From contig CAWUHX010000143.1 of the NCBI GenBank assembly GCA_963922205.1, positions 310,001-374,000 on the forward strand: a stretch of DNA of 64,000 bases, given 5' to 3'. Shown here one piece after another: positions 1 through 64,000 of the stretch. The position numbers and the translations under genes were made by a program. Numbering within the stretch: the first letter of the stretch is position 1; each line of letters opens with the position of its first letter. The stretch is from Romanomermis culicivorax. Its lineage: Eukaryota; Nematoda; Enoplea; Mermithida; Mermithidae. The notes under the pieces were generated by a model. That model was not told where the DNA came from and made no database searches. It was given only the letters and a program-made list of their open reading frames with translations.

Positions 1-430
1 AATTTATTCAAACACACTCTTCAGAATCACAGTAGAACCCCATACAACAGATAAATCCTTTTAAAAGTTTTCAAGTACACGCAGAATAATAAGGCTCACA
101 AATTAAGCCAGTCATTATTCAATCGATGATGTATATTAAAATTTCAGTGAAAATTTTCAATCTTATAGTGAAACACTACATGTTTCTTTATCCATTCTTC
201 GTCTAATTGAGCGAAATATTAAAATAACAACGAATGCAACTTTTCTGTTGTAATGATGGCAACTCAGCTTTTACAACAAGTATAGCATTGTGCATTAGCG
301 TGATTTTACTAGGAACAAGCGGGACCAATTTTTCAACAGCTGCCATTCTAGCTGTTCCAAATCCTGACGCCTCTTTGGTGTCTGCTAATGGATTTCGTTA
401 TACAGAGGTCATGCGACATCACCTTGTTGA
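1..430. other. No recognisable gene
   Basis: AT-rich sequence. One plus-strand reading frame from 234 runs to 599, with a hydrophobic stretch near its start (SIALCISVILLGTSGTNF), but its second half lies inside the MITE that begins at 431. No family is recognised and no splice context or homologous copy supports it. It could be the tail of a gene outside the window; I do not call it. Confidence 0.3.
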
Positions 431-683
431 CATACATGTAAGAGGTCCAATCAGTTGGTACGTATCAAAATTTTGGGGGTCCCAAAAATCCCCAGAAAAA
501 TCAAAAAAATTTTCCCAAAAAGGTCCAAAAAAGCTACTTTTTTCCCAATTTTTCCGAACAGGGAGGAAGTTTCGACATTCGGGTATAGGGCTCGATTAAA
601 TTGGGGGGGGGGGGTCCGACATTTGGGTATAAAGTTCGACCAAGTTGCGGGGTCCCCCAACTTCTTCCCCAATTACAGGTATG
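431..683. mobile_element. MITE family B, complete copy (253 bp)
   Basis: Begins CATACATGTAAGAGG and ends AATTACAGGTATG, so the ends are imperfect inverted repeats. It is flanked by a perfect 8-bp target duplication, CTTGTTGA, at 423-430 and 684-691. The interior is G-run and C-run rich and has no coding capacity. It resembles the copies at 20018-20217 and 54832-55047, including the paired phrases about CCAAGTTG and TTTCCCAAAAAGG. An 8-bp duplication fits hAT, P or Merlin-type transposases; the superfamily is not settled. Confidence 0.85.
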
Positions 684-1140
684 CTTGTTGATTCGCCCGA
701 ATGCTATAGTTTAATATAGTTTAAACCAGGCTGCCTTATAGAGAGGAGTATGAGCGGGGTATTAACCCTACCTAAAGTCTTGAAAATTAGTCACTGATTG
801 CCTAATTTTGAGACAAAGTGAAGTGTTTAGTTGACATTTAGCTTTATTACCTCCGCAAATTTTCAAATTTACCCTCAACCTGCAGAATCTAATCTTGGGG
901 ACTTCTGGTTTAAACTCTTGAAAATCAAAATCAAATCAATGTTTTATGTCTAAGATCTTAAAGCTCTCATCGTTGTATAAATTAACATTTCGTGCAATAC
1001 ATCTCCTACAGCATCACAGAATAATATTCGAAAACATAAGGTATACACTAGACGATATAATTCCGGCGATACTTTTTGAAATTCGAAGCTGAAAACACTT
1101 CTAAACTACACTGAAATTCCTAAATTTTCACAACCCAATT

Positions 1141-1652
1141 TGCGTTTGTGTCAATTGGAACAAATTTTTGACTGGTCTAAGGCTAATTTTTTTGATTTTT
1201 AGTCATTTTAGGGGCTGAAAACGCAAAATTTTCTCGGCGCTTCGCGCTGTCAATCAATATAATATCGACTACTTTTATTTGTTTCGAAGGCGAGCCAATT
1301 CTATTCGAATAGTATATTTTTATTATCGTAACAGACTTTCAGACTGTCAATGACTGATGAATGAATAGATTTGTATTGTATTTGATTGGTAACCGAAATT
1401 TTTATTTTTGCTGTTTGATTCGAACAAAAAATTGACACTATTCGTACAATTTTTATACCAAAATTTACGCGACGTGTAAATTTTTCAGAAAGCAATTCGT
1501 AGCCGAAAATTAAAGACAAATATAAATTTCCTAACAAAGTCGATAAAAACATCTGAATTCTCGCAACATTCGATTTCCTTTCAAATCGTTAAGCCGTTTT
1601 CCCGATCAGTTTTTCTTATATCACTGATGTGGTCAGATAGAATAGGGTAGGC
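1141..1652. repeat. Interspersed repeat with GC hairpin, copies near 58.97 and 60.19 kb
   Basis: 1160-1320 (a GACTGGTC phrase, then the hairpin CGGCGCTTCGCGC near 1232) matches 58971-59110. 1380-1640 (CGAAATTTTT, TTTGATTCGAACA, GATCAGTTTTTCTTAT) matches 60193-60505. Each block is colinear but diverged. No open frame and no clear terminal repeats were found. The stretch 692-1140 before it shows nothing I can name. Confidence 0.6.
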
Positions 1653-1660
1653 ATAGAAAT

Positions 1661-3191
1661 TAGGGTTGTCCCGGGGCAGACATTTTAGCCGGGGCCGGGG
1701 CAGACACATAACATATACGTCACTAGTGGTACCATACTTCATGTATCACATCGAAAAATTTTTAAGGTGATTCTTTTTCTTTTTATTTCATGTCACCTAT
1801 GATACTGCATTGATTGATAGGTTAGATAGGGTCTGATGCAGACAAAAAAAATTAAATTTTTAGGATAATTGTCATTACTAAAAATTAGGAAACATTCTTT
1901 TCCCGAAGAAACTGCATTGCATACATGAACTTGTATCGATTCATCTGCAGGGTTTTTTAGCATGGTGCTATCGATCGTAATCACCGTTTATGAGCATAAG
2001 GTAATCATAATAATAAACAGTCTTTTCATATCAATGAAACCATGCGAATTAAGGTTGCAAAAAATTCAGCAGCAACTTTCAATATTTTAGTCGAAAATTT
2101 TTCAAATTTCAATGTTCTAGAATGCAGGAAAATGTATATTTCTCAACATATTTAATACAAAAATTATGCACGCATCCGATAGTTTAGATTCCCCAAACAG
2201 ATGAAATATCTGTCATTTTTCTGTTGTGATGATGTCTAAATCATATTTCAAATGGGAAGTTTATGTTCACAAAACAGTAAAATATTCAAACACTGCAAAA
2301 GGATCGAGAAAAATCTTGATTTTTTTCAACTATGTCAAGAAACAATACAAGATTGAACATCATCCACGAGATAGGACGACATTTTTCAACTGTGAACCAG
2401 AACTAACATTCAAAATTATAAATCATTTGAATCCGGCGCAAGACGCCGGAAAATTTTCAGGATTTTTTGTTTTAAAATGCATGAAAATGACTTTCCAGAC
2501 AGAAAATCCTATAACGTAATCAAAGGAATCGTCAGGCTTTAGGTTGCACTATCCATCAAAAAATCTGTACAGTACGGATCCGTACCAGCCCAAAAAATTC
2601 CGTCTGGTACAGAAAAAAAACCCCGACTGGAAGGGAGAAACTTTTGGAAAATGCTCGAGAAGAAAGTTGAAGATATCACCAAATTGTGGTGAAAAATCAA
2701 AAATCACCATTTTCCCAAATGACAACCTTGTCAACATCCTCATTCTCTTTGTCACTTTTGCATAGTGAATGACTGTGGCTCGAATCTGAATTCGCTTCAG
2801 CTCTATCTTCTTGGACACTACTTAGGTAATTTGAAAACATGTTTTGACATGTATGCTGAAGTTTAGGCAAATCAGTAATAGTGAATAGCTAATACAATTG
2901 TACGTTTTCTGAAAAAATCAATTGAAGTTGGAGTGCAGTTCCGGATGTAATGAAAACTTTTAAACTTTTATCCAAATAGAACATGAAATTAGTGATCCCT
3001 AAAAGTATTACTGTCAAAATAACTACTGAATATTTACTTGTCACAGTCTAAACTTCAATTTTATTATAAATCGAGCTTGTTATACTATCAAAAATACAAA
3101 TTTTTTGTAGTCTTGCCCCGAACCGGGGCAACCCTAGCCCCGGCCCGTGGCCGGGGCAGCTGCCCCGGTGCCGGGGCCTGGGACAACCCTA
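1661..3191. mobile_element. Non-autonomous hAT-like element (1.53 kb)
   Basis: Left end TAGGGTTGTCCCGGGGC, right end GCCTGGGACAACCCTA: inverted ends sharing TAGGGTTGTCCC. Flanks are ATAGAAAT (1653-1660) and ATAGAGAT (3192-3199), an 8-bp duplication with one mismatch, as expected for hAT. GGGGC/GCCCC runs follow both ends. The interior contains an older interspersed repeat (about 2060-2640) that also occurs alone near 54400-55140. No transposase frame was found. The left edge of the 6.5-kb duplication falls inside it at 2135, so the second duplicate carries only its 3' part, ending near 9768. Confidence 0.75.
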
Positions 3192-3235
3192 ATAGAGATG
3201 TTAGTCGGGGATGCAATTGAACACGAAGGTGAATC

Positions 3236-3890
3236 ACTTATAATTCTTTATATTATTTTAGTGCACAGTTAGAAAATATCATTATAGTTAGTGCTTATAG
3301 ATTCTAATTATCAACATATTATGGATAAATCTTTCATTCTGTATTGTTTTTTTACGAATTTTATGAAAACTAACATTTTTCTCAATCATTTTCTCAAGAT
3401 CTTTTTGCGATCTTCATAAAAATTCTGACTTTCATGTGATTAAAATATTTTGAGTGTAAGGCAATGCTAGAAATTCTTGCTGGTTGAAAGATCCAAGTTA
3501 TTAGCCACTTACCTAGTTTTTGAATATTAGTTTGTCGGACTAAAAATTCATAAAATTCACTGAGAAATCAAACCTGAACAGAAAGATTTTTCGGCGCTAT
3601 GCGCCGAAAAAATTTCTTTAGTCTACTTTTCACTTTCTCTCAAAAACTCAGAAAATCGAGTATTATATGCCTAAAAAACCGACACGGATCGAATGAAATA
3701 TACAAGAAAACTACTTTGCGATGATTTTCCCCATCTAAGCAAATTTATCGATTTTAGAGTGAGCAATCAAAAATTGATCTGCGCAACCAAAATTTTTTCC
3801 CAAGTTGCACATTGCAATCTGGCCTGTGCAACATAGCCCTGTGTTGAAGGCTGTCAGTATGTTTTAGGGCGAAAAAAATTTTTTGTGCCA
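3236..3890. repeat. Long inverted repeat, left arm
   Basis: This block (GC hairpin CGGCGCTATGCGCCG near 3593; CAAGTTGCACATTGCAATCTGG near 3801 forms a second, weaker hairpin) is the diverged reverse complement of about 7020-7870. The arms flank the TIR element 3892-6525. A third copy lies near 62000-62400 and a partial one near 54060-54190. The duplicate of this arm is about 9813-10467. No coding capacity. Confidence 0.7.
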
Positions 3891-4104
3891 TCTGGGGCCG
3901 TATTCATAAAAAGGCTAAAGTCTACAGACCGGTCTATAGACCACAGTCGGGAAAAAACGGTATTCATAAAAAGTCTTAAGTCTAAAAGTCGGTCTAAAAA
4001 CATAGTTTTTTTTAGCATTTTACAAGCCATGGCTTGTTGGACTGACCAAATGGCTTGTAGAATTTTAGTCCAACAAGCCAAAATGGCTTGTCAGAATTTT
4101 TTGA

Positions 4105-4960
4105 GTCATGTGTTTGATCATATCGGATACAGAAAAGATGCATTTTGGTGCATTTTAGAAGGTCATAATCTCAAAATTTTCCGGCGCTTCGCGCCGGTTA
4201 TAACTTAAATATGCATTATTATTCATTTCCTAGCTCAGGCGCTGCTTCTAACATGTCTTCCTTGATTTATCATTTAATCTTTAATAGTTTTAATCCTCTT
4301 AAACGTATTATCTCATGTTTTAATTGGTAATCTTCAATATTTTATCTTGATATTTAATGAAGATTCACATTTTTCCCTTGACATATTTTTCGACAAAGAT
4401 CAATACGTCAAGTCTGTCAACTTTTTGAAGCGATTATTCCTTTCTCAATGTAAAATCAATCCAAAAGCTTCATGGAAGTAGTTTTCGGAAATTTCTACTC
4501 TTCTTACTCATATCTTTTCGGCCAAGTTCATGAGAGTGTGTGAATAAATTAATGGTTTTAAAATTTTTCAAACATAACATTCTAGAAATTACGACTTTTG
4601 AATAACTAATTCTTCAAATAAGTGGTTGGAAAATTGGTTTTCCAGCATCGCAGAATGTCAATACCCAAAAAAAAATTTTTTCAGGCAGGAAAGATTAATA
4701 GCTTTTTTGGGCTCTCACTTGTCATCATAGAGGACTTAACCATCGATTTCTCATGTAATTCAAAGTCATTATGTTCTTGGATAGTTTGCTGGAAAATTTG
4801 TTTCATGATGCTTGTAGATTGAACATCGATCAAACTCCAAAATTTCAAATGTTGCCTGAATTTTAATGAATTATCAGCTCTAAAATGTTATTGAATAAAT
4901 GTTGAATGACGTCTCTTTTTTGATCAATTGCCGTGATGCTCAATATGTACATTTCTTTAA
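4105..4960. repeat. Long GC-hairpin repeat, segment nested in TIR element
   Basis: Starts with TCGGATACAGAAAAGATGC and the hairpin CCGGCGCTTCGCGCCGG at about 4181, then a roughly 700-bp AT-rich body. The same body appears in the opposite orientation at about 15890-16490, split from its own hairpin (19636) by the pogo-like insertion. The duplicate lies at about 10682-11537. Confidence 0.7.
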
Positions 4961-5382
4961 AAAATAACCTAGCATTGAAATTTATTCATGTATACTGATA
5001 TTATAAAATTGGCTCGTAAAAATTTGGAATGGCTTGTAAAATTTTAGGTCAACAAGCCACTTGGCTTGTGACTCGGTAGGTCAAAAAAAAACCCTGGGTC
5101 TAAATCAGTCGACTTTTAGACCGAAAATTTAGCCTGCTACCCTAGCGGGCTAAATGTATTTAGACCAAAATTTTTCATTGAAATGGCTGCATTCTTAAAA
5201 TTTGGGTGTTGAGACGAGAAAGAGTTTTTCGTGATATACGAGATTCCTTAGCTTTTAAACCAAAAATGCAGAGATTTTGTTTTGATCGTTAAGACATATT
5301 GAACATTACTGAATTGATTTGTGGAGATATTGAAAGTCCGACTCAGAGAAATTGAGATATTCCTGCGATTTTGTAAGTTTGC

Positions 5383-5449
5383 ATTGCTATACGGTGCTAC
5401 TCTTGTAGGACAATTCAAATGTCCTACAAGAGTAGCACCGTATAGCAAT
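5383..5449. repeat. Perfect palindrome, 29-bp arms, 9-nt loop
   Basis: Arms run 5383-5411 and 5421-5449 with a loop of AATTCAAAT; pairing is perfect over 29 bp (arm begins ATTGCTATACGGTGC). The second duplicate has it intact at 11960-12026. The stem size would fit a small-RNA precursor, but a perfect stem is more typical of a recent foldback than of a selected miRNA. Confidence 0.9.
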
Positions 5450-7062
5450 TACTGCTGCGATTTTATGCCATTTGCCACAGTATATCAGTTTTCCAAGTGG
5501 AAATCAAATTCAAAAAGTTAAATGTGATTTCACTCAGAAGCTGGTTTTCCTGGTATGCATTCATGCTTTTCTCTAGCACTTTGGAACATGGGAGGAAGGA
5601 ATTTATCAGACATGCTTACTCTGCTGTTCTAGTAGCTGAGTTTCAATGATACATAGAAGTTTAAAATTATTTCGTTACTCTAGGTATAGTCATTGTTCTA
5701 TTGTTTCCCTTCTTTATGAGTACATTGCAACGATCATTGCTTCCTCATTAGCTGTAAATCTTGGCCTGACGCTCATTGTGCTGATCAGGGACCAACGAGA
5801 TTATGACTATGTCCGTCAGTTTTTGTGTTTTTTACACATGATCGAAACTATTTTTAACTTAATTTATTCAAGCTTGGGGCTGAGGAATACTTATGCCCTT
5901 TTTTCAATGATCTACACAATATTTTGGGGTATTTTTTACTTGTAAGCTTTATTTATAGATTTGAAAGCATATAAACTTATCTTACCTTTTCTCTTCATTG
6001 ATTGAAAGTGGAATTTTTTAGAAATAGTGACATTATTGTGACCATTCATCAGGGAGGAGACTTCAACAACTATCCTATCGCATATACAAGTTTTTGGAAG
6101 ATATAATAACGATAAAATATTCGATCGAGCAATCAGGAAATGTTAGTATTTTCTCTTATAGGATATTTGAACATTTTGTATTTAAATTTACGGCATGAGA
6201 AACCTTTTTTCTGGGCGTTTGAGTTCTTTGTTCCAGAATGCGACAAACTAGGCATCGATTTGTGGATCTTCCTGAGACCAACTCAAAAACATCGTTCAAA
6301 AAGTTCTATCTCATTTATTCATAGAGTTATGGCTACTAATATTCGATTCTATTAGTAATATCACAATTTCTACTAGTCTTTTTCTGACGGGCTAAAGTCT
6401 ATAGACCGGTCTACATTTAGACAGCCAAAAAAATCTTTTATGAATACAGACTTTAGCCCGGTCTATAGACTTTAGCTCGGTCTATAGACTTTAGACTTTA
6501 GCCTCCTTTATGAATACGGCCCCAGGCCTGTATTTAGAGAGGGGAAGAGGAGAATTTCCCCTAAATTTTTTTTAGAAAAAAATTTTCAGCAATATCATTG
6601 TACTTATACATTACAATCCCAAATTAAATTATCTACATACTTTTTGTCAAACATAGAATTTAGCCACTAATTCAAGCACACATAAACGAACTGAAAATAA
6701 GTCGTCTTTAAATTACTTTGATTTTCTTTTTATTCAGTAAATTCTTAAAAAAATTTGCGACATTCTCCCTTTTTTTGGAAATCCTGGATACGGGTAAGTG
6801 TGCCATTGGTAAAAATTTGCTTGGTCCTTTGCGCCAATCGGCACAAATGCCCGTGCATCAAAAAAACACTGTTAATGAACAGAAAGACGAACAAAGCATT
6901 GCGGAGCGAGATCTATCATCAAGTTGATTGGTCGAAAAAGTTTATATCATCAAGTTGATTGGTCCTAGTAGTCTACTCCTAGTTCTTCCAAAATCAATAA
7001 ATTTTTTCGAAATCAAATCGATGACAGTTCTTCCTTCCGCAACAGGGTTTTTTTTGCACAGG

Positions 7063-7085
7063 CCAGGTTGCAATGTGCAACCTGG
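7063..7085. repeat. GTTGCA hairpin (CCAGGTTGCA / TGCAACCTGG)
   Basis: Perfect 10-bp stem with a 3-nt loop. Related hairpins occur at about 7987 and 14565 (CAAGTTGCAC-T-GTGCAACTTG), 61278 (same with A), and in weaker form at 3801, 10380 and 62355. They sit in repeat DNA near the GC-hairpin modules. Confidence 0.75.
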
Positions 7086-7266
7086 AAAAAAATTTTGGTT
7101 GCACACATAAATTTTTGGTTGCTCACTCTAAAATCGATAGATTTGCCCAAATTTATCGGAAAAACCATCGCAAACTAGTTTTCTTGTATTTCATTCGATC
7201 CGCGTCGATTTTAGGCATTTAAAACCCAATTTTTTGAATTTTGGAGAGAAAATGAAAAGATTAATA

Positions 7267-7446
7267 TGAGGTAAAGTGGGGTGACTTTGATCAGAGCATG
7301 GCATTTGATAACTATTTGAGATCAGCAGGGCGTTTTTGTTGCGTAGACAACCCCTGCTGTGAGGTAGTCTACACAGCAAAAATGATCACCTGATCTCAAA
7401 TAGTTATCAAATGCCATGCTCTGATCAAAGTCGCCCCACTTTACCA
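7267..7446. mobile_element. Foldback MITE, Tigger/pogo-like ends (180 bp)
   Basis: Ends GAGGTAAAGTGGGGTGACTT and its near complement GTCGCCCCACTTTACC, flanked by TA on both sides (7265-7266, 7447-7448). About 57 bp of each arm pair almost perfectly, and the centre folds again, so the element is one long hairpin. The termini share GGTAAAGTGGGG with the pogo-like element at 16491-19621, which could mobilise it. Duplicate copy at 13844-14023. Confidence 0.85.
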
Positions 7447-8656
7447 TAACTAGTGTATAGTATTCTGTTCGGCGCGTAGCGCCAAAATTTTTTTCAGTAT
7501 TTCAATATTATAGAATGCTGGAAATGAATCTTTTCACCTTTTATTTTTCAGACTGACGGTTTGAGCTCTCAGCGAATTAGATGAATTTCAGTCGGACAAA
7601 CTAAAATTCGAAAAACTAGGCAAACTCTTGCATTTTCTTACACTCAAAATGTTTTAATTACATGAAAGTCAAAATTTTCATGAAGAGAAGATCGCAAAAA
7701 AATTTTGAGAGAATGACTTAGAAAAATGTTAGTTTTTATCAAATTCGTCAAAAAACAATATACAAGATCAAACATTTATCCATAATATGTTGATAACTGG
7801 AAGCTATAAGCAGTAACTGGAATGACCTTTCAGACCCGCGCACTAGAATAATATAAAAAATTATAAATGAATTTAAACCCGGCGCGAAGCGCCGGAAAAT
7901 TCTCACTTTTTTCCATTTTAGAACGCATAAAAATGCATCTCCGGACAAAAAACCCTATAACCTAATCAAAAGTTCAGTCAGGCCTCAAGTTGCACTGTGC
8001 AACTTGGCAGAAAAAAATTGGTTGTACAGCCCGAAATTTGGTTCCTGTGTGCAAAAAAAACCTGCTCCGCAATGCCATCCACCGTTTTCTCCTCAAATGG
8101 GGTGTTCTGAGGAAAAAAATTTCGAAATAAGGAAAAAAAATTTGGGTATGGACCAACGTTTTTTCCTCAAATGGGGTCTTTTGAGGAAAAAAATTTTGGG
8201 TATGGTTCTCATTGTGGAAAAACTTTTGGGGAACTCTAAACCGAAAAGATGCGTTTTGGTGGACTTGAAAGGGTCAAAATCTCAAAACTTTCCGGCGCTT
8301 CGCTCCGGTCATGGGTATAATCTTAACTATTTTCTATCAGGCGCGGCCGTTAGCATATCTACTTCGACTTATTAATTAATGCTCAACAGTTTCCATCAAT
8401 CAAGTTAGCTCGCTTCATTTTCTAATCGTTAACAGTCCATTATGTCGCCCAAAATTGAGATTTTTCATCAATTCTCTCAATTTTTCCTCTCGATGCTTGG
8501 AATTTTTTAAACGTTTGCAACCTGGACTTTCGCGTTTATTGAAGATGGAAATTGAAGACATCATTCTAGACTGCGATTTTAGAACTCCTATTCATGAATA
8601 TCTGTTGGAGATATTTATTTTTCAGCGTTTTAAAATATAAAAACCCGAAAATTTTT

Positions 8657-8711
8657 ATATATTTCTCAACATATATTTCTCAACATATTTGGAATATATT
8701 TAGAATAAATA
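8657..8711. repeat. Filler at the duplication junction
   Basis: These 55 bp between the two copies consist of short direct repeats: ATATATTTCTCAACAT is present twice in the filler and again at the start of copy 2 (8711 onward), followed by TTGGAATATATTTAGAATAA. The repeated word is the first sequence of the duplicated unit (TATATTTCTCAACATATTT at 2135). Templated filler of this kind is typical of template switching or polymerase-theta repair. Confidence 0.85.
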
Positions 8712-10469
8712 TATATTTCTCAACATATTTAATACAAAAATTATGCACGCATCCGATAGTTTAGATTCCCCAAACAGATGAAATATCTGTCATTTTTCTG
8801 TTGTGATGATGTCTAAATCATATTTCAAATGGGAAGTTTATGTTCACAAAACAGTAAAATATTCAAACACTGCAAAAGGATCGAGAAAAATCTTGATTTT
8901 TTTCAACTATGTCAAGAAACAATACAAGATTGAACATCATCCACGAGATAGGACGACATTTTTCAACTGTGAACCAGAACTAACATTCAAAATTATAAAT
9001 CATTTGAATCCGGCGCAAGGCGCCGGAAAATTTTCAGGATTTTTTGTTTTAAAATGCATGAAAATGACTTTCCAGACAGAAAATCCTATAACGTAATCAA
9101 AGGAATCGTCAGGCTTTAGGTTGCACTATCCATCAAAAAATCTGTACAGTACGGATCCGTACCAGCCCAAAAAATTCCGTCTGGTACAGAAAAAAAACCC
9201 CGACTGGAAGGGAGAAACTTTTGGAAAATGCTCGAGAAGAAAGTTGAAGATATCACCAAATTGTGGTGAAAAATCAAAAATCACCATTTTCCCAAATGAC
9301 AACCTTGTCAACATCCTCATTCTCTTTGTCACTTTTGCATAGTGAATGACTGTGGCTCGAATCTGAATTCGCTTCAGCTCTATCTTCTTGGACACTACTT
9401 AGGTAATTTGAAAACATGTTTTGACATGTATGCTGAAGTTTAGGCAAATCAGTAATAGTGAATAGCTAATACAATTGTACGTTTTCTGAAAAAATCAATT
9501 GAAGTTGGAGTGCAGTTCCGGATGTAATGGAAACTTTTAAACTTTTATCCAAATAGAACATGAAATTAGTGATCCCTAAAAGTATTACTGTCAAAATAAC
9601 TACTGAATATTTACTTGTCACAGTCTAAACTTCAATTTTATTATAAATCGAGCTTGTTATACTATCAAAAATACAAATTTTTTGTAGTCTTGCCCCGAAC
9701 CGGGGCAACCCTAGCCCCGGCCCGTGGCCGGGGCAGCTGCCCCGGTGCCGGGGCCTGGGACAACCCTAATAGAGATGTTAGTCGGGGATGCAATTGAACA
9801 CGAAGGTGAATCACTTATAATTCTTTATATTATTTTAGTGCACAGTTAGAAAATATCATTATAGTTAGTGCTTATAGATTCTAATTATCAACATATTATG
9901 GATAAATCTTTCATTCTGTATTGTTTTTTTACGAATTTTATGAAAACTAACATTTTTCTCAATCATTTTCTCAAGATCTTTTTGCGATCTTCATAAAAAT
10001 TCTGACTTTCATGTGATTAAAATATTTTGAGTGTAAGGCAATGCTAGAAATTCTTGCTGGTTGAAAGATCCAAGTTATTAGCCACTTACCTAGTTTTTGA
10101 ATATTAGTTTGTCGGACTAAAAATTCATAAAATTCACTGAGAAATCAAACCTGAACAGAAAGATTTTTCGGCGCTATGCGCCGAAAAAATTTCTTTAGTC
10201 TACTTTTCACTTTCTCTCAAAAACTCAGAAAATCGAGTATTATATGCCTAAAAAACCGACACGGATCGAATGAAATATAACAAGAAAACTACTTTGCGAT
10301 GATTTTCCCCATCTAAGCAAATTTATCGATTTTAGAGTGAGCAATCAAAAATTGATCTGCGCAACCAAAATTTTTTCCCAAGTTGCACATTGCAATCTGG
10401 CCTGTGCAACATAGCCCTGTGTTGAAGGCTGTCAGTATGTTTTAGGACGAGAAAAATTTTTTGTGCCAT

Positions 10470-13102
10470 CTGGGGCCGTATTCATAAAAAGGCTAAAGTC
10501 TACAGACCGGTCTATAGACCACAGTCGGGAAAAAACGGTATTCATAAAAAGTCTTAAGTCTAAAAGTCGGTCTAAAAACATAGTTTTTTTAGCATTTTAC
10601 AAGTTATGGCTTGTTGGACTGACCAAATGGCTTGTAGAATTTTAGTCCAACAAGCCAAAATGGCTTGTCAGAATTTTTTGAGTCATGTGTTTGATCATAT
10701 CGGATATAGAAAAGATGCATTTTGGTGCATTTTAGAAGGTCATAATCTCAAAATTTTCCGGCGCTTCGCGCCGGTTATAACTTAAATATGCATTATTATT
10801 CATTTCCTAGCTCAGGCGCTGCTTCTAACATGTCTTCCTTGATTTATCATTTAATCTTTAATAGTTTTAATCCTCTTAAACGTATTATCTCATGTTTTAA
10901 TTGGTAATCTTCAATATTTTATCTTGATATTTAATGAAGATTCACATTTTTCCCTTGACATATTTTTCGACAAAGATCAATACGTCAAGTCTGTCAACTT
11001 TTTGAAGCGATTATTCCTTTCTCAATGTAAAATCAATCCAAAAGCTTCATGGAAGTAGTTTTCGGAAATTTCTACTCTTCTTACTCATATCTTTTCGGCC
11101 AAGTTCATGAGAGTGTGTGAATAAATTAATGGTTTTAAAATTTTTCAAACATAACATTCTAGAAATTACGACTTTTGAATAACTAATTCTTCAAATAAGT
11201 GGTTGGAAAATTGGTTTTCCAGCATCGCAGAATGTCAATACCCAAAAAAAATTTTTTTCAGGCAGGAAAGATTAATAGCTTTTTTGGGCTCTCACTTGTC
11301 ATCATAGAGGACTTAACCATCGATTTCTCATGTAATTCAAAGTCATTATGTTCTTGGATAGTTTGCTGGAAAATTTGTTTCATGATGCTTGTAGATTGAA
11401 CATCGATCAAACTCCAAAATTTCAAATGTTGCCTGAATTTTAATGAATTATCAGCTCTAAAATGTTATTGAATAAATGTTGAATGACGTCTCTTTTTTGA
11501 TCAATTGCCGTGATGCTCAATATGTACATTTCTTTAAAAAATAACCTAGCATTGAAATTTATTCATGTATACTGATATTATAAAATTGGCTCGTAAAAAT
11601 TTGGAATGGCTTGTAAAATTTTAGGTCAACAAGCCACTTGGCTTGTGACTCGGTAGGTCAAAAAAAAACCCTGGGTCTAAATCAGTCGACTTTTAGACCG
11701 AAAATTTAGCCTGCTACCCTAGCGGGCTAAATGTATTTAGACCAAAATTTTTCATTGAAATGGCTGCATTCTTAAAATTTGGGTGTTGAGACGAGAAAGA
11801 GTTTTTCGTGATATACGAGATTCCTTAGCTTTTAAACCAAAAATGCAGAGATTTTGTTTTGATCGTTAAGACATATTGAACATTACTGAATTGATTTGTG
11901 GAGATATTGAAAGTCCGACTCAGAGAAATTGAGATATTCCTGCGATTTTGTAAGTTTGCATTGCTATACGGTGCTACTCTTGTAGGACAATTCAAATGTC
12001 CTACAAGAGTAGCACCGTATAGCAATTACTGCTGCGATTTTATGCCATTTGCCACAGTATATCAGTTTTCCAAGTGGAAATCAAATTCAAAAAGTTAAAT
12101 GTGATTTCACTCAGAAGCTGGTTTTCCTGGTATGCATTCATGCTTTTCTCTAGCACTTTGGAACATGGGAGGAAGGAATTTATCAGACATGCTTACTCTG
12201 CTGTTCTAGTAGCTGAGTTTCAATGATACATAGAAGTTTAAAATTATTTCGTTACTCTAGGTATAGTCATTGTTCTATTGTTTCCCTTCTTTATGAGTAC
12301 ATTGCAACGATCATTGCTTCCTCATTAGCTGTAAATCTTGGCCTGACGCTCATTGTGCTGATCAGGGACCAACGAGATTATGACTATGTCCGTCAGTTTT
12401 TGTGTTTTTTACACATGATCGAAACTATTTTTAACTTAATTTATTCAAGCTTGGGGCTGAGGAATACTTATGCCCTTTTTTCAATGATCTACACAATATT
12501 TTGGGGTATTTTTTACTTGTAAGCTTTATTTATAGATTTGAAAGCATATAAACTTATCTTACCTTTTCTCTTCATTGATTGAAAGTGGAATTTTTTAGAA
12601 ATAGTGACATTATTGTGACCATTCATCAGGGAGGAGACTTCAACAACTATCCTATCGCATATACAAGTTTTTGGAAGATATAATAACGATAAAATATTCG
12701 ATCGAGCAATCAGGAAATGTTAGTATTTTCTCTTATAGGATATTTGAACATTTTGTATTTAAATTTACGGCATGAGAAACCTTTTTTCTGGGCGTTTGAG
12801 TTCTTTGTTCCAGAATGCGACAAACTAGGCATCGATTTGTGGATCTTCCTGAGACCAACTCAAAAACATCGTTCAAAAAGTTCTATCTCATTTATTCATA
12901 GAGTTATGGCTACTAATATTCGATTCTATTAGTAATATCACAATTTCTACTAGTCTTTTTCTGACGGGCTAAAGTCTATAGACCGGTCTACATTTAGACA
13001 GCCAAAAAAATCTTTTATGAATACAGACTTTAGCCCGGTCTATAGACTTTAGCTCGGTCTATAGACTTTAGACTTTAGCCTCCTTTATGAATACGGCCCC
13101 AG
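10470..13102. mobile_element. TIR element, second duplicate
   Basis: Copy of 3892-6525 inside the second tandem duplicate, with inverted ends CTGGGGCCGTATTC and GAATACGGCCCCAG and the internal GTCTATAGACC words. It contains the perfect palindrome at 11960-12026 and the same two unassigned frames (12223-12522, 12717-12932). Confidence 0.65.
11960..12026. repeat. Perfect palindrome, second copy
   Basis: Identical to 5383-5449: 29-bp arms and a 9-nt loop with no mismatch in either copy. Confidence 0.9.
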
Positions 13103-13843
13103 GCCTGTATTTAGAGGGGGGGAAGAGGAGAATTTCCCCTAAATTTTTTTTAGAAAAAAATTTTCAGCAATATCATTGTACTTATACATTACAATCCCAA
13201 ATTAAATTATCTACATACTTTTTGTCAAACATAGAATTTAGCCACTAATTCAAGCACACATAAACGAACTGAAAATAAGTCGTCTTTAAATTACTTTGAT
13301 TTTCTTTTTATTCAGTAAATTCTTAAAAAAATTTGCGACATTCTCCCTTTTTTTGGAAATCCTGGATACGGGTAAGTGTGCCATTGGTAAAAATTTGCTT
13401 GGTCCTTTGCGCCAATCGGCACAAATGCCCGTGCATCAAAAAAACACTGTTAATGAACAGAAAGACGAACAAAGCATTGCGGAGCGAGATCTATCATCAA
13501 GTTGATTGGTCGAAAAAGTTTATATCATCAAGTTGATTGGTCCTAGTAGTCTACTCCTAGTTCTTCCAAAATCAATAAATTTTTTCGAAATCAAATCGAT
13601 GACAGTTCTTCCTTCCGCAACAGGGTTTTTTTGCACAGGCCAGGTTGCAATGTGCAACCTGGAAAAAAATTTTGGTTGCACACATAAATTTTTGGTTGCT
13701 CACTCTAAAATCGATAGATTTGCCCAAATTTATCGGAAAAACCATCGCAAACTAGTTTTCTTGTATTTCATTCGATCCGCGTCGATTTTAGGCATTTAAA
13801 ACCCAATTTTTTGAATTTTGGAGAGAAAATGAAAAGATTAATA

Positions 13844-14023
13844 TGAGGTAAAGTGGGGTGACTTTGATCAGAGCATGGCATTTGATAACTATTTGAGATC
13901 AGCAGGGCGTTTTTGTTGCGTAGACAACCCCTGCTGTGAGGTAGTCTACACAGCAAAAATGATCACCTGATCTCAAATAGTTACCAAATGCCATGCTCTG
14001 ATCAAAGTCGCCCCACTTTACCA
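13844..14023. mobile_element. Foldback MITE, second duplicate
   Basis: Copy of 7267-7446 with TA flanks. One arm differs from the first duplicate by a single base (TAGTTACC against TAGTTATC), which adds one mismatch to the stem. Confidence 0.85.
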
Positions 14024-14789
14024 TAACTAGTGTATAGTATTCTGTTCGGCGCGTAGCGCCAAAATTTTTTTCAGTATTTCAATATTATAGAATGCTGGAA
14101 ATGAATCTTTTCACCTTTTATTTTTCAGACTGACGGTTTGAGCTCTCAGCGAATTAGATGAATTTCAGTCGGACAAACTAAAATTCGAAAAACTAGGCAA
14201 ACTCTTGCATTTTCTTACACTCAAAATGTTTTAATTACATGAAAGTCAAAATTTTCATGAAGAGAAGATTGCAAAAAAATTTTGAGAGAATGACTTAGAA
14301 AAATGTTAGTTTTTATCAAATTCGTCAAAAAACAATATACAAGATCAAACATTTATCCATAATATGTTGATAACTGGAAGCTATAAGCAGTAACTGGAAT
14401 GACCTTTCAGACCCGCGCACTAGAATAATATAAAAAATTATAAATGAATTTAAACCCGGCGCGAAGCGCCGGAAAATTCTCACTTTTTTCCATTTTAGAA
14501 CGCATAAAAATGCATCTCCGGACAAAAAACCCTATAACCTAATCAAAAGTTCAGTCAGGCCTCAAGTTGCACTGTGCAACTTGGCAGAAAAAAATTGGTT
14601 GTACAGCCCGAAATTTGGTTCCTGTGTGCAAAAAAAACCTGCTCCGCAATGCCATCCACCGTTTTCTCCTCAAATGGGGTGTTCTGAGGAAAAAAATTTC
14701 GAAATAAGGAAAAAAAATTTGGGTATGGACCACCGTTTTTTCCTCAAATGGGGTCTTTTGAGGAAAAAAATTTTGGGTATGGTTCTCAT

Positions 14790-15645
14790 TGTGGAAAAAC
14801 TTTTGGGGAACTCTAAACCGAAAAGATGCGTTTTGGTGGACTTGAAAGGGTCAAAATCTCAAAACTTTCCGGCGCTTCGCTCCGGTCATGGGTATAATCT
14901 TAACTATTTTCTATCAGGCGCGGCCGTTAGCATATCTACTTCGACTTATTAATTAATGCTCAACAGTTTCCATCAATCAAGTTAGCTCGCTTCATTTTCT
15001 AATCGTTAACAGTCCATTATGTCGCCCAAAATTGAGATTTTTCATCAATTCTCTCAATTTTTCCTCTCGATGCTTGGAATTTTTTAAACGTTTGCAACCT
15101 GGACTTTCGCGTTTATTGAAGATGGAAATTGAAGACATCATTCTAGACTGCGATTTTAGAACTCCTATTCATGAATATCTGTTGGAGATATTTATTTTTC
15201 AGCGTTTTAAAATATAAAAACCCGAAAATTTTTCCAGCGCTACGCGCCGGAATGGGGAACAAATTACAGTTCATCAGTTTGATTTCAATTTATTTCTCAA
15301 CGTTGTGAAGGTTCATTTTCCAGCGTTTTAGAAAGTGAAAATTTAAAAAATTTTTCGGCGCTCTGCACCGGACCAAGAGCTAAATAAAATTAGATTATTC
15401 TAATCGGATCGGAACCACCGAAATGTGAATAGAGCGGATAAATTCCTGAGAACCCTACCGTTAACATGCTTCACCTGCTCCTGTAGAACACCAATATGTT
15501 CTTCATGAGCTCATTTTTAACAAACAACCAGAATTTTCTCAATTTTTTCCTCATTTTTGCAGGTTTCTGACTACAAAATTCAAATGCAACAAAATGCTTG
15601 GGTGTGCTCCTAAAATGCATAAAAAAAGCATCCGTAGCCACATTA
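14790..15645. repeat. Long GC-hairpin repeat, host of nested insertions
   Basis: Colinear with 43761-44489 and 63170-64000. Hairpins in order: CCGGCGCTTCGCTCCGG (14868), CCAGCGCTACGCGCCGG (15234), CGGCGCTCTGCACCG (15356). It continues past the inserted block at 19960-20017 and 20218-20257, ending GAGGGGAAAAAACGGTGA. The body has no coding capacity. A shorter copy ending at the first duplicate joint lies at 8210-8656. Confidence 0.8.
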
Positions 15646-15693
15646 CATACCTGTACTGGGGGGGGGGGGGGGGTCCCAACTTGGCCAACCCAG
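15646..15693. mobile_element. MITE family B, left half of a split copy
   Basis: Starts CATACCTGTACTGGGGG and runs through CCAACTTGGCCAACCCAG. It is preceded by CCACATTA (15638-15645). The matching duplication CCACATTA stands at 19960-19967, directly after the right half of a family B copy, so the two halves are one insertion split by about 4.1 kb. Confidence 0.75.
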
Positions 15694-15889
15694 CACTGTA
15701 TGGGGAAAGGGATCAAAATTTTTTTCCCCATTTTCCCGAAGTCGTTTTTTCGCTTAAAAATGCTCACAGACGCTTTATTTAAGGTGTTTTTGGGCTTTTT
15801 CAAGCCTTCTGGTGTTTTTAGACCCGTTAATTCATCAAAATTGAGGAAAAAAATTGAAATTTTCGAGTTCAAAGTTTAATCTACAAGCA

Positions 15890-16490
15890 TTGGAATAAAC
15901 TTTCAAGCAAACAATCCAAAAGCATAATGACTTTGAATTACATGAGAAATCGATGGTTAAGTCCTCTATGTTGACAAGTGAGAACCTAAAAGGGATGTTA
16001 ATTTTTCCGGCGCGTAGCGCCGGAAAAATTTTTTGGGTATTGATAATCTGCGACGCTGGAAAATCAATTTTCCGAACGTTTATTTCAAGAAGTAGATTTG
16101 AATTTTGTGTTCAAAAGTCGTAATTTCTAGAATTTTACTTGAAAAATTTTAAAACCAGTATAATTTTTTTGTAAACTTTCATACTTGGTCGAAAATATTT
16201 GAGTAAGCAGAGTATAAATTTCCGAAAGATATTTCCATGAAGCATTTAAATTGATTTTACGTTAGAAAAGAAATAATTGCATAAAAAAGCTCAGAGACTT
16301 GACGCATTGATCTTTCTCAAAAGGAAAAAATGCGAATCTTCATTAAATATCATGATAAAATATTGAAGATTACCAATGAAAACATGAGATAATACGTTCA
16401 AGATGATGAAAACTATTATAGATTATATGATAAATGAAAGTAGACATGCTAAAAGCCGCGCCAGGGGTTAGTAATGCATAATAATGATTA
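15890..16490. repeat. Long GC-hairpin repeat, inverted segment (left part)
   Basis: Reverse-complement copy of the 4105-4960 segment, with a GC hairpin CCGGCGCGTAGCGCCGG at 16008. Its continuation, with hairpin CGGCGCGAAGCGCCGG, resumes at 19622-19740; the pogo-like element sits between at a TA. The 15694-15889 stretch before it resembles 62440-62580 (TTTTTCGCTT, AAATGCTCA, TTTATTTA words). Confidence 0.7.
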
Positions 16491-17022
16491 AGGTAAAGTG
16501 GGGTAACTTTGGCCACGGGGTAACTTTAGTCAGTTTCACTTGAAACATCGCCGAATTTTTCCTCTGTAAGATATGCAGATACAACTTGGCACACTAATGT
16601 CTAAGTGATCAGTGCATGTTACTGTGAAAGGAAATTGAAATCCAAATAAAATAAAGAAATTTGTGGATGGATAAAGTTGCCATTTTTTTAAATGAAAATT
16701 TTCAAATCGAAAAAAATTTGGGTTCCACTCATCTGCTGCACTCAAAACTTTCACTAACAATTAAGTGTCTTTAGAGAGTTTCTCTTTTCTGTTTTGTACA
16801 AAAAAATAACCACCCATTTTCGAGCAAAAAAATTGGTCCAAAAGCGGGAAACATTGGCCAGTTGGCGGGAAGCTTTGGTCACATTATATTTTGGCGGGTA
16901 ACTTTGGTCAAATTAAAATTTTTTGTGCCACACATTTTTCTACTTATAATAATTTGATCTTACTTCTTTTTCAGACGAATTATTTTATCCTGTATATAAT
17001 TTTCATCATTTACGTACATCAC

Positions 17023-18899
17023 AATATGGTCAGGCATTACAAAAGAAAGCTAGATGCTCGCAAATACCTGACTAATTACTCAACAGGCGATAGTGTACCA
17101 CTTCTAGTAGTCTATGATGGCAAGAATTTGTGGGACGATTGGTGCTTAGGTGGGTTGGATTCATTCTCTATGCTGTTACAGAAAATGGATGGATGGAAAG
17201 TAATTGATTGATTTTTTGTTATATCTCTTTGTCTCACGATTCTTTCATTTAGATGCTTCTATGATTGGTTTTACAACAACTTTTTGCCATTTATTCGCAA
17301 AACAAGTGATTCTGAGCATCATTTTCTGATTTTGGATGGACATTCATCTCATATCCGTTACAGATTAGCAATAAAAACAGCCGAAAAAAAGTTACATTGC
17401 TTCTTTTGCCATCCCATACTAGCCATGCTCTGCAACCTCTCGATGTTGGTGTGTACAAACCTGTCAAAGCAGCTTGATGCTAAATAGTGGATGCGTACAG
17501 GTATATAAATACCCAATTCAAATTAAATATCTACCAAATTTTTATTTACATACATAACATAGTAAATCGAATTCAATGGGAAAAGTTTCGAAAAAAGCAT
17601 TCCTGCTTTATTGGAAAAGTTGGTTCAAACGTCTTTCAAGCAAAATCATTTCAAATCTGGTTTCAAGGGTAGCAGTTTATACCCAATGCATCGTGACAAA
17701 GTTATGGCCAAATTTTGTGGTGAAAGTAGTGCCTTTGCCTATGAAGAAGAAAGTATAAAAAACATAGCAATATTTATGGTTACAAAGCAAAAGTATAATT
17801 TAAAATATTTAGGTGACCAAACAACTCTCGAACCATTTCAAAAAACTCGAAATGCATCAACTCTAAAATCTGACAGTAAGTATATTTTCTAAAACCACAC
17901 TAAATTACTCAATGATAATTTGTTTTTAGAGAAACTGAACTTGCCCGAAAATACATCGGCTTCTTTAATGTTCAGTCCAAATGGTACCTTGTAGACACTT
18001 TTGAACATTTATATGCGATTAAATTAAATTAATGCATATAATAGTGCAAAAAACGTAGTACAACAAAATTTATCGGCATTGTCTTTTCCGTCATCGACTT
18101 CAATGTTTGAAAGCATGTACTTTAGTTACAAAATTTACAGAGGAATGATATCTAAGATTTTCAGAAATGCCCACATCCTCGGCGTCGGCCATCAATGAGG
18201 TTACACCATCAAGACATATGACAGCCAGTGTCATCAAGTATCTTCAGACGGTACATGCGAAAAAAACGAGTCGAAAAAGTCCAGAAAACGTCTTTGTCAT
18301 GCGCTTAGCCAATCTTTGATGGAACCAGACAGGGTGGCCACCGGTTTTTCAAAATGAAATTCCCGGTTTTCCCGGTTATGTTTTAGAATTTTCCCGGTTT
18401 TTCAAATAGGTATAAGTTTCATCTAACAAACTAATATTGAGAAATATAACGTCGATTTGCCGACCATTGTTTAAATGAATTATAAAAATCTTGAAAAGTA
18501 TATAAAATAGTAATCAGTAGAAATGACATGAATTTTCATCAATAAATGAATTCATGATGACACAATACACGGACAATGTTTGTGAAAAAGTAAAAATGCT
18601 GAAAGTATTGATTAATTCAACTTATATACTACCATAAGTTAATAAGTATATGTATAAAAAAGTACAAAAAGAAAAAAAAATTGCCGCGAAGCGGCGAAAT
18701 TTTTTTCTCATTTTTGTGTACTTTTGCACGAAAAATATTTCATTTGCCACAAAATTCCCGGTTATTTCCCGGTTTTCCCGGTTGGTGGCCACCCTGTCCA
18801 GAAGTCAGTGCTCAACTGAAAGAATCGAAAGAAGCGAAAAAAGCTAAAAGCACTAATGTGTGTTGCATTTGCCATATTCGATGGACTCATAACAATTAA
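17023..18899 (+). pseudogene. pogo-type DDE transposase, decayed
   Basis: Fragments in several frames read in family order. MVRHYKRKLDARKY resembles the psq-type HTH start. GKNLWDDWCLGG precedes the catalytic region, and FLILDGHSSHI carries the second catalytic Asp. The LPSHTSHALQPLDVG-like region near 17405-17450 needs a frame change, and SLYPMHRDKVMAKF follows. There is a large deletion after the HTH, several frameshifts and stops, and the 3' end (STNVCCICHIRW near 18855) is cut off by the hAT MITE at 18330-18796. No intact product is possible. The family assignment is firm; exact frame limits are not. Confidence 0.85.
18330..18796. mobile_element. hAT-type MITE nested in the pogo-like element (467 bp)
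   Basis: Ends CAGGGTGGCCACCGG and GGTGGCCACCCTG are classic hAT-like inverted repeats, with CCCGGTTTTCCCGG words inside both. Flanks share CCAGA but a full 8-bp duplication is no longer clear. The interior has a small hairpin CCGCGAAGCGG near 18683. It interrupts the 3' end of the transposase pseudogene. Confidence 0.8.
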
Positions 18900-18984
18900 T
18901 CTTCCTTTAAATTTGGTTAATCTCATGTATTTTGATCTTGAAAATGCACATTTATCATTGTTTTAGTTTACCTCATATTTTTGT

Positions 18985-19032
18985 GTGTCGACCAATGTTA
19001 CCCACCAATGGGTGGGTAACATTGGTCGACAC
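18985..19032. repeat. Sub-terminal palindrome, 20-bp arms
   Basis: GTGTCGACCAATGTTACCCA pairs perfectly with its complement across a short centre. The arms contain the same GTAACATTGGTC word as the element ends, so these may be extra transposase-binding sites. A second, imperfect palindrome of the same words lies near 19388-19423. Confidence 0.8.
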
Positions 19033-19833
19033 GTTAATTTTTCTCCGTTAATAAATTTTGAACGATTGATATTTTTATTTTCATTCATATTGATATTTTC
19101 ATGTACCTCTTAACTTGCTGTATCTGAATAACACAATATTTTTCACGTCAGGCACTTTTTTAGGTCATTTGACCAAAGTTACCCACCATAAGGACAGCCG
19201 GGAGTAGATTTACGAAAACTTTTTTGCTGTTGATGATATTCATCATTTTCAGCTGAAATTTTGTGACAATAAAGGTCGATGGTTATGTTACCTCATATCT
19301 AAAATTTGTTTTGTTACGTTCTATCTGTGGTGAGATATAACGATTTTACTTGTCGAAAAAGTAACTTGAACAGAAATTTTAATGGCGACCAAAGTTGACC
19401 ACCATGGTGGGTAACATTGGTCAAAAAGTGAGCTCTTTTCAACGATCAATGGTATGTTGAATCTGCATGCTACTTATAAAATGATGTGTTTAATCGATTT
19501 GTCTGACATTTTAGACATATGAGTTCAATGAAACATTTTTACGAATTCCCCATGTATAACATGTTATATGTTGGAGAAGTCGAATTGACTCGATTTTGAC
19601 CAAAGTTACCCCACTTTACCTTATTAAAGTTATAATCGGCGCGAAGCGCCGGAAAATTTTGAGATTATGACCTTCTAAAATGCACCAAAATGCATCTTTT
19701 CTGTATCCGATCCCCAAAATTTTCTTCCCCAAATGGGGAAAGAGTCCAAAATTTTTTTCCCCTTTCCGAATTTTTTTTCCCGAAAAAGCACGATTTGGGG
19801 GAAAAAAACAGTGCAACCACCCAAAATCATGTT

Positions 19834-19959
19834 CCCCCCCAGTTCGGAAAAAATTAAAAAAGTTTGCCAAAAAGTGTATGTTTTTTGGCCTTTTTTGGGA
19901 AAAATTTCGACTTTTTCCTACCCCCCCCCCCCCAACTGGTCGGAGGTCTTACAGGTATA
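19834..19959. mobile_element. MITE family B, right half of the split copy
   Basis: Matches 54915-55047 (AGTTCGGAAAAAATT, AAAGTGTATGTTTTTTGG, C-run, CAACTGGTCGGAGGTCTTAC) and ends ACAGGTATA. It is followed by CCACATTA (19960-19967), the partner of 15638-15645. The host repeat resumes at once with TAAGCGTTTTT, as in the uninterrupted repeat near 44489. Confidence 0.75.
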
Positions 19960-20017
19960 CCACATTATAAGCGTTTTTAGAAATGAGGAATAAAATTTTG
20001 GGTCCGGTTGTCATATG

Positions 20018-20217
20018 CATACCTGTAAGACCTCGGACCAGTTGGGGGGGGGGGGGGGGGGGTAAATCCGAAATTTTGGGGGGGGGGGGGTAGGAAAAAG
20101 TCGAAATTTTTCCCAAAAAGGCCAAAAAACATACACTTTTTTCCGAACTGGGGGGGAATGATTTTAGGTACAGGGTTGGCCAAGTTGGGGGGGGATCCCC
20201 CCAAGTACAGGTATATG
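20018..20217. mobile_element. MITE family B, complete copy (200 bp)
   Basis: Starts CATACCTGTAAGACCTC and ends AAGTACAGGTATATG, with a perfect 8-bp duplication GTCATATG at 20010-20017 and 20218-20225. The host long repeat at 44541-44560 (TCCAGTTCTCATGTGG) shows the unoccupied site. Long G runs occupy both halves. Confidence 0.9.
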
Positions 20218-20413
20218 GTCATATGGAAAAAATCTTCGAGGGGAAAAAACGGTGATGCTATCTAAAAAACGACTGTGCTCTGATGATAAAGGTACAGTAT
20301 CTAGAGTTTCATTCTGAGTAACTGAATAAAATGCTAAACTTGATCAACATTCTACAAGAAAAATAACCAACGCAAAGCCGGGACTCGGTTTCTTTTCCGA
20401 ACAACATAAAAAA

Positions 20414-23400
20414 TCAGCCAGCGAAAAGATTGCAAATAGATTCAACATTGTTATCATTCTCTGGCTCAGTTTTCCCCCTTGCTTCACCACCGAAAATGGG
20501 AATGTCTAAACTATAGCTGACCTTGTTTTTGAACTTCTGACCCAAATTTTTCTGAAAAAATCAGTGAATAAAATGACATATAAGTTTAAAGTATTATATT
20601 ACCCCAATAATTCGGGACATCAGACGTTTGAAAACATCTTTTCTAAATTTTAATGCCAAAGGAATATTCATCAATTCCGCTTCGTTCAGTTTATTTTCGT
20701 AGAACTAAAAAATATTTTGATTGAATATTTTCTGAGAGCAATAGATCGCCTCCATTACCTCTAGTTTTTTAATATCAACGCCCGGCAATTCTAGCATAAC
20801 GCGCCGGATACATGGGAAATTTTTCCGCTGAAAACAAAGTCGACGTTAATTTTTTGCACCCGAAGCAGTTGGCAATTATTCCAAAACACCACTCTGAAAC
20901 TTTTGAACTTTTTTTTTCTTTACCCACACAGCCATAGGAAAGATATTTTGCTTTAAGCCAAAAGCTGAAGAAACAAAATTTGCATTCTATTATTATGGGG
21001 TATTTCAAGAGGAGAAGCAAAAGATGTTTTCAAGCTGTTTTCATCACGTCAGTCAGGATGAGATACTATTAGTATCATATACTAACTGAACATAAATCAG
21101 TGATTAGGACATCCATACAGTTCAAATTGTTCGGAACACTCTTGTCACTGAATATCAACATATGAGTTAGTAGAAAAATTTTCCCCATCACAAAACCAGT
21201 GAACTTACCCAAATGCCCATTAATTAACACTAAAAGATTTAGACTAAATTTAAATGCGTCTAAAAGCAAACCTTTTTCTTGAATGGATGAAGATAGCAAG
21301 GTACTTTGAGATGTCTGGAGCCCAGGTAGGAATCAATGGTATGAGATTAAATTCATGGTGAAGTGATGTTGAGATTCGAAGGATAATATAGTAGGTCATT
21401 ACTATTGTTAATTTGGCGCTAAGCGATATTTAGATATTTAGAGTACAATATACAGATATGTACTATGAAGATTAAAAACTCTTTTTTGGCCCAAAAAAGC
21501 CCGTCTCCGAGCTGGCTCTCCCAAATTAGTGGTCGGATCGCAATATCGGATGCAGTACAGATTCAGCCCCAGGACAAGTCAATATATAACAAGACTTTCC
21601 TCATAGTATTAGGACCGCTGAACACACTAATATTCGTAATTGAAAACTCACCAATATTTCGTGCAAATAACAAACGAAAGTCAAAAATCGCCCGAGCCAC
21701 ATTTCATGTTCACCATGTACTTGCAGAGCAGTCAGTGCGCACCCAAACATGTACTCAACGGTCGGATCGTCTAACATTTTTGCAGCGAAAAACTAAAAAC
21801 CGATAAATGTCATAGTGAGGTGGTCAAACAAATCGACAGTTTCGCCGTGTCATCTCTTTTCTTGTATAAGCAAACATACATGTTGAAAAACTAACGCGGC
21901 CAATTCGACGGCTTTGAGTGATGATTGGGTGTCAGGCCAAGTCAAGGCGTTGAAAATACTTAGCGTTAAAGAACCGACAAAACCATTCTGAAAACAAAAA
22001 ACTACATAAGTTATACACACGAAGTAGTCAACACAACACATTTCAATATAGGAACTTGTCTCATTAAAAAGAGGAAAAAGCGGATGTACTTTCAGTTCAA
22101 ATGAATACAATTACGAATTTTGCTTGAGCCAATGTGCTATTGAGTTTCAAAAGTTTAACAAGCATCACATTACCAAGAATATTTTGAAGAAATCAGAAAT
22201 ACTTTTGAGTTTTCATGTTCCAGCGCACAGTAACACGTAACTTTTTTTGGTGGCTGCCACATCACAGGTGTGGTTCCGGTTCCCCCATATTGTTAGCATT
22301 GTGCTATACTACTCGAGATAACCATGGCGCTATCACTGACATACTTCACTTGTACAGACTATTCTTCTTTCATAGCTCTTGAACTCTGTACTTCAATCTC
22401 AATTTATCATGTCATTATAGAAGTACTATGAATGTGCATCTTATTTCTCCAAAATCAGCTACACAGTATATTTTCAATCATGTGTACAATTTTTCTCGAA
22501 TTAACCTCCCAGTCGCAATCATTTTTCATAAAGTACACACGAGACATTGTTTTCAAATTTACTTTCCAAAAAAGTGACACACACTATGGTGTTGTATATT
22601 AACATACACATTCTACTCGTAGGACTTATGATCCTCTCAATCCAAGGTTTCCGAACCCAGGCATTTTTTGAGCTAGCCGGAGCAACGCCCATAAAGCCTG
22701 GTTCACCTGGTACCAGACAGCCAAAAGGTTTGATTGGTTGGTGCATTGGGAGATGTCTTGGCTGCCGGTTGTTTAAATGTTGTTCCTTCATTGATTTTCC
22801 TTCTTCGGTTAGTTGTACCATAAGGTTTCTGATTGTTTCACCTGTTGTTTGGCCTTCAGTGAGTTATTTAACCGTCGAATTCGCTTCTTTATTATTTGGT
22901 TCAATGTTTGATGGGCTGTTTTGCTCTCCAGATTGTAGGTATGATCTGATTTAGCCAATCTGGTACCGAAGTTTTGCCGTCTGAAATTCCCCAGCTATGA
23001 TAGTTTAAGAAACTTGGTGTACAAAAAAGTTATTTTTGTCTGATATAAGCTGATTAAGTCATTTTCATCCGGGGAGTAGTCCGGCTTATGTCTTAATCCT
23101 ATCTATTTACACACTTTTTCACTAAAGGGTGCATAATGGAGGTTTATATTTCTACGAAAATTTTCTATTGACTTCAAGTTTTGTGCCGTTCTTTGGAAAC
23201 ACGAAAAAATGGTCCAATAGCAGCTTATTACGATCAGGTCAATAATTGAAACGTGCTGTTTTCTAGCCATGAACCACGTTGATTTTAAACCGCCGAGAAA
23301 TGTTCGACTTTTTTCACCTATTCGCAGAAATATCCCTCAAAGTACTACATTCTTATCCTTCTTTGATTCACCGCATCGAATTACATTTTACCTTCGGATC

Positions 23401-25784
23401 CAACATTTCTACGCCCAATGGACTAATCTTCAAAATTAACGAAAAAATTTTCTCGCCTTGCGATTGTTTGTTGCCTTTCGATGATGAACCACTACCACTA
23501 TCCACCATTTCGATGCTTTCATCGTCTAAATTCTCGAATTCACCAGAATCCGCATCATTTTCGTCGACATCAATTTCAGTTTTGGCAGTTTCGTTCGTTT
23601 TTGTACTTGATGTGTTGGATGCTAGAGCGAACTTTAAGAAATTCAAATAATCTCTAGTCACTGTACTAGTAGAATCTTGCAAAAAAATTTCTTGACGACT
23701 AAAATCTTCGTTGTCGGGGATTCTATTCTCGTTGGTTAATCGCGTCTTGATGGTCTGCCAGCGTTCGAATAGTCTTGAATTTGTGTGATTAATCAATATG
23801 TTCAAAGTTGGGATAATTTTTCCGATATTCTCGGTTTTGATTGACGAAACGATCGGTATGAAGCACCTTCCTGTGAATGTATTAATGTATTTTCAAAAGC
23901 ATATGAATTATATGAGGCCGTGATGAGAGAAGAGAGTATAGAAATATTCTTTCGGCTACCGTTAAAACAGTGAGAAATGAATCTGTTTGAGACATCAAAT
24001 CAATTATCTTTCGAAATTTTAAATTTCTGTTGATGCGGTTTCACGATCTACAATTGAACAATTATCCCAATAACATACGAATTAAGTCGCCTAGGATGAT
24101 TAAGGATAATCCCTGTGGGAACTTAATATCGCAAATTCTAGTCGAAAATCTTTTAAAGGAAGAAAATGAATTAATCCGCTCCCATGTAGCTTGAAAAATG
24201 TTCTAACGACGTGGGGTAAAGATAAGATTCGCAAGACTCACTAATGCAAAATCGTAACCTTTGATCCAAAATGTTTTCTATGGATGATAAAACGTCCCTA
24301 GACAAATAAACGTTCGCTTCTGGCAAGTTATAAAATTGCCGACTGCATTTCGATGCAATCAGGCCGACGAGGGTATACCTATAAATGTATAAAATTACTA
24401 ACATATAACAGAACTCCAATAGTTATTTGATCCACGTTTTCTCGGTTGCATCAGCGACAAAAGATTTGATATGATCAAAAGCGCGCAACTCATCGTCCCG
24501 GTATTGTGATGATATTATTGTCGAACCTGAAAATCCGATAAAAAATACTAGAAATCAGGCAAAAATATGCCGGAATTGAGGTGAATTGAATTTTAAAGCA
24601 ATTAGTACATACATATTACAGGCATACATGTAACGGAGCTCCGAGGTCTGGGTGGGGGGGGGGGGGGGTTGGAGCACTTTTTTGGGACCGGGGGTCAGTA
24701 ATTTCCAAAATTTTGGGGGGAGGGGTCCCTGAAGGAAAAGAAGTTCGATTTTTTCCATGAAAAATGTCCGAAAAACGGTTTGAAAAGTAGCAATTTTTGT
24801 CTAAAAAATGATAAAATATGTACTAATGGCGCGAAGTGCCGAGAAAATTGACGTTTTTGACCATTTTTTGTTCAAAAATTGACATTTTTAATGGAAAAAA
24901 TGACATTTTTCAGTATCTTTCCGACTAAAATTATGGGGGTCCCTAGGGCTACCATATGGCTAGCCATAGGATTGAAAAATCCTGGGGGGGTCGCCCAATG
25001 GCTAGCCATATGGTCGACGATTTCTGGGGGGGGGGGGTTCCCAAATTAGATTTCGGTGTGTTTAGATATGAAAATACTATTTCTGCCAATCGAAGATGCT
25101 GAGATTATATGAACGACGAAAGTACATTTACATATTTCTACTCCTTCGAAGATATTCTGGAATCAATTCAAAACTATATTTTTGACATTAATGAGTTAAT
25201 TGTACGGAATTGAAAGCGTATTAATATTTGATGAAGTTGAAACATATTTAAATACTTGGATTTAAATTTTTTTCGACGTCAATTAAATCCAATACTGCAT
25301 AGCCCTTAAAGCTAGAATCAAACGTCTTGACGCATTTCGGGTCGTAAAGACCGTTCAAACACCTAAACGGCGATGAAAAATCAAGATTTTGTATGATCGG
25401 ATGAATTGTTCTGAATGTTCTAACCTTGCCAATGAAAATATTTGACTCAAGGCTGGTTTCAGACCCTCGAATGCCGGATGTCGATTATTAACTTCTGGAG
25501 TCTGAAAAAATTAATTCTAGTGCGAAAATGAATTTATGCATGTTATGATTAGATAAAGAAGATAGTATAAATTTGACGCAGTCTTTGTCTGCTAAAACTT
25601 AATGGTTCACAAACAGTAAAAATAGAGATCATTGAAATGTTTTACATGATTTTTGATCTATTTGTACACCGATTTAACAGTAGCTGAAACGACTCATTCT
25701 AAAGCACGATTGATACAAACTCACTTCCTTTGATATGCTGTGCCGGTTCAATACGCCAGTCAACATGGTAACATGACCCACTAT
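20414..25784 (-). CDS. XPO5: XPO5 exons 17-27: C-terminal region
   Basis: Exons: 25725-25784, 25425-25501, 25256-25362, 24436-24526, 24242-24378, 23392-23870, 21880-21987, 21652-21792, 20759-20827, 20603-20704, 20414-20551. The 479-bp exon encodes the acidic linker (SGEFENLDDESIEMVDSGSG). After it come LSIFNALTWPDT (family ITAFNSLAWKDT), ALQVHGEHEMWLGRF, FRKDVFKRLMSRIIG (family RRKDQFKRLIAGCIG) and the end CNLFAG. Intron 21 carries no visible gene. The 1.4-kb intron 23391-21988 holds an unassigned open frame on the plus strand (22547-22954). Confidence 0.95.
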
Positions 25785-28700
25785 CTAAAGCAATATAACT
25801 TAAATAAAACATCTGTGAATATCTTCCATAACTGCACATCTTTGCGTCGTCTGTAAAGTTCGTTGTCGGCTGTGAGAATTGTTGAGGAATTATCACGTAA
25901 ACCAATATAGCTGGCAAAATTCTCTGCTGACGAACAATTTCTGAAAAATAGAAAACGTTCTGAAGTGGAAGAAACAAATGAGTAAATCATTAAAAAAATC
26001 AGGTTTCTATTTTTCTTTTTAAAGAATTCTTTCCTCGTCACAGTTGGATGTCTCGCGCACACTTCAAAGCAACAAACGAGAATGTCGATGCCATTTGACA
26101 TCGGAAAGAATCCGATACTTCAATTAGATCTGTTGATAAATTCAAGAAAATTGCATATACTTGACTTGCAAGTTAGAGGGCGATAAGTTATTTCAGGAAT
26201 AAGCCTTGTTCCTGAGACAGCAATGTATTGTCGCGACACCTATTTTGAAATAACTATGTCGAGCAGTTATCTCAGGAATAAAACTCATCACTATCACAGA
26301 AAGAGAAACCAGGGCGAAATAGCTATTCCTGACATAAAGTGGTTTATCTCCGAGCTAAAGTCTGACTTAAGCCTTTTAAATTCCTAAGAAAAAGTGACGT
26401 GGCTTTTTCGTTCGACATGTTCTACAATTTTTTATGGAAAAAAATTAGTCACTTGGTTATTCTGTATAGTTTACACTGAAACAATCATGGTTTTGCGTGT
26501 ATTCTTGCACAAAACCCCTTCCAAATAACACTTGAATTCATGTCTTTGATATCACAAAAACGCACGGTATTGAAAAATGTAGCTTGTGTTCTTTCTCATC
26601 TTACGGCGCTAGGCGCCAAAAAAATTGAAGGTTCTGACATTTTTAAATACCGGACTATTCCGATAACTTGTTAAGAAAAAATAGCATTCAAATTTGCTGT
26701 CAAATACGTTTTTATCATTTTACAAATTCAAAAAATATACTCACACTTGAAATAAGTTGGAAAAACTGCAAGTCAAAAGTTGAAGTTCCTAAAAACTACT
26801 CCACGATGCTTTTTAATTCAATTCAAACTTAGCTTTATGTTTAAAAGTGTCGTTACAAACAAGTTCGAAAAATTGAGATTTTAACTTTCTAAAATGTACC
26901 GGTAAATCTTTTTTATGTCGAACTCTCAAAATCTTTTCCTATATTCCGAAAAGAAAAAATACAAAAGCCTTTTACACCTTACGGACAAAGAAATATTTCA
27001 AAACTTCGGAACAAGTGCAGTTTTCTGTACAAGATTGTTTTAGGTTAGGAATGTTCTGCCGTTTACCTGACGAAATCTTCTGAAGTGAAATACGCTATGC
27101 TAGGACCCGTCAAGTAATCCAGTAATTGCTTTTTCTGCTCAAAATCCGTAAATTTATTGCCCAAAACGACGAAACCTTCCGCTAAACTGCACTTTTGCCT
27201 CAAAGTCAACTCATTCGATCTTCGATTCATTTCTTCTAGAATTGCATCGGCGAAGGGCTGTGTAAAACGGAAATTGAAAATTTGCCGCGCATAGTAAAAC
27301 CCAACATTACCAATAAGGACGAAGTTTGTTCAATGGCCAAATGTACAAACTCGTGCATAGCGTGGTGACGAATTTTTCGACTAGTTTCAGATGTATCAGG
27401 ATTAGGCCAAAGAGACAGGGTAAAAATTCGTTCGACAATTTTAACGACGAAGTCGGGGTGATGGTGTAAAAACGGAAATAATGTCGATAACAATGAAAGT
27501 AAGAAGTCGGCATTATCATCCTGCAAAACATTGATCATATAAGTTCAAACACGAATATCAATCGGTAACTCAGAAGAGCAGATAAAAACATTACGATTTG
27601 AGATGTGAAATTCAGCTTACTTACGTTTAAGCATGTTGTGCACATATCTAGTACAATGCCCAACATTCTGCGCGAATCTTCCTTGATTGCCTAAAAGTAT
27701 GAGCTATAAAAATTATTTGTATGAAATTCGCTCTAAAATGAATCATTGAAAAAATGGTCAACAGAGCTTGCCCATAATTTTAAGAAAGAAAAATATATTA
27801 TTCAGATGATGTTAAAGATAATAAAAATTGATATTTCTCACATAAATTAGTGATAAGCAGCTCTACATACAAAACACATACTAATGTTATAAATCAGCTT
27901 ACTGTACTGTTGAAATCGTCAGATTTCGTTACAGAAAAAATAACGACGGTAATGAAGCGTATCCACGCGTCCCATTCTACCGCAGAAATCTTACTGTATA
28001 CTGGCGGAAGTTTATAAATAAATTGCGAGACCATTTTGAACGCGTAACTACTGTCGAATTTCAAAATTTTCCGCAAAGAGCTTGTCAAAGCTTCCCGGAA
28101 TCCTAAAATAGACATTATCAAATAAGAAGCTGAACACAGTTTCTATGAAGCTTACTGCAAAATTCGTTTAGAAATGATATATCAACGTCGAAGTCCAACT
28201 GGGAATAATTGGAATGTGGCGGCTCATTTTTAGATGGGAATCCAAGCTTCAACATAAAAAACTTTCATTCGATCAGTAGTATATAGGGGTGTCTTCAGAT
28301 GTGATTCGACGGTCCGTTACACACAAAAAATAGGCAGAGAAACTATCAAACAAGAAATCTCGACGGTTCCCAAGTTGTCAATCCTTAGGGCGAGTACATT
28401 AAAATTGTCAGTAGAGTTTATATTAGCCCTCATTATGTGTCAGTATTGAGAAAGTCCTTCAATGTAATAAATGTAGAAATAAAAAATGATCTCAACCTGT
28501 AGAATTTGAATATCGAAACTACATTTCCGAAAAATAAGAGACATAATTGAATAAAAAAGAAAAGAGGTGAAAAGCTATAACATAAAATGAAAAAAATGAG
28601 ACAAAAAGTGGGACAAGAACTGAAAAAAGAGATAAAGTTTCTACGCTTAAGCATAGGAAAAATACAAAAAGTGAGACATGAAATGTAAAAAGTGGGACGA

Positions 28701-31700
28701 GAACTGAAAAAACAGCAGATACATTTACACAACTTAACTTTATGAATTAGACTATATCTGGCGACTACAGAATTTCTAAAACGAGCACATGAAGAGTGTT
28801 TTAATTTTTATCATCTTACCAAACGAATCACAGCGGGGTAGGCTTCAGTTAGCCGACGAGGCAAAGTTTCGAACGCTTTCGACTTCAAAATACTATCATT
28901 TTTGCATAACGAATTGCAGATGGAAGCAGCCGCGAATCGAAGGCTCTAGAAGGAATTAATTTTTTCTAGTAATTTGCAGCTACCTCCTCTTAAAATTATT
29001 AATTAAGAACTGATTACGAAAGAAATTATGTTTTGTCATTGTCACCAATTTGATTACATATGCCCACGTATTAATGTGTACTTTCAGTAGAGATGTATGC
29101 GACGTTTTGATGCCGTATGCTACCCGACACTATCCATTATTTTCTGACCCTAAACGGGAAAAAGACTCTTGACCCGACCCAACAAGTTATCCGGGGTACG
29201 TCTGAGCATTACGGATCACGGGTCAAAAAAATAACTTGATCATGTTCACTGTTAGGAAAAAGCAAAGAAAATTTTATTCTACATTCGAGATTAAAATTCA
29301 GCCATAATAATATTTCAAAAACAAATTTTCTCAGCAGTTATCAGATGAAAGTAGTGAACGCGAGCAGCGAATGATCGATTTATCGGTATCGGCTGATAAT
29401 TATTTTTTTGTATATCGGCCGATGGTTTTTCGGACGACCTATGATCAATACTATCCTATTCTCTATCGTCATTCTTGCATCATTCATCCTTGCGTGTGAT
29501 TATTTACAGGGAATATGTAAATCTTAGGTTACTTTTAGTCATTTGTGATAAATAAAATGTCGAATATAATGAAAGTATGATTTTTCCTTCAATGTATTAC
29601 GACACCATTAGGTAATGAATAATTTTTAGCGATAACCTGCTGAAAAAGTGTACTCGAGAATTATCCAATTTTCTTAATTTATGTAGAATTATTCAACAAT
29701 ATCATGTTGAAAACCAATGATATGGTGTCAAAAACATTTTTGAGATGAAATTTGTTGAAATGATTTTAAGTGATAATACTAGAATGCTAGCACATATTAA
29801 CGATTTTTTGTCAGAAATGTAGAACTAGATTGCGAGCTTACTCAACTACGCTATAACAGCATTCGGATCAAAAGGCTCTATAGCGAAACCTTCGTGTGAA
29901 CAGTATGATGCCAATTTTCGTCATCATTCAATTTACAATCATTTGATAAAAAACACATAAAAATTAGTACTTAGTACAAATTAGTACATTACACAGTTAA
30001 AATTAGTACAAAAATTACTGGTCAAAATCGTTAATAGACTAGAATTTTTTATTTTGAAATTTTAGGTTAGTGGACCATGCTCTCAGATTTTCAGTCCTAT
30101 GTATGTGCTATCCATAAAATACTACTTGTATTCTAGTTTTATTATTTATAATAATTTCAAGAAAAAATTAAAAAATTGATTTATGGTGCCAAGAGTGTTG
30201 TTTTATTCATATAATACGTCACGATTTGTAGTAATTGAGGCCGATGGTATTGCCCTTTGAACATCAACTGATACTACCGGTGGGGTGGGCCGACGCATCG
30301 GCAACGCCAATGTTCTGCAATCGATCATTTACTACCTGAGAGATAGTTTTCAAGGAGCAGTTTTTGAGATCAAGAAAAAACATGAAATTATAAAAAAACA
30401 TTTTTTTGGCAAACAGGAAGGACATATCATTTTTGGCTATCATTCCAGATATTTTTTGATCTATTTTCATTGGTTGTAGGTCATTTGATTTCCATTTTTT
30501 GCCTTGAATAAGAGAAAGATTTTGTCTCTTCCTTATTTCCCATTTTATTTCTCAATTTCAATGTTCAATCACATTAAACAATTGGATAATAAACAACCAT
30601 GTCACAAGGCGTGTATTTTCTTGTGTTCTACTTTATGAACTTGACATAATTTTTTTGAACTGTGACCCAACTCGGTATTTTTATTGCCTGATCAGGCCCG
30701 ATCCGATATTCTCTGACCCGATACGCCTCTAACTTTTAGAATAAATCATTCATTCATTACCACTGATGGATGTGACAAAAAAGCGAATATTGTGTCGAGG
30801 TAAAAATCGATGCCATTTAGAGATTGCAACTCATCAAAATCTTGATCCTGAAAGAGAAAACTAGTAAAATTTATCATATGAAACGAAAAGGCATTACTAC
30901 CCAAACTGATTGCAAATTATGTCCTACAGATTGCAAAACAGCGCCAAATATTTTCAAACATTCGTGTTGTTCTTGGGAAATCGGTACATTGAAAACCGTC
31001 CTGAGCATACAGAACGACTGAAGATTGGTGAATTCATGGACACAGTTGATCTTCATATGTACGTAAGTTGGAAATTTCAATAAGAAGCATCACTATTTTG
31101 CTGACACATAACTTGGAATAAAATCTTACTGAACAGACTTCAGCAATAGGTCTAAGTTGACCCTGGAAATAAGATTTAGGACAATATCTCTACTATCTTC
31201 TTTGGAGGACGCCTGCAAATTGAATACGCATTATTTAGTAATGTTAAAATAAAGAAAAACACAATTACTTTATGAATCACAATGTTGCTCAAACACTGAA
31301 TGGCGGAGTGCACTAAATTTAGGTGCGGTTCCATAAGTTGTCGATAAAGTATGGAAATGGTCGTTTGGGACCTTCGACGAAAAATATTCGCTGGTGTTAT
31401 TTGCATAAGAAGCGACAAAAACTGCAGATTAGCGACACGTAGTTTTAATGGTGCATTTTCCTGGCGTAAAAGATGCACATAGATTATAGTGATTTTGATA
31501 ACATCAGATCAGACACGAATACTATAATCTGCATATCACAAGTTTTTTTGAAACAAAAAAAAGATTTTTGAGATATTAATAGAATTCTGTTACTTGTGTC
31601 AGTAAATCGCAAGCTCGATCGAAGTAAGGCTCAATATTTTCGATCAAATAATTATGAATATCGCGTCTCCTGCAAATCGGTTCGACGTTTTGCAAAAATA

Positions 31701-33116
31701 TGACGTCTTCGAAGAACCTGGTCCAAAATGACAAAACGATTTGATATTGAGTGTGCTGGAAAATCGAGGGCATGTAATGGTCAATTTTGATAATTCCTGA
31801 AATTTCTGCACCCCCGAAGAGCAAAGCATTGCAGAATCTTCAACCATCGAAGGCCACATTTGTGGATAATCTTTCTTGGCCATTTCGTTTAGACACCTGG
31901 CATAACATTCTTTGATAAAGTTCGTTTCAAGATCGATATCAAGTACATTCTAAAAAGGCACATGATTTTGAATCATATAAAATCGTCGACCATACCACTA
32001 GTCATATGGTAACCCCCTCAAGATTTGCCAATCATATATTTAAATGTGCTAGTCATAGGAACCCCATCTTCTTGATCGAAAAATACTGATAAAAAGCTAT
32101 TTGTTGATAGAATATCTATTTTTGTCAAACAAATCCTCAAAAATGTCAATTTAATGGCTATTTGCGCCATAAATACATATCTTCATGGTTTACAGATAGA
32201 ATCATTACTTTTTGAAAAGCTTTCCGGATTTTTTTGGGCGAAGAAATCTGTTTTGTTCCTTCAATACAGAATTTTTCGCGCAGCTCAAAATTTTTTGCCG
32301 CTATGCAAAAAATTTTCTTCAAGTGTTTTGCACGGCACAAACAGAGTCGTGCAAGAAAACAGTGATTCCACAACCCCCTAAAATTTTGGGCAATTCATGA
32401 CTTCGCCCAAAAACGGTCGCGTTACCCCCCAGACCCCGAAACCCCGTTGCATGTATGTTTTGGATGTGGACTTTTTGTAAGTCAATGGTGAACTCGAACA
32501 AAACTTATAGGATTAAATAAGCTAAGAATGTTGATGAATTCATTGTCTCTATTTGACGTCTCTGCAGATATGTATCCTGTCTGTTCATGATTTTACCGAA
32601 TAAACGTTCATCAAAATTTGCTGTCGCATTTCGCTGCGTGACTGATCAGAAAAACACATCTTCTTCCATTCAAACCTAAAAAGTAATGCGTGAGTTACCG
32701 ATATTCCAAGAATTAGGACGAAAATTTCTGCAGGTAAATAATTGTGAATGTGGGATTAAGGATACAACTACCAATCATGAAACGAGAAAAAATACTAGCG
32801 AAATTCTAGCGGTATAAGATCAAACCATCAATTCTGAATTTTTACTTGATTAAATTTTCGAGCAAATGGAGCCCAAACTGTCGCAAAATAAATTGATTCT
32901 CCTTGTCTAGAAGCTGGATGATTGATGGAAACAACGACGAAACATTCTGCTCCAAATTTTGCAGAGTCTAACAAAAACGAGAAAAAATGCTATTACATGA
33001 AAAATTGAGTGCGTATTTACCTGGTGGGCCTGCAAGCGATCAACTGACGACGATTGTGGATCGTTTATAGTTTGTACAGCATTGATAACTAGATTTCTAA
33101 AATCGCCAAAATCCAT
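20414..33116 (-). CDS. XPO5: Exportin-5, spliced gene of 27 coding exons
   Basis: Karyopherin of the importin-beta superfamily that carries pre-miRNA hairpins and other structured RNAs from nucleus to cytoplasm with RanGTP. I joined 27 minus-strand exons by GT-AG signals (one AAG acceptor, before exon 11). Every phase agrees, the total is 3555 nt, and the predicted protein is 1184 aa against about 1204 aa in human. Similarity to the vertebrate protein runs end to end and gaplessly over most exons. Exon lists are given in the three entries below. The start ATG at 33116 fits the family N-terminus (MDFGDFRNLVINAVQ); an upstream in-frame ATG at 33164 is possible but less likely. Stop at 20414-20416. 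About a third of the introns are 51-62 bp; the larger ones hold MITEs or other repeats. No frameshift or internal stop is needed, so the gene looks functional. Confidence 0.95.
22519..22954. other. Unassigned open frames on both strands in an XPO5 intron
   Basis: A 135-aa frame (plus, 22547-22954) with a hydrophobic start (LYINIHILLVGLMILSIQGF) overlaps a 100-aa frame (minus, 22519-22821) rich in Pro, Gln and Lys. The minus frame continues upstream, through one stop, into more coding-like sequence (VQLTEEGKSMKEQHLNNRQP), which looks like a decayed gag-like or other inserted coding sequence. I do not recognise either product. Confidence 0.25.
24623..25050. mobile_element. MITE family A, 3'-damaged copy in an XPO5 intron
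   Basis: Starts CATACATGTAACGGAGCTCC. The GC hairpin TGGCGCGAAGTGCC (24829), the TTGTTCAAAAATTGACATT words and CCATATGGCTAGCCATAGG follow in the same order as 57618-57198 read in reverse. The expected right end is lost after a G run near 25040. It lies between XPO5 exons 20 and 21 (25255-24527). Confidence 0.8.
25838..31212 (-). CDS. XPO5: XPO5 exons 7-16: central HEAT-repeat region
   Basis: Exons: 31130-31212, 30901-31000, 30761-30847, 28820-28945, 28156-28246, 27903-28102, 27625-27690, 27311-27520, 27067-27257, 25838-25940. Landmarks are ISQEQHECLKIFGAVLQSVG, LGFPSKNEPPHSNYSQLDFD (family MGFPSKTDSPSCEYSRFDFD), and LRQKCSLAEGFVVLGNKFTD (family MEKCALMEALVLISNQFKN). The exon 7/8 join skips 31044-31100, which could be read as an exon but would leave a 29-bp intron and break the alignment. 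Exon 11 uses an AAG acceptor. Introns of 1814 and 1126 bp (30760-28946, 27066-25941) contain no other gene that I recognise. Confidence 0.92.
31269..33116 (-). CDS. XPO5: XPO5 exons 1-6: N-terminal importin-beta-like region
   Basis: Exons: 33021-33116, 32846-32967, 32597-32675, 31812-31949, 31594-31755, 31269-31460. They encode the N-terminal HEAT repeats that bind RanGTP in this family. Diagnostic stretches are RQFGLHLLENLIKFEWKKM, NEMAKKDYPQMWPSM (family EMIKREWPQHWPDM), and FFEDVIFLQNVEPICRRRDI (family LAEDVVTFQTLPPQRRRDI). Intron 3 holds a family A MITE remnant (31979-32457). Intron 4 is only 56 bp. Confidence 0.95.
31979..32457. mobile_element. MITE family A remnant in XPO5 intron 3
   Basis: The right end CCCCGTTGCATGTATG is intact and the CGTCGACCATA word marks the left side, but the terminal 5' part is missing. 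The centre also contains a TTGCACGG/CCGTGCAA-type region (32230-32360) not found in other copies, so another repeat may be nested in it. Lies wholly within the intron. Confidence 0.65.
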
Positions 33117-33517
33117 ATTATTCGCCTTAAATAATATTGGAAAATGTCTGAATACAAAAGACAATCGAAGAATTTGAGATGACGTGCCCTATCGAAGATT
33201 TTAAAAATAATAACGCAAATCGAAATATATTTATTCGATATATATAATACATAATAGCATACAGTAAGAAATGAAGTCTTCGCAAGTCATTTAAAGTAAA
33301 TAAGTTGAACTTGCATACAGCAGTATCAATACACGAAAAAGCACCTATGCGAGAACAAGATCCGTTGCAGGGATTCAGATAATTAGCTGCACGTCTCACA
33401 TTTGAATTCCAGAGTACTAATTCACAATTTTAAACAAAAAATTTAACTTTCTCGACATGCTCTCCGTAAAAAAACATCTCACAGCGTGAACAGTGTTGCA
33501 TAAATAGTACAAAAACG
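33117..33517 (-). promoter_or_regulatory. Intergenic spacer: CAAP1 3' end and XPO5 promoter region
   Basis: These 401 bp between the CAAP1 stop and the XPO5 start must hold both the CAAP1 3' UTR and the XPO5 upstream region. An AATAAA on the minus strand (33235-33230) lies about 285 nt after the CAAP1 stop. I see no convincing TATA or initiator. No repeat is inserted here, in contrast to the surrounding sequence. Confidence 0.45.
33230..33235 (-). terminator. Candidate poly(A) signal of CAAP1
   Basis: AATAAA on the minus strand in the sequence CGAATAAATATAT, downstream of the CAAP1 stop. In AT-rich DNA this hexamer is common, so position is the main support. Confidence 0.35.
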
Positions 33518-33686
33518 TCAAATATTTTTACTCTTCATCAACGCTTTGATCGCTCTCGCCCTCATTTCGAGCTCATATAATTCCAATTTTTGTGAAACTT
33601 CAATCTCTGTGGTCGATTTTCCGGACAATGAGCTCGATTTGCTACTTCTGATTAGATTTCCAACTTCTTCGATATGGACCGGTTGT
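33518..33686 (-). CDS. CAAP1: CAAP1 last exon: conserved C-terminal helix
   Basis: Encodes QPVHIEEVGNL and then LELYELEMRARAIKALMKSK before the stop. The human protein ends with almost the same helix (LELLELEMRARAIKALMK). This match, 15.8 kb from the N-terminal domain, shows that the exons between belong to one gene. The preceding intron is 56 bp. Confidence 0.92.
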
Positions 33687-36600
33687 CTAAAAATGAAAAA
33701 CTAAAGTTGAAAATTCTGATCCACATAAAGTTGAAAATTTACTTTTTGAGCCGCCTCCTCACTTGCGTTTTTGAGTCAAGGTCCAAATCTTCTTCATTGC
33801 TACTAGTCACATTCTCTAAATAATCAGTCTTCAATTTAGAGCGCGTTTTTTTCCTGGTCAGTGAGCTATCCTCTTCATTCCTTGATCTGCACTGACTAAG
33901 GCATTTTGAATTGTTGTTACAATCATCGGCACTTCTACGAATGTTCAAACTTTTCGGACTTCGGCTATGAGAATGCGAAACTTTCTCCGTTAGATGTTGT
34001 CGGTCCGGATCACTATAAGATGAAAAGATAAATAAAATGCTTGAAAAATGAGCAATTGTTACGAGAAAACAAAAATTGTTGTTTTTAATAGTTATAATCG
34101 GGTGCCAGCCGTTGGAAAATATTGGGATTTGTCGTGGGTAGGGGGTCCGATGAGATAGAAATTTTTTGAAAACCTTTTTCCAAAATTTTGAAACATTCAG
34201 CCCATTTGGGTGGGTGGAGGAAGCCAAAATTTGCGAGCCAGTATCCTTATTCCTTCACCCTGTTATGCATGTCTATGAGAAGTGCGGGTGAACTACAGTG
34301 ATGTTATCTCTTGTCAGAGGGTCAATTCCTCTGACCTTTGGGTCTGTCATAAATCACTCTCATTTCTTAAGGCTTTTGTGTAGAAGCATGTTGAGTTTTC
34401 TCTAGGTGATGCATTTCCATTTAGCAGCACTCCCCTTTTGTACCATAGTTCCTTCTTGCTGAACAAGTTTTTGTCGAGTTTTCTTGTCGAACAAGTTTTA
34501 TCTCGAAGAATCACATGAAAGAAACAGCATTCATTATAAAAGCCCAATGAAAAAGAAAGAGTATGCAAATCTTATGACAAAAAGACAAATAGATAATCAA
34601 ATTGGAATAACATATCACGTTTGGCCATCATTGCCTAGATGAGAGTAGTGGATCATATTTCTACTTGATTTTGCAAAAGTCACCTTCAGCTACCCCATGC
34701 GATCATTTTCAAAACCGTTAACACAAACGAGTATTAACATGTCGATGCACTTCTAACTTGATCTCGGCTCAGAACAAATACATCTGTACTATTTGTTTCT
34801 TGATTGGACACATACATTGACAAAGTCTGTAATTTTTGTAGGGGTAAATTTATAATTTCGACAGGGTAGTACAGTGATAATTTATTTCTGGTCAACTGAA
34901 TGTGCTAAGAGGGGCGGGTGTCGCAGCATACTTTAGCTACCGATATGTCCTCTCATTCGAACAAGGCCAGCTACAATGCTGTTAACCAGCTACAAAATTT
35001 AAAAGTTACCTTGAAATCAGCTGTTTTAAATAAATTTGTGCAAAACAGCACAAATTATGCGGATTTTAAGCTGGGAGCAGACAAACTGGTTTCATAACTA
35101 AGGAAATCAACCAAAAAGGTTGTATACTTTTGCAATGCTTTTGTGATAGAATTCTTTTGTCTCAATATGCCCTTTTAATGATGATAACTGTTTAATTACG
35201 ATGAAAACTGTACACTGTCGCTTGAATTACATTGAATTAACTTCTTCAAGTATTTTTCAGGAACACGAACCAATTAGAAGCAAAGTTTCATACCCCTAAC
35301 TTCAAATACATCAACATTCGAGCTCAATTTCGACCTGAATTTATTGAGTTTCTCAGCAGTGTTTTTTTGCACTGTGCAAAACTTTTTTTCAGACTTTTTG
35401 CACCGTGCAAAAAAACTTTTATTAAATGTGAACAAAAAATTTTGTGTTTTCATATAGAAAAGACGCATTTTGGTGAATTTTAGTATAGTACGTACAAAAA
35501 AATTTTTGGCGTGCGAAACTTTTTTGGTGATTTTTTTGCACCGTGCAAAACAGCTCGTGCAAAAAAAACACTGTTTCTCAGATTACAATTTTTCATCACA
35601 TTCAAAAACGATCTCACTTACAGGTTTTGCTAGCGCATCGGAACGTAAAACCTTAAAAAAGGAGTATTTTCGGCAATTTTCAAACTCATCGTATGTTCAA
35701 CGCAATATAAATAAGACACCGGGACAGGTGCATAAGCACCAGCATTAACATCGGGACGTCATCAATAAATCATGCATTACCCGTGATAGCGTGACCGATG
35801 ACCGTGTCTTTGACTATAACACGAAGATCCTCTTTCTGAAACATCTCGTTGATGACAAACGCGCATCGAATTTGAATGGTCAATTTCGCCATCTTCTTCG
35901 CTGGACGTCGCTTCGATTGTGAATGCTCGGCGCATACAATCCGCTTTCTCGTTAACAATCACTTCGCGACCTTTTTCGCCTGTGAATATTACAAATTTCC
36001 ACACGACCCCTGGCGGTATGTTTTGAAAATTCCAACAGACATAAAAAAAAGTTTCTATCACAGTTTTTCCGAGAATCTTGAGAATAAATTTGAGTTAATA
36101 CCCAAACAAATCGAAACGGAATCTAAATCGGTAGCATTGAAAGAGCGATTCGCGGACGAACAACCAGAAATACCGGGTGAACCCAAATTTTTGATATCCG
36201 GGTCGCCTTCAACTCGGCTTTTTTCGTCGACAAGAGAGAGACGATTGGACTCATTGATTGCTTTTTTCCGTGATGCAACATGAAGTGAGTTATCATCGAT
36301 AATAATACCTGGAAACGATAACGCGTGGACACACAGCACGATACGAGTAGTTACTATACATGCACATAGGGAGTAGGAGGTAAACCCTCTTACCTGAGAC
36401 CCTGGGCACGCCCTTGGTCCGAAACCATCGTCAAACACTCCCCTCAACTTTTTTGAAGACATTTTTCAAATTTATTTTAATGCATATTATGTATGATGAA
36501 TATGCATGTGGAGCCTTTTAGGTTTTTTGCCCGCCCACCACCACATCTCCTCGATAAAAGTTGAAGGACCCTTCCCATCTAAAAAATTCTTGCCGTGCAT

Positions 36601-39600
36601 GTCCGGTGGCGATTCAAGCAGAATCACTACAGATGACACTTGGAAATACTACATGCTATCCTTATGTGCTTAAAATGCAAATAATTTCAAACTTGAAGCT
36701 GTTTTGAAAATTGCGGTAAAAAAACAATTACAGAATTAAAAAAGAGCTTACTATTGACCTTCCTCTATTGAAAACTGGATACACTTACCCAGATCCAACT
36801 GCTTCTTGATATCTTTCTCGACTTTTTTTTCCTTTTCTATAATCTTTTGACGCTGGTTTTTCAATTCTTTCAGTAATTTCGCTTTGCGATTCATTTCGAT
36901 ATCGTGTTCAATTTTCTGACGATCCAAATCGGCTAAAAATGTATCCGTCAATAATATATTAGATTTCTTTTTTGGCTTTTTGATTTTATTGTCATCGCTT
37001 TCGATCAGTTCGTTATAAAGCCGCCTGTTGGATTCGTCGTTGGCTAAAACATCCGGTAACATAAGATCCGATTTCTTCGGTGCGTTCGGGCCTGTGGATT
37101 CTTTACTCGAGATTTTCAATTTTTTCTTTTCTTCTTCGTCCATTTTTGTCCATATAGGTTCTTTGGCGCCATATATTTTCGGTTTGGGTACTTTTTTCTT
37201 CCGTTCTTTTTCTTCTTTCAGTTGTTTATATAGTATTCTTATTGGAACGAGGCTGCACTTCTTGACTACAGACAAAGATTCGTCATTTATAGACTCTTGG
37301 TTTTCCTTCGTACATTTTTCTGTTGGAGCTTTTGCAGGTTCCATTCCTGGCGGATAGATACCTTCGTCGGCGCATTCACCTAGCGAACAGAAAGAAAAAC
37401 ATTATTAATAAATAAATATAAATCGAATTAACTCATCAGACGTTAAAGATAAATTCAGGTTGAAGCCAATCACCAATCCTTTCGGGTAAAAAAATAAAAC
37501 GAAGCTCAGTTATTATTGGCATGGTCAAGATCAGATAAGGGGAATAATGTCCAATTAACAATTATCAAAAGCTCGCGAATTTTTAAATCCTTGTTAGAAA
37601 AGACAAACTTATTGGTCATATTAAAAAATATCTAACTCGAGATAGTTAAATGTGAAAATGATTAAACCATACCTGCGTAGTCAATATCTGAATCGTAGCA
37701 TTCCATTTCTTCCCGCTCTTTGACGATTAAGGGTTCAAATTTGGCGCCACCGGAAGCATGACTTGAAAAAATTGTTTTCTTATCGATATTATTGTTAGCT
37801 GATTCGTCATCCGACGAATTCGGAAATGATCGCTTTTCACTCGCAGAAGGTTCAGCGTCGTTCGACCCAATTCTCGAAACTTCGACATCAGTCACATGTT
37901 GTCCAGGCTTAACTTGTTCGATTACTACTTCATTGCCGAAACTTTTTTGTCCAGAATTGTTCTGAAATGATTGTATACATATACGTATCAACTACACATA
38001 GAATTTGATAGAAATCAATCAGATTCATTGGACAATTTTGGGGAGACAAATGCTATTTTTATGATTGCTACTTGCTGGTGTACTCGTTCCATGATAAAAT
38101 TAATCCATGCATTGTATTCAAAAAACGTAGCATTCGCCAATACGATCGTTGTGTATCTCAGACTAGTTCACAATTAGGCGGCCTTTCTTTTCACGCATCA
38201 GAAGAATTTTTGGAGATGTGCGTCAGGCTTTTTTAATCATTTTAGGGGCTGGGCCCCAAAAATTTGGAAATGGCCCCCAAAAGTTAAGTCTACGAGCGGT
38301 TTTGGCTCCTAAAAATTCTGATTTACATGATAGTGGATTATCGTTAGTTCGTTCAATCTTAGATCTAAAGTGTTCTCCATGCTCTAAAATCAATAAACAT
38401 TCTTCAGATTGGTATGTCCGCTGTTTTTCCACAAATCGTTCTTTTTGGAGAGAAAAAAATTTCGAAAAAAGGTAAAGATGTGAGGGCTCGACAAGAAAAA
38501 GAAAAAAAGACATTTTAGAAGTCAAAATCTCAATTTTCCCAACTTTTTAAAATTATAATTTTAAACATAAACCCGAGCTTAAATTCATAAACATCATGGA
38601 AGTGATTTTCAGAAACATCAAGTTCAACTTGAAGTTTTTCAAACTTATCAAAGCATACATGTAATGGGGGGGGGGGTGTGATATGGGAAACCCCCCAGAA
38701 ATCGTCGACCATATGGCTAGCCATATTGGGCGACTGCCTCCCCCAGGATTTTCCAATCCTATGACTGGCCATACGACAGCCGTAGCAACCCCCATACGTT
38801 TGGTCGGAAAAATACTGAAAAATGTCAATTTTTTGATAAAAAATGTCAATTTTTGAACAAAAAATTGTTGAAAATGTGAAATTTCTGGGCGCTTCGCGCC
38901 ACAAGTACATTTTTCGGTCTTTTTAGAGCAAATTATTATTTTTTAAACCATTTTTCGGACTTTTTTCCTGAAAAAATCGATTTTTTTTGTTAAGAGACCC
39001 CTCCGCCCAAAATTTTGGGAATTACTGACCCCCGGCCTAGAAAAAGTCGCCCGACCTCCCCCCAGACCTCGGGGCCCCGTTACATGTATGTATCAAAGTA
39101 TGAACATATTTTTTTAAGTTGAAAAATCAAGACATGTTTTTGAACAGAAACTTTGAAACTTACATTTATTGAATAGGTTATCCTTGAATTGATTTTCCAG
39201 CACTTTAGAATGTCAGAACGGAGAAAGAACAGAAGCTGCATTTTTCCATACACTGTACTTTTGCGCTACATATGAAAGATATGAACTCAAGTGCTAATGT
39301 GCTATCCGGACTTGAAGAAGGTTTGTGCAAAAATACATAAAGATCTTGTTTTTGTTTACAAAAAAAATTTGTCCGAATAAAGATTTTTTGGTCGAGCTTT
39401 GTACAGTACAAAGAGACTTGTATACAAAAAACCGGGTTGGAAATAGAGTTTTGAAATTTGAACAATCATTTTTGATCGCGTATCATATGATTGGATACCC
39501 ATATAATTCAACTACATTCAATAACGCGTTACAAGCCTCCGACGACGCGTCACAAGCTTCCTATACAAATTAAGGTCTAAGAGCCATTTTGCTCGCGATT

Positions 39601-42600
39601 TTAGGTAAAAAAAGCTAATGTGGGTAATTATAACGTTATTTTTAACTTGCAACGCTATAATCGATTACAGAAAATCGGGTAATCGGCATTAGATACACAC
39701 ATATTTTGTCATTACTTGTTCGACAATAGGCGTCACACGTTCTTCGATCTCGCCCTCTTCCAAATCATTGCCGGTATTAGCAAGACGTTGAATGTTATGA
39801 TCTGCTAGTTTGACATTTTCTGATGTAAGAAAGAATATATTTGTCTGAAAAATATGCAACTAGAAGAATTCTGCGAAACTGTATGATTAAACCGACTAAT
39901 TAAATCTGAGAGTGTTGCATACATTAAGATGTTCACAAAAAATTGCTAGTTCATACCTCCATCATAATTCGCTACAGTATCTTGTACAATACTTGCCACC
40001 TCCTCAGCTTCGCTTTCATCTTCACTGTAATCTAAAGGAGATTCCGTCTCGTCATTATTATTATCTTCCTTGTTGGACAGAAAAGCGTCATTGACGTCCG
40101 AATCAACTATGTCTGCAGAAAAAGGATACCTTTTCCATAAAAGAAAACTCCTACCATAGAAATCGTCGACTACGTGACTAGCAATATGACGATCCCTAAA
40201 GATTTGCCAGTCAAGCGACTAAAATGAGGTACCTATTCATAAGAACCCAATCCTAAAAAATGTTCAAAATTTTTTTGGGACAAAAACTACTATTTTTTAG
40301 TCATTTTTGACTTGTTAATCGAAGTTTTTTCTTTCATTGAACCCCCAAAAATTTTGGATAATCGAAGGCAGCATAAAATAAAATATCTTTTCTGCTGGTC
40401 TACTCTCCATCCCTTGGTAATGGTCATGAACCCTGCTATCCGGAAAATTTTCACCCGACATGTCTGGATTCAATGCTCACCCGAATTGTACTTCCGAAAA
40501 GTGTAAATGAAAGACCATGAAAAATTTCATAAATTATAGGGTAGTTTTCGAAAGCAGGATTAGCAATGTTATGAACGAACGATCTCTTGTGCAGTATTAC
40601 AGAGATTTAACGTACAGTTCAAATAAATTCCACTGACATCCATTCTAAAAAATTGCCCACACATAAAGAATATCCGATACTTTTTCCAACTTGATCCACT
40701 GACTGCACAGCAATGCCAACAATTTGTTCGACAGAACTTCGTACGGTGCTCGATTTCGTCTCTTTAGATAACGATTCTGACTAAAATTATAATTATGACA
40801 ACATTGAATCTTGATTGAAACCTTGTCACTTGGTAAGGTGGCAGCATAATATAATTTTTGTTTCTGCAATAAATATAAGGCTTTTCTTCATTTATAAAAC
40901 TTCCGTGACCATAGTACAAAACTTGGAGAGTAGTTTTTATCAAAAAGGCAAGATCCTTGAGTCTGTTATTATAGAAAAATTACGAGATCAGCTGGAGGCG
41001 ATTCAGCAACAATACTTGACGAACAATCTGCATTAACATCCATAATTTCTTGTGGCAAATCTTTTGCGTCGCTCGAAACAGCTGAAAACAGATTAGCAGA
41101 AATTTTGTCAGCAGGATACTGCGAACGACATTTGAAATATTCCCTCAAAAATCAAATTTATCACGAAAAATTCGAGTCATTGAACCCTGTTGGACAAATG
41201 TACCATCTTTTCGTCACGTGCTCAAATTTGAAATTAACTTTTATGACTGCGCCTTCAAACTTACTTTCGTTCTTATCTGTCGGAAAGCCATCATCTATAC
41301 GGACAATCAATTGAGTGGTTGACGAAACGGGTGATCCACAATCCTCTGTGACGGATTCGTGATCAACTTCGAGTCCGAAATCAAGTTCGTAATTCGTGGC
41401 TAATGCTTCTAACTCGCATTCTGTGCTAATTTGGACTCTAGAAAATTTATCGCAGTATAATCGCTGTCATTCTTGCGAATTATTAAATTTTGTCGACCAT
41501 GAAACATACACATAAGGCCTCTCATGAACTAAGATTTTTTCGGTCGAAGTCTCTCTGATTCTTAAAACTCAATAAATAACGAAGATACAATAGAAAAGTG
41601 TTTTAAATACCAGGGCCCGGTTTGTCAGTCAGTAAAACGCTTAGGGTCGTAAGCATAAAGGCCGTTAACTTATACACGTGTCAAGTCATTAACACGTGTA
41701 CTCAACTCGTGTTATATCGTTAACACCGATTAAATTTAGCTCGTAAACATAAAGGCGAGTTAAGCGCCGCTTAGCTAACTGGTGTTAAAGTCACTTAACT
41801 CGTGTTAATATCCTACTGAAGGATGGAAACATACATTTCATTCATTAATTCTAAACCTTGCGAAGCCAAGGCAAAAGTATGATGAATTATGCAAATTTTA
41901 TTTTACGATGACAATTAAATTTTGAAAATAGCATTATTATTTTACTCCACTTGAAAATTTTTTTGATTTTTTTCGACCGTCTGATTTATCTTTGATTTCG
42001 CCGTCGATTTTGTCTGGTTCCAAATATCGCAAATTTAGTAAAAAATTGTTGACTAAAATGTTGTTTGAAAAAAAATTTCTACTATAGAAGCGAGTTTTCA
42101 AAGAAAACTGAGTTCTGCTTTTTACAACTTGCAAAAATCACGCATGTAAAAAAGCAATGAAAAGTAGTTCAAACTTGAACTATCATGAACCAAGTTTATA
42201 CTACAGGGAAAATTGCATCTTGAATGACAGCTATATCTCAAAGTTCAATCATCGGGCCTTCCATAAGCCAAATAGAAATACAAAAAAAATTTTTTTCAAA
42301 GAATATTTCCAGGTCGGCACCAGAGATGCTCGGCCAAAATTTTTCAGGTGGGAATGTGAAAGAGGAAATTCAGGAAAAAATTTAGGAGATAGTACAAAAA
42401 TCTCAAAAACAATTCGGCAAAAATTCTGACTTTTTGGTAATTTTTAAAGTTTAGGTATGGGTGAACGACCACTATTACGATTCTTAAGGTAGGGGTATTT
42501 GAGACTCCAGGTAGGGAGCTTTACTTCTTACTCCCTATTTTCGTCAATGATCGACAAAACAGGTGAGTTTTCTTAAAAAATCCTCTTAGTAAAATGCCTT

Positions 42601-45600
42601 CTTGGTGAGAAATGGCTGAAAAACAGTTTATAATATTATATCCGTCCATTGAATATTGTTCATTTTTTCCAAATGAGCGTCAGAAAGAAAAAATATCCTT
42701 ACAGATAATGAAGAACCAGCGTATGTGGCCGCCCTTTTTCTCAATTGACTGTAGCAGTTAGGACTTGAGTTCAAAAAAACTATTGGCTCGCGATGCATGG
42801 TCATCTTCTGTTTACGGATTTCTTTAGATTCTTTTGTATTCCGCTCTTCACTTGAAAATGACGAATGGAGTATAACGGTAAAAATAAATCTTAAAAATTC
42901 AAGAAAACACTGCATATTTCGAAGCATCAAACTGAGATGAAATATTATTCACTTCATTTGTATCAACGTATGTAGTCAAGGTCATTTATAGAATATGAAG
43001 GAAATTTTTTGAGACCAAGAACAATTCCAATATTCAATGCCAATATTCCAATGATGAAGGTGGAGTGATGAAAATCGGCTAATATCAAAAACCATGATTT
43101 TTATTTTAGACCAGATGTTGGCGTCCATTTTAAGTTTTAAATTGGCGTCCGTCTTAACTTGGCGTACTATATCAAAATTGGCTCATGTGCTTGATCAAAT
43201 TCACATTTTATTGGTCATTAAAAAGTATGCATTTGCGAGTAATATACATGTTGTAGGTAATTTTGCGTAATAATATACGTAAATTTTACTCATATTCTTC
43301 TATATGTACAGAAAGCTTTCCAATGAAGAAAGCTCATAGTTTCACAAAGAAATATTGCATTTTGCATGAAAATTAGGCACTATTTTTTTATATTATGAAA
43401 CACTCTCAAGTCCCCAAAAATTCGAAAAGAGAACAGTATCTACGTCCTCAATATCTAACAGACTTCACGTAAAAATGTGCATTTGGATTTGAGTTTCTAA
43501 ACAATGTTTGTCGATTGCGCTGTTCTATAAAATATGGGTGTCTCTGAGAAGAAAAAGAAGGATAAAACGTAGTAAAATTAAAGACAAAGAACAAATAAAG
43601 GTCAATTTGAAGATCAAAGAGACGAAAAATGAAAGAATCAATTTAATTTCGATTTCACAATGCATTTGGACGGCAAGTCGAGACGGATACCAAAGTGTGA
43701 TAGAACGCTTTCATCATGCTAATAGTTGAACGGCCGCCCCCCACCCCCATTGAGGCAGTAACTCTAAACCGAAAACATGCGTTTTGGTGGACTTTAAAAG
43801 GTCAAAATCTCAAAATTTTCCGGCGCTTCGCGCTGGTCATGGGTATAATTATAAATATATTCTATCAGGCGCGGCCGTTAGCATATCTACTTCGACTTAC
43901 TAAGTAATGACCAACAGTTTCTATCAATCAAGTTAGCTCGTTTCATTTTCTAATCGTTTACAGTCAATTATGTCGCCGAAAATAGAGATTTTTCATCAAG
44001 TCTCTCAATTTTTTCTCTCGATGATTGGAATTTTTTTAACGTTTGCAATCTGAACTTTTGCGTTTATTGAAGGTGGAAATTGAAGACATTACTCTAGAAC
44101 GCGATTTCAAAACATTTGTTCACGAATTATCTGATGGAGAGATTTATTTTTCAGCGTTTTAGAATACAAAAACCCGAAAATTTTTCCGGCGCTACGCGCC
44201 GGAATGGGAGGCAAATTAGGCTACATCAGTCTGATTTTAATTTATTTCCCAACGTTATGAAAGTTCATTTTCCAGCGTTTTAGAAAGTGAAAATCAAAAA
44301 ATTTTTCCGGCGCTCGGCGCCGGACCATTCTATAGAACACCAATATATTCTTCATATGCTCATTTTGACTAACATAACCAGAATTTTCTCAACTTTTTTC
44401 CTCATTTTTGCAGGTTTCTGACTACAAATACAACAAAATGCTTGGGTATGCTCCTAAAATGCATAAAAAAGGATCCTTAGCCACATTATAAGCGTTTTTA
44501 AAAATGTGGAAAATTTTTGGAAAATGAGGAAAAAAATTTTGGGTCCAGTTCTCATGTGGAAAAAATCTTAGAGGAAAAAAAAACGGTGATGCACACAGTA
44601 TATCCGCGTAAGATCAACATTTTCTGGGGCTATTCAGTGAAAAAATCTAGTCCCCCCCCCATGAAAAAATCCTGTGCACGGCCCTGTGCACGGCATAGTA
44701 ATTCTGCTGGAGGTCAGCCGGGACAGGGGATGGGATCGAAATTTTTTTCGTTCTTGATAACGAAAAGAAAGTTCTCCTAACATTCAAGCAGCATATTCTT
44801 CAACCTATATTAGTCAAATATGTGAAATTGTTTGCTTGGACGGCACTTTTTAAAGTTTTAATGTTACTCCTTTGGAATCAAGTATGTTTTGTTTAGAAAA
44901 ATTGCTAAACTACAGCATCATTTTCATGACGACTTTCTTTTCTCTCTTGCTCATTTTGCGTCGTAATCTTCTCAACCATTTCTGGTGGCGGTCAAGACGC
45001 AAAAATCTACTGATGGTCAATCAAAATCTGCTGGGGGTCAATATCCCCCAACTCCCAACGTGCATGTATGATAGTGTGTCAAAATTTTTTTTCTCAATTT
45101 GTTCGCCTTATCTGCTACAGATAACTCGAGAAAAAAGGTATCCGTATACGAAGGCTGTTTATTATTTGCATGACCATCTCTGCGTGTCGAGACCCATTTG
45201 GATAAAAAAACTGTAGGTAAACATTACCTGAGAAACCGCATATATGTGACACGTTTATCTAAGTTAGAAGTGACTATACCATACAGACAGGCACATAGAG
45301 GGTAGGGGGTAAATCCTCCTACCTGAAACCCTGGGCACCTCCTCCCTTGAAGTCTTTCGAAGACAGTTTTTTTGATGATTTTTATGCATATTTTGTATGA
45401 AAATATGTTTGTGGAGCTTTTTTTGTTTTTTGCTCACCCACCCCCTCGACGAAAAGTTCGAGGTCAGTAATAATGTAGCACCTAACTTTTCAGTAACCTT
45501 TACTTCCTATTTGAACAGTGAATGAAAATATCCGGATATATCCAGATATCCGGATAATTTTTCACATCCGGATTTCAGTTTTTCGAAATATCCGTCCGGA

Positions 45601-48600
45601 TATCCGACGAACATCAGTACTGAGAATCCTTGAGCAGGTCTCCATGAGTACTTTCGATTACAGTCTATTGAAAATGGCTATTTTACCGACATCGGAGCAT
45701 CACAGTGAACAATTTTCAGGATTTTACAGCAACTCCTATGCTAATTACGCTAAGTTGTCAGCCACTTTCGCAAGGAAAGCATATGAGTTAAATTCTTAAA
45801 AATTAACAAATTCGGACTTTCGCACCATGATTTCAATGAGAATTTCACTCAACTAGACGTATAACATATCATTTAGTTATTTTATTACGCACCGTTCACC
45901 TCCAGCTATATCGACAGCCGACTTGATATTGTCGGACAATAGATCAGAAATAATCTGATCCGCCGATGTCGAATCCGGCTGCTGAACATCTGAGAAAATA
46001 CTGCAAAGATAAAAACCGAACTGAAAATATTCTATAAACAACAAAAATCAGAGAATGGACGAGGCAAGATTTTTTACCCCGGCCGGGACGAGAGAATTTC
46101 CCCGAGACCACTATAGACGTCAATATTTAATGTGAAAATAAAACGAGATCAATAACGTAAAAATTAGTCAGCACCATCCCACATTAAATTATTTATCAAT
46201 AGAAGTAATTAAAACAAAATCATACTCATTTTCCTCCTCTGCATCAGAATGGTGATATAGAGAATGTTCAAGTCTACCACTAACAGAGTAACTTCACATA
46301 AGTGTGCCCTAGGTAGTAGCCAATCCCCACATTTATGTTAAGTTGGTGAATGGCATCGAAGTATTTTTGATCTTATTAGCTATATATGCACACGGTCATG
46401 GATCCCAGGGTATTCAGAAGTCCTAAAATAATGGACATCAACATGAAATGATTCATTTACATCAATGGAAAAGATACATAAGATAGGAAACATAATTTAA
46501 CTCCTACATAATAATTAGTTGTTCGCTATGACAGGTGTCCATTATCGCATCATCAATCTAGTGCACATCAAGTATTTTTTTCATATTGTACACTGAGCAG
46601 GTAATGTTTTGTCAAAAATTTGTCTACCAGTAAATTTTTTTAGACTTTTAGGGTCTAGTAAATGTATACCCAATGCTCGACCATCGAGAGCAAAGTGTAT
46701 TAATTATTTATGATCATACATATAACGGAGCCCAGAGGTTGGGGGGAATCCAGCGGGTTTTTTTTTGGGGCCGGGTTCATCGATTCCCCGGAATTTTAAG
46801 GGAGAGTTCCATTAAGGCAAAAATTCGATTTTTTCGCCGAAAAAGTTCGAAAAATGGTTCAAAAAATAGTAATTTTTGTCCAGAAATCGTAAAAAATCTA
46901 TCTATGGCGAGAAGCGCGAAGAAAATTGACATTATTGACCATTTTTTTGTTCAAAAATTGGCATTTATTCGTAAAAAATTGAAATTTTTGAGTATTCTTT
47001 TGACCAAAAGTATGAGGATTGCCGATGCACGTCTCTCCGCCCAATTAAATGTATGTTTACGATGCTAAAACTAAAATCTGAAGATTATTTGAAGGACAGG
47101 TCGGTTTCACATCATTTTTGCCGTTTGAAATTAGATAGGAATGAATTTAAAATTAATTGTCATTTTCAGTTTAAACTAATGGAATAGAACATTTTTTGTA
47201 ATTTTTATGAAATGCTGTATATAAGTGAATAGGTAACTGAAAGACTATTCATGAACTTCCTGTTATTGTTCGTTCAATTACGCATGAAATTCACAGGTGT
47301 ATGACGAACGAATTTTCCTGAATGAGCCTTCCATTAGAACTGTAAATATTTTATTGAACATTTCCAAAGCTACTCATTTTCTCGTTTTACCAAAGATTGT
47401 CATGCGTACAAAAACATTATGGAAAAACACGTTGAGAATTCTGACGAAAACAAAATTTGTGCAGTGGACATGACAAGTTATTAAACTGATTGAGGTTTGA
47501 GTAACTTCCGAACGCTTGTTTTTTATTGATGTATTTGAATGCAAACAGATTAGTCAGCAATAGTTCAGCAATACTTTTTTTCAAATGATGAAAATAAGTA
47601 AAACAGCGGACAAAGCCAAAATATAAGAATCAACATTAATTTATCAAGAAGTCACCAATCCCCAATCTCAATTAAAACAATCTCACATTGGAGGGGATAT
47701 TTTTAACCAATAATACTAATTTTCATGAAAACGAGAAAATATTCAGTGACGAGATTTCTGCAACCGTCAGTTGAATAATGAAGAATGATCATTTTGCCAC
47801 TTTTTGATCGATTGATGCTAAAAACGATTAACTTTTCAATTCCTCGGCACCTAGCTCTTTTCGTAAAATGCCCCGGCAGGGGCCGGTGATTTGTGCGTCC
47901 CACTGCCGAGGCCCCCTAAGAAAGAATTTCGACATTTTTTTGAAACTATTCATCTTTTAGTAGTTCAAACTTTGTTCGGCGATAACATGCCGACTTGTTT
48001 GATGTGCTGATGATCCCAATCACACAGCGTCTTCAAACAGCCAGAAACAAATTATTTTTGAAAAAATTTTACATAAGAAGGAAAAATTTTACTAGTTTCA
48101 AACTCGATCCAGGCAACGGAACTTCAAAAATTGTGCAAATCAATGAAAAAACTGCAGCAAGAAGTATGGAATCGCCTGGAACTGACAACGTGCACATTTG
48201 TATTGCACTTGCTAATGAGAAGAGTGTGTTCGATAAAATTTCCCACTAGGATTGAATCTAGTCCCGCTTTGAATTCATTTCCCTGCACTTGGATACCTAC
48301 GAAATGCAATAGATAAGCTGACGTTTTAACAGGACTGCTCGAACTCAAAACGGTAGAAATAACTCAAAACGGTAGAAATATTCAATGCTTGTACGTAAGC
48401 TATGAGTTACTATTGAACTACTAGTCAAATTAATTCAATGAAAAACAAACCCGAAGTTTCTGAGTGTATCGATGGAACTTTTGTAAGTTTCGCTTGCATG
48501 GGCGCATTCTTGTTTGCATCATCTTCTGATGACGTCGAATCTTCAGTTCCAGAACTGCTAGTCATCTCCTTACCTATGCAAATACAATTGCAAAAGCATG

Positions 48601-49330
48601 TAAACGCCTCAGTGAAAGACCAGTTGATGCACCAACCGTACCTGCCAAGGTATAACGAATTCTTTTTTTTGACATGACCTCCACTTGTTCAACGCATAAC
48701 TTTTGTAATTCTTTAATGGACACGTCCTGAGACAGTTAAGATAGCGTAATCACAAAATAATATGCAAAGGGCCTAAATTTCGACCTTTCTATAGTATTTA
48801 TTGCTCGATGTTTATTTTCTCTATATTTATTTTATTCCAAAAAATGATCAGTCCGACAGTTAACTGAAGATTTCTGAGTACTTTTGGAAAAGGGAAAACC
48901 TTGATACTGTCAACTTTTCGATAAACTTTAATCCTGTCAGCTTTTTACACAAATAGAGAAGAAAAGTTTAGCTGTCAAAATCAAAACAGCACAAGTGGGT
49001 GTTTAGAAGGATTCATTGCATATTTCTATCAACTTGGAGCAAACGCAACTTTCAAGAAATCTATTATACTGGATTTACCTTCAGAACATCAGGCAAAATA
49101 GCGTTTAAATGCCGGGCTGGCACGGCGTGAAACATTTGCCGAACCATCTCTGGTCGATTTTTGATATAAGATCCGATCGATCGTAGATCGTCACCGTAAT
49201 CGCTCTCGTCACTATCCGTTAAACTAGAACTTCTTGAAGATGGAGAACGGTCGCGTCGACGACGGTTGCGATCGTCGTGCTCATTCAGATTTGAAATATA
49301 CTTCCGTTTTTTCTTGTGCTTGAATGGCAT
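33518..49330 (-). CDS. CAAP1: CAAP1 homologue (caspase activity and apoptosis inhibitor 1), 15 exons
   Basis: Exons in transcript order: 49079-49330, 48642-48726, 48451-48573, 45893-45989, 41265-41437, 40984-41081, 40681-40780, 39957-40112, 39716-39819, 37673-37961, 36789-37379, 36102-36308, 35781-35979, 33743-34012, 33518-33686. Joined by GT-AG, all phases agree: 2913 nt, 970 aa plus stop. The human protein is about 361 aa, so the middle is greatly expanded: acidic, serine-rich and lysine-rich, probably disordered, with a coiled-coil-like segment in the 591-bp exon (KELKNQRQKIIEKEKKVEKD). Exon 13 could instead start at 36009, in frame, 30 nt longer. The human protein is reported as anti-apoptotic; the role here is inferred. 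A further candidate exon at 42703-42850 was left out because its phase does not fit. Confidence 0.88.
36335..36570. repeat. Repeat pair in CAAP1 introns (other copy 45275-45460)
   Basis: Both copies read in the same orientation: GGGTAGGGGGTAAA-like, CCTACCTGAAACCCTGGGCA-like, TTTATGCATATT, GTGGAGC, TTTTTTGC and ACCCACCCCC. The distance between them (about 8.9 kb) and the divergence suggest an old interspersed family. One lies between CAAP1 exons 11 and 12, the other between exons 4 and 5. Confidence 0.6.
38654..39090. mobile_element. MITE family A, complete copy (437 bp) in a CAAP1 intron
   Basis: Starts CATACATGTAATGGGG and ends CCCCGTTACATGTATG, with a perfect 8-bp duplication TATCAAAG at 38646-38653 and 39091-39098. 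Internal landmarks: CGTCGACCATATGGCTAGCC, TTGAACAAAAAATTG, GC hairpin GGGCGCTTCGCGCC (38888), and AATTACTGACCCCCGG near the right end. Lies between CAAP1 exons 9 and 10. Confidence 0.92.
40150..40330. mobile_element. MITE family A remnant in a CAAP1 intron
   Basis: Carries AAATCGTCGACTACGTGACT and TTTGCCAGTC words in family A order, then AAAATGTTCAAAA. Both ends are lost. Lies between CAAP1 exons 7 and 8. Confidence 0.5.
41640..41820. repeat. GTTAACACGTGT-rich repeat in a CAAP1 intron
   Basis: Contains CGTAAGCATAAAGGCCGTTA and CGTAAACATAAAGGCGAGTT as near-direct repeats about 105 bp apart. Between and after them are iterations of TTAACACGTGT/ACTCGTGTTA, many self-complementary. It may be a small MITE; no duplication of the target was defined. 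Confidence 0.45.
42703..42850 (-). other. Possible alternative CAAP1 exon, unplaced
   Basis: An open minus-strand stretch (KEIRKQKMTMHREPIVFLN, then LRKRAATYAGSSLS) ends at a good donor (GTAAGG) but has only an AAG acceptor. Its phase (starts after 1 nt, ends phase 0) matches neither exon 4 nor exon 5. Skipping it gives a perfectly phased transcript, so I treat it as chance or as a minor isoform. Confidence 0.2.
43761..44589. repeat. Long GC-hairpin repeat inserted in a hAT MITE (829 bp)
   Basis: Colinear with 14820-15645 plus 19960-20257. Hairpins: CCGGCGCTTCGCGCTGG (43820), CCGGCGCTACGCGCCGG (44188), CCGGCGCTCGGCGCCGG (44309). The left joint is GAGGCAGTA|ACTCTAAACC and the right joint ACGGTGA|TGCACACAG. 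The intact hAT MITE at 51171-51332 reads GAGGCAGTATGCACACAG (complement strand), so the insertion joints are exact and show no target duplication. Lies in CAAP1 intron 4. Confidence 0.8.
44590..44685. mobile_element. hAT MITE, right piece of a split copy
   Basis: TGCACACAGTATATCCGCGT, then GGGGCTATTCAGTGAAAAAA and the end CCTGTGCACGGCCCTG. It is the complement of 51176-51262. The left piece is 43725-43760 (CGGCCGCCCCCCACCCCC, GAGGCAGTA). The 829-bp repeat separates them. Confidence 0.75.
45532..45612. repeat. ATCCGGAT-type short repeat
   Basis: Iterations of ATCCGGATAT and TATCCAGATATCC, mostly palindromic, over about 80 bp in CAAP1 intron 4. Confidence 0.7.
46715..47055. mobile_element. MITE family A, diverged copy (341 bp) in a CAAP1 intron
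   Basis: Starts CATACATATAACGGAGC and ends CAATTAAATGTATG. Flanks TTTATGAT (46707-46714) and TTTACGAT (47056-47063) differ at one base. Opposite orientation to 38654-39090. It is shorter because the CTAGCCATA region is deleted. The hairpin region near 46906 is decayed. Confidence 0.8.
48642..49330 (-). CDS. CAAP1: CAAP1 exons 1-2: conserved N-terminal domain
   Basis: Exon 1 begins with a basic, RS-like stretch (RNRRRRDRSPSSRSSS), then SIGSYIKNRPEMVRQMF and LNAILPDVLK, matching family VSFYISDKKEMLQQCF and LQKMLPDVLK. Exon 2 continues with VSIKELQKLCVEQVEVMSKK, matching family CSIEEIKKLCQEQLELLSEK. Exon 1 is exactly 84 codons, so the first intron is phase 0. The ATG at 49330 is the first in a frame with this domain. 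Confidence 0.9.
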
Positions 49331-51170
49331 TACAGCCTCCTGCTCGTCAGTTTACTAAAAAAAGAGAAAAATACTTCAACTCAAACGTATCAATGTCAAT
49401 ACAAGCTCGAATTTACTGATAGAAGTGAATTTTAATACCTAAGGAATAGATTCGACTAGACTAGATACAACTAGATACTATATACTACAACCATTTTCAA
49501 ATAAGTCTCGGACTAGAAAAAAATCCATAAGCAGGAGATGACCATGCATATCAAGTCAAGAATTTCTCAATTCATATGGTAGTCTGGACTGCTAGAAAAA
49601 ATGGATAAGGAGACAGTGCTTTTTGTGCACGGAAATTAGTGCTAATTGACACAAGAGGCCAAAAAATATGCGAAAATGGTGCACAAATGTTTTCTCGTTA
49701 AAAACACACTGATAACCGTGAAAATATTTTTTGAAAAATGAAACTAAATGTAACACTGAATTGTTATATGTACGTAAAAATGTTACATAGACTCGTATAT
49801 CCAATTCATTCAATCACGCAAGTGAAATAAGAAAAAACACAAAACAAAAAAACATCCACAGAACAGTTTACGATTCACGAAATAAAATTCTGAGAGAATT
49901 CAAATATCTATAAAATTCTTCAGGAAATTTGTTCACATTGTTCTTTCACCGGGAACAAATTTCTTTCCAATGAATATGTAAAGATTGCAGACGTCTAAAA
50001 ATTTCTGCTCCAATAACACAAATATCAATTCGACAAAAATTTTGTTTGCGTTCGAGCCAGATAAAGGTAATTAATATTAAGGATGTCCCTGTGCCACTTT
50101 TTCTGCTGGTGCAAGTGTCTAAGTATCTGCGCCAGTGCCGGTTTCAATTATGCATGTTTTTTATGAATTTTGTTTCGACTTGCTTGACCATGACCAGGTA
50201 CAAGAACCGCTTCCTCAACAATAACCAGAAAGATCGAATTAAGTGTTTAGAAATTGACTGCGTGTTGGCTGACATGGAACACGAAAATCAGGAAATGATC
50301 AGCGAACTGTTGAAGAAATTTATTGGACTATTGGAAAATTAAGAAGGATGAATATCGTTTGCATGCAAACCTTATGCGATGATTCTTCTGTGCTCTGAGG
50401 ACACGGATAGAGCTTTTTGTACCCCAAGCTAACGCCTCCAGAATAAAAAATTAATTTTTTGGACAATGGAAAAGATTAGGAAACGCAAATTCTAAAAACA
50501 GATTATGAAAGTCTTGAATGAACTTAAAACTACAATAATGCAATAAGACATACATAACTATACCTCTAAATTGGTGAATAAATCAAAGACAAAGAAAATT
50601 TTTGAATAATGTAAATTCCAATCTTGAGAACAAAGTCAGTACGCCAGCCCTAGAGTAGAACAATATGGCATTAAATAGATCAGAAGACATTGTATAAATT
50701 TTCAAATAATTTCTTTTGTTCAGCCTTCAAAGTAGATAATGGTATTGTTCAAATTAATGAGTCGGAATTTCAACATACTGTTGCTAAAGTTAGTGGCATT
50801 GCTCTCCCAGAGGATTATTTTGAAATTCTTCATCAGTCGGTCCAGATGGTTTACCAGTTATCATCTCTAAAAAAGTGGCTCATTTTTTGCCTATCCCTAT
50901 GAAACGATATTCACTATTTCACAACTTATTGGTAAACTACCAAAGATTTGGAGAACAGCAAATTAGATACCCCCACTAAAAAGGTTATATGTATGACGTC
51001 AGCAACTAAAGATCAGTCTTGATTTCCGCTGTCAGCTGCAGACTATTAGAAAAATTGATAAAAGCCCAGTTAATGAATTTTCTAATGGCAAATAAATGTT
51101 TATGTCAAAACTAATTTAGTTTAATGCCCAAAAGATCATATGAAACTCGGTTACTTCTAATACATGGACT
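49331..51170. other. No recognised gene; two unassigned plus-strand frames
   Basis: Upstream of CAAP1. A frame at 50046-50342 ends DMEHENQEMISELLKKFIGL. About 350 bp on, 50690-50902 reads VDNGIVQINESEFQHTVAKV and LPEDYFEILHQSVQMV, continuing in another frame as KKVAHFLPIPMKRYSLFHN. Composition and punctuation look coding-like, but I recognise no family. They could be exons of one decayed gene or a transposon-derived sequence. The CAAP1 promoter should lie near 49331-49500; no motif stands out. Confidence 0.3.
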
Positions 51171-51332
51171 CAGGGTCGTGCGCAGGATTTTTTCATGAGG
51201 GGAGGCTAGATTTTTTCACTGAATAGCCCCATAAAATGTTGATCTTACGCGGATATACTGTGTGCATACTGCCTCAACGGTGGGGGGATGGGCGGCCGCT
51301 CCCCGCCCCCCCCCCCATTGTGCACGGCCCTG
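51171..51332. mobile_element. hAT MITE, intact copy (162 bp)
   Basis: Starts CAGGGTCGTGCGCAGG and ends GTGCACGGCCCTG, with an 8-bp duplication CATGGACT (51163-51170) and CATGGAAT (51333-51340), one mismatch. The interior includes a long C run and a NotI-like GCGGCCGC. It is the complement of the split copy at 43725-43760 plus 44590-44685 and documents that copy's state before insertion. Confidence 0.88.
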
Positions 51333-51639
51333 CATGGAATATTTAGTGCATAAAACAGGTTTCTTTTGTTTTTCAGCAATGGGCCAATTGGTTTGTAAAG
51401 CGAAATTTCCACAAGCCAAGCCGGCAAATCTACAAGCCCAAAATTCACTATTTTTATGTTGAAAATACTCAATAATATGCACTGCCCGTACCACTATTTT
51501 GTTCAATAACAACTCTTTTTTATTCAATAACAACGATTGCAGTGCAGCGTTTTCTTTGCTCTGGAATTTTTTCTACATGAGAAACGAACTAAAAATTTTT
51601 TCCCCATCTTCCAAAATTTGTCTATATTTTTTAAAACGT

Positions 51640-53300
51640 TTATAAGGTAGCTACCGATGCTTTCTTTCTGTACATATTTTAGGTGTATACCCAAACATTC
51701 TAATTTTTTCGGCGTCAGTAACCTGCGAAAATGAGGAAAAAATTGAGAAAATTCTAGTCAGGTCAGTCAAATTGAGCTGATGAACGGTACAATAGTGTTC
51801 TACAACAGTTGAAAGCGTATTAACAATAGATTTATCACTAATTTATTTGTTATTAACAGTTTTGTGTTCCGATTAAAGTTATCGAATTTTAATTATTTTT
51901 TATTCGCAGAGCGCCGGAAAAAGTTGATTTTTACTTTCTAAAACGCGTGGGAAATGAATCTTCGCAACGCTAGGAAATAAATTAAAATCAAACTATTGGG
52001 TAATTTGTTTCTCATTCAGGCGCGAAGCGCTGGAAATTTTTTTGAGTTTTTACGTTCTAAACTGCTGGAAAATGAATAGGAGCTCTAACTTTTGATTTAA
52101 CAGTAAAGTGTTTTAAGGAATATGACGTAATAGGTATTAATTTCTGGAAAAATTTTATATACTATACTTTACAAACATTGCTGAAACACTTCAGAACGGT
52201 ATAAAATATGTTTGTAACAACTTTCTAAAGTTCAACTACTTTTTTTTGTGCACCGACATTTGTACTAAATGGCACAAAAGGCCAAAAAAATTGGGCCAAT
52301 GGCACAAAAAAAGTTTTATTCTCTAAAAACATACTGAAAACTCCGAAAAAGTTTTACGCCAAAAGTTTTATAAACATATAATTAAAGCAACTTTCACCGC
52401 ACTAATATACGTAAAATCGTGTTCATCCTTTTTTCATTGGTTTACAATTCAAAAACAAATGGAATGCTGCGAGAATTCAAATATCTCAATATAGAATTGT
52501 TTAGGACCGAAACAATATATAATTGTTTAGGACCGAAACAATATAGAATTGTTTCGGAAATATTTACTTTCTATCAATTTTCTAGCAACAATGTAAAGAT
52601 TGCATTGAGGATGTCTATGATTGTTTACTCCTGAAGACCATTGGGTCAAAAGGTGAGCAAATTTTTGGTCAAAAAATTGTACCAACGATATCAATTTTTC
52701 TACTTGAATCAAACACCAAAATAAGAATTTCAGTTTCCAATCTGAATCCTACTGAAAGAACGGAGGAAGTTCATTCATCAGTCATTGACAATCTGCAATT
52801 TTTTGCGATTATACAAATATACTTTTCGAAGAGAATTCGCTTGCGTTCGAGTCAAATACAAGTAGTTGATATTATATTCCTTGACTCGGTGCGATGCGCC
52901 GAAAAAATTTTACGTTTTCAGTCCCTTAGAATGCCTAAAAATCATAGAAATTTAGTCTTTGACCCCAGTTAAAAAGCTCAACATTTTCTAGGGCATTCCA
53001 TTACTTTCTTGTGCCAAAAATTAGTACGTTTTGGCACAAAAAAACTGGAAACAACATTAAGCATTGCCGAGCGAGATCTGTCATCAATTAATATTTGTCA
53101 AAGAAATTTATCAATTTTTTCTGACAAATTTTCTGGCTTAGTCTTAGGCTTAGGTTTACCCTTAAGCTTAGACTTACGAACAGGAGGCAGTAAAGTACTT
53201 TTTTTCGATTAATTAAATTGATGACTTATTTTTTCCTACCAGTCAAATAGATGACAGTTCTTTTTGAGCGGTCGAAGATTCAATTTTTTTTAGTTGTAAG
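51640..53300. repeat. Mixed GC-hairpin and GGCACAAAA repeats, no gene
   Basis: GC hairpins at about 51903, 52019 and 52884, each followed by AAATTTT and a TTCTAGAA-like or TTAGAATG word. GGCACAAAAA/TTTTTGTGCC words occur near 52250-52310 and 53010-53045; the same words recur near 49610, 55410, 58930, 60610 and 60760. The short duplication TTTAGGACCGAAACAATATA is present twice at 52500-52545. 53301-53531 holds nothing I can name. Confidence 0.55.
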
Positions 53301-53531
53301 CAGTACCGTATCCAGGATTTGTCCAAGGAGAGAGCGGGTTTTCGAAAATTTTAAAAAGTATCATTTTACGTAGCGTAGGTACTATAAGTCCTGAAATTCA
53401 ACTAAATGAAGAATTTTATACAGATGTATATATCTATTAGAAAATAATGTGTAAGAATTTTTAGCTATCGGTAATATACAGGTCGATCCTTATCGTACGG
53501 AATTCTAGTGAAAAAAAAATTTCGTACCATC

Positions 53532-53975
53532 CATACATGTAATTGGGAGAGGGAAGTGCTATGGGAACCCCCCCCCCAGAAATCTTCGACCATATAACTA
53601 GTCATTGGGCGACCGCCCTTCTATGATTTTCTAGTCCTATGGCTAGCCATATGGTAGCCGTAGGAACCCCCATACTTTTGGTGGGAAAAATACTGAAAAA
53701 CGTTAATTTTTTTGATAAAAAATGTCAATTTTTGAACAAAAAATTGTCAAAAATGTCAATTTTTTCGGCGCCTCGCGCCCCATGAATACATTTTTTCGGT
53801 CTTTTTAAGAAAAAGTTATAATTCTTTGAATTATTTTGCGGACTTTTTTCGTGAAAAAATCGATTTTCCCCTCGAGAGACCCCTCCCCCTAAAATTTTGG
53901 TAATTACTGACCCCCGGCCCCAAAAAAGTCGTCCGACCCCCCCCCCCCGGACCTCGGGTCCCCGTTAAATGTGTG
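53532..53975. mobile_element. MITE family A, complete copy (444 bp)
   Basis: Starts CATACATGTAATTGGG and ends CCCCGTTAAATGTGTG, flanked by GTACCATC (53524-53531) and GTATCATC (53976-53983), one mismatch. Contains CTAGCCATATGGTAGCC, the GC hairpin CGGCGCCTCGCGCC (53766) and C runs at both sides. Same orientation as 38654-39090 and 57198-57618. Confidence 0.9.
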
Positions 53976-54059
53976 GTATCATCCCACCCATTTCCGTACA
54001 ATTATTATTTCCCACTTGCTTCATATCTTGTAGGTAGTTCAAAGTATACATCGTAAAAG

Positions 54060-54831
54060 TTGGAACATGCTTGCTCACTCTAAAATTGATAAATTGACTT
54101 CACTTTTATCGGAAAAACGATTAAACGCTTATTTTCTTGAACTTCATTCGAATCGCGTCAGTTCTAAACTTTTACAACTGTATTTCATGAGTTTTGAAAG
54201 AAAATAATGAAAATCCTGGCAAAAGCATCGATAAATTTTCATTTCAAGGCTTCTAAAATGTCGGAGAATGCATTTTTCAGCTTACTCTTCTGCAACCATA
54301 CTAGGTGAACGATCGTAAAGATAAGTTGCAAAAAATTTCGGCAGCAGACAACCGATCTTTCAGTCGAAGATCTTTAATGTCGGCGCGCACGCCGTAAAAT
54401 TTTTCAAAATTTCAATATTCTAGAATGCAAGAAAATATATTTTTTTCAACATTTGATTAATACAAAAATTAGGCACCCACCCGATAGTTTGGATTCCTCA
54501 AACAAAAAACATCTGTCATTTTTCTGCGCTGATGATGTTTGAATCATATTTCAAATGGGAAGTTTATGTTCACAAAACGGTAACATATTCAAACACTGCA
54601 AAAGAATCTAGAAAAATTTTGATTTTTTCAATTATATCAAGAAACAATACAAGATCGGACATTCATTCACGATCTGTTAACGTTCAAAAGATATAAACAG
54701 ACGGACGACATTTTTCATCTGTGAACTAGAAACATGCAAAATTTCCGGCGATTCAGGATTTTTTATTTTAAAACGCATGCAAACGAATTTCAAGACAGTA
54801 AATCATATAACTTATTGAAAAGAATCGTCAG
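54060..54831. repeat. Copies of the inverted-arm and 2060-2640 repeats
   Basis: 54060-54190 matches the complement of part of the 3236-3890 arm. 54381-54831 is a diverged copy of about 2060-2535 (hairpin GGCGCGCACGCC, then TTCTAGAATGCAAG, CCGATAGTTTGGATTCC, CAAATGGGAAGTTTATG). The repeat resumes after the MITE at 55056 (GCTTTAGGATGCACTGTGCA) to about 55140, proving the MITE insertion. Confidence 0.7.
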
Positions 54832-55047
54832 CATACTTGTACTTGGGGGGTTGGGGGGGGGGGGGACCCCCCCCCAACTTGGCCAACCCAGTAAACAAAA
54901 TCACATACACCCCAACCCCCCCCCCCCCAGTTTGGAAAAAATTAAAAAAATTTGCCAAAAAGTGTATGTTTTTTGGCGTTTTTTGGGAAAAATTTCGAAT
55001 TTTTTCTACCCCCCCCCCCCCAACTGGTCGGAGGTCTTACAGGTATG
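54832..55047. mobile_element. MITE family B, complete copy (216 bp)
   Basis: Starts CATACTTGTACTTGGGG and ends GGTCTTACAGGTATG, with a perfect duplication ATCGTCAG at 54824-54831 and 55048-55055. The paralogous host at 2521-2545 and 9098-9122 reads GGAATCGTCAGGCTTTAGG with one ATCGTCAG, so those are empty sites. Opposite orientation to 20018-20217. Confidence 0.93.
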
Positions 55048-55263
55048 ATCGTCAGGCTTTAGGATGCACTGTGCATCAAAAAATCCGTACCGTACAGAAA
55101 ACTCGGTAAAAGTTTTCCGTATCAGCCCAAAATAATCCGTCTGGTGGGTCGAAAAAGTCGAAAAAATTTCGAAAATTTTCCAATGCTTTTCCCAATTTTT
55201 CCGAGTTTGGGAGTTGGGTACGGGGTCGACCAAGTTGCCATTGCTGCATCTAGTTGCACCCAT

Positions 55264-56690
55264 CTTATAACGTTATCCACATTTGAACATAGTGGGTTAC
55301 TGGAAGGGAATTAACAGGGCAGGGCTTAGGCATATTCTTAGGCTTAAACTCAGACTTAGGCTTTGACATTATTTAGGCTTGCGCCCTGAGTCTAAACAAA
55401 GAGCTAAAAAAATTTGTGCTAATGGCACAAAAAATATGTTTGTAGCTAGAAATATTACTGAATAGTGAATACTAACGAAACGTTTGATAAAAATATAATC
55501 AAGGCTACATTTACTGAAATACACGTCGATTCGGGTGATAATTGCATATTCCGTATTCCAGAACAGATAGCTCTAAAAATACTACACATCGAAAAAAACA
55601 ATAGCAGATTTAGAACCAGCATTCTTTTTCTGACCAGAAAATCTATAAGCTTCGTGTGGTAGAGTTCAATAAGACGTAATCTGATTCATGCCATATGAGA
55701 TAACCCGCTCTGAAAAGTTTCATAACGGAATTTGAAATTTTGGCTACAGTTAACCACAATGTAGAAATGAAAAAACGCGAGTGATATTCAAATATCGCAA
55801 CGCTGTATTGAAGACAATTGATAATTATGCAAGATTCACCATCGTATACACTGAAATTGGTTGCATCTCTGCTGGTAATCAATCAAAATATTTTTCATTT
55901 CGTTATTACTATAGGAACGCTGTAAAAATATTAATTTTTCCGTTGATGAATTTACGTGAGTTACGTAAAAATTGTTCCCACCTATTTTTCGGCCAATAAC
56001 GTCAGCGAAACTCACCGAGAAAACGGTTTACGATTCAAAAAAAATTGAATGCTGCGAGAATTTAAATAACCTCTATAGAATTGTTCAGGAAGCTTATATT
56101 TTCCTCAATTTTCGGCCACGAATTTCTTTACAACATCGACGCAAAGAATAAATTGATAATGTCTATGATTGCTTACTCCCTAAGAAAACTAAGTCAAAAT
56201 TTGGGCAAATTTTTGGTCGAAAAATGTGCCAATGATATTAATTTTTTTTATTTGAATTAAACACCAAAAATAAAAATTTTTCCATACAAAATATAAATTT
56301 GCTGCCATGATGCAAGTATACTTTTCGAAAAAAATTCGCCAGCCTTCGGACCAAATAAAATTAATTAATATCACATTCCTTGACGCTGCGCAAAGCACAA
56401 AAAACTGATTCACCGCACTAATTTCATTAAAAATGGTGCCACCCTACTTCTAATCTTACCACGTCAGTGAGATGAGAAAAAATAATGCATAGAACGGTTT
56501 ACGATTCAAACCGAAATGAAATGCTGCGAGAATTCAAATATTTCCATAGAATTGGTCAGGAAAATCATATTTTCCTTTAATTTTCGGCTACAAACTGCAT
56601 TCTAACTCCTCAAAGATTTTTTCCACATGGAAACCAAACCCAAAATTTTTTTCCTCATTTTCCGAAAATTTTCCACATTTTAAAAAACGT
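55264..56690. other. AT-rich repeat remnants, no gene
   Basis: Contains several diverged copies of one short block: TGCTGCGAGAATTCAAATAT followed by ATAGAATTG and CAGGAAA (about 56040-56110, 56515-56570; also 52465-52500). This looks like an old tandem or interspersed family. A LINE fragment starts at about 56700. Confidence 0.4.
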
Positions 56691-56699
56691 TTATAATGT

Positions 56700-58535
56700 G
56701 ACAACGTATGCTTTTTTCTGGAAAGAAGCTTTAGTCATACCTATTTTTAAAAAAGGAAATCCTCATGTATTCGATAATTATAGACCTATATCACTTTTCT
56801 GTGCTCCTTGCAAAGTTATGAAATCAATCTTAAATAATTATATGATGGTAATATTTATCTATAGAAAAAATAATAAAGCCTGAGCAATTTGGTTTTGTGA
56901 AGGAAAAGGCTTGTAATACACAGCTGTTTAAATGTAAAAATCAATGGACCAAACTTCTAGATCTAAATAAATCCATTGATATTCTCTACATTGCTTTTTG
57001 TAAAGCTTTTGATTCAGTAGTCCATTCCAAACTATTACCAAAATTACATAATATTGGTTTCAGTGGCCTCTTAATAAAATGTAACAAACTAAACTCAAAG
57101 AGTTAAAATTGAATCTTCAATTAATAAACCTGTTTTAAGTGGAGTCCCACAAGGTAGTGTTTATAAATGATATTATTGATAACGTTAAGCATAGCAGCAT
57201 ACATGTAATTGGGGGGAAGTGCTATGGGATCCCCCCCCCAGAAATCGTCGACCATATGGCTAGCCATTGGGCGACCCCCCCCCCAGGATTTTCCAATCCT
57301 ATGGCTAGCCATATGGTAGCCCTAGGGACCCCCATAGTTTTAGTCGGGAAAATACTGAAAAATGTCAATTTTTGAACAAAAAATGGTCAAAAACGTCAAT
57401 TTTCCCGGCGCTTCGCGCCATAAGTACATATTTTATCATTTTTTAGACAAAAATTACTACTTTTCAAACCGTTTTTCGAACATTGTTCATGGAAAAAATC
57501 GGAGTTTTTTTCCTTCAGGGACCCCTCCCCCAAAATTTTGAGAATTACTGACCCCAGGCCCCAAAAAAGTGCTCCAAACCCCCCCCCCCCCAGACCTCGG
57601 AGCTCCGTTACATGTATGCATAGCAGTATTCTTTTATTTGCTGATGATGTGAAAATGTTTAACACATCTGATAAATCTACTCAGCTTCAATCTGATTTAG
57701 ATACTATTACTCAATCGGCTACAAATTGGCAGCTGAATATTTCTTATTCTTAATGTTCTGTCTTTTATGTATAATAGGGCATAAAAATCCGAAAAACCAA
57801 TATATATTAGGAAATGAAATTGTAACTGATTCTGACTTGGCTGTAAAAGATCTTGGTGCTTATACATTAACAATGATTTATCTTCTGGGTTACATCGTGA
57901 AAACATAGCCTCTAGCAACTAGGATTTCCAGTTTATTACGAAAAGCGCTTTTCTCCAAAAATATCTGCCTTTTTTTCAAAGCATTTAAAACTTATGTTAG
58001 ACCTATCCTTGAATATTGCTCTCCTGTTTTCAATCCTTATCAAATTTCTGAATATTTATAAGCTTGAAAAAGTTCAACGCCATTTTTAAAAACAAATTCT
58101 TTGGAATCTCGATTTAACATATGAAGATTGCTTGAAACACCTTAATTTAGAACGGTTAGAAAAAAGAATACACATCGACTTATGTTTAATGCATAAAATT
58201 TTGAATAATCAAGCTTTACCATGAAGTGATTTTTTCACGCATCCTCATTCTACAAATACTAGAGCTTTTGAGCAAAATAATTTTGTTGTTGAAAAATGTA
58301 ATATAAATTGAACTGTAACAATTTTTCAAAATTTAAGAATATAATAAAACAAGTGGACTCCAGCGATTTTCTAAAGGGGCGCAAGTAAGCAAAAAGTAAG
58401 CCTTTGCGCTACCTGAGTATGTCTTTTTACGAACCTGTTATTTATATTTCCAGTTATCATTTATTTTTCCGCTACAACTTATTTGTTTTGTTTTTTCATC
58501 GACATACTCAAATAAAATATTATTATTTATTATTA
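56700..58535 (+). pseudogene. Non-LTR retrotransposon (jockey/RTE-like), decayed, MITE inside
   Basis: Reverse-transcriptase blocks in order: VIPIFKKGNPHVFDNYRPIS, EQFGFVKEKACNTQ (near 56883), IDILYIAFCKAFDSVVHSKL, SGVPQGSV (near 57140), LFADDVKMFN with the catalytic FADD box, then AFKTYVRPILEYCSPVFNPY (about 57980) and LNLERLEKRIHIDLCLMHK (about 58140). The 5' part, including any endonuclease, is absent. Several frameshifts and stops exist. The 3' end is an AATAAAATATTATTATTTA tail near 58535. A family A MITE (57198-57618) interrupts the RT domain. Clade is uncertain. Confidence 0.85.
57198..57618. mobile_element. MITE family A, complete copy (421 bp) inside the LINE
   Basis: Starts CATACATGTAATTGGG and ends CTCCGTTACATGTATG, with a perfect duplication CATAGCAG at 57190-57197 and 57619-57626. 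Removing the element plus one duplication rejoins NVKHSS with ILLFADD in one frame, so the LINE frame was open here when the MITE landed. It has the GC hairpin CCGGCGCTTCGCGCC (57406). Confidence 0.95.
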
Positions 58536-61130
58536 TATTTGCTTGCCCCGAATGCGAACGAGTTCTCTTCGAATAGTGTATTAGTTTCGCGTCCCAGCAA
58601 ACTGTGTAAGCTGTCAATGACTGATGAATGAAAAGAAATTCTGAATATTCTCTGTTCATTCAGTCAGATTCGAATTTAAAACTGAAATTCTTACTTCGTA
58701 TATTTGATTGATTCAAATAGAAAAATCGATACCTATCGTTGATACAATGTTTCGACCGAAAATTTAAACATTTTTCGACTTAATTTCTCTAGTTTTAACG
58801 TTTTTGTTATGTATATACAGATATTCGTAGTCAAAGATTGAACTTCTTAAACAATTATATACTAATTTTCTCAACACTCTATTTATTTTTGCCGTTTTTT
58901 TCATATTTCACTGGAATGGATGGTTTTTGGCACACAAAAATTTGGAATGGCACAAAAAATTTCGGGCAAATTTTTTGACTGGTCGAAGGCTGAATTTTCT
59001 TGATTCTTAGTCATTTTACGGGGGGAAAACACAAAATTTTTTCGGTGCTTCGCGCAGAGTCAATGAGTATAATATTAATTAACTTTTATTTGTCTAGAAC
59101 CTGAGAGAATTGTATTTTAGAAGTATATTTGTGCGATCGCAACAAACTTTGAGATTGTCAATAACTTATATAAATGAATAGAAATGGTTAACTTCCACTG
59201 TTCATTCAGTGCAGAGGTCCCCAAGGTCGAAAAATTAGGTAGGGGTAAAATCGTAAATTTTAAGGGTAGTACTTACAACATGCCGTGACCTTTTTTTTTT
59301 TGCTCCCAACTTTTTGCGAAGGAGGGGGAGTTTTAGTTCTCTAACTACATAGAAGTTACAAAAATGAATATTGCCCCATCATGCAACTTTAATGCACTAA
59401 TTATACGTACAGAATAGTCACACTATGAAGTCTGTTGTGCCAACTGATTCCTGCACATTTCAAGAATCGGGCACAACATACGTTTGAAAACATTGTTTCA
59501 ACCAGCATCTTCAGCAGTATGGGCTTATCCCATCACTGATTAGGCTTGGAACAGTGCTTCCAATTGAAAGTCGTGATGCTGAATGGCTTTAGTATTATTA
59601 ATCCCATTAGACTATGAACTACGAGTTTGAAACCAAGTACCACTCCTGATCCACATCAACAGACCTCACATGTCTCAACTCATAGCAGGAAAGTATGCCA
59701 CAGCTTGGGTAACCATATGCGCACAGAAGATCCAACGCAGAAGCGGGGAAAAGAAAAGGAGAGCATGAAGAGGCAGAATTTTAAGAACATAATGTTTTTC
59801 TTCCCAAGGGGCAATTTTTTGATTAATCACATATACATAAGCCATTATTTCATCTCCCAATTATATTTATAATGATTTCCTACAAGTAATATATCTTAGT
59901 GTGCAGATATCCTTTCCTAAAAATCGCTATATGGCACACAAGTTGCCTACTTTCCCATTATCATTTGCTCAGTAAATGTGTCAAAAAGAGCAGTGAGTAA
60001 TTCCTCAGAATCACACATTCTGCAATTTTTCTCGAATTAGTATAACCTACTGGGGAGAGGATGAAGTCTACCAAAATTTTTTGCTATAGTGAGCTGTTTT
60101 TATGGGGGTAGTAAATGAATTTCCAAATCTAAGACCGGGGTAATACCCCCCCCCATACCCCGCCCATGGGGTGCTCTGATTCAGTGTAATTGGAAACCGA
60201 AATTTTGATATTTGGTGTTTGATTCGAACAGAGAAATTGACATTGTTGGCACAATTTTTCAATCAAAAATTTACGCGATGCAACTTTCGGCTGGGTTTTT
60301 TTCAGCAGAAAGCAATTATAGACATTCTTAGTTTATTTACATCGCTATTAAAAAGAAATTCGTAGCCGAAAATTATAAAAAAAAATATAAATTGTCTAAA
60401 AAATTCTTTAAAAATATCTGAAAGCATTCGTTTTTCTCCAATCGTAGTAAACGGTTTTCTCGATCAGTTTTTCTTATCGCACTGACGTGCTTAGATAAAA
60501 TAGAGTTGGCACGATTTTTACGCAAATTAGTGCCGGGAAGGCTTATGTTTGTATATGGCATAAAACTTTTTAAAGGTTTTCAGTATGTTTTTAGGCTCGA
60601 AAAAATTTTTTGTGCCATTGACACAATTTTTTTGGCCTCTTATGCCAATTGGCACAAATGTCCGTGCTCAAAAAATCTCGTCTGGTCGGACGTCAGACCT
60701 CCTTACAGGTATGTTTCGAAGTTTTCTGTACGTTTCTTGAGAGAAAAATTTTTTTGTGTCATTGGCAGAAATTTGTTTGACTTTTTATGCCAATTGGCAG
60801 TAATGTCCGTGCACAAAAAAACACTGCCCGGCATCCGGCATTCAGCAATGCTACCCGTATCCAGGATTTTTAAGAAAAGGGGGGGGGGAGAATCTCCAAA
60901 TTTTTTTAGAATTTACTGAATAAAAAGGAAATTATTTTTGCTGTAAAGACGAATTATTTTCAGTTAATTAGTGTGTGCTTGAATTAGTGGCTAAATTCTA
61001 TGTTTGACAAAAAGTATGTAAATATGATTTAACTTGGGAGTTGTGATGTATAAGTACAATGATATTGCTGGAAATGTTATTCTTAAATTTATGATTTAAA
61101 TTTAATCTAACATTTATGATATCAGTTTAA
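58536..61130. repeat. Mosaic of interspersed repeats, no gene
   Basis: 58560-58650 and 58971-59110 match 1290-1370 and 1160-1310. 60190-60505 matches 1380-1640. 60570-60830 holds the TTTTTTGTGCCATTGGCA family. 60890-61080 is the complement of 6545-6740. 60679-60711 (GTCTGGTCGG, CCTTACAGGTATG) resembles the right end of a family B MITE without a left end. 59130-60100 shows no match; the 81-aa frame at 59627 has no recognisable product. Confidence 0.5.
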
Positions 61131-61199
61131 TCATATACGGGGTGGATTTTGGAAAAAACCGAAAAAGTGTAAAACACCAAAAAACGTAAAAAGTTTAGG

Positions 61200-61500
61200 G
61201 GGGAATTCCCCCTTCCATAAAGGGCTTTTTTGCACACAGCAACCAAATTTCGGGCTGTGCAACCAGATTTTTTCCGTCAAGTTGCACAGTGCAACTTGAA
61301 GCCTGACTGCGTTTTTGATAAGGTTATGGGGCTTGCTGTCCATAAACGCATTTTTATGCGTTATAAAATGAAAAATAGTGAAATTTTTCCGGCGCTTCGC
61401 GCCGGATTTTAATTAATTTAATAATTTATCTATATTATTCAAATGCGCGGTCAGAAAATGTCATTCTAGCTAATGCTCATAAGCTTTTAATTATCAACAT
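61200..61500. repeat. GC-hairpin repeat, complement of 7800-8040
   Basis: CAAGTTGCACAGTGCAACTTG (61278, a hairpin), then CATTTTTATGCGTT and CCGGCGCTTCGCGCCGG (61389), then ATGCTCATAAGC and TTATCAACATATG. Order and spacing are as in 8000 down to 7790. Confidence 0.7.
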
Positions 61501-61989
61501 ATGCGATTAGAACATTTAAAGTCTGAGTAGAAATTTTGAAATTTTTTTACAAGTCGGTTCCCCTCCCAATTATGGTCCAACCAAACTGGCATGTTCACAT
61601 TCCTCAAGATGCCAGCTATCCAGATCAGTTCGTAAATCCAGGGTCTCATGGCATTCAGGAACTCATTTGCATAAAATCTGCACACATGTCACATACTCCT
61701 TGTCATAACTGAAAAATCCTACCTACTTCAAGAATTGAACCTGGTCCGCCAGCTTATGGATTTAATGCGTTTACCAGTACACAATTTCACCAGAAAGTAT
61801 AAACATCATATTCCTTTAAGACCCTTGATACTATTTTAGCTAACAACTTCATTTGGAAGAGCCTCAACCTAAGCCTAAGGAAAATTTTAAAGAAAAAATA
61901 AATGTCTACTCACTAGTCACAGAAATCCATGCTCAAAATTAACAAACAACTCATATACAGTAATTAGGCTGAAGGCCAGGAACCCACTT

Positions 61990-62580
61990 ATAAAATTTAG
62001 CCGAAATTCTTGCTGGTTGGAGAATCAAAATTCTTGGTTGCTTTCCTCTAGAATTGTAGTCTGCCCAAATGAAAATTCATTGAATTCATTGAAAAATTCA
62101 AGCCTTCTGTTTTGGAAATAAAAGTATAGATAGATACACTTTCCAGCGTTCTAGAATATCGAAATCTCAGGAAAATTTTCGGCGCTGCGCGCCGAACAAG
62201 TTACTCATACCAATCATTTCATTTTCCCTTCAAAACTCAGAAAATTCGGCTTTTAAAGCCTAAAAGATGAAATACAAGAAAACTAGCTTTTGGTGGGTTT
62301 TCGGCTATTTTAGAGCGAGCAACCGAAAATTTATCTGTGCAGCCAACATTTTTCCCCAAGTTGCACATTGTAACCTGGCCTGTGCAAAAAAGCCCTGCTT
62401 CCACCCACTGTTTTTTTCCACGAACTTTATTCCACAAATGTGGAAAGAGGTCAAATTTTTTCCCACATGAGGAAAATTTGTTTCGTCTAAAAATTCTCGT
62501 TTTTTCGCTTGAAAATGCTCATAAACACTTTATTTATATGTGTTTTGAGCTTTTTAAAGCATTATGATAATCATTCTGAT
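61990..62580. repeat. GC-hairpin repeat, third copy of the long inverted-repeat arm
   Basis: CGGCGCTGCGCGCCG hairpin (62179), ATGAAATACAAGAAAACTAG, TTTTAGAGCGAGCAACCGAA and AAGTTGCACATTGTAACCTG follow the order of 3590-3845. 62400-62580 resembles 15700-15790. 61501-61989 between the repeats shows no gene. Confidence 0.65.
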
Positions 62581-62859
62581 CATTATCTCAAAACTTAGAT
62601 TTGAATATTGTGTTCATAAATCGAAATTTCTAGAAAATTATCATTCGAAAAATTTTGAAACCATCAATTTGTTCGTAACCTTTCATAAATTTGGTCCAAA
62701 AGCTATGTCAGCAGTGGCTAATACAGGTCCGGTGACATGGTGACATGTCACCAAGCTGAAAAAGTTTACAGGTTTTTTTTACACAAATTATTATAAAACA
62801 CTTCGCTGTTACTGTAAAAAATGTTTTGCTAATTTTTACGCGGCGAATTTTATGCATTC

Positions 62860-63060
62860 TGTCTGTTCAAAATCAAATCAAATCATTTTATTTATCGCTT
62901 CCAGCGAAAAGTAAATAATAATAATAATAGCAATACAGTAAAAGAAACGCAAAAAATTGTTAATAAAAAATGCAGAACGAATCAATGTTCTGTATGTCAT
63001 CCTTCCTTGTGCCTTGTCCTTATTATCTGTCGTCCTATCCTACTGATTCTGATTGAGTAC
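62860..63060 (-). mobile_element. Probable 3' end of a truncated LINE (minus)
   Basis: On the minus strand: TTATTATTATTTACTTTTCG, then CTGGAAGCGATAAATAAAAT and a GATTTGATTTG tail, a pattern typical of jockey/RTE 3' ends. Only about 200 bp are present and no coding blocks were found, so the call rests on the tail. Confidence 0.45.
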
Positions 63061-63165
63061 AGATTTTTTTTGGGACTTGGAATTTCGTAACACAAAAAAA
63101 AGAAGATATATAAATTTTGTAAAAATATTTTTTGGTTTTGTCTGATAATTTTGTGGAAACGACCA

Positions 63166-64000
63166 CCGTTTTTTCCTCAAATGGGGTCTTTTGAGGAAAA
63201 AAATTTCGAAATGAGGAAAAAAATTTTGGTATGGTTCTCATTGTGGAAAAAAATTGGGGAATTCAAAACGGAAAAGATGCATTTCGGTGGACTTGAAAAG
63301 ATCAAAATCCCAAAATTTTCCGGCGCTTCGCGCCGGTCATGAGTATATAATGATAACTATTTTCTATCAGGGGCGGCCGTTAGCATATCTGCTTCGACTA
63401 CTAATTAATGCTCAACAGTTTCTATCAAACAACTTAGCTCGTTTCATTTTCTAATCGTTAAAAGTCAATTATATGTCGCCGGAAATAGATTTTTCATCAA
63501 TTCTCAATTTTTCTCTCGATGCATGGAATTATTTAAACGTTTGCAACCTGAACTTTTGCGTTTATTGAAAATGGAAATTGAACACATCATTTTAGACTGT
63601 GATTTTAAAACTTCTTTTCACAAATATCTGTTGGAGAAATTTATTTTCCAGCGTTTTAGAATATAAAAGCCCGAAAATTTTTCCGGCGCTTCGCGCCAGA
63701 ATGGGGAGCAAATTAGACTTCATCAGTCTGATTTTAATTTATTTGCCATTGTTTTGAAGATTCATTTTCCAGCGTTTCAGAAAGTGAAAATTCAAAAATT
63801 TTCTGGCTCCGCGCCAGACCAAAACTAAATAAAATTAGATGATCCTAATCCGAACCACAGAAATATTGATAGCGGATAAATTCATGAGAGCTCTATGGTT
63901 AACATGCTTTATCCGCTCCTGTAGAACACAAATATGTTCTCATTTTGACTAACATAACCAGAATTTTCTCAATTTTTTCCTCATTTTTGCAGATTTCTGA
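63166..64000. repeat. Long GC-hairpin repeat, copy running off the window
   Basis: Begins CCACCGTTTTTTCCTCAAAT and continues colinearly with 8080-8640 and 43761-44440. Hairpins at 63320 (CCGGCGCTTCGCGCCGG), 63679 and 63803. Its start (CACCGTTTTTTCC) is the complement of the end of other copies (GAGGAAAAAAAAACGGTG at 44589 and 20257), so the complete repeat has inverted ends. Confidence 0.75.

Follow-up and report, generated by a model that had tools for sequence, protein, structure and literature searches.

A short GC-rich palindrome, GGCGC-N3-GCGCC, recurs thousands of times in the genome of Romanomermis culicivorax because several hAT-type MITE families carry it as a conserved internal component. 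Together with the A/T-rich arm that precedes it, the palindrome probably makes up a protein docking site, and we tentatively favor the explanation that this module is a conserved cis-acting site, composed of a bent arm and a dyad, which would help hAT-type MITEs to move.

Abundance of the palindrome module

The window, meaning the whole 64-kb stretch of DNA analyzed, contains 21 exact occurrences of GGCGC-N3-GCGCC, 31 at up to one mismatch and 41 at up to two, compared with 0, 0, and 5 in one Markov-1 sequence of like composition. The 359-megabase genome as a whole has 8,092 copies of the 17-mer palindrome and none of its reversed control. When spacers of 0–12 nt were allowed, 95 of the 100 places listed had a spacer of 3 nt, in agreement with the 3-nt loop described in an earlier, sequence-only reading of this DNA; spacer-3 palindromes number an estimated 14,500 genome-wide. 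The palindrome is CpG-rich and lies in DNA of approximately 35% GC. That reading had listed about 37 sites of one design, and each place that it named does have a palindrome there or only a few bases away. However, six of the 37 are duplicates, located in the later copy of a tandem duplication of 6,577 bp, so that 31 listed sites remain, and at least four (46906, 51903, 54381, and 63803) are decayed or shortened.

A covariance model, one of the checks that the sequence-only reading had proposed, was built for the 69-position module. It was trained on 28 sites, of which 16 belong to the list of 37, and it recovers 32 of the 37 at E < 1e-3. The five sites missed (24829, 38888, 46906, 53766, and 57406) all belong to family B, where the upstream sequence is different. 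The window is a module hot spot: its 64 kb give 39 model hits scoring 28.1 bits or more, counting duplicated copies, versus 17 in a 200-kb, 20-contig sample, an approximately sevenfold higher density. No viral contig with TTTTCCGGCGCTTCGCGCCGG was returned by a search that may omit records close to this genome. Two palindrome 17-mers and two 13-mers had no match in a literature text search, and in the literature searched we found no published report of a bent-arm plus palindrome module of hAT MITEs.

The module lies within hAT-type MITEs

The features of the window are as follows (window coordinates).

2074..15233, no strand: 6,577-bp tandem duplication, copies about 2074–8656 and 8649–15233, doubling six listed module sites
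7043..8064, minus: hAT-type MITE F/G, ends CAGGGTTTTTTTTGCACAGG / CAGGTTTTTTTTGCACACAGG; duplication TTCCGCAA/CTCCGCAA, 7/8 with the right end shifted one base, read by eye; second copy 13621–14641
7876..7943, minus: F/G module M1 (7881), arm and palindrome CCGGCGC-TTC-GCGCCGG
7466..7534, minus: F/G module M2 (7471), palindrome GGCGC-TAC-GCGCC
4001..5096, plus: hAT-type MITE A1, ends CATAGTTTTTTTT / CAGGGTTTTTTTTTGACC, flanks 4/8 unshifted; second copy 10579–11673
4133..4200, plus: A1 module M1; decayed M2 of the same element at 4628–4692
15816..16486, minus: A1-type copy, M2 at 16004–16073
14715..15570, plus: family A copy, module starts M1 14821, M2 15185, M3 15306
43731..44423, plus: family A copy, approximately 96% identity to young genomic copies, modules 43772–43839, 44137–44205, 44258–44326
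63147..64000, plus: family A copy continuing past the window end, module starts 63272, 63634, 63755
51538..52116, minus: older family A copy, modules 52014–52082 and 51898–51964 (decayed)
57198..57618, plus: hAT-type MITE B, ends CATACATGTAA..TTACATGTATG, duplication CATAGCAG 8/8, single central palindrome 57407–57419
38654..39090, plus: MITE B, duplication TATCAAAG 8/8, palindrome 38888–38900
53532..53975, plus: MITE B, duplication 7/8, palindrome 53767–53779
24622..25043, minus: MITE B copy, palindrome near 24828–24840
46715..47055, minus: MITE B copy, duplication 7/8, decayed palindrome near 46906
1186..1253, plus: family C module, module model match
52883..52951, minus: family C module, module model match
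58994..59061, plus: family C module, module model match
2430..2497, minus: family D M1 module; M2 of the same element (2089–2142) without palindrome
54377..54445, minus: family D-type M2 module, palindrome still present, shortened
61341..61408, plus: D/G-type M1 module
62129..62198, plus: E/F-type M2 module, stem TTCGGCGC-TGC-GCGCCGAA
19633..19700, minus: A1-type M1 module, truncated copy

The module hosts in four bounded families (A, B, A1, and F/G; families C and D/E and eight single sites are outside this count) are hAT-type MITEs, because they combine inverted CA..TG ends with 8-bp target duplications. Short CA..TG terminal inverted repeats are present in all four: CATGGCCGTGCGCA/TGCGCACGGCCCTG in family A, CATACATGTAA/TTACATGTATG in family B, CATAGTTTTTTTT/AAAAAAAACCCTG in A1, and CAGGGTTTTTTTTGCAC in F/G. 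The flanks of family A match at 7–8 of 8 bases in 9 of 12 copies, two of these duplications being TATATATA; the other three copies match at 4/8 (L001), 4/8 or, with a one-base shift, 8/8 (L036), and 5/8 (L040). In family B, counting copies with both ends matching the pattern (24622, L004, and L025 were unmatched by it), six of seven plausible copies match at 7–8 of 8 and the seventh (32033–32457) at 4/8; L022, which is among these six, lacks a recognizable palindrome. The A1 duplication is exact in one of two copies (L007, 8-bp CACATGTC), and that of F/G is 7/8 after a one-base shift.

Measured from one end, M1 palindromes start at 126 bp in A, 171 bp in F/G, and 182 bp in A1, while the B palindrome starts at 209 bp; 920 places share the exact flanks of family A M1. 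Families A, A1, D, and F/G have a common two-module order, M1-M2. The palindrome has been lost from a module in family D, as it has in some copies of E and G. The host repeats are thus not unrelated, as had been thought: the four bounded families are of one type, and four families share a module order. Helitrons, which move by a rolling circle, leave no target duplication and carry a hairpin beside a CTRR 3′ end. A Helitron end is ruled out in A, A1, F/G, and B by the 8-bp duplications, the inverted ends, and palindromes at least 126 bp from the ends, and the rolling-circle signal once suggested for the module has no counterpart among the features of these bounded families. The Exportin-5 intron proposed as one context of the module is weakly supported by a PF19273 match at 27239–27541 on the minus strand (E 8.7e-5, below the curated cut-off).

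The module combines a predicted bent arm with a dyad

The unit of similarity between families is approximately 62 bp, made up of about 45 bp of upstream sequence plus the palindrome, with other bins near the shuffled background. Across seven module types, pairwise similarity is 0.90 in the core and 0.66–0.78 in the upstream 45 bp, versus 0.44–0.64 in other bins and 0.46–0.56 after shuffling; M1 types have some downstream similarity as well (0.51–0.69). The view that one design recurs is borne out, as the module is common to repeats that are otherwise largely unalike and is better conserved than its surroundings. The arrangement of AAAATTTT, TTTTAGAATG, and TGGAAAATGA described for it holds at most sites but not in family B or at several single sites.

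The palindrome extends up to 9 bp per arm, and its half-site centers are 10 bp apart, which places both half-sites on the same side of the helix. Upstream, A/T tracts stand in rough helical phase (family-mean z above 1) in eight of nine module types, including B, where phasing is present although the upstream letters differ. The phasing z is 1.88 for modules, 0.38 for upstream controls, and 1.08 for downstream controls; the exceptions are A1_M2 (0.03, no phasing) and B and EF_M2, whose downstream controls are more phased than the modules. The predicted bend of 52 module arms averages 45.8 degrees; the two sets of flanking controls average 29.2 and 30.1, and 48-mers drawn at random from the genome at similar AT content average 27.0. 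These averages pool related sites, and the bend values depend on the wedge parameters adopted. By module type, the predicted bend exceeds the mean of the type's own two controls in nine of nine cases and both controls in six; the A1_M2, DG_M1, and EF_M2 arms fall below one of their two. The eight single sites outside the families have little predicted bend (31 versus 27).

In the explanation that we tentatively favor, the module joins two parts: an upstream arm of about 45 bp, whose A/T tracts recur approximately once per helical turn and are predicted to bend the DNA, and the dyad site with its half-sites on the same helix face. Arm and dyad would be read in double-stranded DNA by a protein that binds as a dimer or oligomer, the likeliest candidates being the zinc finger of a hAT transposase and a host factor used by the transposase. 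The bound protein would aid assembly of the transposition complex. MITEs that retained the module would thereby have continued to multiply, and the hairpin would be a by-product of dyad symmetry.

Source elements and related systems

The genome holds 1,837 candidate hAT dimerization domains, 150 of which were scored. None of four hAT loci examined contains the module (best model hit E 0.064), and the true autonomous partners may lie outside the four, among the 1,837. Ends were identified in three of the four loci (L041, L042, and L044). L042, a DUF4371-type hAT with an 864-aa open frame, has ends CAGAGCCGTGCC/CAGGGCCGTGCC that resemble those of family A (CATGGCCGTGCGCA/CAGGGCCGTGCGCA) but lacks the module. 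Because the inverted ends of A, A1/F-G, and B differ, a single transposase for all families is not obvious.

The elements described here resemble hAT-superfamily MITEs in their 8-bp target duplications, short CA..TG inverted ends, and high copy number but differ in carrying one to three (perhaps four) internal modules of bent arm and dyad; named hAT MITEs are not known to have such an internal module. Like the module, bacterial REP palindromes and d(GNA)-loop hairpins are short, GC-rich palindromes that enclose a loop of very few bases and occur in thousands of copies. Unlike these, the module has a hAT-type MITE host and a phased A/T arm, and its core letters, not its pairing, are kept.

In the Hermes transposon, cooperative binding of BED domains to a quasi-palindrome at the left end is reported, with a requirement for AT-rich DNA beside the AAGT motif; left-end sites need exact phasing, and binding at deeper sites is judged unlikely to matter (PMC10368747). 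This quasi-palindrome is, by analogy, a precedent for the module as a possible protein site. The STR1/STR2 subterminal repeats of Hermes share with the module a palindromic site, an AT-rich neighbor, and a location within the terminal few hundred bp, whereas here the letters are different, the distance from the ends varies, the modules of an element point in one direction, and binding is putative. Several observations run against a docking site. Among them, the families differ in their inverted ends, the palindromes lie 126–428 bp from the ends at variable distance, whereas Hermes requires exact phasing, the module is absent from all four hAT loci, and some D, E, and G modules are palindrome-free.

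Module conservation and shared descent

It is unlikely, though by no means negligibly so, that the module is only the still-recognizable remnant, without retained function, of one old hAT MITE lineage. Such descent is suggested by the order and orientation of M1 and M2 common to A, A1, D, and F/G, by the alignment of A with A1 beyond M1 (about 69% over 250 bp), by the downstream similarity among M1 types, and by the gain of modules in family A at a 121-bp step. However, beyond the module the similarity between families drops almost to background, even though the flanks are equally old, and B keeps the A/T phase without the letters (B is phased downstream as well). Furthermore, family A stems have 17 changes in 697 cells compared with 36.9 in matched GC columns, approximately half the rate, and only 1 of 5,000 column draws was as low. 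This test used GC columns without terminal runs, whereas an earlier alignment of families A and B had GC columns that included poly-C runs; in that alignment, the stems of family B (0.075) are hardly more conserved than its AT columns (0.087). The sequence-only reading had held that stems no better conserved than their flanks would leave nothing but a descent mark, and this does not describe family A, because there the module is better conserved than its surroundings.

Pairing and loop of the palindrome

Rather improbable, in our judgment, is a role for the palindrome as a DNA hairpin that folds when single-stranded during replication, repair, or extrusion, for instance stalling forks and thereby leading to gap repair or element copying. 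Consistent with such folding, the palindrome folded as DNA gives z of −2.2 to −4.2 in seven of seven strands tested, the loop is TNC/GNA in 9,776 of the estimated 14,500 spacer-3 places, and one strand of the loop region has the sequence GCGAAGC, which forms a DNA mini-hairpin of extraordinary stability. Three of the 100 M1 sites listed have lost 8–20 nt inside the palindrome, and other families have near-exact losses, but any palindrome is expected to be deletion-prone.

The proposal that structure rather than letters is kept finds support at the outermost pair, which covaries strongly between families (8,092 C-G, 2,537 T-A, and 2,001 mixed; odds ratio about 20), but not in the core, whose stem changes are rarely compensated. 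Among 92 ungapped copies of one module, 59 one-sided stem changes were found versus 3 double changes, one of which re-forms a pair; across the five core pairs of a 49-site alignment, double changes were not in excess, being equaled in 88 of 500 shuffles. Double changes at G4-C14 are few, with 373 genome-wide against 126 in the reversed control. The 50 distinct places listed include 28 that belong to a different palindrome, whose loop is GCT/AGC, and 5 with A-T. No core covariation beyond chance was seen in these three sets. The loop gives a mixed picture: a GNA loop should protect the first and third positions, whereas 342 variants occur at the first and 1,887 at the third, and middle-position variants are in excess among the 95 places listed. 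Selection for a GNA triloop is set aside because third-position variants are too common, and loop counts are confounded by family.

A further possibility, which we consider doubtful, is a shape-coded transposition enhancer common to hAT MITE families with different ends and possibly exchanged by recombination. Up to five helically phased A/T tracts would lead into a GC dyad that continues their 10-bp step, and DNA shape would be kept while letters drift, as B compared with the other families may illustrate. We regard as quite remote a chromatin element that places or excludes nucleosomes through phased A/T and a CpG-rich dyad, or that serves as promoter, enhancer, or silencing-escape signal; the phased tracts, their predicted bend, and a CpG-rich site within approximately 35% GC DNA fit it, but no product is known that these MITEs would express. 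An RNA hairpin from putative element transcripts is very improbable, for although RNA folding gives z of −2.0 to −3.4 in five of five strands tested, the whole window has no match to Rfam models at gathering thresholds and the core lacks covariation.

Implications

A long-standing question is how MITEs attain thousands of copies even though their source transposons remain rare. A short internal module that persists amid element turnover, such as the bent arm and dyad described here, is a candidate cis element for MITE success, and it can also serve as a marker by which hAT MITE families of this genome are traced.

Abundance of the GC palindrome

The palindrome GGCGC-N3-GCGCC occurs in the window 21 times exactly, 31 times with at most one mismatch and 41 times with at most two, compared with 0, 0 and 5 times in a single Markov-1 control sequence, bearing out the recurrence of a GC palindrome described in the sequence-only reading. 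Across the genome (359 Mb, 595 contigs, ~35% GC), of which the window is C143:310001-374000, the longer form CCGGCGC-N3-GCGCCGG was found 8,092 times and its reversed control not at all. We counted matches of at least 28.1 bits to a model of the whole module (the palindrome with its ~45-bp upstream arm), obtaining 39 in the 64-kb window, a number that takes in copies doubled by tandem duplication, versus 17 in twenty 10-kb stretches, each from a different contig. The resulting densities, ~610 and ~85 per Mb, make the window a hot spot for the module. By the sampled density, recognisable modules may number some 30,000 genome-wide, a rough estimate given that the model's 28 training sites include 16 from the window and 7 from the sampled stretches. 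The duplication is as follows:

Window 2074-15233: tandem duplication of 6,577 bp, copies 98-99.8% identical

Repeats of 14 bp (ATATATTTCTCAAC) lie near its junction, and GGGGC/GCCCC inverted repeats cluster at 3113-3177 and 9690-9754, one set per copy. Elsewhere, a perfect inverted repeat (18985-19032) has 22-bp arms GTGTCGACCAATGTTACCCACC and a loop of 4.

Four host families are hAT-type MITEs

The elements of families A, B, A1 and F/G, whose bounds could be set, are hAT-type MITEs; the assignment extends to these four and not to C or D/E, and eight single module sites (e.g., 18683 and 26605) stand outside the named families. Family A ends in CATGGCCGTGCGCA and TGCGCACGGCCCTG. Flanking sequence was read for 12 copies, and in 9 of these the two sides agree at 7 or 8 of the 8 positions, although two of the nine sit in TA repeats and are weak; the other three agree at 4, 4 (8 of 8 after a one-base shift) and 5 of 8. 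Family B ends in CATACATGTAA/TTACATGTATG, with duplications of 7-8 of 8 in six of the seven plausible copies in which both ends were found and 4 of 8 in one; among the six, L022 lacks a core even when two mismatches are allowed. For A1 (ends CATAGTTTTTTTT/AAAAAAAACCCTG), the duplication is exact at locus L007, and the window copy, read without a shift, matches at 4 of 8. In F/G (element at 7043-8064), the ends are CAGGGTTTTTTTTGCAC and the duplication is 7 of 8 with the right end shifted by one base. Poly-G/poly-C runs of variable length lie just inside the inverted ends of families A and B. A further element carries a module-like arm, with the remnant GGCGTGCG where the palindrome would stand:

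Window 35357-35573: hAT-type MITE of 217 bp, ends CAGTGTTTTTTTGCAC, duplication TTTCTCAG

Modules M1 (as in GATGCATTTTGGTGCATTTTAGAA) and M2 (as in GATTCATTTTCCAGCGTTTTAGAAT) share one orientation in A1, D, F/G and A, and family A has a third, M3, 121 bp past M2. The M1 palindrome starts 126 bp (A), 182 bp (A1) or 171 bp (F/G) from one element end; the single module of family B lies 209 bp from its element end. A family A example, an 870-bp element with three palindromes inserted in what by eye resembles a LINE open frame (L001), was used as a search query, and 40 copies among the 4,585 candidates were scored. Fourteen of these 40 are full-length and unbroken, and 26 break at query 727-729, with ~93-121 extra bases before the match resumes. 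The extra bases are perhaps one more module, and the module number in family A may therefore still be changing.

Conservation of the module relative to its surroundings

Among the seven module types other than B and C, pairwise consensus identity is 0.90 in the 13-base core. The three 15-base bins that precede the core on its upstream side reach 0.71, 0.66 and 0.78, and the remaining bins 0.44-0.64, versus 0.46-0.56 for shuffled flanks. Between M1 and M2/M3, likeness reaches only ~30 bases upstream (0.59, 0.66, 0.79), and M1 types show some downstream likeness (0.51-0.69). Family C agrees with the seven types only in the nearest bin and core; the agreement of family B is modest (0.65-0.70 upstream, 0.66-0.67 just downstream).

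The sequence-only reading had named a single ancient repeat family, with stems no better conserved than their flanks, as the sign of a mere mark of shared descent. In family A, stems carry 17 changes in 697 cells versus 36.9 in matched GC columns (17 copies, being longer BLAST matches and hence biased to young copies), a value as low in 1 of 5,000 column draws that assume independent columns. The contrast is weaker in family B, with differences per cell of 0.075 in stems, 0.131 in outside GC columns, which include poly-C, and 0.087 in AT columns. We consider it unlikely that the module is a descent mark.

Letters hold the core and symmetry the outer arm

The module had also been proposed to keep its structure rather than its letters. 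Among 92 ungapped family A M1 copies (from 100 listed of 920 places, flanks fixed by the search pattern), 43 carry no change. Of the stem changes, 59 affect one side only and 3 affect both, and a pair was re-formed once, with 0.7 expected. Across an alignment of 49 sites, 2 double changes fall in the five core pairs, matched by 88 of 500 shuffles, and the covariation score of these pairs is reached by only 10 of 500; for the extended eight-pair stem, 2 of 500 shuffles reached the score, mainly because of one pair (C-G in 20 sites, T-A in 11). Genome-wide, this outer pair is strongly associated (C-G 8,092, T-A 2,537, mixed 2,001), which may largely mirror two groups of families. Thus, the core is kept by letters and the outer arm is kept symmetric: the proposal fails for the core, in which compensatory changes are rare, and the outermost pair covaries. 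At the inner pair G4-C14, 373 double changes were counted genome-wide versus 126 for the reversed control; of 50 distinct places listed, 5 are A-T and 28 belong to another palindrome (loop GCT/AGC). This second palindrome, CGCCGC-GCT-GCGGCG, has a constant loop and is probably another repeat.

The spacer is 3 in 95 of 100 places listed, and TNC/GNA loops occur at 9,776 places. Middle-position variants are commonest (24 versus 5 and 7 in the 95 places listed), and variants of the TTC loop number 342 at the first position and 1,887 at the third, a pattern that a clean GNA-triloop rule does not match; position one is constrained and position three intermediate. The M2 palindrome is near-exactly lost in D (window 2089 and L025) and E (L012), as are palindromes at L016 and L013, and 3 of 100 listed family A M1 sites lost 8-20 bases, with one-base indels in 5 more. 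Such losses are the usual behaviour of palindromes. That the module acts as a DNA hairpin, through pairing alone, appears improbable given how few core changes are two-sided, even with the outer pair symmetric.

Phased A/T tracts and predicted bending of the arm

In each of nine module types, the arm of the first site carries three to six A/T tracts, centred in B and C ~46, 37, 26-29, 16 and 6-8 bases upstream of the core GGCGC; most other types reuse several of these places. Mean phasing z is 1.88 in the arm, 0.38 upstream and 1.08 downstream, with none in A1_M2 (0.03) and slightly stronger phasing downstream than in the arm in B and EF_M2. The predicted bend is 45.8 degrees in the arm versus 29.2 and 30.1 in controls; with the wedge parameters used, only the contrast is to be trusted, not the absolute degrees. 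Arm bend exceeds the mean of its own controls in all nine types and both controls in six, the exceptions being A1_M2, DG_M1 and EF_M2; predicted bend is slight at the eight unassigned single sites (31 versus 27).

A candidate transposase source and a putative docking site

Of four hAT loci read as candidate autonomous partners, two (L041 and L044) have TAGGGATGGGC ends, no ends were found in L043, and the fourth is a bounded element:

L042, C126:713500-718700: hAT of 3,896 bp, ends CAGAGCCGTGCC/CAGGGCCGTGCC, duplication CTATTGGC

Its 864-aa open frame matches DUF4371 and the hAT dimerisation domain, and its left end has a six-G run. Because its ends resemble those of family A, relatives of L042 would be a likely source of transposase. 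The module was found in none of the four loci (best model match E 0.064).

In the Hermes transposon, BED domains bind a quasi-palindrome cooperatively, with AT-rich DNA alongside, and the sites are strictly phased to the element end (PMC10368747), a phasing not seen in the modules here. The kept letters, the constant spacer length, half-sites set one turn apart and the phased arm would suit a double-stranded docking site, which fits better than a pairing-only hairpin. We tentatively propose that the module is a putative docking site for an oligomeric protein on double-stranded DNA.
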